Source: Bacteroidales bacterium
GTDB taxonomy: Bacteria; Bacteroidota; Bacteroidia; Bacteroidales; UBA932
NCBI GenBank assembly: GCA_017459075.1
Contig: JAFUDQ010000011.1
Span: 89,473 to 153,472 of the forward strand
Reading direction: 5' to 3'
Length of the DNA stretch: 64,000 nt
Numbering within the stretch: the stretch's first letter is position 1; each line of letters opens with the position of its first letter. The notes under the pieces were generated by a model. It was not told the DNA's origin and searched no databases. It saw only the letters and a program-made list of their open reading frames with translations. The translations under genes were made by a program, and so were the position numbers. Below, piece after piece: positions 1 through 64,000 of this stretch.

Positions 1-1298
1 TTAGCTGCGCCACCAAAATATTCATTCCAAGAAGCCTCGGCGGTAGAGAATTTACCCCATACTCTTTCGATGGTGAGAGTCTTGGGTTTACCCAGCTGGG
101 CAATCTTAACCTTCTGGATAGACTTGCCATTGTCCTTGCGAACGATGTCGATTGTAGCCTCGCGAGGCTCTGTGCTGGTGTTAGCCTCAAGGGTGAGGTT
201 AAGCTTGTAAGCAGCCTTGGTAACGATAACGCTTACCCAGGTAGCCTCCTCAGGAACAACAACGTCAACATCGACATTGGAAGTGAGGTTGATTTCGAAA
301 GAGGTAGCATCGGCAGCAATTGCCTGATAGTCAGCCTCAGGAGTAACGATAGCGATTTCTGCAGCTGCAGTGAAGGAGAGTTTAACAAGAGAGAAGAGAC
401 CCTTGTCATTCTGTGCCCATACAAGAACTTCGCCCTCTGTGAGAGGATCGGGAACGGTAACAATAACCTTTGCACCGTCTACCTTTGCCTTGTAACCACC
501 GTTTGCAAAGCAGTCAACGGTTGTTGTAGCATTGGCGTTGGTAACGGTATAGTCAATCTCAACTACCTGACCGGCAGTTACTTCCTGAATAGTATTCTCA
601 ATCACAAGCTTGAAAGCCTTGGCGATGGGAATCTCAAAAGTAGTGTTGTCTGAAAGTGTGAAGACAACAGTCTCTGTGCCGGGTTCAATCTTCTTGAACA
701 GTGAATCACCTACAGAACCCTTGACAAGACCAAGGTCGAACTCCTGTCCGGCGATGGTCATGATAAGATGACCGTCGGCGTCGATATTGAATGAAGGAGT
801 GGTGGTAGCAGGAACTTTGTTTCCGTCAACAAGGATGAATCCCTTGCTGTCTGCCCAATAATAATTGCCATCGGTGTCAAGTTTGATGGTAGGGGTTTCA
901 CCGGTTTGGCCCTGAGGACCTGTTTGTCCTGTAGCGCCGGTCTGGCCGTCCTTACCGTCCTTACCATTCTCACCATCTTTTCCGTCTTTACCATCCTTAC
1001 CGTTTGTACCATGATAAAGAGTAACGGTCTTTCCGCCTACGAAGGTGATAGTAAAGCCGGTTTCATCTTCTGTCGGCTGAATGCTCTCTACATAACCGCC
1101 CTTTTTCCACTGGTCGATTGTTTCAGAAAGGCCGGATACCTGACCGTTGAGAGATTTGATGTCATCCTGAATCTTCTGGATCTGACTCTTCAGATTCGAG
1201 ATATCACCCTTAATTTCCGAGTCATCGTACTCCTTGGAGCAACCCATGACTGCCAGGCCTACTGTCAAGGCCAAAAGTGATTTGAATAAGACTTTCAT
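1..1298 (-). CDS. DUF4988 collagen-like surface lipoprotein (3' end outside window)
   Basis: The reading frame opens at the ATG at 1298 and is still open at position 1, so at least 432 residues are present and the C-terminus is missing. A lipoprotein signal ends at Cys20 (VMGC). Residues about 25-65 look like a coiled coil, as in DUF4988 proteins. Residues 97-135 are 13 uninterrupted Gly-X-Y triplets (GKD, GQT, GPQ and similar), a collagen-like rod. A DUF4988-type segment follows, and residues about 320-405 resemble a BACON-like beta domain with the ending KIAQLGKPK. The likely role is a surface-exposed, trimeric glycan-binding or scaffold lipoprotein; no enzyme domain is visible in the part present. 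It lies downstream of the GntR gene but has its own promoter with a candidate operator. Family call good, function uncertain. Confidence 0.8.
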   Translation of the reverse strand, partial: MKVLFKSLLALTVGLAVMGCSKEYDDSEIKGDISNLKSQIQKIQDDIKSLNGQVSGLSETIDQWKKGGYVESIQPTEDETGFTITFVGGKTVTLYHGTNGKDGKDGKDGENGKDGKDGQTGATGQTGPQGQTGETPTIKLDTDGNYYWADSKGFILVDGNKVPATTTPSFNIDADGHLIMTIAGQEFDLGLVKGSVGDSLFKKIEPGTETVVFTLSDNTTFEIPIAKAFKLVIENTIQEVTAGQVVEIDYTVTNANATTTVDCFANGGYKAKVDGAKVIVTVPDPLTEGEVLVWAQNDKGLFSLVKLSFTAAAEIAIVTPEADYQAIAADATSFEINLTSNVDVDVVVPEEATWVSVIVTKAAYKLNLTLEANTSTEPREATIDIVRKDNGKSIQKVKIAQLGKPKTLTIERVWGKFSTAEASWNEYFGGAA

Positions 1299-1332
1299 AT
1301 AAAAGGTATTTATAATGTTGTTGCGTTTTAAG

Positions 1333-1350
1333 TGTGGTATACTGTGGTAT
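1333..1350 (-). promoter_or_regulatory. Candidate GntR operator, paired TGTGGTAT repeat
   Basis: On the plus strand TGTGGTAT occurs at 1333-1340 and again at 1343-1350, so the two copies are 10 bp (one helical turn) apart. The pair sits just downstream of the -7 element at 1359-1366, over the expected start of transcription of the lipoprotein gene. It matches the repeat at 22464-22481 in 14 of 18 bases. That the regulator encoded at 1399-2424 binds it is inference. Confidence 0.6.
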
Positions 1351-1358
1351 TCGTTGGG

Positions 1359-1389
1359 CAAAGTTAAGAATTAATTCTCTATTTATCAA
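1359..1389 (-). promoter_or_regulatory. Bacteroidota-type promoter of the DUF4988 lipoprotein gene
   Basis: Reading the minus strand, TAACTTTG (1359-1366) matches the -7 consensus TAnnTTTG. A TTG (1387-1389) lies 20 nt upstream as a partial -33 element. Transcription would begin near 1351, within the paired repeat, leaving a leader of about 50 nt. Confidence 0.6.
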
Positions 1390-1398
1390 TAAACAGGG

Positions 1399-2424
1399 CT
1401 AAAAAGTATGGCGTTTATTCATACGGAAGTCACAATGAAGCTTTTCCGCCTTGTGATTCAGTATCATTTCGGCTGCAAGCTGCCCCATTTTACGGAAGTC
1501 GGCCGACACTGTGGTAAGCCCGCCCAGAATCAGTTCGCACATGTCCGATTCGTTATATGCGATTATGCGGACATCGGTACCGATTTCAAGTCCGGACTGC
1601 AATATATTGTGCCACAGGGTCACAAGGCCGGCATCCAGTTGGGAGTTAAGCACAAGGAAGGTATCGCCGCTGTTAATGTCCATAGGAGCCTCCGTCATGA
1701 ATTCTACGGGGATGCTCATGTCTGAGGAGAATCGCTCCACGCCCTTGTGGATATCGTTTCCGTACAAGGATGACGGGAGGGTTATTACCCTAAGCCTGTC
1801 TATCTTCGCCCCTTCCTTTACACCCTGCATGAGGCCGTAGTAAATATCGTTCTCAAAGTCCTGATACACAGCACCGTAGTTGCCGGGGTAGTCTGGCTGA
1901 AGGCGGTCCAGCATAATGAGCTTGCGGTTCGGGATGCGGGCAATCTGCTTAAGCGCGCGGGCCTGGGACTCACTGTCAAGCGGGAAGTGCGGAGTAATGA
2001 CGTAATAGTCAAAACGGTCAAGGTAATTGTCCAGATAATACTCCAGAAGGTCAAGATTCTGGTTATGGTTGACTATTGTTACCTCTGCGTTGTCTCCGAG
2101 GGTGCCGGCAAAGGCATTGAACAAAATCTGCTTGTAAACAGACAGTTTGTCAAAAATCACAAGAACCTGCTTGTGACTGCTTGTGTCGATGTCCGCGGCA
2201 AAGAAACCTTTGCCATGACGAGGGACGATGACGTTCCTCGACACCAGCTCTCCGTACGCTTTCTTGACAGTCTCCTTGGAAATACCAAGCTTTTCTGCCA
2301 TGGTATTAAGAGAGGGTATCTGCTCGTCAGCCTTCAGTCGGCCCTCATGAAGGGCTCTTTCCACTTGATTTACAAGTTGTTTATAAATCGGGTCCTTTGC
2401 GGCGGGGTCTACATGAAATCTCAT
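1399..2424 (-). CDS. GntR-family regulator with LacI-like sugar-sensing domain
   Basis: The protein has 341 residues. Residues 1-75 form a winged helix of the GntR type (KDPIYKQLVNQVERALHEG, then IPSLNTMAEKLGISKETVKK). The rest, from about residue 85, is a periplasmic-binding-protein-like sensor domain as in LacI regulators. This hybrid is common in Bacteroidota, where it senses a sugar or its phosphate in the cytoplasm. It starts 3 nt after the GH20 gene ends and is the last gene of the long operon beginning at 22449, so it would be made along with the system it probably controls. The paired TGTGGT repeats at 1333-1350 and 22464-22481 are its likely sites. No two-component hybrid or ECF sigma/anti-sigma pair is visible nearby, which supports this gene as the local regulator. 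The inducer is unknown. Confidence 0.88.
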   Translation of the reverse strand: MRFHVDPAAKDPIYKQLVNQVERALHEGRLKADEQIPSLNTMAEKLGISKETVKKAYGELVSRNVIVPRHGKGFFAADIDTSSHKQVLVIFDKLSVYKQILFNAFAGTLGDNAEVTIVNHNQNLDLLEYYLDNYLDRFDYYVITPHFPLDSESQARALKQIARIPNRKLIMLDRLQPDYPGNYGAVYQDFENDIYYGLMQGVKEGAKIDRLRVITLPSSLYGNDIHKGVERFSSDMSIPVEFMTEAPMDINSGDTFLVLNSQLDAGLVTLWHNILQSGLEIGTDVRIIAYNESDMCELILGGLTTVSADFRKMGQLAAEMILNHKAEKLHCDFRMNKRHTF

Positions 2425-2427
2425 AAG

Positions 2428-3939
2428 CTAAAATTCATCATCTACAGGAATCGGAGTCCCTTCCGGCGGAAAACGCTGCAAGCCGGAGCGGGCAAGGTCC
2501 GATTCGGTATCCATGTCAAAAGTATTGTATCCGAGGCTCCTGAAAACATCCAGCAAGGCCCGAGCGCGGCGGCGGAAAGCCTTGTAAGATTTGGCCCCGG
2601 AAGGAGTCCAGGCTGTTTCTGCAAGGGCAAAGAGCCTGGGATAAAGCATATATTCCGCATGCTGCGGAGTAGGGATATACTCCGTCCACAGATTCGCCTG
2701 GACGCCAAGGAGATGCTTCGGGTCCATGCCTACCGCGAGCGGCTCGTAACCATAGGTGAAACGCAGTGAAACCAGTTCCCCTACGGCTTTGGGTTCCTTA
2801 CGGATAAGGTCCTGATAGTAATTGTAATAGCAGTGGCTGTTGGGAGACATTATTACGTCATGCCCTGCCGCTGAGGCCTTGATGCCTCCGGAAACACCCC
2901 TCCAGCTTTGTACGACGGCGTTTTCCGGGACTCCGGTCTCAAGGATTTCATCCCAGCCGATAATCCTGCGGCCCTTGCCGCTTATAAAGCGCTCTATCCG
3001 CCTTACAAGATAGCCCTGCAACTGCCTGACATCGGTATAACCCTCTTCTTCCATCCTGCGGCGGCAGTTTACACACTGCGACCATGTCTTCATCGTAGCC
3101 TCATCGCCGCCGATGTGGATAAGTGGGGAAGGGAAAATGTCCATAACTTCCGCAAGGACGGCCTCCAGAAAGGTGAAGGTGGCTTCTGAACCGGGGCACA
3201 AATCCCAGGCTCCGGTGTGGCGCCGGCCGTCTTCAAGCTGGCAAAGAACCTCCGGATAACTGTAACCAACCTCCATGCTGTGGCCGGGCATCTCTACTTC
3301 CGGAATCACGGTTATAAAGCGTTCTGCGGCATATTTTACAAGCTCCCGCAACTGCTCTTTGGTGTAATATCCGCCGTAGGCAAGAGGGTCTCCTTCACTT
3401 GAAAAACGATACCCTCCCTGCTCCCATTCTGTATATGTGGTGCCGATGCGCCAGGCCGTTTTTCCGGTCAGAAGGGGAAAAGCGTCGCTCTGGATGCGCC
3501 AGCCTGCGGAATCGTCAAGATGAAGATGCAGGACGTTAAGCTTAAGCATAGCCATCGCATCCACCTGTTTCTTAAGGAAATCGAGGCCCTTGAAGCTTCG
3601 CGACTCATCTATCATAAGGCCGCGGTTGGCAAAGCGCGGGTAGTCAAAAACAGTGCAACAAGGCAGTTCACCGCCCCTTTGGAGCTGCTCCAGGCTTGTT
3701 TTAGCGCGGAACACGCCCTCTTCCGTAGCCGCTTCTATAAGAATCTTTTTCTTGCTTATTGTGAGCCGATAGGCTTCTTTTTGCTGGAATGGTTCAAGGC
3801 CGGACACATCCTTGCGGAAGGCCTTCCCGTCCATCTTCACCACCACCTTCTGGCGGACATTGACTCCCTCCCCGTCAGAATATTTGACGGGGGCGGGAAT
3901 CAATCCAACAAAAATAACTAGTGCAAGTATGAAATTCAT
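2428..3939 (-). CDS. GH20 beta-N-acetylhexosaminidase
   Basis: 503 residues with an N-terminal hydrophobic signal (MNFILALVIFVGLIPAP) and no clear lipobox, so probably periplasmic. A short GH20b-like domain precedes the barrel, which begins near residue 105 (RGLMIDESRSF, then HLHLDDSAGWRI). The catalytic pair is in HIGGDE at 275-280: Asp279 would orient the substrate acetamido group and Glu280 is the general acid, as in the family's substrate-assisted mechanism. It should release terminal GlcNAc or GalNAc. The length is near normal for a one-domain GH20 enzyme. The gene lies 7 nt after the phosphodiester glycosidase gene and 3 nt before the regulator, in the same operon. This is the most certain clue that the target glycan contains HexNAc. 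Confidence 0.93.
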   Translation of the reverse strand: MNFILALVIFVGLIPAPVKYSDGEGVNVRQKVVVKMDGKAFRKDVSGLEPFQQKEAYRLTISKKKILIEAATEEGVFRAKTSLEQLQRGGELPCCTVFDYPRFANRGLMIDESRSFKGLDFLKKQVDAMAMLKLNVLHLHLDDSAGWRIQSDAFPLLTGKTAWRIGTTYTEWEQGGYRFSSEGDPLAYGGYYTKEQLRELVKYAAERFITVIPEVEMPGHSMEVGYSYPEVLCQLEDGRRHTGAWDLCPGSEATFTFLEAVLAEVMDIFPSPLIHIGGDEATMKTWSQCVNCRRRMEEEGYTDVRQLQGYLVRRIERFISGKGRRIIGWDEILETGVPENAVVQSWRGVSGGIKASAAGHDVIMSPNSHCYYNYYQDLIRKEPKAVGELVSLRFTYGYEPLAVGMDPKHLLGVQANLWTEYIPTPQHAEYMLYPRLFALAETAWTPSGAKSYKAFRRRARALLDVFRSLGYNTFDMDTESDLARSGLQRFPPEGTPIPVDDEF

Positions 3940-3946
3940 TTAAATC

Positions 3947-5242
3947 TTATTTGCGGAAGAATCCAATGGATGTCATTACAGGACGATTGCCGCCTGTAAG
4001 GTCGTTAAGATGCTGTCCTCCGGCCCACATTCCGGTGGAGCCGCCACCATCAAGGTTAAGGGCGCCGATGCAGCCAAGGCCCTTCATGACTTTGGCCAGT
4101 TCCAGCGTATTGGCTCCCTGTGAAGCGGAAATTCTTCCGTCGCAAATAAACAGGATTACCTTTCCGTCGGAAGTATAACCTACTGCGGTGCGATCTGCAC
4201 GCTGGTCTACACCGTAAATATCGTCAGCCCAGAGCTCATAGTTTGTGAGCCAGTGTCCGGAACTGTTTTTCTTGTCATTGATGGGGCATTCGCCGTTCTT
4301 AAGAAGGACAGGGCCGCAGGTAACTGCATTGTAAGGGGCCCAGTTTGCAGGTACACAAGGATAGGTTTTGCTTCCTTCCTGTTTTACAGCCTCTCCTGCA
4401 ACTGTGGGGATGGGGTTGTCATAGACATAAATGGTTCCGTGCTCGGGCGTATATGACCAGTAGACTCCGGGAACGCCGTTATTATCTACACCAAAGAGAC
4501 CGCGGGATACAGGATGCAGCCTCTCGTAAGCAGAATTGGGAACTGCGCCCCAGTACTGCTTGTCTACAGCCCAGTTATCATCGGCAATATAACGCCAGGG
4601 AGTCTGTACACCGTCCATTACGGCAAAGCCGATAGGCGCCGTACCAAAGATTCCGCCGTTGATAAGTACAAGGCAGTTTCCGGCATCCTCGGCCTGTTTG
4701 TCGATGGTTTTGGTAGCACCTTTTCCGGGGTAGATGACCTTCAATTCAACGTCCTGGCGGCAGTCGGCAATAGCATACCAGGCATTGAAGGGACGGCCTT
4801 CAAGCTGGTCCGTTGTCTTGTAAATCTTTACGCTTGCAGGGAGGCCAAGGCCGGGCACTTCAGTCCACGTGAAGCGGATTTCATCCTCCGGAACAGGGTC
4901 CGGCAGGGTTACGGGCTCTGCGAATACTGCCTGGGAGAGTTTTTCGCCCTTACCAACAGCCTGTACTCCAAGCCTGTAAGTTGCACCCATTTCCAGATTC
5001 TCAAACAGATAAGAAGAGGTGTTTGCGGGCAGCTTGGCGTAGGGTTTCTGCTCTTTGCTTAGGAACACGTAATACCCCTGCTCTGCGGCACAGTCGCTCC
5101 AGCTAAGGGTAATGGAGGTTTCTGATGTCATCTGGGCGATAACATTTCCCGGGGCATCCAGAGCAGTCTCATTGGAGTCATCGGATGAGCAGGCCGGTAC
5201 GGCAAAAAGCGCTATCAGAAGCAGATTCAGAATATGTTTCAT
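3947..5242 (-). CDS. Fn3 + phosphodiester glycosidase (NAGPA-type) lipoprotein
   Basis: 431 residues. A lipoprotein signal ends at VPAC, followed by an Ser/Asp/Asn-rich linker. Residues about 28-112 are a fibronectin type III domain (TSETSITLSWSDCAAEQGY). The remainder is a phosphodiester glycosidase domain (Pfam NAGPA, formerly DUF2233), with LVLINGGIFG, RTAVGYTSDGKVILFICDGR and the family's C-terminal signature NLDGGGSTGMW. The animal member removes GlcNAc from a GlcNAc-1-phospho-6-mannose diester; bacterial members act on sugar phosphodiesters, though few have known substrates. Membrane anchoring next to SusC/SusD and GH20 suggests it uncaps or splits a phosphodiester in the imported glycan. 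It is 3 nt from the upstream gene. Domain call firm, substrate unknown. Confidence 0.87.
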   Translation of the reverse strand: MKHILNLLLIALFAVPACSSDDSNETALDAPGNVIAQMTSETSITLSWSDCAAEQGYYVFLSKEQKPYAKLPANTSSYLFENLEMGATYRLGVQAVGKGEKLSQAVFAEPVTLPDPVPEDEIRFTWTEVPGLGLPASVKIYKTTDQLEGRPFNAWYAIADCRQDVELKVIYPGKGATKTIDKQAEDAGNCLVLINGGIFGTAPIGFAVMDGVQTPWRYIADDNWAVDKQYWGAVPNSAYERLHPVSRGLFGVDNNGVPGVYWSYTPEHGTIYVYDNPIPTVAGEAVKQEGSKTYPCVPANWAPYNAVTCGPVLLKNGECPINDKKNSSGHWLTNYELWADDIYGVDQRADRTAVGYTSDGKVILFICDGRISASQGANTLELAKVMKGLGCIGALNLDGGGSTGMWAGGQHLNDLTGGNRPVMTSIGFFRK

Positions 5243-5245
5243 AAC

Positions 5246-8200
5246 TTATTGTTTTTCAAATATTATCACGGCAAGGCCGTTCTGGCCAAGTTTAACCGAT
5301 GTGCCCTTTACAGAGGCATCGCCAACCGTACGCGTGTCGCGGGCCACGTAACCATCGGCCTTGATAACACCTTTTTCACGGCCTTCACCGGTATTGGTGA
5401 CGACGACGGCCATACGGTTTCCGGAGGTGTAGCTGCGGGCTACAAGGTTCGCATTGTCGCAGGTGAAGCCGTCAATTGCGGTGTACCGTCCTTCCAGAAG
5501 AAGCTCAGGGAAATCGTGGCGGATAGCATTGATTTGTGCCAGATATGCCTGATACACAGGTGTTTCGTCAATGAGCCCGCGGCAGCGGAACACTTCAATA
5601 TCGTTCCGCAGTCCCTTGAGAAGGGTGTTGTTTACGCGGCGGGGAACATCGTTGTCATCACGCACGCAGCGGTCGCTCCACACAACCTCTGGGAAGGTGT
5701 AACGGAACCACTCCGGGAAGCTCTCCGGCAGGGCGGTGAATTCGACAATATGCACGAAATCGCAGAACTGGCTGGTGCAGTCGCTAAGCCACTCTGTTCC
5801 AAGGGCGAATTCCGGGTTGCGGGCCTTTATATGGTCGCGGATTTCCTTAAGGGCATCGGCCTTATATCGTCCCGTGAAGATATCCTGAACGGGATATTCA
5901 CGCGAGAGGTCCCAGTTGGGGAACTCTTCCGCCACGCCAAGCTGGTCGTAAAAGACGGCATCGGCCCCGCAGGACATGGCCCTGTCTGCCCATGAAATAA
6001 GTTTATCCCTCCAGAGGCGCTTGGACATATCGGCAATAACGAAGGTGCGGGAGTCATAGTAGCCAAGGGTTGTGCCCTCTCCGGTGAATTTGTAATGCTC
6101 TGTGAATTCCCTTCCCGTGTTGTCTTTGTTTGCCACCTGCGATCCGCCGCCATTGCGGTAAAAGTCGCTTTCCACATCAATCAGACGTCCGTTGAAGTAA
6201 AGGAGCAGGCGGCCTCCGCCATCGCGGAAAGCCTTGATTTCCTCTTTCCAGGCAGCATCTCCGCCCTGGCTGTCATCGGGGGAATAGTTAGGATAACCGT
6301 TGTCCATGCCCTCTTTCCACCAGCCGAAGGCCAGCACAGCATTGCAGCCGACGGATTTACCTACGTCAGCTATGCGGCCGGGAAGGTCTTTGTAGCTGCG
6401 GAGGTACTCTCCGTACTGATGCTTGAAGATAATCCTCTGCCAGCCGGTCATATTCTGCACCCAGGACGGCACAGCGGCGTGTTTCCACCACGTATCAGCC
6501 CAGCGGCGGTAGATGCGGGAGGTTGCAGTCCAGTCTCCCTTGTAAGGAACCACGACGCTGGCGTCATTGTTCCAGGAGTCGCCGCACATGGCGTTGGGAT
6601 AGCGGTAGAAGCCGGCTTCCAACTCTGTAAAGTCACTTGTAGTGTGGCCGATTCCTTCCTTTGGATAGGTACGAAGGCCGTGCCAGGTCTGCTGGAGGGA
6701 GCTGTCGTGCGACCCAAAGTAAAGGCCATCACCCTCCCCTACGAAGGCGAAGCAGTTTGAGGCCGCGTTACGCGGATACTGAAGGTCATACTGGCGGAAC
6801 TTCTGCGCCGGAGTCATGTAAAGCGGGCGCACGTCCACATTGGAAATTTTGTAAACCGGATTGTCAAAAATCTGCCCTCCGGTGTGTGTAGTGAGCAATT
6901 TATAGCCTTCCGGCAGCTGCAAATGCCCAATGAGCGGATATTGCAGTTCCCTGATTATTGTATGCGGCTCATCGTTCTTTACCGATGCCCCGAAGCGGAC
7001 GACGGTGCCTTCGGTCCAAACCTTAAGATGAAGGGCAAAGGCCTTTCCGCCAATCCTGTCATAGTCAAGGAAGGTGGTGTCGCCCACTGTCCTTACGGAC
7101 GGGGTTTCATTCAAGGCCGATATTTCTATTTCCTTCTGCCCCGGAGTATTGTAGTAGAGCCTCCAGAGCGGGGCGCCCCCGGCATAGTTGCGTCCGTCAA
7201 AGGCAAGTTTGGAAAGTTTTCCGTCCTTCTCTATAACCACCTCTGTTACAGGCAGTTCACCCTTGTTTCCAAGCACGAATCGGCAAAGGTCGTCATAAAG
7301 GGCCCTGTCCTGCGGAAGGGTGGAAGAAGCCAGCTGGGTAAGGGCGTTTGAACCGGAATACAGGGCGATGGTCTTGTTCCCGTAGAAGCCTGCATCCTTG
7401 AACTCCTGCATATAATGGCGCAGGCGGTCCTGCAGCACAGGCACATCTTCAGGAGTATAGACAAGGCGGCCTTCCCCGTTGGGGCCAAGCACACCCTCGG
7501 TCATTTCCGCAGCCACGGCGGAATATTCAAATTCAAGCTCCATTCCGCTCATACCGGTCTCACGGATGGCAGCGATTGTCTTTTCAAAAGGATGCTGGTC
7601 TGCTTGCTTATAATCCCAGTACCAATTAGGTTGCATCCAGACCTGGTCGAAGCCAAGTTCCTTCCAGTGCTTGTAACCGGATGCCAGGTGATAAGGAATC
7701 CAATACAGGCCCTGGCCTTTCTGGTGGCAGTAGGCCGATATTGCCGGGATTATGGTCTCCCAGTTCTTGTACTGCGTGTTCCAGCCGTTGTCAACGGGCA
7801 GTTCCAGGCCCTCTGAAGTGGTATAGAAACCGCCCAGGGAGAGGTATTTGCAGCCAAGGGCGGCAAAACGGGAGCGGACCTCGTCAATATACCAGTAATA
7901 TGCCTTAAGGCGGTCTTCTATCCTGGCAAAATCAAGGCCGTCACCCCAATAGGTGGTAGAGGAAGATTTGTCTGCGAAGTGCTCCAGCATAATAGCGTCA
8001 GGAACACCTATCACCACCCATCTTTTGCTTGGCGGGTCTCCAATGCGGGCGGCCGCCTGCGCGCAGGCCTTTTCCAAATTTGCGACACTGCCTTCCGGGC
8101 CAAGCCAGAGGTCAAGCTGATATTCCCACACGCTCTTGTCCGCCGATATTCCTTCGGGAGACACTACAAGGGTTTTATTGTCTTTCCAGTCGCTGCCCTC

Positions 8201-8419
8201 AAGGAAGAGGAAAGCCTCGAAAAGCCAGTGTTCGCTGCCGTCAGGAGCCTTCCAGCTCACATGAGGGGCATACCTTTGCGCATCCCAAATATGAGGCTCC
8301 CTGTGCCAGTAACCCACAAGGTCCAAATCCTTGAAAATCGGGGGCTCCGTCACTGCCGGGGCGGCCTTGCATGAGCAAAGGAGTGTCAGCAAAGATATTG
8401 TCAGTAAGATTCTTTTCAT
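5246..8419 (-). CDS. DUF4855 + DUF6259-like fusion lipoprotein (putative glycosidase)
   Basis: 1057 residues with a lipoprotein signal (LLCSCKAAP). Residues about 30-390 are a DUF4855 domain (SSSTTYWG, WMQPNWYWD, ELEFEYS) that parallels the whole upstream protein. A beta-rich stretch, about 395-640, resembles the N-terminal domain of large barrel glycosidases. From about 655 (MTGWQRIIFKHQYGEY) to about 930 there is a TIM-barrel-like region of DUF6259 type with acidic motifs such as FGWWKEGMDNGYPNY, DAVFYDQLG and LGTEWLSD that could hold catalytic Asp/Glu residues. The C-terminus is a small beta domain. DUF4855 and DUF6259 have no settled activity; a surface or periplasmic glycoside hydrolase is my inference from fold signs and context. 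It overlaps the upstream gene by 4 nt. Confidence 0.75.
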   Translation of the reverse strand: MKRILLTISLLTLLCSCKAAPAVTEPPIFKDLDLVGYWHREPHIWDAQRYAPHVSWKAPDGSEHWLFEAFLFLEGSDWKDNKTLVVSPEGISADKSVWEYQLDLWLGPEGSVANLEKACAQAAARIGDPPSKRWVVIGVPDAIMLEHFADKSSSTTYWGDGLDFARIEDRLKAYYWYIDEVRSRFAALGCKYLSLGGFYTTSEGLELPVDNGWNTQYKNWETIIPAISAYCHQKGQGLYWIPYHLASGYKHWKELGFDQVWMQPNWYWDYKQADQHPFEKTIAAIRETGMSGMELEFEYSAVAAEMTEGVLGPNGEGRLVYTPEDVPVLQDRLRHYMQEFKDAGFYGNKTIALYSGSNALTQLASSTLPQDRALYDDLCRFVLGNKGELPVTEVVIEKDGKLSKLAFDGRNYAGGAPLWRLYYNTPGQKEIEISALNETPSVRTVGDTTFLDYDRIGGKAFALHLKVWTEGTVVRFGASVKNDEPHTIIRELQYPLIGHLQLPEGYKLLTTHTGGQIFDNPVYKISNVDVRPLYMTPAQKFRQYDLQYPRNAASNCFAFVGEGDGLYFGSHDSSLQQTWHGLRTYPKEGIGHTTSDFTELEAGFYRYPNAMCGDSWNNDASVVVPYKGDWTATSRIYRRWADTWWKHAAVPSWVQNMTGWQRIIFKHQYGEYLRSYKDLPGRIADVGKSVGCNAVLAFGWWKEGMDNGYPNYSPDDSQGGDAAWKEEIKAFRDGGGRLLLYFNGRLIDVESDFYRNGGGSQVANKDNTGREFTEHYKFTGEGTTLGYYDSRTFVIADMSKRLWRDKLISWADRAMSCGADAVFYDQLGVAEEFPNWDLSREYPVQDIFTGRYKADALKEIRDHIKARNPEFALGTEWLSDCTSQFCDFVHIVEFTALPESFPEWFRYTFPEVVWSDRCVRDDNDVPRRVNNTLLKGLRNDIEVFRCRGLIDETPVYQAYLAQINAIRHDFPELLLEGRYTAIDGFTCDNANLVARSYTSGNRMAVVVTNTGEGREKGVIKADGYVARDTRTVGDASVKGTSVKLGQNGLAVIIFEKQ

Positions 8420-9966
8420 TTTTTAAGCGGTGATTCGCCGATATATCGGCAGATTTCCAGATACATTTCCTGGTCGCGGGAGTCCGGGGACTGCGCCAGC
8501 TGCGTAAAGGCATCGGTTCCGGAATACATGGCAATGGAGCGTTCTCCGTAGAAGCCGTATTCCTTGTAAGCGTTCAGGTACTCGCGCAAGCGGCCGCGGA
8601 GCGCAGGGATATCGTCCTCTGTGAAAATCATGTTTCCGGCTCCGTCAGGGCCCCTGCGGCCGTTTTTCATCTGGTCGTAAACCATGGAATACTCAAACTC
8701 CAGCTCTATTCCAAGACCGTACTGCCTCATTGCTGTGACGCTGCGGCTCATGGGGTGCTGGTTTGAAGTGTCCCAATAATGGTTTGGCTGCATCCAGGCC
8801 ATATTGAAGCCCATCTGCTTCCAGACGCGGTAGCCCGGGGCATAGAAATACGGTATCCACCAAAGGCCTTCGCGGCAGCTGTTAAGGTAGGACGATGCCT
8901 GAGGAATTAGCTGCTCCCAGCGTTTGTAGGCGGCGTTCCAGGTCTCGGAAGTATCGCCTGTAAGGCCAAGTCCGGTGTAGAAGGACTGGGCAAGGGGCAG
9001 TTCCTCTGAAAGAACGTAGAAGCCGGCCAGTTCAAGGTTCTTAGGCGCAAGCTTGTTGAATCTTTCACGGCACTGATCCATGAACCACCTGTACACGCGC
9101 CACTGGTGCTCTACCGTAGAGAAGTTCATGACTTCCCCGTCAAGCGAACCCCAGTAGGTTGTAGAGGAGCTTTTGTCAGAGAAAACCTGAAGCATAATAG
9201 GGTCAGGAAGGGTCAGTACCACATAACGCGGGTGCTTAGGGGCGCCAATGCGTCTGGCGGCGTTACCCACAGCCTCGTCAAGGGCAGAGAGCATGCCGTC
9301 GGACTTGAACCAGTAATCCATGAGTTCTTCCCAGGATTCCTTGATTGCAGAGGAGCGGCCGTTGGCCACGATGCTCATCGTAAGCCCGCGGGCCCCGTCA
9401 AAGCCCTCTATGCAAAGGAAGGCGTCAAAGAGCCAGTGCTCCGTAGTGCCGTCCTTGTAGCTCACATGGGGAGCGAAGCGTTCCGCCGTCCAGAGAGGAG
9501 GATTGTAATTGTGCTGGCCGCGGGTGCAAATGGTGATATCGGCAAAAGAAGGCACGCCGCTGCGTCCCCTTTCCCAGGAGTAGAGGTTGTCAGGGCCGAC
9601 GGAGGTGGTGAATTCCACCTTCGTCACGGCACCTTCCTCGGCATTGGGGCCGATACCCCTTGCACACAGGAAGTAATGCGTATTGGGTTCAAGGTCGTTA
9701 AGCGCAACCTGGACTTTCACAGAACCTGTGCCTTCAGTCTGGACTGAATTCGCAAGCCTGGACGCATCGCCCTCTGTCTTTCCGTAACCGTACTGCACCT
9801 TTGAAGTCTGTATGCACTGGAAGCTTAATGTGGCCCCGAACGCGTCTACAGACGTTATTTCAACCCTTATTGCAGGGTTGGCAGGTTTAACCTCCGGCTC
9901 ACTACTCTTGCCGCAGGAGGCAAGAATAGTGAGTAACAGAGGAATTATGTAACGAAACTTTTTCAC
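8416..9966 (-). CDS. DUF4855 lipoprotein with N-terminal Fn3-like domain
   Basis: 516 residues. The lipoprotein signal ends at ASC (LLTILASCGKSSEPE). Residues about 30-125 form an Fn3-like beta domain (VEITSVDAFGATLSFQC, LNDLEPNTHYFLCARG). Residues about 130-510 are DUF4855. The same landmarks occur in the next protein: DKSSSTTYWG, an alpha segment near RWFMDQCRERF, GFYVLSEELPL, WMQPNHYWD and ELEFEYS. This suggests a tandem duplication after which one copy fused to another module. The conserved Glu/Asp of ELEFEYS and the Trp-rich motif look like a sugar-binding or catalytic site, but no activity is established. The gene overlaps its downstream neighbour by 4 nt and its upstream neighbour by 1 nt, so translation is probably coupled. 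Confidence 0.78.
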   Translation of the reverse strand: MKKFRYIIPLLLTILASCGKSSEPEVKPANPAIRVEITSVDAFGATLSFQCIQTSKVQYGYGKTEGDASRLANSVQTEGTGSVKVQVALNDLEPNTHYFLCARGIGPNAEEGAVTKVEFTTSVGPDNLYSWERGRSGVPSFADITICTRGQHNYNPPLWTAERFAPHVSYKDGTTEHWLFDAFLCIEGFDGARGLTMSIVANGRSSAIKESWEELMDYWFKSDGMLSALDEAVGNAARRIGAPKHPRYVVLTLPDPIMLQVFSDKSSSTTYWGSLDGEVMNFSTVEHQWRVYRWFMDQCRERFNKLAPKNLELAGFYVLSEELPLAQSFYTGLGLTGDTSETWNAAYKRWEQLIPQASSYLNSCREGLWWIPYFYAPGYRVWKQMGFNMAWMQPNHYWDTSNQHPMSRSVTAMRQYGLGIELEFEYSMVYDQMKNGRRGPDGAGNMIFTEDDIPALRGRLREYLNAYKEYGFYGERSIAMYSGTDAFTQLAQSPDSRDQEMYLEICRYIGESPLKK

Positions 9967-11972
9967 TACTGAAGCTGGAATACGCTAAGTCCGCAGCCCT
10001 GCATCAGGACGGCTACATAAGTGTTGCCGCTGATTTCGCAAACCGTGCAGTCTCCTACGGAAGCAGCAGCCGTAACTGAGGACTTGGCCTCAAAGTCGTC
10101 GGCGTGCTGGATAGGGAATTCGCGGCGGTTGGTCTGAGCCTTGAGCTGTGCGGGGAAGTCAGAAGGAACCGTGCCTTCATCGTCAATGATAACCAGTTTT
10201 CCGGCGGCAGCATTCTCACCGTCAAGCTGCATGTAGGCGATGAAATTCTGCTCGTGGAAGTCAAAGAAATTGTATCCGTAAGAAAGAACGAAGTCATCTG
10301 CAGCCTCTGTCTTTGTCCAGGTTATCCAGCCGTTTGCTCCGGCTGCACCGGGCCTGTAGAAGGAAGCAGTATCGTTGCCGGTGATGAGCACGTTGTTCCA
10401 TCCGGGATAGAAGACAACGTCCTTGATTCCGGCCCTCGGGCTCTGGATGAAGTAGTCTTCAGGGTCTGCCGGATTGGTAATGGTTCCGTTGGAGAGGTTA
10501 AAGCCGATGGTCTTGCCATAGGTTCCGTCGCTCCAGGTCTGGAACCAGAGTTTACCCTCCTGCCATGTACCGGTTACGGTATAGCGGTCTCCGTAACGCC
10601 TCCAGTCCTCAACACCGCCCTTGTTGTCAAGAGCAAAGTCAAGAATCCTTGTCGGAGCGGCGTCGGTGCCGTTTACATAAGCATATACATACAGGTGCTG
10701 GCCATTGTCGCCCTTGAGGGAGCAGAAGGTCAGGATATCGTCGCCTGCGGTGTTCTTGATTACGCGGACGCAGGATACGGGGAAGGTACATCCGTTGCCG
10801 ATGGCGGGGCTTACATCCAGCTTCTTTACGAAGGTGCCGTTGGTGCGGCTGAGGGCGTAAATCGCAGGTGAAGCGCCGTTTGAATGGCCTACATAAACGT
10901 AATCCTTATCCATGGCGATGGTGCGGTCTGCGCCTGCGGCGAAGCCGTCAAGGTTGCTGTACCAGGCGGCACCGTCAGAATAAAGGCCCCATTCACGTAC
11001 GACGACGGAGATTCCGTGTTCTGCAGGTGAAACGGTGATGTAGCATACCATGTTGCCATAGGAAAGACCGCGGAGGTCAAAAGACTCACCGTTAAGGGTA
11101 GCGGAAAGTCCGGCCGGGTCTACCTTTACAGGAATGACGTAAGGAGGGAAATCCACATAATGACCGTTATCAAGGAGTTTGCTCTTGTCAAGAAGCACCT
11201 TGAAGCTGCCGGAAAGGCCAGATGCGGGAATGGTAACCTTAGAATCAACAAGGCTTACAAGACCTGCAGGAGCCTCTGAATAAACGATTTCCTTGTCCTC
11301 ATTGAATTTGGCGATGAGGGAATTGTCGATGGTGACGGGAAGAGTCATTTCAACACCTGCGAGAGGATTGTCAATCTCAAGGTCAAGGGTAATGGTTTCC
11401 GTAAGGACGGGCTCGTTTCCGCTGTCATCGGGCTCTACGCTCTTTCTCTCGATTGAGCGGGCCTGGGAAGACTGGCTCAGGGAGATTCCGGAGCGGGTCA
11501 GGTGAATGAGCATGAAATTACGGCCTTTTCCAATCTCAAGATTATCTGATTTGAGGAGGATAGGAATGACATAGTTTGTCTTGTCATTAATTACCTTGGC
11601 CACCTGGTCAGGATCCCAGGTAAGGGTGACGGATTTAACCACGTCACTGGCCGAGTAATTAAGAGAAAGGACGTCAGGAGTAATCAGGGAACTCATAACT
11701 GCCTTATAGTCAGTTCCGTTGGCCTGATTGTACTTGTCAAGTTCGGCGTTATAATCGTCCGGATTCCAGTCAATGTAAACCGTACCGGCGGTCTTACCCT
11801 TGCCACCTTTTGTTATACCTACGGTGCAAACGCCGGTATGGACGGAGGTGTTCTGCAACTGCGCGCTGAAAGTAAGCCCGAACGAGTCGTCTACCATGTT
11901 GTCTTCCCTGTTGTCAGGAAAACATCCGGGAAGGAACAGCAGAAGAGCTGCCAATATGAAGAATTTTTTCAT
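9966..11972 (-). CDS. DUF1735 surface lipoprotein in SusE/F position
   Basis: 668 residues, lipoprotein signal ending at LPGC and followed by an acidic stretch typical of Bacteroidota surface export. Two DUF1735-like (BT_3987-type) beta domains occupy about 30-165 (VYIDWNPDDYNAELDKYN, NYVIPILLKS) and 190-320 (LPVTIDNSLIAKFNEDKE, YVIPVKVDPAG). From about 340 a repetitive beta region (DKDYVYVGHSNGASPAIYAL, NTAGDDILTFCSL) suggests a propeller. Lipoproteins encoded directly after SusD usually bind glycan at the cell surface, and that is the likely job here; no catalytic motif is seen. The gene lies 21 nt after susD. Confidence 0.8.
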   Translation of the reverse strand: MKKFFILAALLLFLPGCFPDNREDNMVDDSFGLTFSAQLQNTSVHTGVCTVGITKGGKGKTAGTVYIDWNPDDYNAELDKYNQANGTDYKAVMSSLITPDVLSLNYSASDVVKSVTLTWDPDQVAKVINDKTNYVIPILLKSDNLEIGKGRNFMLIHLTRSGISLSQSSQARSIERKSVEPDDSGNEPVLTETITLDLEIDNPLAGVEMTLPVTIDNSLIAKFNEDKEIVYSEAPAGLVSLVDSKVTIPASGLSGSFKVLLDKSKLLDNGHYVDFPPYVIPVKVDPAGLSATLNGESFDLRGLSYGNMVCYITVSPAEHGISVVVREWGLYSDGAAWYSNLDGFAAGADRTIAMDKDYVYVGHSNGASPAIYALSRTNGTFVKKLDVSPAIGNGCTFPVSCVRVIKNTAGDDILTFCSLKGDNGQHLYVYAYVNGTDAAPTRILDFALDNKGGVEDWRRYGDRYTVTGTWQEGKLWFQTWSDGTYGKTIGFNLSNGTITNPADPEDYFIQSPRAGIKDVVFYPGWNNVLITGNDTASFYRPGAAGANGWITWTKTEAADDFVLSYGYNFFDFHEQNFIAYMQLDGENAAAGKLVIIDDEGTVPSDFPAQLKAQTNRREFPIQHADDFEAKSSVTAAASVGDCTVCEISGNTYVAVLMQGCGLSVFQLQ

Positions 11973-11993
11973 AATACTTTCGTTTTTAAAGGT

Positions 11994-14018
11994 TTACCAG
12001 CCGGGATTCTGCGTAAAGTTAGTCATTTCGGCAATCTGATAAGAACCGAACGGGAACAGGTAGTCACGGGACTGGAACACTGCCCTGCCACCGATGTAGT
12101 CGGTGCTTACACGGGTGTAGGAATCCTCATAGTTGGGAGCCTTTACGTGCAAGGTCCAGTTCTCTGTGTTGTACTCTTCCTCTGCCATCATCCAGCGGGT
12201 CATGTCATAATGACGCTGTCCCTCGAAAGCGAATTCGCACATCTTCTCCTGGAGGATGATCCATCGCAGCCACTCACGGCCTGTACGGCTTACACCGTTG
12301 ATAGTGGTGCTGGCGTCGGCGGCGTTGAAATTGATTTCAGGATAAGCCTCGCGGATTCCGCAAAGGCCGCTGCGCTCACGTACCATGTCAATGTAAGTGA
12401 TAGCCTCGTCGGCGTTGCGATCTGTCTGCTCGTTGAGGGCCTCGGCATAAGTCAGGTAAACTTCTGCAAGACGGAAGGCGGGATAAACATAGGTAACACT
12501 CTGATAGTCAGATGCAAGGTTGCGAAGAGGGTTCTCTGCCTTGTAAAGGCGCCTCCATACATAACCTACACGGTTGCAGGCATCGGTATCTGAATAAGGA
12601 GCGGTAGCGTCGCCTGAATTATAGCAGGTGAACCTTACAGGGCCGCCGCTGTTGGTTGTGGAAGAAGGCCACCAGAAGCCGTTGGGGACGAAGTTTGCAT
12701 AGTATCTTGCATCCCTGCCAACGGTGGAATTGTGAGCCTTGAAAGGACGGGCCCATGAAGGGTCTACGTCTACTTCCTGCTGGTAATTGTTTGTCCAGCC
12801 ATCGGCCTTGTAACCAGAAGCCTCGTCTACGATAGGACGTGAGAGGTCAAGCATTCCGGCAGTTTTTTCGTATCCAAGGATAGGATAACGTCCGGTTTCC
12901 CACATAGGATAGGCGTCAACAAGCTTCAGTGAAGGAGAGTTGAGGGAATATCCGGCAAGGGCAATCTTGCCACCGGCGGGAACGGAGTAAGCGATGTCGC
13001 AGCCGTTGCCAAGGGACTCATCGCCCCATGAACGGTACCACCAGCCCCAGATAATCTCACGGTTGGTTGCCCAGCCCTGGAACCATACTGTCTGGTAAGA
13101 TGCTGCTGCATTCTGCAGGCGGCTGTTTCCGGCCGATGCCACCTTGGTAAGAGAGTAGCGGTTGAGGTCTATGAGCTCTTTTGCAGCCACTGCTACGTCA
13201 TGCCACTTTGTAGCATCATAAGCGGGGAAAAGCTGCTCACCCCTGTGATTGGTAAGGCCAGAATAGAGGCCTTTACCGTTCTGTCCGTTATACAAAGGCG
13301 ATGCTGCATAGAGGAGCACGCGGGTCTTGAGAGCCATTGCGGCGCCCTTTGTTACGCGGCCCTTGTTTGCTGCAAGGCTGAGTCCCAGACCGGGATCGTT
13401 AATCTCATATGCAAGGACATCGATAGCCTTGTCAAGCTCGCTGATAATGAAATTGAAGTTCTCCTCAACAGTGTTACGGTCAAGCTCCTCTGCGATAACG
13501 TTCTGGCTTGCAGCCTGATCGCCCCAGATGATGACGGGACCGTACTGGCGGAGCAGCACGAAGTAATAGTATGCGCGCAGGAAGCGGGCTTCGCCCTTCA
13601 TCTGCTCGATAAGCTCTGCGGAATCCTCCTTGTCATTGTCTACATTGTCAAGGAAGGTTGTGCACTCGTTGATTGCAACGTAATATCTTTTCCAAATATT
13701 GGCACTGGATTCTGCGGTAGTGTTGTCAGAACCGTATTCACCACGGCGAACCTTGTACCAATAGGTCTCGTACTGGGACTTTGCGTTAAGGGACTCATCG
13801 CTACGCAGCACTGTTCCACCCTCGTAAGCCCTGGTATTCTCATCGCGGGGAATATAGGAATACAAGTGTGCCAGATACTGCCTTACAGTTGCAGAACGGC
13901 TCATAGTGTCCTCCAATGTAGCCTGGTCTTTCAGGTTGATATCAAAGAACGAATCGCATGAAACCGCAAGAATGATTGCTGTCAGTAATATATATATCTT
14001 TTTCATAATATGCCTCAT
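11994..14018 (-). CDS. susD: SusD/RagB glycan-binding lipoprotein
   Basis: 674 residues; lipobox LAVSC. The second Met (MKKIY, residue 5) is an equally plausible start. The N-terminal part shows the SusD helical TPR-like scaffold (SRSATVRQYLAHLYSYIP, LIEQMKGEARFLRAYYYFVLLRQYGPV), and the C-terminal part has the family pattern FRLAEVYLTYAEALNE, then REWLRWIILQEKMCEFAFEGQRHYDMTRW. It forms the lid on the SusC barrel and captures the oligosaccharide at the surface. It is 3 nt after susC. At 674 residues it is longer than many SusD proteins (about 500-600), the extra length lying in the middle loops. Confidence 0.95.
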   Translation of the reverse strand: MRHIMKKIYILLTAIILAVSCDSFFDINLKDQATLEDTMSRSATVRQYLAHLYSYIPRDENTRAYEGGTVLRSDESLNAKSQYETYWYKVRRGEYGSDNTTAESSANIWKRYYVAINECTTFLDNVDNDKEDSAELIEQMKGEARFLRAYYYFVLLRQYGPVIIWGDQAASQNVIAEELDRNTVEENFNFIISELDKAIDVLAYEINDPGLGLSLAANKGRVTKGAAMALKTRVLLYAASPLYNGQNGKGLYSGLTNHRGEQLFPAYDATKWHDVAVAAKELIDLNRYSLTKVASAGNSRLQNAAASYQTVWFQGWATNREIIWGWWYRSWGDESLGNGCDIAYSVPAGGKIALAGYSLNSPSLKLVDAYPMWETGRYPILGYEKTAGMLDLSRPIVDEASGYKADGWTNNYQQEVDVDPSWARPFKAHNSTVGRDARYYANFVPNGFWWPSSTTNSGGPVRFTCYNSGDATAPYSDTDACNRVGYVWRRLYKAENPLRNLASDYQSVTYVYPAFRLAEVYLTYAEALNEQTDRNADEAITYIDMVRERSGLCGIREAYPEINFNAADASTTINGVSRTGREWLRWIILQEKMCEFAFEGQRHYDMTRWMMAEEEYNTENWTLHVKAPNYEDSYTRVSTDYIGGRAVFQSRDYLFPFGSYQIAEMTNFTQNPGW

Positions 14019-14021
14019 TCT

Positions 14022-17000
14022 CTAAAAATTCAGGTTGATACCCAGGCTGACGTTCTTGGTGAGCGGGTATACGTTTCCGTAGGATGATTCAAGCTCCGGA
14101 TCCCACAGCTTGAATTTTGAGAAGGTAAGCAGGTTGACGCCCTGCACATAGATACGCATTGTAGAGATACCTGCCTTCTTGGTCCATTTCTTGGGCAGGG
14201 TGTAACCCAGCTCGGCATTCTTCAGGCGGAGGAAGCTCATGTCCTTCTGCCAGAAGGTAGAGGTAACCTGGTTGTTTACAGGAGTCTCTACGGAGAAACG
14301 GGGATACTCAGCATTGGGGTCGTGTGTAACGGACCAGCTCTTCTTGGCAACATCGGCAAAAATCTGTCCCTGGATGAGGACGTTGGTTGCCGCACCACCG
14401 TAAAGGTTGTAGCCGCCGATGAAACGGGTTACGTGGCTCATTCCGCTGAAGAAGACACTTGCGTCGATGCCCTTCCAGCCCACGCTGAGGCCGAAACCGT
14501 AGTTGATTTCAGGGATGGTTGTGTAGCCGATAGGCACTTTATCGAAGTCGTTGACTATACCGTCGCCGTTGACATCGCGGTACTTGATATCACCGGGCTG
14601 AAGGGTGTAGCCGTACTGGCTGGGCCATGAGTCAATCTCATCCTGGGTCATGAAGATACCCTCTGCAATAAGACCGCGCTGCTGGTTGTTGGCGTAGCCG
14701 GCGGTATTCTGGTAAGGCCAAACCTGTGAAGGCTTGTCGTCATAAATCCTGCGGTTGCGGTTGAAGGTGAAGTTACCCCTTGCGCTGATATAGAAATCGT
14801 CGCTGAAGTTATGGTCTACCTGTGCGGAAACATCGAAACCGTGGTTCTTCATCTTACCGATGTTGATGTACTGGGTCTTCCTGAGACCCACTGCATCCGG
14901 CAGGGATTCGCGGGGCAGGAAGATTCCTGAACGAACGTCGTTGAAGTAGTCAATCTGCAATTTCACCTGGTCGCGGAAAAGGTTGACCTCAATACCTACG
15001 TTGCGTTTGAGGGCCTCTTCCCAAACGATGTCGGGATTGCCGATTTCACCGGTAGCCACACCTGCAACATAGGAAGAGCGGTTCTCTCCCCAGCTGAAGC
15101 CGGAGATTCCGGTGATGTCCATGGTAGTATTGTAACCGAATCGTCTTGAACCACCGATCTGGTCGTTACCTACCTTTCCGATGGAGCCTTTAATCTTGAA
15201 CAGGCTTACAACAGGCTTGAGCGGCTCCCAGAAGTCCTCGTTGGAAACGAGATAACCGAGGGCGGCTGAAGGGAAGAATCCGAAGCGGTGTCCCGGAGAG
15301 AAGTTCTCTGAGCCGTTGTAACCGAAGTTGAACTCTGCGAAGTAGCGGTCCTTGAAGCTGTAAGTTGCACGTCCTGCAATACCAAGGCTCTTGCGCGGGA
15401 AGGTCTCCCAGTAGTCATAGCCGGGGTGGGTGTTGTTGCGGTCACGCAAATAGTAAAGGAACATTCCGCTTACGCGGTGTGCGCTTCCGAAGGTGCGCTC
15501 ATACAGGGCCGATGCCTCAAGGTTGAGCACGGTGTATCCGCTCTGGGCAGAGCTTGATACGTTGATGTAACCTGCGGTATTGTTCTGTGCCTGATATACA
15601 TAGTCCTGTGCATCCGGGTCCCACTTGAGATAGTAAACGCGGGGCAGGATTCCGTTGGTGATGGAAGAAGCCGTACGGGCGTCCCATGATACCTGAACCT
15701 TTGCCGTAAGGCCTTCTGTAATGATTTCAGAGAAGTCCTGTGTAAGGGCGACGGTTGTCTGGGCGTTCTGGGTGTTGACGGTAGCATAACCCATGTTGTT
15801 AATCATGTTGTAAGGGTTGGAACCTGTCTCCGGGTTGGAGAGGGTGCCGTCGCTGAACACCTTAGGGAAGCCGATAGGGGTAATCTGCATCACATAATTG
15901 TAGATGTTGGAGAGGGAGGTACCAGGCTGGTTCTTCTTGGTGAACTGTGTGGAAATATCCATACCCAATGTGGTTGAAGGGGTAATGTTGATATCCACGT
16001 TAGTACGGAAGTTGAACTTGCGGTAGTTCATCTGGGAGTTGTAACGGTCGTTGTCATCGACATTGAAAATACCGTCCTCGAAATAGTATGAACCGCCCAC
16101 ATAGTACCTGATGTTCTTGGTACCGCCGGTAACGTTTACGTTAACCTTGGAAGTGCGGGCCCTGTCCTTGAAAATCTCGTGAATCCAGTCTACGTTAGGA
16201 TAGAGGTCAGGGTTTGCTCCTGAAAGGTACATCTGACGGCTGTAATCGTCGATGGTTCCGGGCTGCATGGCGTTGAGGTAGTCTATAAACTGCTCTGCAG
16301 TAGCCATTTCCGGAAGCCTGGTAGGAGAAGTTACACCTGTTTCCAGTTTGACGTTAACCTTAGGCTTGGACTCTGAACCGCGGCGTGTTGTGATGAGAAC
16401 GATACCATTTGCACCACGCACACCGTAAAGGGCGGTAGCGGTAGCATCCTTAAGGATGGAGAAAGAAGCGATATCTTCTGTATCTACAAGGTCCATGGAC
16501 CTTTCAACACCGTCCACAAGAATAAGAGGGTAAGAGTTTGCACCAAAGGTATTTACACCGCGGATCCAGAACTCGGCGCTAGAACCAGGCTCACCGCTGT
16601 GCTGTACTGCTACAACACCGGCGAGTTTACCGGCGAGGCCAGTTGAAAGCTGGCCAACGGGGGCCTGAAGCTGGCTGGCATCAACCGTTGTGATTGAACC
16701 GATTACGGAAGCCTTCTTCTGTGCACCATAGGCCACTTTTACGACTTCTTCCAGCACATTTGCCAGAGGTTCAAGCTTAACGGTAAAATCTGTCTGGTTG
16801 CCTACGGTAATCTGCTGGTCAGTATATCCGAGGAAGCTTACGATAAGGACATCGGTGGGCTTGACGGTAATTTCAAACCGTCCCTCACCGTCGGTCATCG
16901 CGCCACGGGTTTCACCCTTGACGGTTACAGAAGCACCCGGCAGGGGCAAATTCGTCTCGTCCACAACCGTACCGGTCACCCTTTGGCCCTGTGCATGGGC

Positions 17001-17075
17001 GGCCGGGGAGAAGGCCAGTAACAGACAGGCGAAAACTGCCGTAAGCAGAATGCTGACTTGTTTTTTCATACTCAA
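14022..17075 (-). CDS. susC: SusC/RagA TonB-dependent outer-membrane transporter
   Basis: 1017 residues. After the signal peptide (ending near AHAQG) comes a carboxypeptidase-D-regulatory-like domain (VTGTVVDETNLPLPGASV, about 30-105), a short TonB-box-like stretch, and the plug with the SusC signature ILKDATATALYGVRGANG at about 210-230. The remainder is the beta barrel, ending in SLGINLNF with the terminal aromatic residue expected for an outer-membrane barrel. With SusD it imports oligosaccharide using energy from TonB-ExbBD. No STN domain precedes the N-terminal regulatory domain, so signalling through an anti-sigma factor is unlikely, in keeping with GntR control. It is 18 nt downstream of the ROK kinase gene with no promoter seen between them. 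Confidence 0.96.
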   Translation of the reverse strand: MSMKKQVSILLTAVFACLLLAFSPAAHAQGQRVTGTVVDETNLPLPGASVTVKGETRGAMTDGEGRFEITVKPTDVLIVSFLGYTDQQITVGNQTDFTVKLEPLANVLEEVVKVAYGAQKKASVIGSITTVDASQLQAPVGQLSTGLAGKLAGVVAVQHSGEPGSSAEFWIRGVNTFGANSYPLILVDGVERSMDLVDTEDIASFSILKDATATALYGVRGANGIVLITTRRGSESKPKVNVKLETGVTSPTRLPEMATAEQFIDYLNAMQPGTIDDYSRQMYLSGANPDLYPNVDWIHEIFKDRARTSKVNVNVTGGTKNIRYYVGGSYYFEDGIFNVDDNDRYNSQMNYRKFNFRTNVDINITPSTTLGMDISTQFTKKNQPGTSLSNIYNYVMQITPIGFPKVFSDGTLSNPETGSNPYNMINNMGYATVNTQNAQTTVALTQDFSEIITEGLTAKVQVSWDARTASSITNGILPRVYYLKWDPDAQDYVYQAQNNTAGYINVSSSAQSGYTVLNLEASALYERTFGSAHRVSGMFLYYLRDRNNTHPGYDYWETFPRKSLGIAGRATYSFKDRYFAEFNFGYNGSENFSPGHRFGFFPSAALGYLVSNEDFWEPLKPVVSLFKIKGSIGKVGNDQIGGSRRFGYNTTMDITGISGFSWGENRSSYVAGVATGEIGNPDIVWEEALKRNVGIEVNLFRDQVKLQIDYFNDVRSGIFLPRESLPDAVGLRKTQYINIGKMKNHGFDVSAQVDHNFSDDFYISARGNFTFNRNRRIYDDKPSQVWPYQNTAGYANNQQRGLIAEGIFMTQDEIDSWPSQYGYTLQPGDIKYRDVNGDGIVNDFDKVPIGYTTIPEINYGFGLSVGWKGIDASVFFSGMSHVTRFIGGYNLYGGAATNVLIQGQIFADVAKKSWSVTHDPNAEYPRFSVETPVNNQVTSTFWQKDMSFLRLKNAELGYTLPKKWTKKAGISTMRIYVQGVNLLTFSKFKLWDPELESSYGNVYPLTKNVSLGINLNF

Positions 17076-17093
17076 TAAATATTAGTGATAATT

Positions 17094-17894
17094 CTAATCA
17101 TTTTCAAACAATGAAGAAAGACCCTTGAATACGGCGCCTTCCGGGGCTCGTTCTACCCTAAGCCTGTCAAGATGGTTTTTCAGGGGACTCCGCATTAGGC
17201 TGAGGGACTTGGAAATCTGTCCGCCTACAAGCAGGATGTCCGCCCCTATTTCCTCCAGGACCCCGGCCAGAGCCTTGCCTAAGGTGTCTCCAAGATTGTC
17301 GTACACCTCAATGGCGGCAGTCTCTCCGGCATAAGCCCTCATGGCAATGGAATAAGCGCTCTGGTTCTTCTCTCCGGTCTTTTCTTCATAAGCAGCCCGG
17401 ATTCCGCGCGCAGATACCTTGTCCTCAAGGATGCCGCCTTCATAAGGCAGGTTCCAGAGGCTTCTGGCGGGGGAACCGGTTTCGCTCATCTGAATCTCTC
17501 CTTTAATGGAATAAGAGAAGCCAAGACCTGTTCCGATGGTGGCCAGGGCAACATTTTTGTCCTGCAACCCAAGGGTACAAATAGAACCAAGGAGAAGGGC
17601 GTTCACATCGTGGATGAACTTCAGCTCCACATTGTCCGGTACCCCGGCAAGGGCCCTGAAGCTTTCCCCTTTGACCGCTGCGAACTTGTGCTCCATGCGG
17701 AATATACCCTCCTTGTAGTCGAACGGCCCTGGAATGGCGATGCCTATTTTGGAGACACCATCACCGGAGACAGCCTTTCGCAAGGCTGCGGCAATCTCTT
17801 CACGGCTGCCGTCGGACCTTATAGGAATCTGGCTGCCGTCGGAGACTTTTATGAAAGTGCCACCAATGTCAAGCAGGGTCATTCTGGTATCCAT
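17094..17894 (-). CDS. ROK-family sugar kinase
   Basis: 266 residues. The ATP-binding motif LLDIGGTFIKVSDG is at the N-terminus, the catalytic-Asp segment is FIHDVNALLLG, and the second phosphate motif is TIGTGLGFSY. The protein is shorter than most ROK kinases (about 290-320) and lacks the usual CxCGxxGC zinc motif, so it belongs to a divergent branch. It probably phosphorylates the sugar released from the imported glycan. Two starts are possible: Met1 at 17894 overlaps the upstream gene by 26 nt, and Met5 (MTLLDIGG, 17882) overlaps by 14 nt; the shorter form brings the motif closer to the terminus as is typical. Lying between the transporter and isomerase genes suggests one cytoplasmic pathway. 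Confidence 0.82.
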   Translation of the reverse strand: MDTRMTLLDIGGTFIKVSDGSQIPIRSDGSREEIAAALRKAVSGDGVSKIGIAIPGPFDYKEGIFRMEHKFAAVKGESFRALAGVPDNVELKFIHDVNALLLGSICTLGLQDKNVALATIGTGLGFSYSIKGEIQMSETGSPARSLWNLPYEGGILEDKVSARGIRAAYEEKTGEKNQSAYSIAMRAYAGETAAIEVYDNLGDTLGKALAGVLEEIGADILLVGGQISKSLSLMRSPLKNHLDRLRVERAPEGAVFKGLSSLFEND

Positions 17895-19740
17895 CTCTCA
17901 AGCAGGTTTTATGTACTCTGATAGGTTCTTTTCCAAGATTTTCAATAATATATTCACCCATGGAAGCCGGTACGCAGGCTATCTCCATGAAGTCAAGGTC
18001 AAAGTAACGCTCCGGGTTAGCGGCGCTCCTGATTCTGATGCGGTCACCATCGACAAGGGTAAGGACATGGAATTTCTCTCCCTTTGTATCCTGACGGCAG
18101 CACTTCTCAAACTCAAGGCGGCGGAGGGAGATGTACATCTGCGGATTCTCTCCGAGGATGTATTCTTCCCAGCCTTCACCCTTGTCTGCAAGACGGGGCT
18201 GCTGGACGATGTATTCAGGGCTCTGGGGGTCATGGATTACCGAAGTCCTCCTGTCCTGACGCACATTCTCTTCTCCAAGCTTTGTGTGGATGGGGCGCTG
18301 CTTGCCGTCGAAGTCAAGTCGAAGATAATCATACATTTTATATGTATATGAGCCGATGGTCAGGGAGCCAATCTCCAGGATAACCTGGTTGCGGCCGCTG
18401 GAGTGGATGGTTCCGGCGGGAAGCATCACCTGAAGGCCAGGCTTTGACTCTTCGTAGCTGACGTATTTCATATAGTCGCAGGGAACGTGGTCCGTATCAG
18501 CAGCCTCAATCTCCCTGAAGAAGGCGGGGATGTCGGCATCGTCCCTGAAGCCGATGAATGTCTTGGCCTCATGTCCGGTAATAACAACGTAATAACTCTC
18601 ATCCTGACGGCCAAGCTCGTTGTAATTCTCAATATTGAATTTACCGCCTGAATGGCACTGGATGGACATGTTGCCGGTTGAATGGTAGCTGTCGTCCCAG
18701 TTGAAGCGGATGGGGAAATAGCCCTTGTATTTGGCTACGCAGGTCTCTCCCATAAGGTTGATGCCCTCTTTGTGAACGAAGGAGCAGTAGTTGATATCCA
18801 GTTTTTCCTGACCGGCCTCAACAAGAACGCTCACCTCCATGGGGATGAAGTCGAACACCCAGGCGGCGTTACGCATCTTCTCCGGCAGGCCGCGGAGCTT
18901 TTTCATATAGCTTCCGCCCCATACACCCTCAAGATAGCAGGGCTTTGCACGGAAAGGATATTTGACCAGCTGGGCGCAGACATCGGCAAAAGAAGCGAAA
19001 GGCATCATCTGGATGTTGGCCCTGTCGTTGTCAAGGAAATACCAGTCAATCGCAGAATTTGCGAAAAGCTCCTTGCGCAGGCATACGGCGTTCTCAAAAT
19101 CGCAATAGTAGCAGCGCCTTATTGTACGGTTGATGATTCCGGGATGCTTCTTTCCAAGATTTGAATACTCTCCCGCGCGTATGCGCAGCATGGAATTCAT
19201 AGGGGTAAGGTCAAAGAAGCATTTTACGTCATAAAGGTCACGAAGGCTCTTTGTAAGGCAGCCGTAACCATATACTGCAACTATTTTTCCGGGAGCCTTG
19301 GCGGCGGCAACGCTGGAGCGGAAAGCCTCAACCTTGGCGACGTCAAGAAGGCCCTCATAGCCTCCGTAGTAAACTTTTCCGTATAGCAGGGTCGGGTCAA
19401 TTTTCTTGTCCCAGATAAGCAGAGGGTCGATGATGGCATCTATTTCCTCTCCGGACTTAAGGGTGGCCTTATTGCAGTCAACAGCCTCAAAGTCAAGGCC
19501 AAGAAGATCGCATTCGCGGCCGATGAGGCCGACCATTACCTTCCAGTCTGCACCCGTATAGCCGTCAAATGCTACGACAACTCCCTCTTCGCGTGCCTTC
19601 CCTGCAAGAATTGCAGTGAATTTCTTGGCAACGTTAGGGGTACCTCCGGCTACTATTGAAGAAATAGTTTCCTCTGAAAGCTGGGGACGGTTTACCGGCT
19701 TGGGGTCATGGAAGGGATAAGGATTGTACATGAAACTCAT
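17869..19740 (-). CDS. Cupin sugar-phosphate isomerase-like protein with extra N-terminal domain
   Basis: 623 residues. The C-terminal half (about 320-620) resembles class I mannose-6-phosphate isomerase cupins: GNMSIQCHSGGKF and GRQDESYYVV supply candidate metal ligands (Gln, His, Glu), and LPAGTIHSSGRNQVILEIG resembles the family's third motif with the last His. The first 310 residues are a separate alpha/beta region that I cannot identify; VAVYGYGCLTKSLRDLYDV recalls a degenerate nucleotide-binding loop, which may mean an ancestral kinase-like domain. A role in isomerising a phosphorylated hexose made by the neighbouring ROK kinase fits the order of genes. No signal peptide. Cupin call fairly sure, exact reaction unknown. 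Confidence 0.68.
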   Translation of the reverse strand: MSFMYNPYPFHDPKPVNRPQLSEETISSIVAGGTPNVAKKFTAILAGKAREEGVVVAFDGYTGADWKVMVGLIGRECDLLGLDFEAVDCNKATLKSGEEIDAIIDPLLIWDKKIDPTLLYGKVYYGGYEGLLDVAKVEAFRSSVAAAKAPGKIVAVYGYGCLTKSLRDLYDVKCFFDLTPMNSMLRIRAGEYSNLGKKHPGIINRTIRRCYYCDFENAVCLRKELFANSAIDWYFLDNDRANIQMMPFASFADVCAQLVKYPFRAKPCYLEGVWGGSYMKKLRGLPEKMRNAAWVFDFIPMEVSVLVEAGQEKLDINYCSFVHKEGINLMGETCVAKYKGYFPIRFNWDDSYHSTGNMSIQCHSGGKFNIENYNELGRQDESYYVVITGHEAKTFIGFRDDADIPAFFREIEAADTDHVPCDYMKYVSYEESKPGLQVMLPAGTIHSSGRNQVILEIGSLTIGSYTYKMYDYLRLDFDGKQRPIHTKLGEENVRQDRRTSVIHDPQSPEYIVQQPRLADKGEGWEEYILGENPQMYISLRRLEFEKCCRQDTKGEKFHVLTLVDGDRIRIRSAANPERYFDLDFMEIACVPASMGEYIIENLGKEPIRVHKTCLRDGYQNDPA

Positions 19741-19751
19741 AGCGCGACCTC

Positions 19752-21215
19752 CTATCTTATATCGTGATATTCAAAGCCCATGATTTCTGCCAGAGCCTCA
19801 AGCTGGGGACGGTAGTCACCGTCTACGATGGCATAATGCTGGGTTACTCCAACCTTGAGCACACGCTCAAACAGTTCCTTTACAGGCAGAACCGGTTTGA
19901 AAATGGTGTGGCTGTATGTTGCCAGCAGGTGCTTGATTTTGCTCTGGGGGGTATCCTTGGCGTCAAGGCTTTCTGCCATGAAGGTAACCAGCTTGTACTT
20001 GCCGTTCTCTTCATAAAGGCCGGCCACAGTCTTCATGCCGGGGCTGATGCGGTACCATGCGAAAGGCGCACCTGCGTACTTCCAGGAGGTTTTTGCAAAG
20101 CGTACGTCGCGGGAAATGATGACATTGTCCTGCCATGCAGGGTCGTTATGGTCATTGGGGCCTGCGTGACCGCCTGCGAAGGTGCCGAAGTCATCCTCAA
20201 TATGGAAAGGCTCAATGAAATTGACATTCTTGCCGCTGAGGAGCTTGAGGATATAGGTAATGAGGCCTGCGCCGATGTCTGCTTCCGGAACAAGGACGCT
20301 CACATTCTCATTGAACCACTGCGGATAGAAGCCTGCGCGGCAGCCTGCGGTGCGGAAGGTGGCCTGGTCGATATCGTTGTAAACATAGCAGTCGATATCA
20401 TTCTTCTGGGCCATTTTCTTTATGGCGAGGGTGGCCTTTACGCAGCCGATGAATTTGTCATACTCAACATCGTCCATCATCTTGTACTTGGACGTAAGCT
20501 CATCGGCATAGGCTTTTACCTCTTCATCGGTCAGGTTGTCGATTTCAGTGCCGTAGTCACTGTAAGGGAGGTAATGGATTTCGGGGCCGATTTTGGTGAA
20601 GAGGTCGTAATTGTCGATGTAAGTGCTCCACATGGCCTCGTTCATATTGGCCATGAGGCCGACGTTGGAACGGCGGAGGATGGCGCGGGTGCGGGCAGCA
20701 TCGGCATAAATACGAACCTTCTCTGTCACCTCTTCCCTTGTTCCAAGGACGATGCGTACGTTCTCACGGGGAATCCTTCTTACGCTGCCGGAGCCCTCAA
20801 GGGAGCCAACGAGTGTGCCTGCGCACAGGTAGTCTACAAAATCATCCTCGTCAAGAGTGGTTTCAAAGGTCATGCGCGGCTTTGCAACATTTGCAAAGAT
20901 GATGGGCACTGCGGGGCAGTCGCGAAGGAAGCGTATCCAGGCGAAGTCCTCGCTCCATGAAAGGAATTCGGCATAAACGAAGTCTACCTTCTGGGCATAG
21001 AAGAGGTCCATGGCCCTTGCGGCGTCTTCCCTTTCATAGACAATTCCCGGGTCTACAAGATCCAGGAAGTCCATAGTTGCCTTGATTTCGGCTACAGCCT
21101 TGTCTTTGCGCTCTCCGTATGTACCGCGAGCGGGGCCGTAAAGATTCTTGAACCTGGGGGACGCTATGAGTAGCAGTCCGGCCTTAGGTTTGCGTATTTT
21201 TTCAGCAGCTTTCAT
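19752..21215 (-). CDS. L-fucose/L-arabinose isomerase-superfamily protein
   Basis: 487 residues, cytoplasmic. The overall layout fits the L-fucose/L-arabinose isomerase-like fold: an alpha/beta N-terminal part with a substrate-binding-protein look (DFVYAEFLSWSEDFAWIRFL), a middle domain (VGLMANMNEAMWSTYIDNYD), and a C-terminal part with acidic and His residues (FNENVSVLVPEADIGAG, HIEDDFGTFAGGHAGPNDHN). These could form the Mn site that interconverts an aldose and a ketose, but I cannot assign the ligands with certainty. It lies in a set with a transporter, a kinase and a cupin isomerase-like protein, which argues for metabolism of a released monosaccharide. It overlaps the MFS gene by 14 nt. 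Confidence 0.65.
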   Translation of the reverse strand: MKAAEKIRKPKAGLLLIASPRFKNLYGPARGTYGERKDKAVAEIKATMDFLDLVDPGIVYEREDAARAMDLFYAQKVDFVYAEFLSWSEDFAWIRFLRDCPAVPIIFANVAKPRMTFETTLDEDDFVDYLCAGTLVGSLEGSGSVRRIPRENVRIVLGTREEVTEKVRIYADAARTRAILRRSNVGLMANMNEAMWSTYIDNYDLFTKIGPEIHYLPYSDYGTEIDNLTDEEVKAYADELTSKYKMMDDVEYDKFIGCVKATLAIKKMAQKNDIDCYVYNDIDQATFRTAGCRAGFYPQWFNENVSVLVPEADIGAGLITYILKLLSGKNVNFIEPFHIEDDFGTFAGGHAGPNDHNDPAWQDNVIISRDVRFAKTSWKYAGAPFAWYRISPGMKTVAGLYEENGKYKLVTFMAESLDAKDTPQSKIKHLLATYSHTIFKPVLPVKELFERVLKVGVTQHYAIVDGDYRPQLEALAEIMGFEYHDIR

Positions 21216-22449
21216 TATTGTAAAGTTTAGAATAATCTTTGTTATAGTGCTTGTAGCTTACCCACAGGCAGCAGAGCCCGCAGACCAGCCAGATAACTCC
21301 AAGTATGGGGAAGGTGGCGTTCAGGCTGCCGGTCGCGTCCTTGATGAGGGCGAGCACGTAAGGGGCGGTTGCACCCACGGCGAAGCCCGTCATAATCATA
21401 GCGCTGGAGCAGCTGGCATGAAGATGCGGCGGGGTAACATCGTACAGGGCCGCATAAATGTTGGCATCGAAGAAGGCACGGAAGAAACCCCAGCCTGCGA
21501 AGCAGAGGTAGAGTACCCAAACGGTGCTTGCAGTTCCCATGAAAGGCAGGAAGGCCGCGCCAAGGATAAGGCCTGCGCCCTGGATCACCATGCGCTTACG
21601 GGGGTCTTTGTCGGCCCATTTGTCAGAAAGGGTACCGGCCAGGAGCACACCTATAAAGGCGGCCACATAGGTCCAGAGCATGGAATTGAGCCCGGCCTGG
21701 GCACCGCTCTGGCCGAAGTTCTCCTGAAGGAAGGTGGGAACCCAGGTCATGTATCCTGTAATCACGAAGATGAATCCGCAGAAGCCGATTGTAACCATAA
21801 GGGCGGTAGGAGTTGTGAATACCGTCTTGAAACCGGTCATTATGCTTACCTTCTTTACGTTTTGCGTGGCTTCTTCATTGGTGGCGTCCTTAAGCCTTAT
21901 TGCCATAACAACAGCCCAGATTACGCCTGCACCGCCGAAGATATAGAATGCATACTGCCAGCCTAGCTTGTCCCCGATGTATCCGGCGAGCCATCCGGCC
22001 AGAATCACACCTACATAATATGCAGTCTGGTGAATGGACATGGCCCTTGCGCGGGTTTCCTTATGATACTGCCCCAGCAAAGAGTAGTTCGCCGGCCCGA
22101 AGAAGGCCTCTCCACCTCCTGTTGCCACGGAGCGCGTGACTATAAGCAGGAAGACGCCGTTGGCGATACCGGTGAGCATGGTTGCAAGGCTCCAGAAGAG
22201 GATGCTACCCGTTATAACCCACTTGCGGCTGAATTTGTCTCCCATCCATCCGCCAATAGGCACCATGCATGCATAGAAGAGATTGAAGAAGACCGCGATA
22301 AGGCTTACCGATGTGTCTGTAAGATTGAGACTGTCCCTTATGAGAGGCAGCACGGAGTTGAAGACCTGACGGTCTCCCTGGTTAAGGAGATATGCTACCC
22401 AGAGCAGCAAAAGTACCTCCCATTTATACCACTTGTTTACTTTTCCCAT
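21202..22449 (-). CDS. MFS transporter, ACS/hexuronate-like
   Basis: 415 residues with about 12 predicted membrane helices. The N-terminus (YLLNQGDRQVFNSVLPLI) and the motif-A loop (GGWMGDKFSRKW) match the anion:cation symporter branch of the major facilitator superfamily, whose members carry hexuronates, gluconate-type acids or small sugars across the inner membrane. It is the first gene of the long minus-strand operon, so it would move the products of periplasmic digestion to the cytoplasmic isomerases and kinase. A strong promoter with a candidate operator lies directly upstream (22464-22512). Confidence 0.88.
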   Translation of the reverse strand: MGKVNKWYKWEVLLLLWVAYLLNQGDRQVFNSVLPLIRDSLNLTDTSVSLIAVFFNLFYACMVPIGGWMGDKFSRKWVITGSILFWSLATMLTGIANGVFLLIVTRSVATGGGEAFFGPANYSLLGQYHKETRARAMSIHQTAYYVGVILAGWLAGYIGDKLGWQYAFYIFGGAGVIWAVVMAIRLKDATNEEATQNVKKVSIMTGFKTVFTTPTALMVTIGFCGFIFVITGYMTWVPTFLQENFGQSGAQAGLNSMLWTYVAAFIGVLLAGTLSDKWADKDPRKRMVIQGAGLILGAAFLPFMGTASTVWVLYLCFAGWGFFRAFFDANIYAALYDVTPPHLHASCSSAMIMTGFAVGATAPYVLALIKDATGSLNATFPILGVIWLVCGLCCLWVSYKHYNKDYSKLYNNESC

Positions 22450-22463
22450 AATTTTTAACTTAT

Positions 22464-22481
22464 CTGTGGTGTGCTGTGGTG
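22464..22481 (-). promoter_or_regulatory. Candidate GntR operator of the PUL operon
   Basis: TGTGGT occurs at 22465-22470 and 22475-22480, again 10 bp apart, preceded in both copies by C. It ends 1 nt before the -7 element at 22482-22489 and covers the expected start of transcription, a position suited to repression. It resembles the pair at 1333-1350 (14 of 18 bases). Confidence 0.6.
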
Positions 22482-22512
22482 CAAAAGTAAGACTTTTTTG
22501 CTTTTAATCAAA
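22482..22512 (-). promoter_or_regulatory. Promoter of the minus-strand PUL operon
   Basis: On the minus strand TTTG (22509-22512) is followed after exactly 19 nt by TACTTTTG (22482-22489), a full match to the Bacteroidota primary-sigma consensus TTTG-N19-TAnnTTTG. Transcription would start near 22475, inside the paired repeat. Confidence 0.75.
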
Positions 22513-22530
22513 ATCTTATTTATACCTTTG
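22497..22530 (+). promoter_or_regulatory. Promoter of the divergent mutarotase-GH3-GH127 unit
   Basis: TACCTTTG (22523-22530) matches the -7 element; TTTG (22497-22500) lies 22 nt upstream, slightly wider than ideal. It overlaps the divergent promoter, so the two units may be controlled together. Confidence 0.55.
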
Positions 22531-22549
22531 CGTATTATCTGTCCTGAAA

Positions 22550-23422
22550 ATGGATTTTAGACAGCCGTTTTTTATGGAAACTTTGCAGACAAAACTGATG
22601 AGAATAGTCCTCCATCACCCCGGGGACGGCTTTTATATGGGCACAAGGTTCGACAGGGGCGGAGTGTTCGACAGCCTTGAGGCCTGCGGCACTGAGCTTT
22701 GCGGGCGATGGTTCACTTCCTACGACCCGCTGATGCATGATGCGGTCTGCGGTCCTGCGGAAGAGTTCTCCCCTATCAAAGGCCCTGAAGAAGGCACAAT
22801 CCTTAAAATCGGCGTCGGTCTTCTTAAGGACGATGGCGCCCCTTATGACCGGTTCAAACTGTATGAAATCATCCGCCCAGGCAGCTGGAGCATGGAAAAT
22901 ACCGGCGGCAGCATCGTCTTCAGGCACACCCTGGAAGGGTTTTACGACTATCGGAAAGAGATTGCGCTCACCGGGGAATCGGCCTTTGAAATACGTCATT
23001 CGCTAACGGCGTGTGTGCCGGTTGAGGGGGAGGTTTACAACCATAACTTTTTCACTCTTGGCAGAATGGCTGTTGGGCCGGACAGGCTGATAGACCTTCC
23101 TTTTACTCCAGACGGAGCGTGGAGGGCGAAATATGACTCTGTGGGTTTCACCGGCAGCGGTGTGCGCTTTAACCGTGCCCTGGCTCCAGGGGAATCGGTA
23201 TACACCGGCAACATCCACAAAGCCGGAGAGGAGGGCATGCCCTATGACATTACGCTTAGGGAAGGCCGTTTTGCCGTGCATATCAGGGGGGATGTTCCCG
23301 TTAGCAGGACGGTTCTGTGGGCGAATCACCGCATTGCCTGCATGGAACCGTACAATAACCTGTCCATTCGCGCAGGAGAGACTTTTTTCTGGAATATAAA
23401 ATACGACATAACCATACTATGA
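22550..23422 (+). CDS. Galactose-mutarotase-like (aldose epimerase-like) protein
   Basis: 290 residues from the first ATG; Met9 (METLQTKL, at 22574) is an equally good start because the homologous region begins near there. There is no signal peptide. The beta-rich sequence with GTRFDRGGVFDSLE, FRHTLEGFYDYRKEI and YNHNFFTLG resembles the galactose mutarotase-like beta-sandwich superfamily, where a paired His-Asn/Glu site binds sugar. A role in interconverting anomers of the released sugar is plausible. It overlaps the GH3 gene by 4 nt (ATGA) and is driven by the promoter at 22497-22530. Superfamily call moderate, substrate unknown. Confidence 0.6.
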   Translation: MDFRQPFFMETLQTKLMRIVLHHPGDGFYMGTRFDRGGVFDSLEACGTELCGRWFTSYDPLMHDAVCGPAEEFSPIKGPEEGTILKIGVGLLKDDGAPYDRFKLYEIIRPGSWSMENTGGSIVFRHTLEGFYDYRKEIALTGESAFEIRHSLTACVPVEGEVYNHNFFTLGRMAVGPDRLIDLPFTPDGAWRAKYDSVGFTGSGVRFNRALAPGESVYTGNIHKAGEEGMPYDITLREGRFAVHIRGDVPVSRTVLWANHRIACMEPYNNLSIRAGETFFWNIKYDITIL

Positions 23423-25647
23423 AACTGAATTTTATTATCCCGCTTGCGCTGGTTTTGGCAGCCGCAGGTTGCAATTCCAACAATTCCAAAAAGGATGTTC
23501 CGGTTTACCTGGACCCTTCAAAAACCGTTGAGCAAAGGGTAGAGGATGCCCTGTCAAGGATGACTTTGAAGGAAAAAGTGGCAATGACGCACGCCCAGTC
23601 CAAGTTTTCGTCGGCAGGAGTGCCTTCGCTTGGCATTCCGGACATCTGGCATACCGACGGCCCTCACGGAATCCGCCCGGAGGTTCTTTGGGACGAATGG
23701 GACCAGGCAGGATGGACAAATGATTCCTGCACGGCTTTCCCGGCTCTTATCAACCTTGCAGCCACCTGGGACCGCGAGCTTTCGCATCTTTACGGAGACT
23801 GCATAGGTGCAGAGGCACGCTACCGCAAAAAAGACATTCTGCTTGGGCCCGGAATCAATATTTGCCGTACCCCGCTTGGCGGCCGAACCTTTGAATACAT
23901 GGGAGAGGACCCCTACCTTAGCGGGCAGATGGTTGTGCCTTACGTAAAAGGTGTGCAAGAGAACGGAGTTGCCGCCTGCGTGAAGCATTTTGCGGCTAAT
24001 AACCAGGAAACCCGGCGCACCGCCACCAATTCCATTGTGGATGACAGGACGATGTATGAAATCTATCTTCCGGCTTTCAAGGCTGCCGTTGTTGACGGCG
24101 GAGCCTGGGCTATCATGGGTTCATACAACCTTTACAACGGCCAGTTCAACTGCCACAACAAGAAGCTGCTGGTAGATATCCTTAAGGGTGAATGGGGCTT
24201 TGACGGCGTTGTGGTAAGCGACTGGGGCGGAACAAGGGATGACGACGAGGCTATTGTAAACGGCCTTGACATAGAGATGGGTACCTGGACAAATGGCCTT
24301 CGCGGAGCGGCTTCTGACAGCTATGCGGCTTATCACCTGGCTAATCCTTACCTGGCCCGCCTTGCGGACGGAAGGGCTTCTGAAGATGTCCTGAACGACA
24401 AGGTAAGGCGCATCCTGCGTACGGTTTTCCGCACTTCCATGAGCGCTGAGCCTCATTTCGGACGCTTTACTTCCCCGGAGCATTTTGCAGCTGCCCGCAA
24501 GATTGCAACGGACGGCATCGTCCTGCTTAAGAACGATGGCGCCCTGCCGCTTAACGTTCCCGAGGGCGGAAAGCTTCTTGTGGTTGGAGAGAATGCTTAC
24601 AAGATGATGGTTGTGGGCGGAGGAAGCTCCAACCTTAAGACCAAATATGAGATTATTCCGCTGGATGCCCTGCACGAGGTTTATGACGGAAAGGCTACTG
24701 TTGTCTGGGAGCGCGGTTACGTTGGAGACCCTACGACTGATTATAACAAAGTGGTTACAGGCCAGGACCTTAGCGAGAGCCGTCCGGCTGATGTTCTTAT
24801 TGCCGATGCTGCCGCTGCTGCAAAGGAGGCTGATTGCATTCTTTATATTGGCGGCCTTAACAAGAGTGCCGGACAGGATAATGAGAGCACCGACAGGGGC
24901 GATATCCTGCTTCCTTACGGGCAGGAGAAACTTATCGAGGCTCTTGCCGCTACCGGAAAGACCCTTGTGGTTGTGAATATTTCCGGTTCTCCCGTGGCGA
25001 TGCCCTGGGCAGACAAGGCCAATGCCATTGTGCAGGCCTGGTACGGCGGTTCCGAGAGCGGCCATGCCCTTGTGGATGTGCTGACCGGCGCCGTGAATCC
25101 TTCCGGAAAGTTGCCTTTTACCGTTCCCTTTGCCCTTGCCGACGGCCCTATCAAGACCGAGCGCCAGTATCCCGGCGTCCGCGAGGAGGGCAAGCAGTGG
25201 TGGCAGGAGTATTATGACGAGGGAGTGTTTGTTGGCTACCGCTGGTTTACTTCCAAGGATATTCCCGTGCAGTATCCCTTCGGCTATGGTTTGAGCTATA
25301 CTACTTTTGATATTGCCGATGCTGCCGTGAAGGCTTCCGGTGACGGCTGGAAGGTGACGGCTACCCTTAAGAATACCGGCAGCGTTGCCGGGGCCGAGGT
25401 TGTGCAGCTTTATATTTCTGACAAGGAGGCTTCAGTAGAGCGCCCTGTAAGGGAGCTCAAGGGCTTTGAGAAGATTTACCTGGAGCCGGGCGAGAGCCGC
25501 CGGGTAGAGTTTACTGTGGGCAAGGATGCCCTTAGCTGGTTTGATGCAGGGAAACACGCCTGGGTTGCAGAGCCTGGAGATTTTGAGGCTCAACTTGGTA
25601 CTTCTTCTACCGATATTCGTGCAACGGTTAATTTTACGCTTAAATGA
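23419..25647 (+). CDS. GH3 beta-glycosidase lipoprotein
   Basis: 742 residues. A lipoprotein signal ends at AAAGC (Cys18). The N-terminal barrel (about 35-330) carries the substrate-binding HTDGPHGIRPE, the Lys-His motif VKHFAANNQE and the nucleophile segment VVVSDWGGT with Asp268. The second alpha/beta domain (about 370-590) includes KLLVVGENAYKMMVVGGGSS, and a C-terminal Fn3-like domain completes the usual arrangement (YPFGYGLSYTTFDIADA, EVVQLYISD). GH3 enzymes remove terminal beta-glucose, xylose or related sugars; the exact specificity cannot be read here. It overlaps both neighbours by 4 nt, so the three genes are translated together. Confidence 0.94.
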   Translation: MKLNFIIPLALVLAAAGCNSNNSKKDVPVYLDPSKTVEQRVEDALSRMTLKEKVAMTHAQSKFSSAGVPSLGIPDIWHTDGPHGIRPEVLWDEWDQAGWTNDSCTAFPALINLAATWDRELSHLYGDCIGAEARYRKKDILLGPGINICRTPLGGRTFEYMGEDPYLSGQMVVPYVKGVQENGVAACVKHFAANNQETRRTATNSIVDDRTMYEIYLPAFKAAVVDGGAWAIMGSYNLYNGQFNCHNKKLLVDILKGEWGFDGVVVSDWGGTRDDDEAIVNGLDIEMGTWTNGLRGAASDSYAAYHLANPYLARLADGRASEDVLNDKVRRILRTVFRTSMSAEPHFGRFTSPEHFAAARKIATDGIVLLKNDGALPLNVPEGGKLLVVGENAYKMMVVGGGSSNLKTKYEIIPLDALHEVYDGKATVVWERGYVGDPTTDYNKVVTGQDLSESRPADVLIADAAAAAKEADCILYIGGLNKSAGQDNESTDRGDILLPYGQEKLIEALAATGKTLVVVNISGSPVAMPWADKANAIVQAWYGGSESGHALVDVLTGAVNPSGKLPFTVPFALADGPIKTERQYPGVREEGKQWWQEYYDEGVFVGYRWFTSKDIPVQYPFGYGLSYTTFDIADAAVKASGDGWKVTATLKNTGSVAGAEVVQLYISDKEASVERPVRELKGFEKIYLEPGESRRVEFTVGKDALSWFDAGKHAWVAEPGDFEAQLGTSSTDIRATVNFTLK

Positions 25648-27653
25648 GAAGGACGATAGCTGTTATTTTTTCGCTGGTTTTGCTGGTGGGCGGGGCTACC
25701 GCGCAGGTTTTTAACAGGGAGCCGCTGGAGGCCACGCTGTATGCGGGGATGCCCCTCGGCTCCGTGAGAGCCGAGGGCTGGCTGCGGGAGCAGCTCAGCC
25801 GTCAGGCCGCTGGCCTGACAGGGCATCTGGACGAGGTATACCCTGCTGTAATGGGGCCGTCCAACGCATGGCTTGGCGGCGATGGCGACGCCTGGGAGCG
25901 CGGCCCTTACTGGATTGACGGACTGCTCCCCCTGGCCTATATCCTTAACGATAAATCCCTGATAGACAAGGCTTTGCCCTGGGTGGAGAGCATACTTGGT
26001 TCCCAGCAGGAGGACGGCTACATCGGCCCTGCAACAGATCATCCCTTTGTATATGGGCTTCAGCGCGGAGGGTCGCATGACTGGTGGCCCAAAATGGTGG
26101 CCCTTAAAATATTGCAGCAGTATTATTCTGCCACAGGGGACGAGAGGGTGATTCAATGCCTTAAGGGTTATTTCCGCTATCAGGCGGAGCATCTTGAAAA
26201 GACTCCCCTTAATAAATGGAGCGATTGGGGACAGTGGCGCGGGGCTGATAACCTCAACGTTGTCTACTGGCTTTACAACATTACGGGTGAGGAGTGGCTG
26301 CTTGACCTTGGAAAGCTTATTCATTCACAGACGACTGACTGGACTTCCCTCTTTCTTGACGGGAGCATTTTCTACAATCAGGGCAGCGTTCACTGCGTGA
26401 ATCTGGGACAGGGTTTCAAGGCTCCGTCCGTTTGGTGGCAGTATTCGCATGACTCCAGGGACCTTGAGGCTCCACATCAGGCCGTCAAGACCATTCGCCA
26501 TACCGTGGGCTTCCCTACCGGTCTTTGGGCCGGAGATGAGATGCTGCATTTTGGCCTTCCTACCCGTGGCAGCGAGCTTTGTACCGCTGTGGAAATGATG
26601 TATTCCCTTGAGGAGATGCTTCGCATTACCGGCGACATTCGTTGGGCTGATTATCTTGAGCGCGTGGCTTACAACGCCCTTCCTTCCCAGATTAATGACG
26701 ATTTTACCGGGAAGCAGTATTATCAGCAGGTTAATCAGGTGTCCTGCGACCTTTCGTGGAGGACTTTTTCTACTCCCCATGACGATACCGATGTGTTGTT
26801 CGGCACGTTGAACGGCTATCCTTGCTGCCTTTCGAATATGCATCAGGGCTGGCCTAAATTCACTGCCAACCTTTGGTATGCGAGTTCCGATGGCGGCCTG
26901 GCGGCTCTTGTGTACGCTCCTTCTTCCGTTACGGCGAAGGTTGCCGGGGGCATAGAGGTAAACATCACTGAATCAACTGATTATCCTTTCAGGGATAAGG
27001 TTAATTTCACCATCGGCTTTACTTCAAAGAAGGTGAAGAAGGCAGCGTTCCCTCTCAGGCTTCGCGTGCCGCAGTGGTGTAATTCGGCTTCGGTTTCCAT
27101 AAACGGGGAGGCCGTAGAGGCCAGTGCCCATGATGGCGTTATTTTCCTGTCCCGTGAGTGGAAAAGGGGTGACCGTGTTTGCCTGACTCTTCCTATGGAG
27201 GTTCGGACGGAGGAGTGGTTTGACAAGGCCTGGAGCGTTGTACGCGGGCCTCTTGTATATGCCTTGGAAATGGAGGAGACCTGGTCTTGGAAGCCTTTTG
27301 AGGGGGCTCATCGTCACTTTGGCGATGGTGCCTGGGAGATTTCTTCTTCCACTCCTTGGAATTACTGCCTTATGAGGGATAGTTTTTCTGCTGAGGACTG
27401 CATTGTGACTGAGCGTGCCGATGGTTTCCCGGATTATCCATGGAATGTTCAGAGTGCGCCTATTGGCATTACTGTTCCGGCGAGGACTCTGCCTCACTGG
27501 AAGGTGGTTGACAGCGTAGCTTTCTGGACAGAGGATGGCGATGACAGTGGGGAGCCCTGCGAAATCAGGCTAATTCCTTACGGCTGCACCACGCTCCGTA
27601 TTGCCGCCTTCCCCACCCGCATCGTCCCCTGGGACCTTCCCTTCCGCAAATAA
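25644..27653 (+). CDS. GH127-type (DUF1680) beta-L-arabinofuranosidase-like enzyme
   Basis: 669 residues with a cleavable signal peptide (LLVGGATAQ). The catalytic alpha/alpha barrel carries the family's zinc-thiol site: Glu311 and Cys313 in SELCTAVEMM, and Cys394-Cys395 in GYPCCLSNMHQGWPKF. The arrangement and spacing match the characterised family members, in which one of the paired cysteines acts as nucleophile. WERGPYWIDGLLPLAYILND and YNQGSVHCVNLGQG are typical of DUF1680. The C-terminus holds two beta domains. It probably removes beta-L-arabinofuranose or a related furanose; GH146 is a close alternative family. It is the last gene of the plus-strand unit, and no terminator is visible after it. 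Confidence 0.88.
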   Translation: MRRTIAVIFSLVLLVGGATAQVFNREPLEATLYAGMPLGSVRAEGWLREQLSRQAAGLTGHLDEVYPAVMGPSNAWLGGDGDAWERGPYWIDGLLPLAYILNDKSLIDKALPWVESILGSQQEDGYIGPATDHPFVYGLQRGGSHDWWPKMVALKILQQYYSATGDERVIQCLKGYFRYQAEHLEKTPLNKWSDWGQWRGADNLNVVYWLYNITGEEWLLDLGKLIHSQTTDWTSLFLDGSIFYNQGSVHCVNLGQGFKAPSVWWQYSHDSRDLEAPHQAVKTIRHTVGFPTGLWAGDEMLHFGLPTRGSELCTAVEMMYSLEEMLRITGDIRWADYLERVAYNALPSQINDDFTGKQYYQQVNQVSCDLSWRTFSTPHDDTDVLFGTLNGYPCCLSNMHQGWPKFTANLWYASSDGGLAALVYAPSSVTAKVAGGIEVNITESTDYPFRDKVNFTIGFTSKKVKKAAFPLRLRVPQWCNSASVSINGEAVEASAHDGVIFLSREWKRGDRVCLTLPMEVRTEEWFDKAWSVVRGPLVYALEMEETWSWKPFEGAHRHFGDGAWEISSSTPWNYCLMRDSFSAEDCIVTERADGFPDYPWNVQSAPIGITVPARTLPHWKVVDSVAFWTEDGDDSGEPCEIRLIPYGCTTLRIAAFPTRIVPWDLPFRK

Positions 27654-27841
27654 GCGCCTATTCCACTGCTATAGCTTCTCATGGCCAACGCACCGCTTTT
27701 CTTGTTATTCAGAGCGGAGCATTCGTGCCACTTCGGCTTTGGCTTTCTGGAACTGGAAACATCGGCCTCAGACAAATATGGCTCAATATTGCCGTCCTAT
27801 GCAAGGATGTTACATTAAAGAGTAAAAAAACTTAAAAAAAA
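27654..27841. other. Spacer without recognised gene
   Basis: About 190 bases between GH127 and the tRNA promoter. Two short open frames here have no start context or recognisable protein and overlap the end of GH127. I see no hairpin followed by a T-run, so the place where the GH127 transcript ends is not evident. Confidence 0.5.
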
Positions 27842-27872
27842 TTTGCAGGTTACGAAAAATGCCGTATCTTTG
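27842..27872 (+). promoter_or_regulatory. Promoter of tRNA-Gly
   Basis: TTTG (27842-27845), 19 nt, then TATCTTTG (27865-27872): an exact match to the Bacteroidota consensus. It would start a transcript about 50 nt before the mature tRNA. Confidence 0.75.
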
Positions 27873-27927
27873 CAATCCGGTTTCACCAAATGCGGGATGT
27901 CGCGCACCAAACGCGCATTTACATACT

Positions 27928-28000
<73 letters not shown>

Positions 28001-28007
28001 CAAAAAA

Positions 28008-28030
28008 ATGACAGCCCGCAAGGCTGTCAT
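28008..28030. terminator. Bidirectional terminator between tRNA-Gly and the C69 peptidase gene
   Basis: ATGACAGCC (28008-28016) pairs perfectly with GGCTGTCAT (28022-28030) around a 5-nt loop. A T-run follows on the plus strand and an A-run precedes it, so it can stop transcripts arriving from either side. Confidence 0.8.
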
Positions 28031-28037
28031 TTTTCTT

Positions 28038-29852
28038 TTATTCGGTTTTCAGTTCTTTGACTTCAAGGATTTCTCCGTTCTGAGTGGCGACGGCTGCCTT
28101 CCAGGTTTCATTGTAGCCGCCGTACTGGATTTTTGCCGGAATGGTCTCCGTGTACTCGTTGTGAACGAATGAGCCGTCCTCGTTCTGGGACTTGATGTTG
28201 CCGTCAATAAACTTCACCAAAAGCAGCTCCTCCATGGTTTTCCACGCCGCGAACTGGTTCTGGGCCGTTTCAACTGAATACTTTGTGAGATACTTCTTGA
28301 CTGCCGCAAAAGCCTCCCCAGTATCCCGCTTGGGGTCGTAAGAAGTACCCTTCTTGCCAGCCTTCTCGCTCTGCTTGTCGGCTATCGCCGTGTACATTTC
28401 AAGAGCCGCCATGTCAATCTTACCAAGCCCGGCAATCTGGTCATTCTCAAATTTATCCAGACGCTCACGGACAAACGGAGCCATCCTGTCATACATCTTA
28501 TAGCAGGCATTGGAAACGCGGTTATTCAGCCAGAAAGAAGACGTAGCCGAATACTTCAGCATATTGCCATTACCCTCACGGAAGCACTCCGGAACCTCGT
28601 TCGTATTAGTGTAAATAGGTGTAAGGTAAGAAGTTGCAGCATCATCGGTGCCGAACCAAATAACTCCGCCAATAAGGTCGGGAAGTGAAGGACGGGTCTG
28701 CCCTACGAACCAGAAGCCGGTCTGCTGGGTCGCAATCGCCCTCTCATTAACGTAAGTTTTGCCATCGTACTCAAACTCCATCGGCCTCCACCTGTAAGGA
28801 AGGGCGTTTCCGCCGGCACCGATGTCGGTTGTCATATCTATCGGCGTACCCTCATAATGATCCCTCATGGCATCGGCTACATCTTTGACTGTCAGCTTCT
28901 TGGAAGGAGCGATGCACAAAGGCATACGGTTTTTTGGATTGCTGCCAAAGGCATAGTCAAAATAGGAATAGGCATCCTTAGTTACCATGCGGCCTGTCTC
29001 ATCCTCAAAGGTGAACCATCCGTTGCTAAGGATATTGAAAGCACTCCAGACACGGGCCTCGCAGGCACGCAGGGCACCGAAATCAAGGGGAGCATAAGCA
29101 TCGCAGAAGCTGAACTCCTCGTCCTCGCCTTCAAAATAACCCTTCTTGCGGGCGAAAGAAATCACATCCTTTGAATAAATGCAATTCTCCGGGTCGTTGA
29201 GGGCGAAGGTCGATATCCTTGACTGATTGGCATGGCTTGAGATATATCCGTCCGGAATCCTTACTGCTACCCATACGATGCCTTTGTTTATATTGCGGCC
29301 GTTCCTGAGATTTGTTCCTTTGCCGATGATTTCAAGAATCCAGGCTTCATCTTTGTCGGCAATAGAGAAAGACTCGCCGCTGGAATAATAACCGTATGTG
29401 TTTGCAAGGCTTGTGATGCATTCTATGGCCTCGCGGGCGGTGCGGCAGCGCTCAAGTGCGATGTAAATGAGCGAACCGTAGTCAATGCCGCCCTTCTTGT
29501 CATGGAGTTCTGCACGCCCGCCGAAAGTGGTCTCTGCGATGATGAGCTGATGCTCATTCATATTGCCGACTCTCTTGTAGGTATGGGCAATCTGGTCAAT
29601 CTCTCCGAGGAAGCGTCCCGAGTCCCAGTCCACGATAGCCCTCATGCTGCCGGGCTTCCAGTCCTTTGCATCCTGGAAATACAATTCTCCGTATAAAGCG
29701 TGCGAATCTGCCGCATAAGAAATCATGAACGACCCGTCTGCGCTTGCGCCCTTCGTGACGATGATATTCGTGCAAGCGTCTGATGTCCAGGTATTTGCAG
29801 ACAACATCATTGCTCCTGCCACCATGATTCCAATTATAGTTTTTACCTTCAT
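28038..29852 (-). CDS. C69-family dipeptidase (secreted)
   Basis: 604 residues from the ATG at 29852. The frame is open further upstream to 30089, but the extra 79 codons lack a signal sequence and run through the promoter region, so the start before MKVKTIIGIMVAGAMM is preferred. The signal peptide is followed by Cys27 (SDACTNIIVTKGAS), which would become the N-terminal nucleophile of this Ntn-hydrolase family. EAWILEIIGKGTN, ANQSRIS and GGVIWFGTDDAATS are typical of peptidase C69. It probably cleaves dipeptides in the periplasm. Monocistronic, ending at the shared terminator at 28008-28030. Confidence 0.9.
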   Translation of the reverse strand: MKVKTIIGIMVAGAMMLSANTWTSDACTNIIVTKGASADGSFMISYAADSHALYGELYFQDAKDWKPGSMRAIVDWDSGRFLGEIDQIAHTYKRVGNMNEHQLIIAETTFGGRAELHDKKGGIDYGSLIYIALERCRTAREAIECITSLANTYGYYSSGESFSIADKDEAWILEIIGKGTNLRNGRNINKGIVWVAVRIPDGYISSHANQSRISTFALNDPENCIYSKDVISFARKKGYFEGEDEEFSFCDAYAPLDFGALRACEARVWSAFNILSNGWFTFEDETGRMVTKDAYSYFDYAFGSNPKNRMPLCIAPSKKLTVKDVADAMRDHYEGTPIDMTTDIGAGGNALPYRWRPMEFEYDGKTYVNERAIATQQTGFWFVGQTRPSLPDLIGGVIWFGTDDAATSYLTPIYTNTNEVPECFREGNGNMLKYSATSSFWLNNRVSNACYKMYDRMAPFVRERLDKFENDQIAGLGKIDMAALEMYTAIADKQSEKAGKKGTSYDPKRDTGEAFAAVKKYLTKYSVETAQNQFAAWKTMEELLLVKFIDGNIKSQNEDGSFVHNEYTETIPAKIQYGGYNETWKAAVATQNGEILEVKELKTE

Positions 29853-29853
29853 T

Positions 29854-29884
29854 TTTGAAATGTTTATGTATTTTTCTAAATTTG
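29854..29884 (+). promoter_or_regulatory. Promoter of the small secreted protein / pheS unit
   Basis: TTTG (29854-29857), 19 nt, TAAATTTG (29877-29884): a full consensus match. Transcription would start near 29891, about 60 nt before the ATG at 29950. Confidence 0.7.
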
Positions 29885-29924
29885 TAGTCCGATTGTTCCG
29901 GTTTTCCGGGCCGATGTGGATTTG

Positions 29925-29955
29925 CAAAGCTATAAAAAATTGTGCTAAAATGAAA
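29925..29955 (-). promoter_or_regulatory. Promoter of the C69 dipeptidase gene
   Basis: On the minus strand TAGCTTTG (29925-29932) matches the -7 element, and TTTC (29952-29955) lies 19 nt upstream in place of TTTG. The -33 region overlaps the start codon of the divergent gene at 29950. Confidence 0.55.
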
Positions 29956-30390
29956 AAGGTTCTGATATCTGCTACTGTTTGTTTGGCATTATTTGCCGCA
30001 TTTTCTGTGTCTTCAGTGGCACAGAATCCGGAAAAGCAACCCACTCCGGAAGAGATGGCATCGGCCGAAACCGAACGCCTGGAGCGCATCCTGAAGCTTG
30101 AGGACTGGCAGGTGTTTTATGTAGATTCCACCTTGCAGCATGACTATGCCGCCCTTGAAGCGGAAATGAAGAGCATGCAGGAGGGAAAAGTTGGAAACGT
30201 CGATTTGTATTATGAGGTCAGCGACAAGTGGATGGATCAGATTGACAATTCCTTCAAGAAATGGTTCACACCTGAGCAATGGCAGAAGTACCTTAAGAAA
30301 GCCGGTGCAGGAAAAGCTCAAAAGGCTCGCGAAAAACGCCGTGCAAAGGCAGCCAAGGCCACAATGGACCTGTCGGCTACCACAAAATAA
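29950..30390 (+). CDS. Small secreted helical protein of unknown function
   Basis: 146 residues from the ATG at 29950; a longer open frame begins at 29725 but runs antisense through the C69 gene and its promoter, so the later start is chosen. A signal peptide ends at about residue 24 (SSVAQ). The mature part is helical and charged: an acidic first half (PTPEEMASAETERLERILK), a central segment with Trp and Tyr (DWQVFYVDSTLQHDYAALE, FKKWFTPEQWQKYLKK), and a very Lys/Arg/Ala-rich tail. No domain is recognised. It lies 26 nt before pheS and probably shares its transcript. Real gene because it has a good promoter, a signal peptide and a clean frame. Confidence 0.75.
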   Translation: MKKVLISATVCLALFAAFSVSSVAQNPEKQPTPEEMASAETERLERILKLEDWQVFYVDSTLQHDYAALEAEMKSMQEGKVGNVDLYYEVSDKWMDQIDNSFKKWFTPEQWQKYLKKAGAGKAQKAREKRRAKAAKATMDLSATTK

Positions 30391-30416
30391 TTTGAACAAA
30401 AAGAATAAGAAAAAAT

Positions 30417-31445
30417 ATGAAAGAGCGGATTGAAAAGATTGCTGAAGAGCTGAAGACCCTTCAGTGCAAGACAGAAAAGGAAGTAGAAGAGGCAAGGGTT
30501 CGCCTTCTTGGCAAAAAGGGTGAAATTACAGCCCTTTTCGATGAGTTCCGCACCATCGCTCCGGAACTGAAGAGAGAATTCGGCCAGAAACTCAATGTCC
30601 TGAAAAAGGATGCGGCTGCGAAAATCGAAGAGCTTAAAGCCTCCGCATCGGCTTCAGGAAGCGCCTCTGGCAGCAGCGAGGATGTTACAATGCCGGGAGA
30701 GCCGCATACGCTTGGCTCCCGCCACCCTGTTTCAATCGCCAGGGAGCAGATAGTCAACATCTTCCGTAAATTCGGTTACGATGTCGCAGAGGGCCCGGAG
30801 ATTGAGGATGATTACCATGTATTTGAGGCTCTGAATTTCCCTCCAAACCATCCGGCAAGGGATATGCAGGATACCTTCTTCGTTTCCAACGGACACCTGA
30901 ATCCGCTGCTCCTCCGCACCCACACTTCAAGTGTTCAGGTACGTACGATGGAGAAGAGCCAGCTGCCTATTCGCGTAATCTGCCCTGGCCGCGTTTTCCG
31001 CAATGAGGCAATTTCCGCCCGCGCACACTGCATTTTCCACCAGGTTGAGGGTCTTTACATCGATGAGAACGTGACTTTCGCAGACCTCAAACAGGCGATT
31101 CTGCTTTTTGCACGCGAGATGTTCGGCCCTGATACCCAGATTCGTATGAGGCCGTCTTACTTCCCGTTCACAGAGCCGTCGGCAGAGGTCGATGTCAGCT
31201 GCAATATCTGCCATGGAAAAGGCTGCAATATCTGCAAGGGTACCGGCTGGCTTGAGATTCTTGGCTGCGGTATGGTAGACCCTAACGTGCTGGAGGCTTC
31301 AGGAATAGACTCCAAGAAGTACAGCGGTTTTGCCTTCGGAATGGGTGTAGAGCGTATTGCCATGCTAAAGTGGCAGGTAAATGACCTCCGCCATTACTTT
31401 GAGAACGACATGCGTTTCCTCCGCGAGTTCTCCACCACGGTATAA
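30417..31445 (+). CDS. pheS: Phenylalanine-tRNA ligase alpha subunit
   Basis: 342 residues. Residues 1-90 form the N-terminal coiled coil that binds tRNA, followed by a short Ser/Ala linker. The class II catalytic core contains GPEIEDDYHVFEALN, RTHTSSVQVRTM (motif 2 region) and the motif 3 segment FGMGVERIAML. It makes the (alpha-beta)2 enzyme with PheT; pheT is not next to it, as is common in Bacteroidota. Normal length. The gene is followed by the hairpin at 31508-31542. Confidence 0.97.
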   Translation: MKERIEKIAEELKTLQCKTEKEVEEARVRLLGKKGEITALFDEFRTIAPELKREFGQKLNVLKKDAAAKIEELKASASASGSASGSSEDVTMPGEPHTLGSRHPVSIAREQIVNIFRKFGYDVAEGPEIEDDYHVFEALNFPPNHPARDMQDTFFVSNGHLNPLLLRTHTSSVQVRTMEKSQLPIRVICPGRVFRNEAISARAHCIFHQVEGLYIDENVTFADLKQAILLFAREMFGPDTQIRMRPSYFPFTEPSAEVDVSCNICHGKGCNICKGTGWLEILGCGMVDPNVLEASGIDSKKYSGFAFGMGVERIAMLKWQVNDLRHYFENDMRFLREFSTTV

Positions 31446-31507
31446 AACCAGCAGGAGAAAGCCCGGAATGGCCGGAATATGGGCGTTAGGGGTGTTTTGA
31501 GATGGGT

Positions 31508-31542
31508 ATAAAGCCCGCAGTGACTGAAACTGCGGGCTTTAT
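31508..31542. terminator. Hairpin terminator between pheS and hppA
   Basis: ATAAAGCCCGCAGT (31508-31521) pairs without mismatch with ACTGCGGGCTTTAT (31529-31542) across a 7-nt loop. It lies between convergent genes. The T-run after the stem is short, so it is a moderate terminator for both. Confidence 0.65.
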
Positions 31543-31622
31543 CTTGGTCTCCAGAGGGGCTTAAAGCCCATGAAACGCCATTTCCGTGCTTTTAGACTTG
31601 GTGAAAATCTTTACCTCGTTTA

Positions 31623-33812
31623 TTAGCAGTGAATCAGGACGGTGAGTCCGGCCATCACGATGGAAACCATGCTCATAAGCTTGATGAGGATGTTCAGGGA
31701 CGGGCCGCTGGTATCCTTGAAGGGGTCACCCACGGTATCGCCCACAATGGTAGCCTTGTGGCATTCAGAATTCTTACCACCAAAGTTACCCTCCTCTACA
31801 TACTTCTTGGCATTATCCCAGGCGCCGCCGGAATTAGCCAGGAAAATAGCCAGGACAAAGCCAGCACCCAATCCACCGGCCAGAAGGCCAACAACACCAG
31901 CAGGGCCAAGAATGATACCCACAAGAACAGGAGCAATAATGGCAAGCACAGAAGGCAGAATCATCTCATGCTGGGCGGCCTTTGTAGAAATACGCACGCA
32001 GGACGTGTAGTCCGGACGCTGTTTTCCCTCAAGGATACCCGCAATCTCACGGAACTGGCGGCGAACCTCAAGAACCATCTTCTGGGCAGCACGCCCCACA
32101 GAATTCATCGTCATACCGCAGAAAAGGAAAGCCATCATCGAACCAATGAAAACACCAACCAGAACCACGGGATTCATAAGGGTAATGTTGAATTTCTCAA
32201 CAATCTCAGGAATGCTTGCATGGGACAACTGAACGAACTGGTCTGCCAGCTCCCCTCCCTTCTCTGCAAGATGACCGAAGCCAATCTTGATTTCCTCTAT
32301 ATAAGAAGCAAGCAGGGCAAGAGCCGTAAGCGCGGCGGAACCAATAGCAAAACCTTTTCCGGTAGCTGCAGTAGTATTTCCAAGAGCGTCAAGGACATCG
32401 GTCTTCTCACGCACCGAAGGGTCAAGTTCGCTCATCTGGGCATTACCCCCGGCATTATCGGCAATAGGGCCGTAAGCATCGGTAGCAAGGGTGATACCAA
32501 GGGTTGAAAGCATACCCACAGCTGCTATGGAAATACCATACAGGCCGCTGCTTAAAACATCGGTGCTGAAAGAGAACCCTGTTGCAAAGCCGAAGGAAAG
32601 GATAATGGCAACGGCAATCGTTATAACCGGAATGGCCGTGGATATCATTCCAAGGCCCACGCCGCCGATGATAACGGTTGCAGAACCGGTCTTCGCACTC
32701 TCTGCCAGCTTCCTGGTAGGCTTGTATGAATGGGATGTATAATATTCTGTTACTTTGCCGATGATAACACCTGCCAGCAGACCTGAAAGCACGGAGAGGC
32801 TCATCTGCCACCAGTTTTCAAAGCCCACGAGATAGAAGATTCCGAAGGTTGCGATGCCGATAAGCACAGCGCTGAGGTTGGTTCCGATGCTGAGGGATTT
32901 GAGCAGCTTCTGGAGCGATGCACCTTCGTTCGTGCGGACTGCATAAATGCCGATGATGGAGAATACGACACCAAGGGCGGCAATAATCATCGGCGCAAGA
33001 ATAGCCTTCATCTGCATGGCAGTATCGCCAAAGAAGGCAGATGCACCAAGAGCCATTGTGGCAAGGATGGAACCGCAGTAGCTTTCATAAAGGTCTGCAC
33101 CCATACCGGCAACATCGCCAACATTGTCACCAACATTATCGGCGATGGTGGCAGGATTGCGGGGATCGTCCTCAGGAATATCCTGTTCCACCTTTCCGAC
33201 GATGTCAGCACCGACATCGGCAGCCTTGGTATAAATACCGCCGCCAACGCGGGCGAAAAGGGCCTGTGTGGAAGCACCCATGCCGAAGGTAAGCATCGTC
33301 GTAGTAATGACCACGAGCTTGTGGCTGGTATCGGCATCCTTGACAAAGAAATCAAGGGCCTTCCACCATATGGAGATGTCCAGAAGTCCGAGGCCGACAA
33401 CGGTAAGACCCATGACGGCACCGCTCCTGAAGGCGATTTTAAGACCGCTGTTGAGGCTTCTCATGGTTGCATTCGCCGTACGGGCCGATGCATAAGTGGC
33501 GGTTTTCATTCCCACGAAGCCGGCCAGTCCGGAGAAGAAACCTCCGGTAAGGAAGGCGAAGGGAACCCAGGTGTTCTGGATGCCGAAGCCGTAGGCCAGG
33601 ATGGCGAAAAATATCGCCAGAACAATAAAGACAACCACGACGACCCTGTACTGCTGGCGCAGGTAGGCCATGGCACCTTCACGCACATACTGTGCGATTT
33701 CCTTCATAGTAACCGTGCCCTCGCTTTCCTTCATCATCTGATGGAAAAAATACCAGGCAAAGAACAGGGCCAGGGCGGCCGCTGCCGGTACCAAATAGAA
33801 TAGATTGTCCAT
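31623..33812 (-). CDS. hppA: Membrane-bound ion-translocating pyrophosphatase, K+-dependent type
   Basis: 729 residues, about 16 membrane helices. The substrate-binding loop [20 protein letters not shown] and the following [12 protein letters not shown] are intact, as is the late loop [18 protein letters not shown]. It couples hydrolysis of pyrophosphate to export of Na+ and/or H+ across the inner membrane. The segment [10 protein letters not shown] has Ala where potassium-independent enzymes carry Lys, which points to the K+-dependent class. Members of this class in related bacteria often pump Na+, but the ion cannot be settled here. It faces pheS convergently and is divergent from the LacI gene. 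Confidence 0.95.
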
Positions 33813-33871
33813 ATAGAATTAGTGTTTGGTTATTGTATCGTTTTAATTGCAAGCACGAAATTAAGTATTAT

Positions 33872-33902
33872 TTTGACAAAAACCAAGAAATTGCTAACTT
33901 GC
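33872..33902 (+). promoter_or_regulatory. Promoter of the LacI-nagB-GH95 unit
   Basis: TTTG (33872-33875), 19 nt, then TAACTTGC (33895-33902), which matches TAnnTTTG except for the last two bases. Start near 33909, with a leader of only about 14 nt. Spacing is ideal, the -7 element is weaker than consensus. Confidence 0.55.
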
Positions 33903-33922
33903 GGTGCTAAACATAAAGATGT

Positions 33923-34948
33923 ATGAAACGAATTACTATCCGTGATGTCGCAAGAGAGGCCAATGTGTCCGTGACCCTTGTTTCCTTCGTTATGAACGCC
34001 AAAAGAGACGCGAACGGGAATCTCAACTGCCCAGTTAACGCAGATACGGCAAAAAGAGTCCTGGAAGTTGCTACCAGGCTTGGTTACAAACGCAATTTCG
34101 CAGCAGCATCGCTAAGAAGCGGCCGCTCAAACACAATTGCAGTCATCCCCAATGATATCTCCAACAAGTTCTTCGCCGGAATATCCAGATATATAGAGGA
34201 CAAGGCGAAGGCTCTTGGTTACAATGTTCTGTTCTCCAGTTCGGAGGAAGATCCCAACCGCCTGTCCAACGTGCTTGACGCCGTTATGGCCCACAACGTG
34301 GACGGTATCATCGTAGCCCCCTGCGCCGGCGGTGATGAAATCATCGAGCGTACGCTTGACTACAAAGTGCCTATCGTCCTGCTGGACAGGGACATCGACT
34401 CCCTTGACGGTGTAGGAAAGGTGCTTCTGGATGACTGGGAGGCCGGTTATCTTGCAACCAGCGAGCTTTTGGAGAAAGGCTACAAGAAGGTAGAGATGAT
34501 TTCCTACTCTCTTGGAATCTCCAGCTTCGCAGAAAGGGAGTCCGGTTACATCGGCGCCATGGCAGACCGTTCCCTCAAGACAAAGGCCAAGATTCACCAC
34601 ACGACTTACGCAAAGGCCGCAACAGACGTAGAGAACATTATCCTTAACGGTATCGAGCGTGGAGTTGAGGCATTCTTCATGCCTTCATACTCCCTCTCTG
34701 CCCAGGTTCTTGCCGTCCTTAAGAAGCACAACCTTCGCACTCCTGAGGATGTAGCCCTTGTTTGCTTTGACGAAAGTGATGTGTACAGCCTCTTCAGCAA
34801 CACGATTACCCATATTGTCCAGCCCCTGAAGATTCTTGGAGAAAAGTCTGTAGAGGTGCTTGTTGAAATGATTGAGGGCAAGGCCCCCGAAAAGATCGTC
34901 CTCTCTCCCGAACTTATCAGGGGAGGTTCTTCCGAATATAATAAATAG
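33923..34948 (+). CDS. LacI-family transcriptional regulator
   Basis: 341 residues. The N-terminal helix-turn-helix is the classical LacI form (ITIRDVAREANVSVTLVSFVMN, of which VAREANVS is the first helix-turn region), followed by the hinge YKRNFAAASLRSGRSNTI. From residue 62 the periplasmic-binding-protein-like domain binds an effector sugar. It heads a five-gene unit with a metallopeptidase, NagB-like proteins and a fucosidase, so it may sense an amino-sugar phosphate or fucose. The next gene begins 6 nt after it. The usual 10-residue insertion after the recognition helix (AKRDANGNLNCPVNADTAKR) is a lineage trait seen in several Bacteroidota LacI proteins. Confidence 0.92.
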   Translation: MKRITIRDVAREANVSVTLVSFVMNAKRDANGNLNCPVNADTAKRVLEVATRLGYKRNFAAASLRSGRSNTIAVIPNDISNKFFAGISRYIEDKAKALGYNVLFSSSEEDPNRLSNVLDAVMAHNVDGIIVAPCAGGDEIIERTLDYKVPIVLLDRDIDSLDGVGKVLLDDWEAGYLATSELLEKGYKKVEMISYSLGISSFAERESGYIGAMADRSLKTKAKIHHTTYAKAATDVENIILNGIERGVEAFFMPSYSLSAQVLAVLKKHNLRTPEDVALVCFDESDVYSLFSNTITHIVQPLKILGEKSVEVLVEMIEGKAPEKIVLSPELIRGGSSEYNK

Positions 34949-34954
34949 CAGGAT

Positions 34955-35821
34955 ATGAAACTTGATGGCAGAAGACAAAGCAGTAATGTAGACGACCGGC
35001 GCTCCAGCTCCGCAGGCAAAGCCGCGGGTGGCCTTGGCATAGCCGGTGTGGTTATTTATTTCATTATCAACATGCTCTCCGGAAATGGAGTTGACCTCAG
35101 CTCCCTTCAGAGTATTCTGGGAGACGGCGTTTCCGTTCAGTCAGAGCATGAAATTACTCCGGAAGAGGAAAAGCTGGCCGTTGTGGCAACACAGATTCTG
35201 GCAAGCACGGAGGATATCTGGACTGCTTATTTCTCTGCACACGGTCTTGGTGAATACAAGAAGCCTACGATGGTGCTTTATACAAGTTCCACCAGGAGCG
35301 GATGCGGCCAGGGAAGCGCAGCCATGGGCCCTTTCTACTGCTCTGCAGACCAGTGCCTTTACATTGACCTGTCCTTCTTCTCTACCATGAAGGAACAGCT
35401 TGGGGCAGAGGAAAAAGAGTTCAACTACGCCTATGTGATTGCCCACGAAGTAGGCCATCATGTCCAGAACCTTCTTGGCACCCTTGGCCAGGCACATCAG
35501 CAGATGGCAAAGATGAGTAAGGCCGATGCCAACGAGGTAAGCGTCATGATTGAGCTTCAAGCAGACTTCTACGCCGGGGTATGGGCTCACCATGAGAACG
35601 ACAAATTCCGCTCCCTTGAAGACGGAGACTTGGAATCCGCCATCCGCTGTGCCCAGAAGATAGGAGATGACTACCTGCAGAAGAAGGCCCAGGGATACGT
35701 AGTTGAAGAGAGTTTCACCCACGGAACGTCAGCCCAGCGCATGCGGTGGTTCAAGAAGGGCTACCAGACAGGAGACATCAATCAGGGAAATACATTCAAA
35801 TACAGATATTCAGATCTTTAG
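34955..35821 (+). CDS. Neutral zinc metallopeptidase, YpfJ family
   Basis: 288 residues. The N-terminus is hydrophilic (MKLDGRRQSSNVDDRRSSS), followed by a single membrane segment (about 27-42), leaving the catalytic domain outside the cytoplasm. The zinc motif is HEVGHH at 164-169, with the family's pattern SGCGQGSAAMGPFYC before it and IELQADFYAG after it, which supplies the third ligand. The length is normal for the family. The substrate is unknown. Its place between a LacI regulator and sugar genes appears to be shared transcription rather than a shared pathway, since family members are widely scattered. Confidence 0.92.
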   Translation: MKLDGRRQSSNVDDRRSSSAGKAAGGLGIAGVVIYFIINMLSGNGVDLSSLQSILGDGVSVQSEHEITPEEEKLAVVATQILASTEDIWTAYFSAHGLGEYKKPTMVLYTSSTRSGCGQGSAAMGPFYCSADQCLYIDLSFFSTMKEQLGAEEKEFNYAYVIAHEVGHHVQNLLGTLGQAHQQMAKMSKADANEVSVMIELQADFYAGVWAHHENDKFRSLEDGDLESAIRCAQKIGDDYLQKKAQGYVVEESFTHGTSAQRMRWFKKGYQTGDINQGNTFKYRYSDL

Positions 35822-35825
35822 CAGA

Positions 35826-37763
35826 ATGAAACACTTTACATTACCTAAGGATGGCGGACTTATAGAGGAAAATCTTCCCCAGGGAGTTCTCCACTCAAGA
35901 GAAAGCATCAAAACTGAAATCTATCCGGATTCCACCCAGGCCAGTGTCGTAATCGCTGAAAAACTCATTGAAAGGGTCAACGAGTTCAAGGCTTCCGGCC
36001 TTAACAGGAAATTCCGCCTGGGACTCACCACCGGTTCCTCACCGGTATCGCTTTACAGATGGCTCTCACGCTTTTGCAGCGAGGGTAAAATCTCTTTCAA
36101 GGACATAGAGATTTTCTCTATCGATGAGTATTATCCTGTAATTGCGGCAACCAAGGCCAACGGCCGTAACCGCAACCTTTACATAGAGCTTTTGGACAAG
36201 GTTGACGCACAGCCGGAGAACATCCACATTCCTTATGCCGATGTTCCCCAAAACAAGATTTCCGAATTCTGCGCAGAATATGAGAAGCAGGTTCGCAACC
36301 TTGACTTCCTTATCATGGGTGTCGGGGAGCTTGGTCAGGTAGGCTTCAATGAGGCTGTATCCCTGGAAACAAGCCGTACACGCTGCGTCAGGCTCACTTA
36401 TAAGAGCCGCAGGCGCCAGGCCAGGAACTTCGGCGGAGACCTGTCCGTTACCCCGGAGCATGCAATCACCATCGGCATAGATACAATAATGAGTGCAAAG
36501 GAGATTGTGCTGATGTCATGGGGTGAAGCAAAGGCAGAGGCTGTGAAAGCTGTTTCAGAAGGTGGCATAGACCCCGCATATCCGGCAACATATCTGCAAA
36601 AGCACCGCAATATCACCCTTTATGTGGATGAGACTGCCGCAAGCCTGCTGGCAAGGGTTGTATGCCCTTGGACTGTTGGCCCTTGCGAATGGACTCCCAA
36701 ATTCATCCGCAAAGCCGTCGTATGGCTGGCCCAGGAGGTTCACAAACCCATACTCAAGCTTACCCAGAATGATTATCTTGAGAATTTCCTTAGCGAGCTT
36801 CTGGAGAAATTCGGCCCGTTTGACAAGATTAACATAGACGTTTTCAACGACCTTCAGCATACAATTACCGGCTGGCCCGGAGGCAAGCCCAATGCCGATG
36901 ATTCTACCCGCCCCGTAAAGAGTTCTCCCTTCCCCAAGAAGGTGCTCATCTTCTCCCCTCACCCGGATGACGATGTTATCTCAATGGGCGGAACCTTCAT
37001 CCGTCTTGTAGAACAGGGACATGATGTCCACGTGGCTTACGAGACTTCCGGCAACGTGGCTGTTCATGACGATGTTGTTCTTCAGCACATGGACTGCGCC
37101 TTCCAGCTTGGCTTCGCCGACAAGTTTGAAGAGGTCAAGACTCTGGTAGACAGCAAGGTTCCTGGCGAGCCGGAGCCCCGCGCCCTTCTGGAGCTAAAGG
37201 GAGCCATCCGCCGCAGCGAGGCCCGCGGCGCCGTACGTTCCTTCGGACTTAACGACAACACCAACGCCCATTTCCTGAACCTGCCTTTCTATGAGAGCGG
37301 CGGAATCAAGAAGAATCCTCGTTCACAGGCCGATGTTGACATTATCAAAGACCTTATCCTGAAGGTTAAGCCGGACCAGATTTACATGGCCGGAGACCTT
37401 GCAGACCCTCACGGAACCCACCGTGTTTGTACAGAGGCCGCGCTGGAGGCTGTTGAGCAGCTTAAGGCAGAGGGCCAGGACTGGCTGGACAAGACCAATA
37501 TCTGGCTGTACCGCGGCGCATGGATGGAATGGGAGCTTGGCCGTGTGGACATGGCTGTTCCGCTAAGTCCCGGCGAGCTTGTTAAGAAGCGTCACGCTAT
37601 TTTCCGCCATCTTTCCCAGAAGGATATCGTTCCGTTCCCGGGCGACGACCCTCGCGAGTTCTGGCAGCGTGCAGAGGACCGTACCCAGAATACAGCCCGC
37701 CTGTACGACGAGCTTGGAATGGCAGAATATCAGGCTATTGAAGTATTCTTAAAACTGTGCTAA
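35826..37763 (+). CDS. NagB-like + PIG-L deacetylase fusion, NagB site altered
   Basis: 645 residues from the ATG at 35826, 4 nt after the previous stop; the frame extends upstream but only over the preceding gene. Residues about 30-290 are NagB-like: GLTTGSSPVSLYRW and FSIDEYY (Asp100) are kept. The catalytic DGH of NagB is however LGQ here (GVGELGQVGFNEA, Leu169, Gln171), although Glu176 remains. From about 370 there is a PIG-L/LmbE domain with the zinc motif SPHPDDDVISMGG and the later DPHGTHRVCTEA, both intact, as in enzymes that remove acetyl groups from GlcNAc derivatives. The fusion suggests a deacetylase whose NagB part no longer deaminates or does so differently. It lies before a canonical nagB. 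Confidence 0.85.
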   Translation: MKHFTLPKDGGLIEENLPQGVLHSRESIKTEIYPDSTQASVVIAEKLIERVNEFKASGLNRKFRLGLTTGSSPVSLYRWLSRFCSEGKISFKDIEIFSIDEYYPVIAATKANGRNRNLYIELLDKVDAQPENIHIPYADVPQNKISEFCAEYEKQVRNLDFLIMGVGELGQVGFNEAVSLETSRTRCVRLTYKSRRRQARNFGGDLSVTPEHAITIGIDTIMSAKEIVLMSWGEAKAEAVKAVSEGGIDPAYPATYLQKHRNITLYVDETAASLLARVVCPWTVGPCEWTPKFIRKAVVWLAQEVHKPILKLTQNDYLENFLSELLEKFGPFDKINIDVFNDLQHTITGWPGGKPNADDSTRPVKSSPFPKKVLIFSPHPDDDVISMGGTFIRLVEQGHDVHVAYETSGNVAVHDDVVLQHMDCAFQLGFADKFEEVKTLVDSKVPGEPEPRALLELKGAIRRSEARGAVRSFGLNDNTNAHFLNLPFYESGGIKKNPRSQADVDIIKDLILKVKPDQIYMAGDLADPHGTHRVCTEAALEAVEQLKAEGQDWLDKTNIWLYRGAWMEWELGRVDMAVPLSPGELVKKRHAIFRHLSQKDIVPFPGDDPREFWQRAEDRTQNTARLYDELGMAEYQAIEVFLKLC

Positions 37764-37767
37764 CCGG

Positions 37768-37810
37768 TCATTCTGAACACCAATGTCATTCTGAACGAAG
37801 TGAAGAATCT
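37768..37810. repeat. Duplicated GTCATTCTGAAC intergenic repeat
   Basis: The 12-mer GTCATTCTGAAC occurs at 37768-37779 and again at 37786-37797; the second copy runs on into GAAGTGAAGAATCT. Another copy lies at 51865-51876. It resembles a dispersed intergenic repeat seen in many Bacteroidota genomes. It fills the only real gap inside this operon. Confidence 0.6.
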
Positions 37811-37825
37811 AAAATAATAAATACA

Positions 37826-38620
37826 ATGAACGTAATCATCAGAAACAACGCAGTAGAAGGCTCCCTTTGGGCAGCTCATTATATCGCAGAAAAAATAAAC
37901 GCAAAGGCAAAAGTCAGCGACAAGCCCTTTGTCCTTGGTCTTTGCACCGGCTCCACCCCTATCCAGACATATGCAGAACTTATCCGCATGGTAAAGGACG
38001 GTGAGGTCTCCTTCAAAAATGTCATCTCCTTCAATATGGACGAGTATGTAGGCCTGCCGGAGTCCCATCCGGAGAGCTACCACTCCTTCATGCACAGATA
38101 TCTTTTCGACCACATCGACGAGCCAGCAGAGAATATCCATATTCTTAACGGAAACGCAGCAGACCCGGTTGCAGAGTGCCAGGCTTACGAAGACGCCATC
38201 GTCGCAGCAGGCGGTTTTGACCTTTTCCTTGGCGGCGTAGGCGAAGACGGACACATCGCATTCAACGAGCCCTTCTCTTCACTTGCATCACGCACCCGCG
38301 TTGTTACCCTTACCCAGGACACCCGTGAGGTTAACGCCCGCTTCTTTGACGGCGACTTCAACAAGGTTCCCCGCCAGGCTCTTACCGTTGGCGTTGCTAC
38401 CGTTCTTTCATCCAAGGAGGTTGTAATCCTTGCCTTCGGAAGCAAGAAAGCCCGCGCTCTTAAAGATGCTATCGAGGGGCCGATGTCTCATTACTGCACA
38501 CTCAGCGGCCTTCAGGGACACCCCGCCGGCACAATCGTCTGCGACGAGCTTTCTGTTGGCGAACTTAAGGTGAACTCTTACCGCTATTTCAAGGCTGTAG
38601 AAGCAGCTGAGAATGCGTAA
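37826..38620 (+). CDS. nagB: Glucosamine-6-phosphate deaminase
   Basis: 264 residues from the ATG at 37826; the upstream extension of the frame runs through the intergenic repeat and is not coding. All catalytic residues fall at the same numbers as in the E. coli enzyme: Asp72 (NMDEYVGL), and Asp141, His143 and Glu148 in GGVGEDGHIAFNEP. The phosphate-binding LGLCTGSTP is near residue 38. It converts glucosamine-6-phosphate to fructose-6-phosphate and ammonia, feeding amino sugars to glycolysis. The length matches the family. It overlaps the GH95 gene by 8 nt. Confidence 0.97.
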   Translation: MNVIIRNNAVEGSLWAAHYIAEKINAKAKVSDKPFVLGLCTGSTPIQTYAELIRMVKDGEVSFKNVISFNMDEYVGLPESHPESYHSFMHRYLFDHIDEPAENIHILNGNAADPVAECQAYEDAIVAAGGFDLFLGGVGEDGHIAFNEPFSSLASRTRVVTLTQDTREVNARFFDGDFNKVPRQALTVGVATVLSSKEVVILAFGSKKARALKDAIEGPMSHYCTLSGLQGHPAGTIVCDELSVGELKVNSYRYFKAVEAAENA

Positions 38621-40940
38621 GCTTGTTAAAATAATTCCGGTCCTTGCCTGTATCCTGGTTCTGTCCAGCTGCGACAAGGGCCGGAATTCTTCTGTTCTGG
38701 TGCTTCATTACGATGCACCGGCGGAGTATTTTGAGGAGGCCTTGCCTATAGGTAACGGCCGCTTTGGGGCCATGGTTTACGGCGGCACTTCTTTGGAGAA
38801 GCTCTCGCTGAACGACATTACCCTTTGGACTGGTGAGCCGGATAAAGGGCCTGAGCACATAGACTTGGCCGGGAGAGGGCTTCCGGTCGCCGGCAGGCTG
38901 GCGGAAGTCCGCGAAGCCCTTGACAGGGTGGATTACCGCACTGCGGAGCAGCTGCAAAAGGGCCTGCAAGGGCATTTTAGCGAAAGCTATCAGCCACTTG
39001 GCAACCTTTTTATCAATCATATTGCCGATGCTGCCGTGACTGGCTACAGGCGGCAGCTTGACATTGCAAACGCCACAGCCTCAGTTACTTATAGCCGTGG
39101 AGGCCAGCCTTTTAAGGCGGATTATTTCGCATCTGCGCCGGATTCCGTGATTGTAATTTCGTATGAATCCGCAGGTCCCATGGATATGGACATAAGCTTT
39201 GAAACCCCTCAGAAGGTGCTGGAAGCATCGGCACTTGTTCAGGGTAGCATCGGCATTATAACAACTGATGGATATACGGCCTGGCATGCATACCCGGGGT
39301 ACTATCGGCAGGGAGAAGGTCAGTTTCTTTATGACCCGGAGCGGGGCATCCATTTCCGGACTGTTGTCAGCGTGTGCACAGATGATGGAGCCGTGACGGC
39401 ATCGGAGGGCCGGCTTAAGGTCCGGGGTGCCAAACGTCTGGCCATAAAAGTTGTGAATGCTACAAGTTTCAATGGCTTTGACAATGGCCCTGTGAAGGAG
39501 GGAAAGGATTACCGGGCTCTTGCATCGGCCAATGCTGCCAAAGTGCAAAAGAGTTCTGTGTCAGATATTTACAAGGCTCATGTGGCGGATTATCAGAGGC
39601 TTTTCAATACTTTTGAGCTTTATCTTGGGGCTACTCCGGATTCTGTCAAGGCCCTGCCTACGGATGTCCAGCTAAAGCGGTATGCAGATTTGGAAGAGGC
39701 CAACCCGGAGCTTGAGGCTTTGTATTTCCAGTATGGCCGGTATTTGCTTATTTCTTCTTCCAGGACGCGCGGGGTTCCGGCTAATTTGCAGGGGCTTTGG
39801 AATGAGTCTGTTGACCCGCCATGGAGTTGCAATTACACCACAAATATCAACCTGGAAGAGAACTATTGGCCGGCGGAGGCCTCAGGGCTTGGGGAACTTC
39901 ATGAGACGCTTCTGGACTTCCTTCACAATGTTTCCGTTACCGGTTACAATACGGCTGATGCTTTTTATGGTATTCCCCAGGGCTGGTGCCTTGGACATAA
40001 CACGGATATATGGGCTATGTCCTGCCCGGTTGGCCTTGGCAGCGGAGACCCTTGCTGGGCTAACTGGAACATGGGTGGAGCTTGGCTAAGCACCCATATT
40101 TGGGAGCACTGGCTGTATACTCGGGATAAAGAGCGGCTTCGGAAGGACTTCCCGGTGCTTCTTGGAGCGGCCAGATTCTGTCTTGACTGGCTTACAGAAA
40201 AGGACGGATGGCTGCTTACTTCTCCCTCAACGTCTCCTGAGAATCTTTATGTTACCCCTGACGGCTTCCAGGGCGCGACTCTCTATGGCTCTACGGCCGA
40301 TATTGCAATTATCCGCGAGTGCCTGACGGATGCCGTTGAAGCGTCCTCCCTGATGCTTTCATGGGGTTTTGACGACTTTGGGGCTGATGGTTTTATACAT
40401 AAGGCCCAGGAGGCGTTGGAGAAACTGCTTCCATATAAGATTGGTGCCGACGGCCGCTTGCAGGAGTGGTATCATGACTGGGCTGATGCAGACCCCCGCC
40501 ACCGCCATCAGAGCCATTTAATAGGCGTTTATCCAGGGCATCAGATTCTTTCCGGCCCCTTGGCCGATGCTGCCTTGAAGTCGCTGTCTGAGAGGGGTTT
40601 TGAGACTACTGGCTGGAGTTGTGGCTGGAGGATTAACCTTTATGCCCGTCTTGGGGATGCCGGTAGCGCATACAAGATGTTCCGGAGGTTGCTCCGGTAC
40701 GTGAGCCCGGACGGGTATTCCGGACCAGACGCCCGTCGCGGCGGAGGCACTTATCCTAATCTTATGGACGCGCACTCCCCCTTCCAGATTGACGGCAACT
40801 TCGGCGGCACCGCCGGCCTCCTTGAACTGTTCCAGCAATACTCAGCAGGGGAAGGCACCTCTCTTTCCTCGCTATGGCCCCACGGCCAAGTCAAAGGCCT
40901 CCGAACCCGCGACGGCCGCACCATCAACATAGAATGGTAA
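38613..40940 (+). CDS. GH95 alpha-L-fucosidase lipoprotein
   Basis: 775 residues, lipoprotein signal ending at LSSC. The N-terminal beta domain contains EEALPIGNGRFGAMVYGG, then LNDITLWTGEP, the classic opening of GH95. The alpha/alpha barrel has PANLQGLWNESVDPPWSC, TNINLEENYWPAE, NWNMGGAWLSTHIWEHW and HRHQSHLIGVYPGHQI, matching conserved family segments around the catalytic site. GH95 enzymes chiefly remove alpha-1,2-linked L-fucose, some L-galactose. Sitting directly after nagB suggests that the operon handles fucosylated, amino-sugar-containing glycans such as host mucins or milk-type glycans. The transcript ends at the hairpin at 40944-40974. Confidence 0.93.
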   Translation: MRKLVKIIPVLACILVLSSCDKGRNSSVLVLHYDAPAEYFEEALPIGNGRFGAMVYGGTSLEKLSLNDITLWTGEPDKGPEHIDLAGRGLPVAGRLAEVREALDRVDYRTAEQLQKGLQGHFSESYQPLGNLFINHIADAAVTGYRRQLDIANATASVTYSRGGQPFKADYFASAPDSVIVISYESAGPMDMDISFETPQKVLEASALVQGSIGIITTDGYTAWHAYPGYYRQGEGQFLYDPERGIHFRTVVSVCTDDGAVTASEGRLKVRGAKRLAIKVVNATSFNGFDNGPVKEGKDYRALASANAAKVQKSSVSDIYKAHVADYQRLFNTFELYLGATPDSVKALPTDVQLKRYADLEEANPELEALYFQYGRYLLISSSRTRGVPANLQGLWNESVDPPWSCNYTTNINLEENYWPAEASGLGELHETLLDFLHNVSVTGYNTADAFYGIPQGWCLGHNTDIWAMSCPVGLGSGDPCWANWNMGGAWLSTHIWEHWLYTRDKERLRKDFPVLLGAARFCLDWLTEKDGWLLTSPSTSPENLYVTPDGFQGATLYGSTADIAIIRECLTDAVEASSLMLSWGFDDFGADGFIHKAQEALEKLLPYKIGADGRLQEWYHDWADADPRHRHQSHLIGVYPGHQILSGPLADAALKSLSERGFETTGWSCGWRINLYARLGDAGSAYKMFRRLLRYVSPDGYSGPDARRGGGTYPNLMDAHSPFQIDGNFGGTAGLLELFQQYSAGEGTSLSSLWPHGQVKGLRTRDGRTINIEW

Positions 40941-40943
40941 CAA

Positions 40944-40974
40944 AAAAGTGCCACCCTGGGAGGGCGGCACTTTT
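40944..40974. terminator. Bidirectional terminator between GH95 and rplQ
   Basis: AAAAGTGCC (40944-40952) pairs with GGCACTTTT (40966-40974), with a further CCC/GGG in the loop region. T-rich on both strands, it separates convergent genes. Confidence 0.8.
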
Positions 40975-40990
40975 CATAAATAGCGATGTA

Positions 40991-41458
40991 CTATTCTTCT
41001 GCCTTGGGAGCTTCCTCTGCAGGAGCCTCTGCCTTCTTGGCGCGGCTACGACGGGTGGTCTTCTTGGCCTCCTTCTTAGGAGCAGAAGCGAGAGCAGCCT
41101 CGTTGAAGTCTACAAACTCTACAAGAGCCATCTCTGAACCGTCACCCTGACGGAAACCAGTGTGGAGAATCCTCAGATATCCACCGGGACGATCAGCAAT
41201 CTTGGGAGCGATGGTGCGGAAAAGCTCTGCAACAGCGTATTTGTCCTTAAGATAGCTGAAAACTACACGACGAGAGTGTGTAGAATCGTCTTTTGACTTG
41301 GTTACGAGGGGTTCCAGGTACATCTTCAAAGCTTTAGCCTTGGCAACTGTGGTCTCGATTCTCTTGTGGAGAATGAGGGATGAAGCCATGTTAGCAAGCA
41401 TTGCCTTGCGATGACCGCTCTGACGTCCAAGGTGATTGAATGATTTATTGTGCCTCAT
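40991..41458 (-). CDS. rplQ: Ribosomal protein L17
   Basis: 155 residues. The conserved core ([20 protein letters not shown], about 1-115) is followed by a 35-residue tail rich in Ala, Lys and Glu that E. coli L17 (127 residues) lacks; such tails are common in Bacteroidota. Last gene of the ribosomal block, 2 nt after rpoA, ending at the terminator at 40944-40974. Confidence 0.97.
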
Positions 41459-41460
41459 AT

Positions 41461-42468
41461 CTAAACGTTCTTTTTCTTAGGTTCAATATTATATTTTCTG
41501 ACATCCATACCGAAGGAAAGTTTCATCTTCTCTACGATGATATCGATTTCATTGAGACTCTTGCGACCGAAGTTGCGGAACTTCATAAGCTCTGCCCTTG
41601 AATAGGAAACAAGGTCTGCGAATGTGTCGATATCGGCAGCCTTCAGGCAGTTGTAAGCCCTTACAGAAAGACCCATGTCTGAAAGCTTGGTAAGAAGGAG
41701 ATGACGGGTGCGGAGCGATTCCTCATCAAGTTCCTTGCTCTCTGCCTCAACGGTGCTCTCAAGAGTGAGCTTGTTGTCATCGGTGAAGAGACGGAAGTGA
41801 TAGATAAGGATGCTAGCAGCCTCCTGAAGTGCAGCCTCAGGAGAGATGGAACCATCGGTAACAATCTCCAGATTCAGCTTCTCATAGTCAGTCTTCTGCT
41901 CTACACGCCAGTTGTCAACAGTCCAGTTGACCTTGCGGATAGGAGTATAGATTGCATCCACCGGAATAGTTCCGATAGGACTGTTGGTATCCCTCTCCTC
42001 ATCAGCAGGCACGAAACCGCGCCCCTTGGTGATGGTAAGAGTGATTTCAATCTTTACAGAAGGCTCAAGAGAGCAAATGTGAAGATCAGGATTCAGCACC
42101 TTGAAAGAAGACAATCCCTTGGAGATATCCTCTGCGGTAAACTCCTGTTTGCCGCTTACGGTGATGTTTGCAACCTCAGAGTCAACGCCTTCTACCATTC
42201 TCTTGAATCTCACTTGCTTGAGGTTAAGGATGATGTCCTGCATACCTTCGATTACGCCAGGGATGGTCTGGAATTCCTGATCCACACCGCTGATTTTAAT
42301 CGAACTGATAGCAAAACCTTCCAGGGATGACAGGAGGATGCGACGGAGGGCGTTACCGATGGTCTGTCCGTATCCGGGCTCAAGTGGCCTGAATTCGAAG
42401 CGGCCGACGGTCTCGGTACCTTCGAGCATAATCACCTTATCAGGTTTTTGAAATGCTAAGATTGCCAT
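41461..42468 (-). CDS. rpoA: RNA polymerase alpha subunit
   Basis: 335 residues. The N-terminal dimerisation domain begins [20 protein letters not shown] and includes [10 protein letters not shown]. The C-terminal domain (about 255-325), joined by a linker, has [20 protein letters not shown] and the helix-hairpin-helix [12 protein letters not shown], which contacts DNA and activators. Located between rpsD and rplQ in the normal order. Confidence 0.98.
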
Positions 42469-42495
42469 ATTATCTCTTTTTAAGGTGTTAAATTA

Positions 42496-43101
42496 TTACT
42501 TGGAGTAGAGGTCAACAATCAGCTGCTCGTTGATGTTCTCAGGGATCTCCTCGCGGGTAGGAACATTAAGGAACTTACCTGTAAGGGTGTTGTTGTCGAA
42601 CTCAAGCCAAGAATACTTGCTTGCAGAAGCAAGGCTGTTCTGGATAACCTCGAGGCTCTTGGACCTTTCTCTTACTGCTACAACGTCACCGGCCTTAACC
42701 TGTGCGGAAGGAATGTTGCAAATTGCACCATTGAGGGTGATGTGGCGATGGAGAACGAGCTGGCGGGCAGCTGCTCTTGTGGGAGCGATACCAAGACGGT
42801 AAACGATGTTGTCAAGACGAGACTCAAGGAGGAAGAGAAGGTTCTCACCTTTCTGTCCTGCCATGCGGGAAGCCTTGTTGTAAGTGTTGCGGAACTGACG
42901 CTCCAATACACCGTACATGTATTTAACTTTCTGCTTCTCCTTCAGCTGTGCGCCGTAGTCAGTGGTCTTGCGAGCGCGCTTGCGAGCTGCACCATGCTGT
43001 CCCGGAGGAAAGTTTCTCTTCTCGAAATATTTGTCTGCGCCGTAAATAGGCTCGCCGAATTTGCGGGCGATTTTAGTACTGGGACCAGTATATCTTGCCA
43101 T
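42496..43101 (-). CDS. rpsD: Ribosomal protein S4
   Basis: 201 residues. Begins [19 protein letters not shown], with the S4 RNA-binding domain at about 92-155 ([20 protein letters not shown]). No zinc-binding Cys cluster at the N-terminus, so a C-minus form. In many bacteria S4 is the translational repressor of this segment; no such site is evident here. Lies between rpsK and rpoA. Confidence 0.97.
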
Positions 43102-43122
43102 AATATTCTACGCTTTAATAGG

Positions 43123-43512
43123 TTAAACTTTACGACGACCCTTAGGACGGCAGCCATTGTGAGGCATAGGGGTAACATCGATAATCTCGATAACCTCGAT
43201 ACCTGCGTTGTTGATAGTTCTGATTGCTGACTCACGGCCTGCACCAGGACCCTTTACATAGCACTTAACCTTGCGGAGACCTGCGTCGAAAGCGGTCTTG
43301 GAAGCATCCTCTGCAGCCATCTGGGCAGCGTAAGGAGTATTTTTCTTGGAACCGCGGAAACCGCACTTACCGGCTGAAGACCAGCTGATAACCTGGCCCA
43401 CGCCATTGGTGAGAGAAACGATGACGTTGTTGAAAGTCGATGAAATATGAGCTTCACCAACAGCTTCAACCTTAACGACTCTCTTTTTCGTTGTTGTTGT
43501 TTTCTTTGCCAT
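43123..43512 (-). CDS. rpsK: Ribosomal protein S11
   Basis: 129 residues. A Lys/Thr-rich N-terminus precedes the core [19 protein letters not shown], and the C-terminus ends in [12 protein letters not shown], where the Asn-Gly is the usual isoaspartate site. Part of the platform of the small subunit. It is 13 nt after rpsM and 21 nt before rpsD. Confidence 0.98.
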
Positions 43513-43525
43513 AATTCATCTGGGA

Positions 43526-43903
43526 TTATTTGGTTGCTTTCTTCTTGTTTGCAACGGTCTTCTTTCTACCCTTACGTGTACGAGCGTTGTTCTTAGTGCT
43601 CTGGCCACGGACAGGGAGTCCGATACGGTGACGTACACCGCGATAGCAACCAATGTCCATCAATCGTTTGATGTTCATCTGAACAGTGGAACGGAGCTCA
43701 CCCTCGATCTTGTAGTTCTCGTTGATTTCTGCACGGATCTTGGCGATCTGGTCGTCATCCCACTGATTAACCTTAGTGTCGTAATCGATGCCACATGCGT
43801 CAAGGATCTTCCTTGCTGAAGAGCGACCGATACCGAAGATATAGGTAAGACCTATCTCTCCTCTTTTGTTGTTAGGTAAATCAACACCGGCTATTCTTGC
43901 CAT
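43526..43903 (-). CDS. rpsM: Ribosomal protein S13
   Basis: 125 residues. Begins [20 protein letters not shown] and carries the helix-two-turn-helix; [20 protein letters not shown] is the conserved RNA-contacting C-terminal region. It lies in the head of the small subunit and bridges to the large one. First of the S13-S11-S4-alpha-L17 group, 37 nt after rpmJ. Confidence 0.98.
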
Positions 43904-43940
43904 AATCTGTTATCTTTTCTAAATGTTATACAACTGAATT

Positions 43941-44057
43941 TTATCCCTGGCGCATTTTGAATTTGGGATTCTTCTTGCAGATTACATAGAGATGTCCTTT
44001 ACGACGGACGATCTTGCAATCTTCGCTGCGCTTTTTGATGGATGTTTTAATTTTCAT
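43941..44057 (-). CDS. rpmJ: Ribosomal protein L36, zinc-ligand-poor form
   Basis: 38 residues: a short gene read directly between infA and rpsM, starting [19 protein letters not shown] and ending [10 protein letters not shown]. The classical Cys-Cys-Cys-His zinc ribbon is incomplete: Cys14 and Cys27 remain, but position 11 is Ser and the usual His near position 32-33 is Lys-Phe. It is therefore probably a zinc-independent form. Correct length and position for L36. Confidence 0.95.
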
Positions 44058-44070
44058 ATTGCAAAATAAT

Positions 44071-44289
44071 TTATTTGTATCTGAAGGATATTCTACCTTT
44101 GGTCAAATCATAAGGCGACATCTCAACCTTAACTTTGTCTCCCAGGAGGATGTGAATGAAATTCTGCCTCATCTTTCCGGAGATATGCGCGAGTATGACA
44201 TGACCGTTCGCCAATTCCACCTTAAACATTGCGTTAGGGAGCGTTTCGACGATTACTCCGTCCTGCTCGATTGCTGCTTGTTTTGACAT
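44071..44289 (-). CDS. infA: Translation initiation factor IF-1
   Basis: 72 residues, exactly the family length. It is a single OB-fold protein ([20 protein letters not shown], then [20 protein letters not shown]) that blocks the ribosomal A site during initiation. Located between map and rpmJ, the standard place in Bacteroidota. Confidence 0.98.
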
Positions 44290-44301
44290 TGAAATATCTC
44301 T

Positions 44302-45081
44302 TTAAAAACTTATACCAACTTCCTTCTCAATGAATTCAAAGGTCGACAGCTGCTCCGCGTGGCCTTTACGGACAACAACCGTAAGTTCGAAATGCGCAGC
44401 CTTCTTGTGGTCAACTGTGTGTACCGCCCAACCGTTTTTTGCAAGGTACACATGGCGGTCTCCCGCCGTGATCATAGGCTCTATGCATATAGTCATTCCT
44501 TCCAAAAGCCTTGTTCCCCTTCCCTGGTGACCGTAATTAGGCACCCCGGGGTTCTCGTGCATGTCCCGGCCGATTCCGTGGCCTTCCAGCTCACGTACTA
44601 CTCCGAAACCGAATGACTCCGAATACGATTGCACCGCGTGTCCGATATCGCCGGTACGGGCTCCTGCGACAGCCTTCTCTATACCTTTGTACAACGATGC
44701 CTTAGTTACTGAGAGGAGTTTCAGCGTCTCAGCGTCCACCTCCCCTACGGGGAAGGTGAAGGCTGAATCGCCATTATATCCTTTGTACTTGGTACCCAAA
44801 TCTATTGAGACGATATCTCCCTCACGGAGAACATAGTCTGACGGAAAACCGTGTACCACTACATCGTTCACAGAAGCACAGATGGCTGCGGGATATCCAT
44901 CGTAACCCAAGAAGTTTGGAACCGCACCGTTGTCTCGGATAAAAGTCTCGGCCACCTTATTCAACTGCATAGTTGTCACACCAGGGGCGACCGCTTTACC
45001 GACTTCTGCCAACGCTCTGCTGGTCAGCTGTCCGTTAATACGGAGGAGTTCAATCGCTTCTTCTGTCTTTGGTGCTACCAT
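44302..45081 (-). CDS. map: Methionine aminopeptidase, type I
   Basis: 259 residues. The pita-bread fold's metal ligands appear in order: Asp in VSIDLGTKYKGYNGDSAFTF (two Asp), His in GHGIGRDMHENPGVPNYG, Glu in GMTICIEPM and Glu near the C-terminus (HFELTVVV). It removes the initiator methionine from new proteins. Its place between secY and infA is conserved in the phylum. Normal length for a type Ia enzyme. Confidence 0.97.
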   Translation of the reverse strand: MVAPKTEEAIELLRINGQLTSRALAEVGKAVAPGVTTMQLNKVAETFIRDNGAVPNFLGYDGYPAAICASVNDVVVHGFPSDYVLREGDIVSIDLGTKYKGYNGDSAFTFPVGEVDAETLKLLSVTKASLYKGIEKAVAGARTGDIGHAVQSYSESFGFGVVRELEGHGIGRDMHENPGVPNYGHQGRGTRLLEGMTICIEPMITAGDRHVYLAKNGWAVHTVDHKKAAHFELTVVVRKGHAEQLSTFEFIEKEVGISF

Positions 45082-45100
45082 CTTCCTTCTACCATCAAAA

Positions 45101-46444
45101 TTACATACCCATCCTGCCGGTCAGACGACCAGTCTTCATAAGACCGTCGTAATGACGCATAGTCAGGTAACTGTCGATCTGCTGGAGGGTGTCAAGCACA
45201 ACGCCTACAAGAATCAGCAGTGAAGTACCACCGTAGAAGCTTGCGAACTGGTTGGTAACACCAAGAATCATAGCCATTGCAGGAAGAATAGCGATGATTG
45301 CCAGGAAAATTGAACCGGGAAGGGTTACCCTTGACATGATATTGTCAAGATAATCCTTGGTGGCCTTTCCGGGCTTTACTCCAGGAATGAATCCGCCGTT
45401 TTTCTTCATATCCTCTGCCATCATCGTAGGATTTACGGTAACAGCTGTATAGAAATAAGTGAAGATAACGACAAAGAGTCCGAATATAAAGTTATACCAG
45501 AAGCCCTGATAGTTGCCAAGGGTAGCAGCAAGGCCGCGGGTAGCATCCCACTTGGAGAAGATAATCGGGAAGAGCATGAGAGCCTGTGCGAAGATGATAG
45601 GCATAACTCCGGCCGAATTGATTCTGAGGGGAATGTACTGGCGGACACCACCGTACTGACGGTTGCCGATAACCCTTCTTGCATACTGCACGGGAACCCT
45701 TCTTACAGCCTGGACGAGGGCGATAGCCGCTACGAACACGAAGAAGAGAACTACGAGCTCAACGATAACGAAGATAAGTCCGCCGTTGGTTGCAGTAAGC
45801 TTGGTGGCAATCTCGGAGAAGAGAGCGAAAGGCAGACGGGCAACGATACCAATCATAATGATAAGTGAAATACCATTACCGATACCGCGGTCTGTGATGC
45901 GCTCACCGAGCCACATTACGAACATTGAACCTGCCATCAGGATGATGGTGGAAACAAGGTTGAAGGTAAATGTAGACCATCCGAGCTGGTTGATTGCGAG
46001 AATAGCGTTACTTCCAACCTGGCTGTGAACCTGTGCCATGTAGGCAGGGCCCTGGATTGCAAGGATTGCAACAGTCAGGTAGCGGGTAAGCTGATTAATC
46101 TTCCTGCGGCCGCTCTCACCTTCCATCTGCAATTTGCGGAAGTAAGGTACGAACATGCCCAGGAGCTGGATTACGATGGACGCCGAGATGTAAGGCATCA
46201 CACCCAGGGCGAAGATTGAAGCGTTACCGAAAGCACCGCCGGAGAACATATTCAAGAGGCCGACAAGACCTTCCTGGGAGTTCTTTGCGAGGCTGGACTC
46301 GGCCAGACTTGAAGCATCGATGCCCGGAAGCACGATGAAGCAGCCGATTCGGTAAACGAGGATGAGGAGGACAGTATAAACTATCCTCTTCTTCAACTCC
46401 TCAATCTTGAAGATGTTTTGAATTGTTTCGATAAACTTCTTCAT
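45101..46444 (-). CDS. secY: Protein translocase subunit SecY
   Basis: 447 residues and 10 predicted membrane helices. Landmarks are YRIGCFIVLPGID in the first helix and plug region, GVMPYISASIVIQLL, and the cytoplasmic loop GGFIPGVKPGKATKDYLD. It forms the protein-conducting channel with SecE and SecG. It lies 3 nt after rplO. Confidence 0.98.
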   Translation of the reverse strand: MKKFIETIQNIFKIEELKKRIVYTVLLILVYRIGCFIVLPGIDASSLAESSLAKNSQEGLVGLLNMFSGGAFGNASIFALGVMPYISASIVIQLLGMFVPYFRKLQMEGESGRRKINQLTRYLTVAILAIQGPAYMAQVHSQVGSNAILAINQLGWSTFTFNLVSTIILMAGSMFVMWLGERITDRGIGNGISLIIMIGIVARLPFALFSEIATKLTATNGGLIFVIVELVVLFFVFVAAIALVQAVRRVPVQYARRVIGNRQYGGVRQYIPLRINSAGVMPIIFAQALMLFPIIFSKWDATRGLAATLGNYQGFWYNFIFGLFVVIFTYFYTAVTVNPTMMAEDMKKNGGFIPGVKPGKATKDYLDNIMSRVTLPGSIFLAIIAILPAMAMILGVTNQFASFYGGTSLLILVGVVLDTLQQIDSYLTMRHYDGLMKTGRLTGRMGM

Positions 46445-46447
46445 CTG

Positions 46448-46900
46448 TTACTCTTCAACTATGATTGCCTTGCCTCCGGCAGCCTCAATCTTAGAGATAG
46501 CTGACTTGGAGAAAGCATCGGCGGAAACTTCAAGTTTAGCGGTAAGTTCACCGTTGCCAAGAACTTTTACAAGTTCCTTTACGGGAGCAAGACCTGCCTC
46601 TACGATAACGTCGAGGGTAATCTTGTCAATACCTGTAGCCTCATAAAGAGCCTGAAGGTCTGCAACGTTGACTGCTTTGTACTCTACCCTGGTAGGGTTC
46701 TTGAAACCGAACTTAGGAAGTCTCCTCTGGATAGGCATCTGACCGCCTTCGAAGCCGATCTTATGCTCGTATCCTGCACGTGCCTGAGCACCTTTGGTAC
46801 CACGGGTAGAAGTGCCGCCTTTACCGGAACCCTGTCCGCGACCAAGTCTCTTGGAGTTGTGTGTGGAACCCTTGCTGGGTTTGATGTTGTTCAAATTCAT
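46448..46900 (-). CDS. rplO: Ribosomal protein L15
   Basis: 150 residues. The N-terminus is extended and Gly/Arg-rich (KRLGRGQGSGKGGTSTRGTK), threading into 23S rRNA, followed by the globular domain with FEGGQMPIQRRLPKFGF. The C-terminal half forms the KOW-free core (IEAAGGKAIIVEE). 3 nt before secY, 17 nt after rpmD. Confidence 0.97.
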   Translation of the reverse strand: MNLNNIKPSKGSTHNSKRLGRGQGSGKGGTSTRGTKGAQARAGYEHKIGFEGGQMPIQRRLPKFGFKNPTRVEYKAVNVADLQALYEATGIDKITLDVIVEAGLAPVKELVKVLGNGELTAKLEVSADAFSKSAISKIEAAGGKAIIVEE

Positions 46901-46917
46901 ATCTAGATCCTCCCAAA

Positions 46918-47097
46918 TTAGATTTCTTCAACTTTCACCAAATGACGGACCTTCTCCAGCATACCTGTGGTAATAGGGGTCTTTTCAACCTCTACGGTCT
47001 GGTGCATTCTGTGAATACCGAGTGAGAGAAGGTTGGCTTTCTGCCTCTTGGTCTCACCGTTCTTGCTGATAACCTGTGTAATTCTGTATTTTGCCAT
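46918..47097 (-). CDS. rpmD: Ribosomal protein L30
   Basis: 59 residues read directly from the sequence between rpsE and rplO. Begins MAKYRITQVISKNGETKRQK and ends VRHLVKVEEI; the middle (LLSLGIHRMHQTVEVEKTP) is the conserved L30 pattern. Size and position are exactly as expected. Confidence 0.95.
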   Translation of the reverse strand: MAKYRITQVISKNGETKRQKANLLSLGIHRMHQTVEVEKTPITTGMLEKVRHLVKVEEI

Positions 47098-47109
47098 AGC
47101 TCTTTCTCC

Positions 47110-47628
47110 TTATCCGTTAAATACTTTGGTCATGGGAATACCACGGAGACCTGCTACGGTGTAAGCGTCCCTCATCTGGGTGAGAGCCTCTACGGTAGCC
47201 TTTACAAGGTTGTGAGGGTTGGAAGAACCCTTGCTCTTTGCAAGCACATTCTGAATACCTACGGACTCGAAAACGGCACGCATTGCACCACCTGCCTTAA
47301 CACCGGTACCGGGAGCGGCGGGTTTCATGAATACCTCTGCGCCACCGAATTTTGCAGTCTGCTCGTGAGGAATAGTCTTGCCGATGACGGGAACCTTAAC
47401 GAGGTTCTTCTTTGCATCCTCAACACCCTTCTGGATAGCTGCGGTAACTTCGTTGGCCTTTCCGAGACCATAACCTACGACACCGTTCTCATCACCAACA
47501 ACGACGATGGCTGCGAAACGGAAGTGACGACCACCCTTGGTAACCTTGGTTACCCTGTTGATGGCGACCAGACGATCTTTAAGTTCAAGATCTGAAGTCT
47601 TTACTCTTTTAACATTCATATTTGCCAT
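47110..47628 (-). CDS. rpsE: Ribosomal protein S5
   Basis: 172 residues. The double-stranded-RNA-binding-like N-terminal domain ([20 protein letters not shown]) is followed by the left-handed beta-alpha-beta domain ([36 protein letters not shown]). It takes part in decoding accuracy. 11 nt after rplR. Confidence 0.98.
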
Positions 47629-47639
47629 AGTAGTCCCGA

Positions 47640-48002
47640 TTAGAATTTAAGGCCGCCTTCACGGGCAGCGTCTGCCAAACTTTGTACTCTGCCATGATAG
47701 AGATATCCACCACGGTCGAAAGAAACCTCGGAGATACCCTTTGCCAGAGCGCGCTCTGCGATAGCCTTGCCTACGATGGCAGCGGCTTCCTTACCGGCTT
47801 TGCCCTTGCACTGTGCTGCGAGCTCCTTGTCATTTGAAGCTGCTGCTACAAGAGTCTGGCCCTCAAGGTCATTTATAACCTGCACATAGATCTGCTTGTT
47901 GCTTCTGAAGACGACGAGTCTAGGCCTTTCAGCAGTACCGTTGACGTGCTTGCGAATACGGAAATGTATTCTCTTTCTTCTTGCGATTTTACTCAATGCC
48001 AT
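47640..48002 (-). CDS. rplR: Ribosomal protein L18
   Basis: 120 residues. Starts [20 protein letters not shown]; core [19 protein letters not shown] and the C-terminal [20 protein letters not shown] are typical. It binds 5S rRNA with L5. 16 nt after rplF. Confidence 0.98.
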
Positions 48003-48018
48003 AATTCTGTCCTCCTAA

Positions 48019-48579
48019 TTATTTAGCAGATGCTGATTTGCCGGCCTTGCGACGAAGCTGCTCGCCGACGAACTTGATACCCTTGCCCTTATAAGGTTCA
48101 GGCTTGCGGAATGAACGGATCTTGGCTGCTACCTGTCCAAGAAGCTGCTTGTCATAGCTTCTGAGGATGAGAACGGGGTTCTCTCCCTTCTTGACCTGTG
48201 CGGCCTCTGCCTTAACCTCTGCGGGAAGCAGAAGCTGGATGTCATGGGAATAACCGAGAGCGAAGGTCAGGAGCTGGCCCTGAACATCTACACGGTAACC
48301 TACACCTACAAGTTCCTGTTTCTTCTCAAAACCTGTAGAAACACCAACAACCATGTTGTGTACAAGTGCGCGATAGAGACCGTGCATTGAACGATGACGA
48401 GGCTGGTCGGTGGGACGGGTAAACTTAATCTGATTGTCCTCGATGGTGACGGTGATATCCGGATCTACCTTCTGGCAGAGCTCACCAAGGGGGCCTTTAA
48501 CCTTAACAACGTTTCCGGCGAGCAGTTCAACGCTCACTTTCTCCGGAAGGCTTACAGGCAATTTTCCTATTCTTGACAT
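48019..48579 (-). CDS. rplF: Ribosomal protein L6
   Basis: 186 residues with the two repeated alpha/beta domains of L6 (SRIGKLPVSLPEKVSVELLA; then YSHDIQLLLPAEVKAEAAQV) and the signature EPYKGKGIKFVGEQLRRKAG near the C-terminus. It lies near the factor-binding site of the large subunit. Confidence 0.98.
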   Translation of the reverse strand: MSRIGKLPVSLPEKVSVELLAGNVVKVKGPLGELCQKVDPDITVTIEDNQIKFTRPTDQPRHRSMHGLYRALVHNMVVGVSTGFEKKQELVGVGYRVDVQGQLLTFALGYSHDIQLLLPAEVKAEAAQVKKGENPVLILRSYDKQLLGQVAAKIRSFRKPEPYKGKGIKFVGEQLRRKAGKSASAK

Positions 48580-48595
48580 TGTCTTTCTGTTTTAA

Positions 48596-48991
48596 TTAAT
48601 AGACATAGCATAATACCTCACCGCCAACGTTAAGCTCGCGAGCCTCTTTGTCAGTGATGACGCCCTTTGAAGTTGTGAGGATGGCAACACCCAAGCCGTT
48701 GAGAACGCGGGGCATGCTGTCAACATCAACATACTGCCTAAGACCAGGTTTTGAAATACGGTCGATACCCTTGATGGCAGCAACCTTGGTCTGAGGATGA
48801 TACTTGAGAGCGATTTTGATTGTGTTGAAAGGCTGTCCGTCAACCACCTTGTAGCTGAGGATGTAACCCTTCTCCATAAGAATCTTGGTGATGGAAACCT
48901 TCAGCTTTGATGAAGGGATCTCAACGACCTTCTTACCTGCGCGGTAAGCGTTACGGATTCTTGTCAGATAATCTGCAATTGGATCAGTCAT
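48596..48991 (-). CDS. rpsH: Ribosomal protein S8
   Basis: 131 residues. Begins [20 protein letters not shown] and carries the C-terminal RNA-binding signature ([20 protein letters not shown]). In E. coli S8 represses this operon by binding mRNA near rplE. Here the gene is preceded by an unusually long 86-nt spacer with two hairpins. Confidence 0.98.
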
Positions 48992-49077
48992 TGTTTTGTC
49001 TTTTTGTGGACCGGCGGATTTCCGCCCGATATCCGATTGTTAATAATATTATTGTATTGCCCGTCACGGGCATGTTT
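48992..49077 (-). other. rpsN-rpsH spacer with two hairpins
   Basis: 86 nt, much longer than the 2-37 nt gaps elsewhere in the block. Two hairpins: TGCCCG/CGGGCA at 49058-49072 and GGCGG/CCGCC at 49013-49026, with an AT-rich link between them. They may stabilise or adjust the rpsH portion of the mRNA, or form a partial terminator. Confidence 0.5.
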
Positions 49078-49347
49078 TTACCAGCTAGCCTTCTTTACGC
49101 CGGGGATCAGGCCGTTTGCAGCCATCTCGCGGAACTGGATACGGCTGAGGCCGAATGCACGCATGTAACCCTTCGGACGACCGGTGAGGGAGCAACGGTT
49201 GTGCAGACGGATGTAAGAGGAGTTCTTAGGGAGCTTGTCAAGTGCTGCCCAATCACCAGCCTCTTTCAGAGCCTTTCTCTTTTCTGCGTATTTGGCAACT
49301 AATTTCGCGCGTTTAACCTCGCGGGCTTTCATTGATTCCTTTGCCAT
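49078..49347 (-). CDS. rpsN: Ribosomal protein S14 (zinc-free form)
   Basis: 89 residues. Contains [20 protein letters not shown] and the conserved C-terminus [20 protein letters not shown]. There is no CxxC pair, so it is the long, zinc-independent form, as in E. coli. Lies between rplE and rpsH. Confidence 0.97.
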
Positions 49348-49359
49348 TTCTTAACCTTT

Positions 49360-49959
49360 TTAGTTGTTATGTTTCTTGAAAGGCAGACCGAATGCCTTGA
49401 GAAGAGCGTGAGCTTCCTCATCGGTCTTAGCTGTTGTTACGAAAGTGATTTCCATTCCGTGGATCTTAGGGTTCTTGTCCATATCGATCTCAGGGAAAAT
49501 AATCTGCTCTTTGAGGCCAAGAGTGTAGTTTCCACGACCGTCAAGCTTCTCTGCGATACCGTTGAAGTCACGGATACGAGGGAGGGATACACGGATGAGC
49601 TTCTCAAGGAACTCGTACATCTTCACATTGCGAAGAGTAACCTTTGTGCCGATAGGCATTCCTTTACGGAGCTTGAAGTTGGAAACGTCTTTCTTGGATG
49701 AAGTGATGACAGCCTTCTGGCCGGCGATGAGTGCGAGCTCTGAAGCTGCTTCCTCAACAAGCTTCTTGTCCTGTGTTGCATCGCCCACACCCTCGTTGAT
49801 GGTAATCTTAACGAGCTTGGGAACCTGCATTACAGTTGTATAGGAGAACTGCTTCATGAGAGCAGGAACGATCTCCTCTTTGTAAACCTTCTTAAGAGTA
49901 GGAACATACCCCTTGGGCAGTGCTATAACCTCTACGGGTGCTTCTTTCTTCTTTGCCAT
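49360..49959 (-). CDS. rplE: Ribosomal protein L5
   Basis: 199 residues, about 20 more than E. coli L5 because of a Lys-rich N-terminal extension ([17 protein letters not shown]). The core has the L5 signature [18 protein letters not shown] and ends [10 protein letters not shown]. It binds 5S rRNA together with L18. Confidence 0.97.
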
Positions 49960-49961
49960 AA

Positions 49962-50279
49962 TTACTTGATCTCCTCACCTGATTTTTTAGCGTAGCGAAT
50001 CTTCTTTCCGTCAACAACCTTGTGACCTACACGGGTAGGAACGTTCTTGACAGGGTCCAGAAGCTGTACGTTTGAAATGTGAATGGAAGCCTCCTGCTTA
50101 ATAATGCCACCCTGAGGAGCCTTTGCATTGGGCTTGGTATGTTTGCTTACGATATTGACACCTTCAACGATAACGCGATCCTCATCCCTGAGAACTGAAA
50201 GAACCTTACCAGTCTTTCCCTTGTCGTTACCAGCGTTCACAAACACGGTGTCGCCTTTCTTTACGTTGAACTTTTTCAT
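49962..50279 (-). CDS. rplX: Ribosomal protein L24
   Basis: 105 residues. The KOW motif is at the start ([20 protein letters not shown]), followed by the usual [20 protein letters not shown]. One of the first proteins to join the assembling large subunit. 2 nt from rplE. Confidence 0.98.
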
Positions 50280-50291
50280 ACTTCTGATAAA

Positions 50292-50657
50292 TTAAAGGAC
50301 CTCCGGTGCCAGTGAAACAATCTTCATATACTTGTCACGCAGCTCTCTTGCAACGGGTCCGAAGATACGGGTTCCACGGAGCTCGCCAGCATTGTTCAGA
50401 AGAACACATGCGTTGTCGTCGAAACGGATATAAGAACCGTCCGGCCTGCGGATTTCTTTCTTGGTACGTACTACCACAGCCTTGGTTACGCTGCCTTTCT
50501 TTGCATCGCCACCGGGGATAGCACTCTTGACTGCAACGACGATCTGGTCGCCGACAGTTGCATAACGGTGGTGGGTACCACCCAGGACACGGATGCAAAG
50601 AACCTCTTTTGCACCGCTGTTGTCTGCCACCTGTAAACGTGTTTCCTGCTGTATCAT
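50292..50657 (-). CDS. rplN: Ribosomal protein L14
   Basis: 121 residues. Begins [20 protein letters not shown]; contains the signature region [14 protein letters not shown] and [15 protein letters not shown]. The length matches the family. 2 nt after rpsQ. Confidence 0.98.
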
Positions 50658-50659
50658 CG

Positions 50660-50914
50660 TTATTTAACTTTTTCTACAATTTCTACTAATCTCCACCTCT
50701 TGGTCTTGCTGAGGGGGCGTGTTTCCATAATGCGTACGGTATCACCCTCGCTGCACTCATTCTTCTCGTCCTGAGCAACGAACTTGGTGGTCTTATTCAT
50801 GAACTTACCGTAAATAGGGTGTTTTTCCTTGGTCTTCACAGCCACGATGATGGTCTTGTCCATCTTATTGCTGACAACCACACCTATTCTTTCCTTACGA
50901 AGATTTCTTTCCAT
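50660..50914 (-). CDS. rpsQ: Ribosomal protein S17
   Basis: 84 residues forming one OB-fold: [20 protein letters not shown], then [20 protein letters not shown], which is the family signature. Early-assembling protein of the small subunit. Confidence 0.98.
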
Positions 50915-50925
50915 AGGGCGTCAAT

Positions 50926-51120
50926 TTAGTTCTGTTTTTCTTTCTGGGCAAGAACTGTGAGCATCTTGGCGATGTCGGTTCTGGTCTTCTTAAATTTTGA
51001 TGTGTCCTCCAATGGAGAGATAGCGTGATTGATCTTCATTGATTCAAGATTAGCCTTCTCTGCTGCAATGCGGTCTTTAAGATCCGCAACGGACATCTCG
51101 CGTACTTCAGATATTTTCAT
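50926..51120 (-). CDS. rpmC: Ribosomal protein L29
   Basis: 64 residues, a helical hairpin (KISEVREMSVADLKDRIAAE, then FKKTRTDIAKMLTVLAQKE). It sits at the exit of the nascent-peptide tunnel. 17 nt after rplP and 11 nt before rpsQ. Confidence 0.97.
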   Translation of the reverse strand: MKISEVREMSVADLKDRIAAEKANLESMKINHAISPLEDTSKFKKTRTDIAKMLTVLAQKEKQN

Positions 51121-51137
51121 CTTTCTCTACCATTAAA

Positions 51138-51560
51138 TTATTCAACAACATAATCTCTGCGAACCACGAACTTGGTGGCAACGGGGAGTTTATTGGCTGC
51201 AAGACGCATTGCCTCTTTTGCGATCTCAAGAGATACGCCTTCTGCCTCAAAGAGGATACGACCGGGAGTGATAGGACATACAAAGCCCTGAGGATCACCT
51301 TTACCCTTACCCATACGGGTTGAAAGAGGCTTCTTGGTGAAAGGCTTGGTAGGGAACACCCTGATCCAGATCTGACCTTCACGGTTCATCCTACGGGAGA
51401 TAGCCTGACGCGCAGCCTCAATCTGCTGAGCGGTAAGCCAACAATTTTCAAGGGTCTTGATGCCGAAAGAACCAAACGCGAGCTGGTTACCTCTCTGAGC
51501 CATACCTTTCATGCGGCCCTTCTGTTCCCTTCTAAATTTTGTTCTCTTAGGTTGTAACAT
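51138..51560 (-). CDS. rplP: Ribosomal protein L16, first gene of the block
   Basis: 140 residues. [20 protein letters not shown] opens the protein; [20 protein letters not shown] and [20 protein letters not shown] are conserved. L16 shapes the peptidyl-transferase centre and the A-site tRNA path. In the usual order rpsC stands directly before it, but here there is a 315-nt spacer followed by DUF4270, so rplP leads the transcript and has its own promoter and leader. Confidence 0.98.
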
Positions 51561-51596
51561 TGCTGTATTACTTTTTAATAAATTTTATCCTAAAAT

Positions 51597-51654
51597 AGTC
51601 CTAACTTATTGAGTATCAGCTGGTTGGGCGGAGTTCTCCTCAATTTTTAGGACT
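51597..51654 (-). ncRNA. Structured 5' leader of the rplP mRNA (candidate regulatory element)
   Basis: Reading the transcript, AGTCCTAA (51647-51654 on the minus strand) pairs with TTAGGACT (51597-51604), and inside it ATTGAG (51639-51644) pairs with CTCAAT (51608-51613). The enclosed loop includes GAGAACTC and GCCCAACC. The element begins within a few nt of the expected start of transcription and ends about 37 nt before the rplP start codon. Autoregulation by a ribosomal protein is inference. Confidence 0.5.
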
Positions 51655-51655
51655 G

Positions 51656-51685
51656 CAAATTTACAAAATTATTTTGAAATACAAA
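51656..51685 (-). promoter_or_regulatory. Promoter of the rplP-rplQ block
   Basis: On the minus strand TTTG (51682-51685), 18 nt, TAAATTTG (51656-51663): near-perfect Bacteroidota promoter. Expected start near 51649, giving a leader of about 88 nt. Confidence 0.7.
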
Positions 51686-51827
51686 TAATATTTCAACTTT
51701 TTTTGCAACTTTTCGACAGCGATTTTTTACACCTAACTTGTAAAATTTCAGGAACTTACGACATTTGTTGAAAACTTTTTTGGTAAATTTTGGACACGGC
51801 ACCAAACCGGCCCCGGCAGGCAAAAAA

Positions 51828-51851
51828 AGAATGACACCGAAATGTCATTCT
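51828..51851 (-). terminator. Terminator after the DUF4270 gene
   Basis: AGAATGACA (51828-51836) pairs with TGTCATTCT (51843-51851) around CCGAAA; on the minus strand the stem is followed by a run of seven T (51822-51828). A typical intrinsic terminator. Confidence 0.8.
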
Positions 51852-51875
51852 ATTTTATGATTCTGTCATTCTGAA

Positions 51876-53480
51876 CTACTCCTCATGCGGAACCGCATAA
51901 ATAACCTTCAGCTTCGGCCTGCGCGCAGCAGCCGGACCATTGAGCCGTCCGCAGTAATACCGGTTTGCATCCAGGACACTCTGGGTAGACGTCGTCGTAG
52001 AAGACGAATTCATCATGGAAGCCATCATCATATAATTATAATAATTATTATAGTAGCTGCTGTAGCCGTAACCGCTTCCGTAACCGTAGCCATAACCACC
52101 GTACATGGAATTATAGTAGCTTGCATACGCCATCTGCTGATAATACTCCGACAGGTCGCTTGATGACGATGACGAACTGGTTATAGTCTCATCAGCCATG
52201 GCCAGGAACCATATATCGTAATTCTCAATCTTGGATTCATCCTCCAGGCGCAGCATCTGCTGAAGATGATAGGTAACGTAAGGAGTATACTTAAGAAGGG
52301 AACGGTTGATGTTACCGGGGTCCTCATCTGAAATGCTGGCATCAGTGATGCCTACGAAAGTCTCCGTGCCGTCATCGCCCACAATCCTGGTGGTAGGACT
52401 CATTGTGGTGGGGAAATACCTCATGTCCACATAGTCATCAGGAAACTCGAAGGGCAGTTCAAGGTATGCCTTGTTTATGACAGCAGTCTTGGGATTGCCA
52501 TGGTTAAGGGTAATCTCCGCAGCGAGCTTGTCCCTTATGGATTTGGCCTTGATAACAGGCTTAAGACCACGCCCGCCCTCGAAATAAGCCACATCGGTCA
52601 CAGAGCCAGCCATATCCTTGCTTGAATGCTCAGACAGAGTGTAAGCAATCTGCGGATAGGAAGAAATACTGGTAGATGTAACCGAAGCCATGTCATATTT
52701 ACTTGCCGGGCCAAGATAGAATACGAAAGACGTATCCTTTACCTCTCCGTCATATTCAGCGGAGAACTTCAGGTTGGCATAGCTTCCCGTGATGCTTCCG
52801 GAAGTAACGGCGATAGGAAGTTTGAACATGTTGATTCTGCCCCCCTCCCCTGCCGGGTCATCAGTAGAAATGACGATGCCGGGGAAACGCTTCAGGTAAA
52901 GCGGCAGGGAATCAAGCTCTTCCTGGGTGATTGTAAGATATTTCTTTGCAAAATCTTCTGTAAAATCAAGAGAAAGGGAGTCAAGACCGTTGCATACAGG
53001 GACGCCGCGGGTAATCCTCTTTGTCTTGTCATAAACCAGCTCCGGAGCGCCCTGGGCCAGATTCATAGGCTTATCAAGCGCATATACATTCACGTTCTGA
53101 AGGATGTTGACCTGATCGAGCTTCTGGCATGAAACGCTGTCATAAGGAGCGGCAAGATGGAAGGCTTTGAACTTCTGCGTGCCTGGCTTTCCGTAATCAA
53201 GAGTATCGGCCACAGGAACGATATAAAAGGCCGATGTCCTTCTTGTAAGGCCGAAGACGCCTTCATCCCTGATGGCTCCGAAGGTGATACGGTAGAGGTT
53301 GTAGCCGGACAGGCTGTCCGCCATCTCCATCCGCATGTCGTCTATATCAATGGTGGTTGTATAGAAGGTATAATTCTGGTTGTCGGGGATAAGCTCCTCT
53401 CCAAGTCTTTCATTTACATCAACACAGGAGGCCGCAAGGGTCATCATCGCCACAAAGCCGCCAAGTAGTTTAAGCTTCAT
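51876..53480 (-). CDS. DUF4270 lipoprotein with Gly/Tyr/Met-rich tail
   Basis: 534 residues; lipoprotein signal ending at AASC. N-terminal ERLGEELIPDNQNYTFYTTT and the following domain pattern (AIRDEGVFGLTRRTSAFYIV) are typical of DUF4270, a family found in Bacteroidota and usually next to glycogen synthase, as here. Near the C-terminus (about 445-505) there is a low-complexity run of Tyr, Gly, Ser and Met (GYGYGYGSGYGYSS, then YYNYMMMASMMNSSSTTT), which most relatives may lack. The last 30 residues return to an ordered sequence. It probably folds as an outer-membrane or periplasmic beta protein; function unknown. Its gene is 3 nt after the glycogen synthase gene. Confidence 0.85.
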   Translation of the reverse strand: MKLKLLGGFVAMMTLAASCVDVNERLGEELIPDNQNYTFYTTTIDIDDMRMEMADSLSGYNLYRITFGAIRDEGVFGLTRRTSAFYIVPVADTLDYGKPGTQKFKAFHLAAPYDSVSCQKLDQVNILQNVNVYALDKPMNLAQGAPELVYDKTKRITRGVPVCNGLDSLSLDFTEDFAKKYLTITQEELDSLPLYLKRFPGIVISTDDPAGEGGRINMFKLPIAVTSGSITGSYANLKFSAEYDGEVKDTSFVFYLGPASKYDMASVTSTSISSYPQIAYTLSEHSSKDMAGSVTDVAYFEGGRGLKPVIKAKSIRDKLAAEITLNHGNPKTAVINKAYLELPFEFPDDYVDMRYFPTTMSPTTRIVGDDGTETFVGITDASISDEDPGNINRSLLKYTPYVTYHLQQMLRLEDESKIENYDIWFLAMADETITSSSSSSSDLSEYYQQMAYASYYNSMYGGYGYGYGSGYGYSSYYNNYYNYMMMASMMNSSSTTTSTQSVLDANRYYCGRLNGPAAARRPKLKVIYAVPHEE

Positions 53481-53483
53481 TTT

Positions 53484-54302
53484 TTACAATTGGTCGTAAA
53501 AACTGTTATAATCATCTATATATGCCCCGCTTTCAATCTTCGCCTCATCAAAAGGCAGCACCGGCAGGCCAAGCTCCTTGCAATAATCCGTGATTTTCGG
53601 GTCGATGGAATCAGAACCAAGGATTATTCCGTCAGAGTACTGGATTCCTGTTTTCGCAAGTTCTATGCCAGTCGCGTTTGAAAGGAACGGAAGATCCTTT
53701 TCAGTAAGGTTTCCGAACACTGCGTCCTTTGCAAAATTCTGCGGGAAACTCTCCTGGGCAATCTCATTGTACAAAGACAGTACAATCTTGCTGGAGGAGA
53801 ATATAGGATCATCGATATAAGTCTTCTTCAGATAGGCCGGGAGCAGATGTGAAATCCAGCCGTGGCAATGGATGACATCCGGGGCCCAGCGCAGTTTCTT
53901 CACGGTCTCCAGCACGCTGCGTGCGAAGAAAATCGCCCGCTCCGCATTATCCTCAAAGAACTTTCCGCTTTCATCGTAAGAAAGCTGCTTGCGCTTGAAG
54001 AAATCCTCGTTGTCAATAAAATACACCTGAAGGCGGGCGGCAGAGATACTTGCCACCTTTATGACGATAGGACGGTCAACATCGCCCACAATGATATTCA
54101 TTCCTGAAAGGCGGATAACCTCATGGAGCTGGTTCTTTCTTTCGTTGATACATCCCCAGCGGGGCATGAAGGAGCGGATTTCTTTCTTCCGTTCCTGAAC
54201 GCCCTGAGGCAGATACCTGCCTATCAATGCCATACGCGACTCCGGAAGATAAGGGAAAATCTCCGAGTTCACGAAAAGGACTCTTTTTGCAGAATCACCC
54301 AT
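53484..54302 (-). CDS. Short glycogen/starch synthase (GT5 N-terminal domain only)
   Basis: 272 residues. It starts with the ADP-glucose synthase pattern VLFVNSEIFPYLPESRMALI and has DVIHCHGWISHLLPAYLK in the first Rossmann domain; the second, ADP-glucose-binding domain of ordinary GT5 synthases is absent. Related Bacteroidota also carry a 270-residue form next to DUF4270, so the short length is normal for the lineage rather than a truncation. The start MGDSAKRVLF is preceded by a promoter element at 54322-54329. Whether it makes glucan alone is unclear. Confidence 0.88.
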   Translation of the reverse strand: MGDSAKRVLFVNSEIFPYLPESRMALIGRYLPQGVQERKKEIRSFMPRWGCINERKNQLHEVIRLSGMNIIVGDVDRPIVIKVASISAARLQVYFIDNEDFFKRKQLSYDESGKFFEDNAERAIFFARSVLETVKKLRWAPDVIHCHGWISHLLPAYLKKTYIDDPIFSSSKIVLSLYNEIAQESFPQNFAKDAVFGNLTEKDLPFLSNATGIELAKTGIQYSDGIILGSDSIDPKITDYCKELGLPVLPFDEAKIESGAYIDDYNSFYDQL

Positions 54303-54321
54303 AATAACAAATTCTATTATA

Positions 54322-54329
54322 CAAAGGTA
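54322..54329 (-). promoter_or_regulatory. -7 element for the glycogen synthase-DUF4270 pair
   Basis: TACCTTTG on the minus strand; TTTG at 54353-54356 is 23 nt upstream, wider than the best spacing. Expected start near 54315. Confidence 0.5.
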
Positions 54330-54383
54330 CGGATTTTTTTTGAATTACTTTCCAAAAACTTGGCGTATTCTGCAATGTTTTGC

Positions 54384-54391
54384 TATCTTTG
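54384..54391 (+). promoter_or_regulatory. -7 element for the ftsX-uppP-lpxH unit
   Basis: TATCTTTG, with TTGG (54360-54363) 20 nt upstream as an imperfect -33. Start near 54398, only about 12 nt before the ATG at 54410. Confidence 0.55.
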
Positions 54392-54409
54392 ACCGATATT
54401 TGGCAAGAT

Positions 54410-55288
54410 ATGGCTCATAAAGAGAACAAAATAATGCGGCGCCGCCTGGCCAACGCCTACCTTTCATCCCTGGTCAGCATCAGTCTTGTACTGCTGCTGG
54501 TTGGCATTGCCGCCCTGCTCCTGATTAACTCCAAGAACGTGTCGGACTACTTCAAGAAAAACATGAGGATGTCTGTGATGTACAAGCCCGAAGTAACTGA
54601 GCAGCAGGCCCTTGAACACCAGCCGGAGCTGAATTCCATGCCATTCGTGGCAACATCGGAATTTATATCAAGGGAAAGGGGCGAACAGGAGATGAAGGCG
54701 ATGCTGGGAGAAGATTTCCTCTCAGTTTTTGAAACTTCGCCGGTTCCGGTTTCGGTGGATATCACCCTGAAGCCGGAGTATGTAACAGCCGACAGCCTGG
54801 AGGTCGTTACCAAAGCCATCGGCAAATCAAAACTGGTAGAGGAGGTTGTCTTCCAGAAAACGCTGATTGACGCCCTTAATACCAACCTCGGACGGATATC
54901 GGCCTTCCTGATGATTGCAATAGTGCTGCTGCTCTTCGTGTCTTCCGTCCTCATCGGCAACACAATCCGCCTGAATGTGTACGACAAGCGCTTTACCGTT
55001 CATACGATGAAGCTGGTTGGCGCAACGAAGGGTTTCATCCGCAAGCCGTTCCTTGTAAAATCAGCCTTCATGGGCCTATTCGCCGCCCTGATAGCAATAA
55101 TTATGCTGGTAGCGCTGCTCTTTGTGCTGAAGCGGGAGCTGCCGCAGCTCTTTGAACTCTTTACTCCGGGCATGCTGCTTGTAGTAATGGGGATAGTGAT
55201 TGCCTCCGGACTGCTGATTTGCGTTGTCAGCACTTATTTCCTGGTTGGCAAACTCGTTTCACTGGACAAATCTGAATTGTACTATTAA
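54410..55288 (+). CDS. ftsX: Cell-division protein FtsX
   Basis: 292 residues from the ATG at 54410; the ATG 30 nt upstream lies before the promoter's start site. FtsX has a cytoplasmic N-terminus (KENKIMRRRLANAYLSS), a first membrane helix, an extracellular domain of about 100 residues (RMSVMYKPEVTEQQALE) and three more helices, with HTMKLVGATKGFIRKPF as the conserved loop. With the ATPase FtsE, encoded elsewhere, it controls cell-wall hydrolases at the septum. It is followed by DUF3098 and uppP, a conserved arrangement. Confidence 0.93.
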   Translation: MAHKENKIMRRRLANAYLSSLVSISLVLLLVGIAALLLINSKNVSDYFKKNMRMSVMYKPEVTEQQALEHQPELNSMPFVATSEFISRERGEQEMKAMLGEDFLSVFETSPVPVSVDITLKPEYVTADSLEVVTKAIGKSKLVEEVVFQKTLIDALNTNLGRISAFLMIAIVLLLFVSSVLIGNTIRLNVYDKRFTVHTMKLVGATKGFIRKPFLVKSAFMGLFAALIAIIMLVALLFVLKRELPQLFELFTPGMLLVVMGIVIASGLLICVVSTYFLVGKLVSLDKSELYY

Positions 55289-55291
55289 TTT

Positions 55292-55528
55292 ATGGATAAG
55301 AATTTTGCAATGACTCCCAAGGGCCTCAGACTGCTGATTGTCGGTCTGCTGGTCATGATTGCGGGGTACTTCCTTATGGCAGGCGGCGGTAGTGACGACC
55401 CTGCCGTTTTCAATGAGTCGATGTTTGATTTTCGGCGTACGGTGGCCGCTCCGCTGGTGATTCTCTGCGGCGTAGCAATTGAAATCATCGCCATCATGGG
55501 TTCATTCAAAAATAAAAAGGAGAAATAA
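55292..55528 (+). CDS. DUF3098 small membrane protein
   Basis: 78 residues with two membrane helices (LLIVGLLVMIAGYFLM; APLVILCGVAIEIIAIMGSF) separated by a short outer loop, matching DUF3098. In Bacteroidota it regularly lies between ftsX and uppP, here 3 nt from each. Function unknown; a part in envelope assembly or division is inferred from position. Confidence 0.85.
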   Translation: MDKNFAMTPKGLRLLIVGLLVMIAGYFLMAGGGSDDPAVFNESMFDFRRTVAAPLVILCGVAIEIIAIMGSFKNKKEK

Positions 55529-55531
55529 GAT

Positions 55532-56350
55532 ATGGATTGGTGGCAGGCTATAATCCTTGGCATTGTCCAGGGGCTGACAGAGTTCCTTCCCGTGAGCAGC
55601 AGCGGACATCTGATGATTTTCAAAGAGATTCTTGGGGCCGATGCCGAAGGGTTCCTGGATTTTACCGTTACCGTTCATTTTGCCACGGTGCTCAGTACCC
55701 TTATCGTTTTCTGGGCCGCTATACGCAAGCTTCTTCTTGGGCTTCTTAAGTTCAAATATAATGAGGAGACGGACTATGTGATTAAGCTGCTGGTCTCCAT
55801 GATTCCCGTGGCGATTGTAGGCTTTGCCTTCAAAGACCAGGTAGAGGCCCTGTTTGGCGAAAACCTTGTACATGTTGCCTATGGCCTTATCGCTACCGCG
55901 ATTCTTCTGTGGTTCTCTGACATTGCCGGCAAAGTGTTCAAGGCCCGCGCCGGAGAAAAGGCCCGCAATGGCATCACATGGTGGCAGGCTCTGATAGTGG
56001 GTATCGGCCAGGCACTGGCCGTAGCTCCGGGCGTTTCACGCAGCGGAACCACCATCGCAACAGGACTCATCACCGGTGTCCGCAGGGACGTCATGGCCCA
56101 GTTCTCCTTCCTGATGGTGCTTATCCCCATCATCGGCGAACAAGGCCTTACCATACTTAAGGCGGCAACGGGGCATTCAGAGTCAACCGGAAGCGTAGGC
56201 GTGCTTTGCCTGCTGCTTGGCTTCATCTTCGCCTTCATTTCCGGCCTCTTCGCCTGCAAGGCGATGGTTGCCCTGGTTCGCAAGGCCCGTCTTGGCTGGT
56301 TCTCTGTATACTGCCTTGCCGTAGCCATACTAATCATTGTCCTGACATAG
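55532..56350 (+). CDS. uppP: Undecaprenyl-diphosphate phosphatase
   Basis: 272 residues, BacA family, about 8 membrane helices. The family motifs are GLTEFLPVSSSGHLMIF near residue 20, with the catalytic Glu/Ser/His, and APGVSRSGTTIATGL in the second half. It recycles undecaprenyl pyrophosphate to the carrier lipid for cell wall and O-antigen building and gives bacitracin tolerance. 3 nt after the DUF3098 gene. Confidence 0.97.
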   Translation: MDWWQAIILGIVQGLTEFLPVSSSGHLMIFKEILGADAEGFLDFTVTVHFATVLSTLIVFWAAIRKLLLGLLKFKYNEETDYVIKLLVSMIPVAIVGFAFKDQVEALFGENLVHVAYGLIATAILLWFSDIAGKVFKARAGEKARNGITWWQALIVGIGQALAVAPGVSRSGTTIATGLITGVRRDVMAQFSFLMVLIPIIGEQGLTILKAATGHSESTGSVGVLCLLLGFIFAFISGLFACKAMVALVRKARLGWFSVYCLAVAILIIVLT

Positions 56351-56359
56351 CCTCCCTGT

Positions 56360-57112
56360 ATGGCCGACCGTTCCCTGACTTTCTTCGCCTCTGACGTTCA
56401 CCTTGGCCTGAATGTAGCAGACCCTGCCGCCCGGGAAGCCCGTTTTACGGCCTTCCTTAAGGCCATTCCTGCCGAACGGACGGAAGCCCTGTATTTACTT
56501 GGGGATATCTGGGATTTCTGGTATGAATACAAGCACGTGGTGCCAAAAGGCTATGTAAAAGTGTTTGCGGCCCTGACGGAGCTTATTGAAAAAGGGGTCC
56601 GGGTGTATTTCTTCCCGGGTAACCACGACATCTGGGCCTACCATTATTTTGAGAGCCTTGGCATTACGGTGGTTCGCGACCGCTGGCTGATAACCGAAAT
56701 AGGAGGAAAGACCTTCTGCCTGTCCCACGGAGACGGCCTGGGACGCGGAATGTATGGCTATAAATTCATGAGGGCTATTTTCCACGGACGCTTCTTCCAA
56801 GTTCTGTTCAGCACACTTCACCCGCGCCTTGCCTTTGGAATAGGCCAAGCCTGGTCCCGCAGGAGCCGCCTTGCCAAAAGGCACAAATACGTGTTCAAAG
56901 GAGAAAAAGAGCCGCTTTATGAGTGGGCTTCAGAAATGGCGGACCGCCAGAAGACAGACTATTTCATCTTCGGGCACTATCACTGCCCCTACTCCGCCAC
57001 CCTGCCGTCCGGGGCGGAATTTATATTGCTGGAAGACTGGATGGAAGGCTCTCCGTACCTGTGCTTCAGCCCCAGCCTTGGAATGTCCGGCAGCTTGCCG
57101 AATATGGAGTAA
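56360..57112 (+). CDS. lpxH: UDP-2,3-diacylglucosamine diphosphatase, LpxH-like
   Basis: 250 residues of the metallophosphoesterase fold. All five metal-binding blocks are present: FFASDVHLGLN, LLGDIWDFWYEY, FFPGNHDIWAYHYFESLG, CLSHGDGLG and FGHYHCP. It hydrolyses UDP-2,3-diacylglucosamine to lipid X in lipid A synthesis, on the inner face of the membrane. Bacteroidota members are about 250-260 residues, as here. The 3' 124 nt lie antisense to the next gene, so both genes share that stretch. Confidence 0.9.
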   Translation: MADRSLTFFASDVHLGLNVADPAAREARFTAFLKAIPAERTEALYLLGDIWDFWYEYKHVVPKGYVKVFAALTELIEKGVRVYFFPGNHDIWAYHYFESLGITVVRDRWLITEIGGKTFCLSHGDGLGRGMYGYKFMRAIFHGRFFQVLFSTLHPRLAFGIGQAWSRRSRLAKRHKYVFKGEKEPLYEWASEMADRQKTDYFIFGHYHCPYSATLPSGAEFILLEDWMEGSPYLCFSPSLGMSGSLPNME

Positions 57113-57708
57113 TAAAAGCCTTCAAACTCCCCTCTATGCCACATTTGGACAAGTTCTTCAGTTTGCTTGTCTATTCCTTCCGGATCGTATTTTTTCTTGA
57201 GGTCCGCCCCGAAGAGTTTTCCTACGCCCTGCCAGAATCCGGCGGCAACGGTGCTCTTGTATTGTTTGATTAGTTCATATGGGGGTTCCCCGGTTTCACG
57301 GTCAATCAGCCGGAGCATCAGTTGGCCCTGGCTTATGGTAAGGCGCCGGAGCGGCTTCTCATAGGCCTTGAAAAGCTTCTTCTGCAACTTGTCAACATGC
57401 TTTTGCTTTGCCCGGCGGCCCATATTGTCAGCTTCAAAGGTGCTGTCTGTTTCTTCCATTATTTCCTTGGCCAGAAGGGCGTAAGGATAAACTTTGCTGA
57501 AGTTGTGGACGAGTTTGTAATACTTTCTCCACTGCTTTCCTTTCTTTTTGCCGACATATACGTAAGACGGCCTGATATTGTCGTAATAAATGGTGTCGCC
57601 GTTCTGGACCACGTAGGGCAGGAAGTTGCTTATCTGGGCCTCCATCGGCACAGAAAGCAAAAAGGCCGTTACGGCCAAAAGCAGATATGAAAGTTTGCGT
57701 TTCACCAA
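56989..57708 (-). CDS. DUF4294 secreted protein
   Basis: 239 residues with a signal peptide (LLLAVTAFLLSVPMEAQ). The body is typical of DUF4294: NGDTIYYDNIRPSYVYVGKK, KVYPYALLAKEIMEETD and GEFEGFYYSIFGKLPDIP. Family members are about 200 residues; the final 30-odd residues here (LKHRYGEPSIQSSSNINSAP) lie beyond the usual domain and within the opposite-strand lpxH gene, so they may be a later extension. Function unknown. Confidence 0.85.
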   Translation of the reverse strand: MVKRKLSYLLLAVTAFLLSVPMEAQISNFLPYVVQNGDTIYYDNIRPSYVYVGKKKGKQWRKYYKLVHNFSKVYPYALLAKEIMEETDSTFEADNMGRRAKQKHVDKLQKKLFKAYEKPLRRLTISQGQLMLRLIDRETGEPPYELIKQYKSTVAAGFWQGVGKLFGADLKKKYDPEGIDKQTEELVQMWHRGEFEGFYYSIFGKLPDIPRLGLKHRYGEPSIQSSSNINSAPDGRVAE

Positions 57709-57741
57709 TTACTTGTTCACAGCAAAAAGCATTCCAGCAAA

Positions 57742-57770
57742 TAAAATAAGGGCCGCTAGAAAGCAGCCCC
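57742..57770 (-). terminator. Terminator of acpP
   Basis: GGGCTGCT (57762-57769 on the minus strand) pairs with AGCGGCCC (57750-57757) using one G-T pair, loop TTCT, followed by a T-rich stretch through 57742. Confidence 0.65.
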
Positions 57771-57793
57771 CATTTGTATCGCACTTCGAAATA

Positions 57794-58042
57794 TTATTTC
57801 TCAGCAACTTTAGCCTCTACATAGTTGATGGCATCTGCAACAGTGCTGATACCGGAAGCGTCCTCATCGGGAATCTTGATATCAAACACGCGCTCGAACT
57901 CCATAAGAAGCTCTACAGTGTCAAGAGAATCTGCACCAAGATCATTGGTGAAGTTTGCGCTTTCGGTAACCTCTGACTCCTCAACACCGAGTTTGTCAAC
58001 GATGATGGCTTTTACCTGTTTTACAACATCTTCCTTTGCCAT
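57794..58042 (-). CDS. acpP: Acyl carrier protein
   Basis: 82 residues. The phosphopantetheine site is the Ser of [12 protein letters not shown] at about position 40, in the helical bundle typical of fatty-acid ACP. Acidic. It carries acyl chains in fatty acid and lipid A synthesis. Upstream (58043-58211) is a spacer with a small leader hairpin (CGGAGA/TCTCCG near 58089-58107) and a weak -7-like TTACTTTG at 58113-58120. Downstream there is a terminator and then DUF4294, so fabF, the usual partner in Bacteroides, is not adjacent. Confidence 0.96.
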
Positions 58043-58211
58043 AATAATAAAATTTAGTTTATGTTAATAATACACTTTTTCTAGTTTTTGCGGAGACGGT
58101 TCTCCGTATTACGTGGCAAAGTAAATAAAAAAATCCGAGAAATAAAAACATTCCCGGAATTTTAATGATTTACACCATTGATTCGCTAATATTAACCCTT
58201 GTATGTTAGCA

Positions 58212-60350
58212 TCAGAAACGCCATGTCAGCTGAAGAGTTGGCATTATTGGAAGAATGCTAAGTTGTTTCCATTGCCCGTCCTCATAAAAATACTGATAAG
58301 CGTTGTGCTTGTTAAACAAATTGAAAACAGAGAGTGTGGCGCTGACAGCCTGCTTGCCGAAAGAATATGTAAACGAATAGCCGACGTCGGTTCGGAAATA
58401 CAGCGGAAGGCGATAATTGTTAAGTTCGCTCATATCTTCCAAATGCAATAATCCGTTTCCGGTTTCGTCTCCGGGGTTCGGAACATCATACCCGCCTTGG
58501 GAGGTCGTCATAAGATGACCCGAACTTATAATAAAAGCCAAGCTTAACCTCTGCTCAATAGTCTTTGAACGCCCTGTTTTTTTCTTGTAGAAAAGAACGT
58601 CCCCGGTTGCCGTCAGAATATGAGGCCTGTCAAAACGGAAATTGAATTCTTTGCCGAAATTCAGCTCTTCATACTGCCGTTTAGACTTGGAGTAAGTATA
58701 TGCGATATTGGCATTTACAGTTGGTGACTTTAGAATAAGCGATAGTTCAATGCCCTTAGAGCTTCCCTCTCCGCCAACCAGTTCTTTTGTGTCTATATTA
58801 TCATGGACGCCAAAAGCATGAGATATATGTTTGAAGCTTACAAGCCCCTCCATTTTTCTCATGAATGTACCCAGGGTATAACTCAACTCTGCGTCTTCAA
58901 AAATGCGGCTTGCTCCAAACACGCCCAGATATGCCTGATTCATCATTTCAGCAGGAAAGTCATAGTCACAGGCTGTAATCAAATCCTGGCTCCAACCGGA
59001 AGGCAGCCCCTCAAAAACATGATAAAACTGGAAAGCCCTGTCAAATGTCGCCTCTATTCCGTGTTTCTTGAAATAATAAAAATCAATCAGGGCATGAATA
59101 TCCGTTTTATTGAATTTGACAGTGTCTTTTCCTATCAGGTTTTTGTAGTTTGAAGGACGTACAGAGGCCCTGGCTTCTATCAGATTCTCTTTTTGCAGGA
59201 CAAGCTCTGCGAACCACGACTTAGTAGTATAATCTGTTTTCCCGTCCAGGCTGCTTTCTTCGTTCAACTGGGCGGTAGTGGTGTACTCTGATTTATTCTT
59301 TGTCTTGCTGGCACCTAAATTCACAGCGGCATATTTGCCTATGTCAAGATGATACTGAAGTTTTACTCCTTTCTCTGCTCCGGAAGTGGTTATTTCCAGA
59401 TGCCTCAGAAGGCCAACGTACCTGGCGTCCGACCTGTATATAAACTCTTTATGCCCCGTGGATGATTCAGTCTTATAGCCAGAGAACTCTATCGTTCCGT
59501 ATTTTCCGGCATTAATCTTAAGGCCCGCCTTATATGCCTTTTCGTCTGACGATAGCTTTTCTGCACCGGTGCGGTAAGTATAGTCGAACCCGTCTTCGGT
59601 TTTAAAATACATTGCATCAAGGGACAACCACCTTGCGGGTTTCCACACCGCATTTGCCATTGCATCATATGATTTACCGCCGATGTCGCTTATCTTGACG
59701 CTGTTGTCACTTTCTGCATAATGTGTAATAGCCTTATTCGCAATTTTCAGCGCCGGAGAAACGCGGTATGAGGCCCTGGCTGTAAAGGTGTTTCCGACAG
59801 GCACCTCTAAAAACGCCTCTTCCATAAAGGGAGAAACAGAAAGCGCGCCCCCAATTTTGTCTGCTATATTTGATTTTAGTGTTATTTCCGTAAAAGAAGA
59901 CGTTTGGTTGCCCGACGACGGCTTCATGCCTCCTGTATAAAAACTCATGGAGGAAATCATTTCCGACGGGAAAGAAGAAACCAATCCCAACAAATGACTT
60001 GACCTGTGAAGCGGGACCCCATTCAATTCTACCCTGTTACCGCCGGTTCCGGAGCCACGAACATAACTGGCAGAAGAGCCTTCCATTCCGAAAGAGACTC
60101 CCGGCTTGAAAGAAATAGTCTTTACTATATCGTTTACGCCCAGAGTTGATACCAGCCTTCCGCTGATTTCCGGAGTAACAATGCTTTTGTTTCCAGTGGA
60201 TGGAGGCGTATAATAAGAACTGATTACAGAGCTGTCTATCCTCTCTACACGCAAGGTTGTATCTTGCGCGGCCATTTTTACTTCAAGCAAAATGGCTGCT
60301 GACAGAAAGGCTATCAAGCGTAATATGTTATTTTTAGTTTTGTTTACCAT
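58212..60350 (-). CDS. TonB-dependent receptor, non-SusC type
   Basis: 712 residues. A short N-terminal part follows the signal sequence (VKMAAQD), and a plug domain occupies about 55-170 (GVNDIVKTISFKPGVSFGME, SYVRGSGTGGNRVELNGVPL). The rest is the barrel, ending in LQLTWRF with the terminal aromatic residue. No carboxypeptidase-like N-terminal domain, which sets it apart from the SusC protein. With the DUF4249-like lipoprotein just upstream (7-nt overlap) it makes a receptor-lipoprotein pair, perhaps for a peptide or metal complex given the C10 protease in the same operon. The coding sequence is A+T-richer than most of the window. Confidence 0.88.
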   Translation of the reverse strand: MVNKTKNNILRLIAFLSAAILLEVKMAAQDTTLRVERIDSSVISSYYTPPSTGNKSIVTPEISGRLVSTLGVNDIVKTISFKPGVSFGMEGSSASYVRGSGTGGNRVELNGVPLHRSSHLLGLVSSFPSEMISSMSFYTGGMKPSSGNQTSSFTEITLKSNIADKIGGALSVSPFMEEAFLEVPVGNTFTARASYRVSPALKIANKAITHYAESDNSVKISDIGGKSYDAMANAVWKPARWLSLDAMYFKTEDGFDYTYRTGAEKLSSDEKAYKAGLKINAGKYGTIEFSGYKTESSTGHKEFIYRSDARYVGLLRHLEITTSGAEKGVKLQYHLDIGKYAAVNLGASKTKNKSEYTTTAQLNEESSLDGKTDYTTKSWFAELVLQKENLIEARASVRPSNYKNLIGKDTVKFNKTDIHALIDFYYFKKHGIEATFDRAFQFYHVFEGLPSGWSQDLITACDYDFPAEMMNQAYLGVFGASRIFEDAELSYTLGTFMRKMEGLVSFKHISHAFGVHDNIDTKELVGGEGSSKGIELSLILKSPTVNANIAYTYSKSKRQYEELNFGKEFNFRFDRPHILTATGDVLFYKKKTGRSKTIEQRLSLAFIISSGHLMTTSQGGYDVPNPGDETGNGLLHLEDMSELNNYRLPLYFRTDVGYSFTYSFGKQAVSATLSVFNLFNKHNAYQYFYEDGQWKQLSILPIMPTLQLTWRF

Positions 60351-61351
60351 TTATATAACCAATTAAGTGCTTCTATTCCGAAGAATCCGATGCCTCCGTT
60401 TATATTTGAGTAAACCTGATCTTCGTACAAATACTGTAAGGGGTCTGCATTGTCTCCATGGCGAAGAGCATAAGAAATTGACGTCTTTAAATACTGGTCA
60501 TACTCCTTGGAGACAAATTTCAAAATCGGGACAACGCGTGTCCAATATCCTTGACTATTATACTTCAAAGCACTAGTTGGTTCATCGACAATGATAAATT
60601 CTTTTTCATGCAATTTCTCTCCTAATTTAATCGCATACAAATATGATTTTTCAGTCTCGTTGTAATTAAATCTGTCTGTGTAAACAAGATTCGATATTAT
60701 CTTGTTGACGGAGAACTTGATTTCCGGCTCATTTGGATACTCTGGTTTACAACCGTTCGCCTCCATTGTCACCCACGCCGGACCTTCTATCGGACGAGTC
60801 TGATAATAAGGAAAAGCCAAAACTGTATCAAACGGGACTTGTATATCCCGCATTTGTATTTCACAATCGATGTTTACTGTTTTTTCAAAAGAAGATACTG
60901 CCGAAATAAGTTTTTTACCGGGGATTCCGGTTATTTCCAATCTGTAGTGCAGGTCGTACTTTTTTTGTGTTTCGCTGTCAATAGACTCCGGGCAATAATC
61001 TGCCTGCCATTCATAATCTGATACACGATCAAAAACAGCAAGTAAGGCCCCTGTCTTGTCATCATATAATTTAACATCCGCCTCCGGAATTCTCTTTTCG
61101 TCACCTTCGGCATTTGAATAATAAATATATATATGCTGACGGTTTGGTGCTAAGTAGTATTCAGTATTCGGGGAAAACTCACCTCCAGGTCGATGTGGCC
61201 TTATAAGGGAGTGTATCGCCCCTATTACCACAACCTTTTTTTCTTTACCTTTTTCTAAATTAAGGTTTTTGACGCACGCAGTGCTTATAATGAGCAAAAT
61301 GCCCATTAAAAGTACTGACACGCCGGAAAAACAACTACTCCACCTGTGCAT
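60344..61351 (-). CDS. DUF4249-like outer-membrane lipoprotein
   Basis: 335 residues; lipoprotein signal ending at ISTAC (Cys26). Met16 (MGILLIISTAC) is an alternative start that would remove the 17-nt overlap with the C10 gene. The body is beta-rich with KVVVIGAIHSLIRPHRPGGE, PEADVKLYDDKTGALLAVFD and the C-terminal signature QVYSNINGGIGFFGIEAL, which matches the DUF4249 ending. DUF4249 proteins pair with TonB-dependent receptors in Bacteroidota and probably act as substrate-capturing lids, like SusD. The domain name is my reading; sequence is divergent. Confidence 0.7.
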   Translation of the reverse strand: MHRWSSCFSGVSVLLMGILLIISTACVKNLNLEKGKEKKVVVIGAIHSLIRPHRPGGEFSPNTEYYLAPNRQHIYIYYSNAEGDEKRIPEADVKLYDDKTGALLAVFDRVSDYEWQADYCPESIDSETQKKYDLHYRLEITGIPGKKLISAVSSFEKTVNIDCEIQMRDIQVPFDTVLAFPYYQTRPIEGPAWVTMEANGCKPEYPNEPEIKFSVNKIISNLVYTDRFNYNETEKSYLYAIKLGEKLHEKEFIIVDEPTSALKYNSQGYWTRVVPILKFVSKEYDQYLKTSISYALRHGDNADPLQYLYEDQVYSNINGGIGFFGIEALNWLYKW

Positions 61352-62831
61352 AGTTTTGTGTTAAATTATAAAAAATGATTTGATTGTATTGGAACACAGC
61401 GCCCATTTCTGGTATTCTTCCAAGATTACCATAAAGCCCATTATGATCTCCATCCCAACCCCAATTCATATGATATAACGGATACGGTTCACTATATGTG
61501 TCTTCTTCTGTTACCATTTCATCTTCAGGACCATCATACCCAGCGGCCCACGCCGCAGCTTTTGCTTCTTCTTGTGTTGCGCAAATCCCATGGGGAACGG
61601 TTCCCTCCAAATAACCCATAATCCATTTGTATCTTGTTGTTGTTTTATACCTGGAATATGATATTCCGTCTACAACCCACATATGTCTTCCAAAATTAGT
61701 GTCACGACCGCCCATTATAACTGGTTTCCCAGAAATGATATTTGATTGAACATAAGAAGGATTAAATGATGATAATGTATCAACAGAAAAGCCAAATGAG
61801 TTCAAGGAAGAAATAACGCCGGAATTTTCTGTCCCACTTGCTCTTGGACACATTAAATACGTTGTTCCGGCCCTATTTCCAATATCCATCAATAAGTCTG
61901 AAACATAACGGGCCCCCTGAACTGATGTTGAATCTGATTCTGAATAATCGTCCGGTGTCTGTATCATTTGAGCCCATCTGGGAGAATTTGTATTAAAGTC
62001 GCTTTTTGACATGTTAAAGGTATAATAAGGCTCTCCCGTAAAAGGTATATGTGACTGCCAACTATCAATAGTGATAGTATGAAAAAGGCCTGATGGCGCT
62101 CCGGTTTGACTATTTAAATAATATAATACCTGACCAATAGCTACCGGTGAGCATCCTTGTCTAAAGCGAAGTGAATAAAAATTATTCACCGGGAGTGTTA
62201 AATTCCAGGGTTCGTCCTGTCCCCACTCCGTATTTAGCAATGGACCATAAGTCAAATAGCCTTCTTCATATACTGTGATATCTGAGAGTTTTACCTTTGT
62301 CCATAAAGGTTCTATGTCCCTACTCTTTGCTTCTTTCGCCAAAAGCGGTTCACTAACCAAGGCCAGAGTCTTTCCAAGCCACATCTCTGTGTTCTTGTTT
62401 GCTTTTATTGACCGATCCGCCCTTAATTTGGATGTTTGCTGCTTTACACCATCCATCCACTGCAATAATCCAGGATTATATGTTTTTTCTACGTTGAAGC
62501 TTCCCGTCTTAGAATAGGCAAGGATAGGCGACAATCTTTTATCTGCAGAGAAAATTTCCCAACCTTCATTATAATTAACAATAAAGGCGCATGTTTCCCC
62601 TCCAAACAAGATTGGATCTATTGTTTTTATTTCTTTGTCTCGCTTCATCCTTGAGATTAATTCTCTAACATCAGCTTCAGTACAAGCAAATTCTATTGCT
62701 TCTGTATTTGCTTCTTTTAATAATGCATCCGACTTTGTCTGAATGTCATCATTAAACACCAACTCACTTTTTGAGCAAGATGATATAGCAACAAACAAAA
62801 ATAGATAAAATATTGTATTTATCGTTCTCAT
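61335..62831 (-). CDS. C10 (streptopain-family) cysteine protease lipoprotein
   Basis: 498 residues with lipobox SSC (Cys19). Residues about 40-185 are a propeptide of the Spi_C10 kind that keeps the enzyme inactive. The mature papain-like domain follows, opened by LLNTEWGQDEPWN. The catalytic Cys227 is in QGCSPVAIGQVLYYL, His383 in GRHMWVVDGI, and the conserved Trp region is NWGWDGDHNGLYG at 456-468. Relatives are streptococcal SpeB and the Bfp proteases of Bacteroides fragilis, some of which are secreted and degrade host proteins. Anchoring at the outer membrane would let it feed the receptor pair encoded downstream. Preceded by the small acidic peptide gene. Confidence 0.93.
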   Translation of the reverse strand: MRTINTIFYLFLFVAISSCSKSELVFNDDIQTKSDALLKEANTEAIEFACTEADVRELISRMKRDKEIKTIDPILFGGETCAFIVNYNEGWEIFSADKRLSPILAYSKTGSFNVEKTYNPGLLQWMDGVKQQTSKLRADRSIKANKNTEMWLGKTLALVSEPLLAKEAKSRDIEPLWTKVKLSDITVYEEGYLTYGPLLNTEWGQDEPWNLTLPVNNFYSLRFRQGCSPVAIGQVLYYLNSQTGAPSGLFHTITIDSWQSHIPFTGEPYYTFNMSKSDFNTNSPRWAQMIQTPDDYSESDSTSVQGARYVSDLLMDIGNRAGTTYLMCPRASGTENSGVISSLNSFGFSVDTLSSFNPSYVQSNIISGKPVIMGGRDTNFGRHMWVVDGISYSRYKTTTRYKWIMGYLEGTVPHGICATQEEAKAAAWAAGYDGPEDEMVTEEDTYSEPYPLYHMNWGWDGDHNGLYGNLGRIPEMGAVFQYNQIIFYNLTQNYAQVE

Positions 62832-62880
62832 CTCTTTGAATAATTGAAATATTATACGTAATTACATAAAAAAGACTCTA

Positions 62881-63105
62881 CTACGCTATAAATACCGCTC
62901 GGTAATGATGCCAGTCTTCCGTATATATATCTAAATAGGTGAGGCCCGAACTTGAAATGGGAATAACCGCAGGAGCACGGTAAGTTGGTCCTGTTTCCTC
63001 CTCTTCTTCAAATACGAATTCTATTTCGCTTGCCTCTTCATTGACTTGAGCAGAAAGCGAAACGACCGTAAACAGAAAGAATAAAACAAAGATTATCTTT
63101 TTCAT
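62881..63105 (-). CDS. Small acidic secreted peptide upstream of the C10 protease
   Basis: 74 residues with a clear signal peptide (IIFVLFFLFTVVSLSAQ), mature part about 55 residues. An acidic stretch (EIEFVFEEEEETGPTYR) is followed by APAVIPISSSGLTYLDIYTE. The R-A-P-x-I-P-I-x-x-S-x-L pattern recalls DUF3244-type or Bfi/Spi-like small proteins found beside C10 proteases, but the protein is short and ends in VFIA. It might be a protease inhibitor, an alternative ligand, or a shortened relative. It starts just inside a promoter at 63125 and probably heads a four-gene operon, 49 nt before the C10 gene. Function unproven. Confidence 0.7.
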   Translation of the reverse strand: MKKIIFVLFFLFTVVSLSAQVNEEASEIEFVFEEEEETGPTYRAPAVIPISSSGLTYLDIYTEDWHHYRAVFIA

Positions 63106-63124
63106 AATTATATGTATTTTGTTT

Positions 63125-63132
63125 CAAATTTA
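63125..63132 (-). promoter_or_regulatory. -7 element for the C10 protease operon
   Basis: TAAATTTG on the minus strand, 20 nt upstream of the start codon at 63105. No good -33 element is seen at the right spacing. No other promoter-like element precedes the C10, DUF4249 or receptor genes. Confidence 0.45.
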
Positions 63133-63258
63133 GTTAGTTTTTTACATATAACCATGACTACCTGTCTTACAACACACCTTTGTAATTCTCTGTATATCAG
63201 CGTTTTATATTTTGATAAAACAAAAAATCTTACACAAATGCTACGATTTCAAAAATTT

Positions 63259-63955
63259 TTAAAGAAAAGGCAAATATCTCTCTTGGTTTTTTGGTTCAAT
63301 TGCCAATATGGATTCCTTCAATCTATGAATTCTCGTATATATCGCAGAAACAGATGTATTCATTAATGCTGATATTGACTTTGGAGAAATTCCAACGACT
63401 AAATACGCAAACAACTGGTATTGACTGTCTTTTTGCCCTGGAACGTCTTTACGAAGATTTATAATTATATTGTCTAGATAATTATTCGCCAAATCTTCAA
63501 CTCCAAGATTTTGACCATTTTCTGACGATAATTGTGAAACGACGTCCTTTACTTGTTCATATATTCGATCCTTTTTCTCTTTATAAGTTGCAACATAATA
63601 CGCAGTGCACAAATCATCTAACAATTTGAATTTCTCTTTGTGCTGATGATAATATTTTTCCCTTAATTCAATTACTCTTTGATCTAACTCTTCACGTGTT
63701 TTATTGCTTTCTTTTAATTGCTCATCCAAGTCTGTTTTTACACTCTCTAATTCCATTATCCTTATACTGAGCCTTCAGGGATGGGGAACTCAACGCATTC
63801 GTGTCTATAGCCCTTATGGCCGCCAGGGCGCTGTCCGGACGCGCCTGAATATAAGATTCAATGTCGTCCAACTTGTGCCTGATGGCGTTACCTCCGCAAG
63901 AGGCAAAAACAACCATTGACACGATGAAAGATAGTATTGCTATATTTCTCCTCAT
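63259..63955 (-). pseudogene. Degraded TPR/HTH regulator gene with internal deletion and frameshift
   Basis: Two minus-strand frames look like the two ends of one gene. The first (63955 to 63722, 77 codons) has a lipoprotein signal (VVFASCGG) and LDDIESYIQARPDSALAAIR, the start of Bacteroidota TPR-containing regulators of about 550 residues. Homology stops after LSSPSLKAQY. The second (63756 to 63259, 165 codons) has the coiled coil (LDEQLKESNKTREELDQRVI) and the C-terminal helix-turn-helix region (YQLFAYLVVGISPKSISALM, then TSVSAIYTRIHRLKESI) of such proteins. The TPR array and membrane helix that normally lie between are gone, and the frames do not join. A deletion of about 350 codons plus a frame change is the simplest reading; two separate short genes would be the alternative. 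Confidence 0.72.
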
Positions 63956-63976
63956 AATCCATATTTGATTTACCTA

Positions 63977-63984
63977 CAAATATA
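63977..63984 (-). promoter_or_regulatory. -7 element upstream of the regulator remnant
   Basis: TATATTTG on the minus strand, 21 nt before the start codon at 63955. The -33 element would fall outside the window. The promoter seems to have survived while the gene decayed. Confidence 0.45.
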
Positions 63985-64000
63985 ATCATAAAATACGAAA

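What the first reader, a model, noticed from the sequence alone, without database searches (positions are those of the whole stretch)
1333..22481. Paired TGTGGT operator links two promoters to a distal GntR regulator
TGTGGTAT-AC-TGTGGTAT (1333-1350) and TGTGGTGT-GC-TGTGGTGC (22464-22481) share 14 of 18 bases, the same 10-bp spacing and the same orientation to the genes they precede. Both cover the expected start of transcription just downstream of a Bacteroidota -7 element, and both flank the operon whose last gene is a GntR/LacI hybrid. I found no third copy in the other intergenic regions. This gives a concrete regulon: 12 operon genes plus the collagen-like lipoprotein, perhaps also the divergent GH3-GH127 unit, with the regulator made from the operon it controls.
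Basis: partly seen in the sequence, partly recalled or inferred. Interest (0 to 1): 0.72.

Follow-up and report, generated by a model that had tools for sequence, protein, structure and literature searches.

The report
Tandem repeat switch for sugar genes
Two matching DNA tags mark the start of a 12-gene sugar-scavenging operon and of a neighbouring surface-protein gene; the same tags accompany the same regulator in dozens of related bacteria, so they are very probably the landing sites of the repressor that the operon itself encodes.

Summary
Confirmed and extended. Of 50 genomes with a regulator homologue, 39 carry the motif (66 places); the reversed control pattern is in none. In 13 contigs two copies lie 17.7-23.5 kb apart, as here. 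The site follows a -7 box TAnnTTTG in one orientation, mostly by 1 nt (chiefly MFS-headed operons) or 8-12 nt (chiefly the collagen-like lipoprotein), and sometimes precedes the regulator gene. Best reading: operator of the operon's own GntR/LacI-hybrid repressor, laid over the transcription start. Binding, repression and inducer are inferred. The operator is not the usual GntR palindrome but a 10-bp direct repeat. Across 25 regulator clusters (<60% identity) an exact 7-mer repeat at offset 10 occurs upstream in 7, against 0-1 for each other offset from 6 to 30; 12 clusters drawn afterwards gave 5. The letters differ between clades. A tandem 10-bp operator may thus be a habit of Bacteroidota GntR/LacI hybrids. 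New variant of a known kind.

The parts
1332..1350 (-). Operator 1: two copies of STGTGGTRY at 10-bp spacing (coding strand RYACCACAS-Y-RYACCACAS), in front of the collagen-like lipoprotein gene
   Evidence: flanking letters
1359..1366 (-). -7 box TAACTTTG of the lipoprotein promoter; a TTG (CAA at 1387-1389) lies 20 nt further upstream (possible -33)
   Evidence: read; offset 10 nt; promoter consensus from PMC7366714 (passages)
1..1298 (-). Lipoprotein with DUF4988, collagen-like repeat and BACON domain (cut by the window end); homologues stand behind the same motif in relatives
1399..2424 (-). GntR/LacI-hybrid regulator, last gene of the operon: winged helix-turn-helix plus LacI-like core; proposed owner of the operators
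2428..3939 (-). GH20 hexosaminidase-like gene
3947..5242 (-). NAGPA-like phosphodiester glycosidase with fn3 domain
5246..8419 (-). DUF4855 + DUF6259 protein
8416..9966 (-). DUF4855 protein
9966..11972 (-). BT_3987-like_N protein
11994..14018 (-). SusD-like protein
14022..17075 (-). SusC-like TonB-dependent transporter
17094..17894 (-). ROK-family sugar kinase
17869..19740 (-). 623-aa protein, weak match to mannose-6-phosphate isomerase (residues 265-486)
   Evidence: E 1.7e-4; no Pfam match
19752..21215 (-). 487-aa protein, weak matches to sulfoquinovose, arabinose and fucose isomerases
   Evidence: E 2e-4 to 4e-3, all below curated cut-offs
21202..22449 (-). MFS transporter, first gene of the operon
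22464..22482 (-). Operator 2, in front of the 12-gene operon; its upstream end abuts the -7 box
22482..22489 (-). -7 box TACTTTTG of the operon promoter; TTTG (CAAA at 22509-22512) 19 nt further upstream (possible -33)
   Evidence: read; offset 1 nt
22550..27653 (+). Divergent unit: a gene without family match (called epimerase-like by guess), GH3, GH127; own -7 box TACCTTTG at 22523-22530 (read); control by operator 2 unproven

Best explanation
The two sites are operators of the GntR/LacI-hybrid regulator encoded at 1399-2424. Each is a head-to-tail pair of the box STGTGGTRY, one helical turn (10 bp) apart, laid over the expected start of transcription just downstream of the -7 element. Without the sugar, the repressor binds both boxes on one face of the DNA and blocks the polymerase at the 12-gene operon (importer, SusCD, glycosidases, sugar kinase, regulator) and at the lipoprotein gene. 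A sugar or intermediate released from the glycan binds the LacI-like core, the repressor lets go, and all parts are made together; because the regulator is the operon's last gene, its level rises with induction and shuts the system again when the sugar is gone. Shown: the sites, their uniqueness, conservation, promoter position and co-occurrence with the regulator. Inferred: binding, repression, inducer, feedback.
For: Only two exact copies in the genome, both at this locus. 39 of 50 genomes with a homologue carry the motif, 66 places, control pattern 0 of 50 (3 of the 53 near loci were left out of that call). In the window's family 4 of 7 regulator-positive against 4 of 192 regulator-negative genomes. 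An open dyad count in the intergenic DNA of 53 near loci put TGTGG-N5-TGTGG first, 31 loci against 0.05 expected from base composition. Of 67 sites 59 have a -7 box within 25 nt in the ACCACA direction only, 2 in the other only, 1 in both, 5 in neither; 59 of 6700 random nearby positions have one. The same targets recur: of 69 sites 23 precede MFS genes, 17 the collagen-like lipoprotein, 6 SusC, 6 BT3987-like, 2 the regulator itself, 2 ROK, 1 GH3, 1 the 487-aa gene, 8 unassigned genes, 3 no gene found. The protein has the wHTH and a LacI-like core. A distant clade of the regulator has other letters at the same 10-bp period: CTRTMCTGTACTRTMC (a pattern drawn from these loci) within 1 mismatch at 17 noncoding hits, two pairs of them overlapping, in 13 of 27 far loci and 0 of 53 near loci; it also differs at two helix/wing positions (E to mostly D; H/Q to mostly R/K) that by my alignment correspond to base-contacting positions listed in PMC4494728.
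Against: 11 of 50 homologue-bearing genomes lack the exact pattern; one of them has the variant TGTGGTACACTGTGGT (L015) and four have a 1-mismatch site (L040, L046, L056, L064). Of 18 site-poor loci rescanned for up to 3 mismatches next to a -7 box, 15 gave nothing; for five of these 15 (L034, L037, L042, L044, L050) the genome has the motif elsewhere, but L053, L054, L055 and L057, whose recognition helix is nearly the same, have none in locus or genome. 4 of 192 regulator-negative genomes hold the motif. No binding, expression or effector data exist. Most GntR regulators bind palindromes (PMC4494728, passages), so a direct repeat is unusual for the family. Assignment to this protein rests on linkage and co-occurrence; I did not search the relatives' loci for other shared regulators; loci from related species are not independent.
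Confidence: 0.86

Rival explanations
1. The repeat acts in the RNA: as the first bases of the leader it binds a small RNA or an RNA-binding protein that sets stability or translation.
For: Orientation relative to the transcript is nearly fixed and the site lies at the very start of the expected transcript.
Against: In 34 of 69 sites the first box starts 1 nt after TAnnTTTG; with that element centred 7 nt before the start (PMC7366714, passages) the first box would be cut by the start site and could not be wholly in the RNA. In two loci of the distant clade whose sequence I read (L082, L084) the like-built repeat lies upstream of or across the -7 box, so it would not be transcribed (sequences). 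Linkage to a DNA-binding regulator would be unexplained.
Confidence: 0.05
2. The sites belong to another regulator (SusR-like, HTCS or other, encoded elsewhere) that controls this locus together with the GntR/LacI hybrid.
For: Direct repeats are typical of SusR-like and HTCS regulators in Bacteroides (PMC3878776, passages). Relatives' loci were not searched for other shared regulators.
Against: Those repeats are 67/77 bp or on average 21 bp apart, here 10. The motif tracks the GntR/LacI hybrid between genomes and lies beside it in loci whose other genes differ; several paralogues of the hybrid have their own 10-bp repeats beside them.
Confidence: 0.06
3. The hybrid regulator binds here but as an activator, or as activator at one promoter and repressor at the other; the two offsets (1 nt and 8-12 nt after the -7 box) would mark two modes.
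For: Offsets fall in two groups that mostly follow gene class: of 34 sites at 1 nt, 21 precede MFS, 4 SusC, 2 the regulator, 2 ROK, 1 the 487-aa gene, 4 unassigned; of 23 at 8-12 nt, 15 precede the lipoprotein, 5 BT3987-like, 2 unassigned, 1 MFS.
Against: Both positions overlap the expected start of transcription, which normally means hindrance; E. coli NanR, a GntR repressor, sits on direct repeats downstream of the polymerase site (PMC8012715, passages).
Confidence: 0.05

Closest known systems
AraR subfamily of the GntR family (GntR wHTH fused to a GalR/LacI-type core), type Bacillus subtilis AraR
   Same: Domain order and fold: GntR helix-turn-helix and Peripla_BP_3, LacI-fold core in the model, AraR DNA-binding domain among the PDB sequence matches; sits in a sugar operon.
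   Different: Operator is a 10-bp direct repeat and not a GT...AC palindrome; the 80 homologues kept (best 80 of 325) are Bacteroidota at 32-70% identity; no arabinose link shown.
E. coli NanR on (GGTATA)3
   Same: GntR repressor on direct repeats placed downstream of the polymerase site (PMC8012715, passages); box close to TGGTAT (PMC4494728).
   Different: NanR belongs to the FadR subfamily, has three boxes and cooperates through a special N-terminal extension; no LacI core (recalled).
GabR and other MocR regulators
   Same: GntR wHTH on direct repeats; the GabR box ATACCA occurs twice inside site 1 read on the minus strand.
   Different: MocR proteins carry an aminotransferase-like domain; none here.
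AusR, GntR repressor of alginate use in Zobellia galactanivorans
   Same: Bacteroidota GntR repressor of a polysaccharide system, one to three operator copies per promoter (passages of PMC7874173, PMC8286568).
   Different: Original paper not held, so domain make-up and operator letters were not compared; no alginate gene was seen in the neighbours that I scanned at Zobellia homologues.
FucR (BT1272) and ManR (BT2103), GntR regulators of Bacteroides
   Same: GntR regulators of sugar loci in Bacteroidales with predicted motifs (passages of PMC3878776).
   Different: Their logos are in a figure and a supplement that I could not see, so whether they are 10-bp direct repeats is unknown to me.
SusR-like and HTCS regulators of Bacteroides
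   Same: Direct repeats at polysaccharide loci.
   Different: Repeat distance 67/77 or about 21 bp; different protein families.

Membership tests
AraR-type GntR/LacI hybrid regulators | N-terminal GntR winged helix-turn-helix | tested here: met
   PF00392 at residues 14-75, E 2.4e-12; helices 13-26, 39-46, 50-62 and wing strands in the model, mean pLDDT 88.7
AraR-type GntR/LacI hybrid regulators | C-terminal GalR/LacI-type ligand domain | tested here: met
   PF13377, E 6.5e-8; best fold matches are LacI-family repressors and ribose-binding proteins
AraR-type GntR/LacI hybrid regulators | Palindromic operator with GT...AC core | tested here: not met
   The top spaced pair in an open count is the direct repeat TGTGG-N5-TGTGG; by eye only the central GTAC is palindromic; exact 7-mer inverted repeats upstream of 25 regulator clusters reach at most 3 of 25 at any spacing 0-24
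AraR-type GntR/LacI hybrid regulators | Release from DNA on binding a sugar | not testable with these tools
   needs protein
Repressor operator overlapping the transcription start | Site at a fixed place next to the promoter | tested here: met
   59 of 67 sites with a -7 box within 25 nt in one orientation only; starts themselves not mapped
MocR/GabR family | Aminotransferase-like C-terminal domain | tested here: not met
SusR-like / HTCS operator | Direct repeats 67/77 bp or about 21 bp apart | tested here: not met
   period is 10 bp; literature distances
AusR | Orthology to Z. galactanivorans AusR and the same operator letters | not tested
   AusR paper not held and its sequence not at hand

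The most novel reading that the evidence does not exclude
Bacteroidota GntR/LacI-hybrid regulators as a family read tandem 10-bp direct repeats instead of palindromes: the geometry (one helical turn, head to tail) is kept over regulators that share only about 26-35% identity with the window's, while the box letters are swapped from clade to clade along with the recognition helix and wing. That would give a code by which operators, and hence regulons, of many uncharacterised sugar loci can be read from sequence alone.
Probability: 0.6. Interest if true: 0.65.

Novelty: new variant of a known kind. Interest (0 to 1): 0.52.

Why it matters
GntR regulators are usually searched for with palindromes, which would miss these sites. 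The site defines a regulon (operon plus a surface lipoprotein gene beyond it) that gene order alone would not show. If the tandem 10-bp rule holds, regulons of many GntR/LacI hybrids can be predicted directly, and how a LacI-type dimer binds a head-to-tail repeat becomes a testable structural question.

Tried and rejected
Chance: the window count alone is weak (5 of 100 shuffles), but the cross-genome counts exclude it. Palindrome: inverted repeats upstream of 25 regulator clusters show no single preferred spacing. A de novo Gibbs search upstream of the far regulators returned what looks like coding and low-complexity DNA and was dropped. A GCCAT-N4-CCATC dyad that ranked first in the far loci has 11 hits, 10 of them in one conserved sequence context, which in L076 is the aldolase/dehydrogenase gene. 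A 15-bp period that stood out in the far loci (10 hits) is mostly unrelated sequences. I first took the far regulators for alginate regulators; the neighbours scanned are rhamnose-type genes (L076: aldolase-dehydrogenase, FGGY kinase; L084: RhaT; L188: aldolase); the other far loci were not scanned. Zobellia loci scanned in the hope of AusR (L194, L195, L188) gave no alginate gene among the proteins scanned. A 2-mismatch site in the own genome (C48:47722, L163) is intergenic but within chance expectation. In-register similarity of the boxes of different clades (CT....GTA) is only modest: 28% of random 10-mers reach 6 of 10 or more in the best rotation. The sugar could not be named: the 487-aa gene has only weak isomerase matches and was not modelled; it was found in 3 of 295 genomes of the order, own included.

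Pattern slips: searches used TGTGKT... where TGTKGT... was meant; others (50 genomes; 199 genomes) used the right letter. One search was not repeated, so its 2 of 27 far genomes (control 2 of 27) stands for the slipped pattern; one search gave 6 of 199 (control 2 of 199). The Fisher value that sets 39/50 against 2/27 mixes the two patterns and is not used. My note after ascribes L190 to Zobellia; it is from another Flavobacteriaceae genome (G218).
Full report
Observation. They share 14 of 18 bases. Both are read by the genes that follow on the minus strand as ACCACA-N4-ACCACA, and each stands just downstream of a -7 element: TAACTTTG at 1359-1366 (10 nt before the box) and TACTTTTG at 22482-22489 (1 nt before). 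The operon between them runs over 12 minus-strand genes, 22449 to 1399, with gaps of at most 21 nt. Pfam names from first to last gene: MFS, two without match, ROK, SusC, SusD, BT_3987-like, DUF4855, DUF4855+DUF6259, NAGPA, GH20, GntR + Peripla_BP_3. The gene behind site 1 is a lipoprotein (lipobox by eye) with DUF4988, collagen-like repeat and BACON domains.

Is it chance? In the window alone the count is only mildly unusual (5 of 100 shuffles reach it). In the 2.32 Mb genome the 13-base pattern has two exact copies, both here; two 1-mismatch hits against one for the reversed control lie inside open frames. At 3 mismatches the count (24) is near the control (18).

Relatives. The best 80 of 325 homologues of the regulator were fetched from named genomes: L012-L064 (45-70% identity, nearly all Bacteroidales, many from rumen) and L065-L091 (32-38%, mostly Flavobacteria and Chitinophagales). 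The motif TGTGGT-N4-TGTGGT, up to 1 mismatch, is in most loci of the first group and in one of the 27 of the second. In whole genomes, 39 of 50 of the first group hold TGTKGTRTRSTGTGGT, 66 places, and the reversed control is absent from all 50. Three of the 53 near loci were left out of that call (L027, L039, L059). 18 genomes have one copy, 15 two and 6 three; in 13 contigs two copies are 17.7-23.5 kb apart, like the 21.1 kb here. In 199 genomes of the window's own family the slightly wider pattern TGTKGTRYRSTGTGGT is in 4 of the 7 with the regulator (E <= 1e-40) and in 4 of 192 without it; control in 3 of 199 (Fisher p 4e-5, or 5e-4 without the window's genome). One of those, G107, again has two copies 18.9 kb apart.

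Where it sits. Of 69 distinct sites (pattern ACCACASYAYACMACA, loci held at that time), 59 have an exact TAnnTTTG within 45 nt upstream. The distance from its last G is 1 nt in 34, 8-12 nt in 23 and 16-17 nt in 2. Counting both directions, 59 of 67 sites have the -7 box within 25 nt only in the ACCACA direction, 2 only in the other, 1 in both, 5 in neither; 59 of 6700 random nearby positions have one (70 sites by then, of which the three from genomes without a close regulator, L092, L093 and L097, were dropped before this count; one search found no -7 box at those three). First genes behind the 69 sites, by best BLAST match to window proteins: MFS 23, collagen-like lipoprotein 17, SusC 6, BT3987-like 6, regulator 2, ROK 2, GH3 1, 487-aa gene 1, unassigned 8, no gene found 3. 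Of the 34 sites at 1 nt, 21 precede MFS, 4 SusC, 2 the regulator, 2 ROK, 1 the 487-aa gene, 4 are unassigned; of the 23 at 8-12 nt, 15 precede the lipoprotein, 5 BT3987-like genes, 1 MFS, 2 are unassigned. Among 63 sites with a -7 box, letters that the search pattern did not fix extend the repeat: R before box 1 in 63, then Y in 61, and S after box 2 in 63, giving RYACCACAS-Y-RYACCACAS; the ACCACA boxes themselves were demanded by the pattern. Related species are not independent, and some rows are near-identical strains (for example L010 and L059, L018 and L019).

Who binds. The regulator is a GntR helix-turn-helix fused to a LacI-like core: Pfam, PDB sequence matches to AraR and YvoA at the N-terminus and LacI at the C-terminus, a confident model (mean pLDDT 88.7) whose best PDB fold matches are LacI-family repressors. 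In relatives the site also stands in front of the regulator gene itself (L030, L062) or in the divergent region between it and a SusC-like gene (for example L058-L061). I did not search the relatives' loci for other regulators that they might share.

Misses. 11 of 50 genomes lack the exact pattern. Among them L015 has the variant TGTGGTACACTGTGGT, and L040, L046, L056 and L064 have 1-mismatch sites. L021 and L049 show none next to a -7 box, and L053, L054, L055 and L057, whose recognition helix is nearly the same, show none even with 3 mismatches next to a -7 box in the DNA held. L006 and L011 from the family sample also show none there.

A wider rule. The far regulators whose neighbours I scanned (L076, L084, L188) lie among rhamnose-type genes. 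Far upstream DNA has CTATCCTGTACTATCC, again a 10-bp direct repeat: CTRTMCTGTACTRTMC, drawn from these loci, with up to 1 mismatch gives 17 noncoding hits (two pairs overlap) in 13 of 27 far loci, 0 in 53 near loci, reversed control 0 noncoding. Five more distant paralogues (27-30% identity) were found in two Zobellia genomes and one other Flavobacteriaceae genome; four of the five (L189, L190, L191, L193; not L192) have another exact 10-bp repeat in their locus. To test this, 27 further homologues (L196-L222) came from a draw of 158 genomes of the phylum, of which 19 had a match, the window's own included. Together 123 regulators fall into 25 clusters below 60% identity. In the 400 nt upstream, an exact 7-mer repeated at offset 10 is found in 7 of 25 clusters (at least 30% of members); every other offset from 6 to 30 gives 0 or 1. 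If one member is enough, 10 of 25 against 0-4. In the 12 clusters that hold only newly drawn homologues: 5 of 12 at offset 10, 0-1 elsewhere. A looser test (9-mer, 1 mismatch) is less clean: 8 of 25 at offset 10 but 4 at offset 8 and 0-2 elsewhere (new clusters 6, 3 and 0-2). Of 200 shuffles none reached 7, the largest being 4. Coding and downstream stretches show no peak at 10, and inverted repeats show no single preferred spacing. Caveats: 15 of 25 clusters show no such repeat in any member by the strict test, the near clade's own sites are mostly elsewhere than upstream of the regulator (3 sites in 2 of 48 members), and the shuffle kept base composition only. The boxes differ by clade (for example CCATCATGTACCATCATG, TACCAGTACCTACCAGT, GTCTAGTCTGGTCTAGTC, AACAGAACGGAACAGAACGG). 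Between the window clade and the far clade the recognition helix changes from [RK]-E-T to R-D-T: E in 49 of 54 near regulators (5 not read by my pattern), D in 23 of 27 far ones by the pattern; of the other four, three have V there and one differs further on. The wing changes from H/Q-G-K-G to mostly R/K-G-K-G. By my alignment these are positions 39 and 58 of the domain, base-contacting in FadR and AraR by Table 1 of PMC4494728 (section read).

Mechanism. Most likely a repressor laid over the transcription start. Each promoter is blocked by the protein on two boxes one helical turn apart; sugar binding in the LacI-like core releases it. E. coli NanR is a worked example of a GntR repressor on direct repeats downstream of the polymerase site, where a dimer sits asymmetrically and one repeat alone is bound poorly (passages of PMC8012715). 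Whether here one dimer spans both boxes or each box holds a dimer is open. The inducer is not known: the operon's MFS, ROK kinase, isomerase-like genes and GH20 fit import and breakdown of a released monosaccharide, perhaps an amino sugar, but the isomerase matches are weak.

Literature. Direct repeats are recorded for a minority of GntR regulators: FarR, NagQ (TGGTATT), NanR (TGGTATAW), GabR (ATACCA) (PMC4494728, passages); [quoted passage not shown] DeoR-family rhamnose regulators have 10-11-bp direct repeats (PMC3870299, passages), whose main text does not contain the word GntR. My paper searches turned up no report, in listings and the passages that I read, of this operator or of a 10-bp direct-repeat rule for Bacteroidota GntR/LacI hybrids; they cover open-licence papers only. 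The AusR paper and the FucR/ManR logos were not available, so part of the rule could already be in print. Novelty: a new variant of a known kind.

Noticed in passing
L163 1501-1516 (own genome C48:47722-47737): A 2-mismatch copy of the operator in an intergenic region, one base after TTTTGC, about 100 nt before a gene that I read as lysS and 190 nt before a divergent gene that I read as SusC-like (both by eye); within chance expectation but oddly placed.
   Followed up: partly
L190 1417, L189 1167, L191 1181, L193 2604; upstream of the regulators in L201, L203, L212, L214, L217, L221: Exact 10-bp-period direct repeats with clade-specific letters next to other GntR/LacI-hybrid regulators; candidate operators for regulons that I did not trace.
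   Followed up: partly
L076 9840, L084 9687 and other loci of L065-L091: Rhamnose-type loci with a GntR/LacI-hybrid regulator and candidate operator CTATCCTGTACTATCC; the held rhamnose-regulon survey (PMC3870299) does not contain the word GntR.
   Followed up: partly
window 1-1298 and L012 1658-4477: DUF4988 lipoprotein with collagen-like Gly-X-Y repeats that shares the operator with the polysaccharide locus in many species; role unknown.
   Followed up: no
window 17869-19740 and 19752-21215: Two conserved operon genes without Pfam match at the usual cut-off; the 487-aa one was found in 3 of 295 genomes of the order (own included) and looks faintly like sugar isomerases.
   Followed up: partly
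L030 9788-9873: Two operators facing opposite ways, 70 bp apart, between the divergent MFS operon and the regulator gene: suggests autoregulation in that species.
   Followed up: yes
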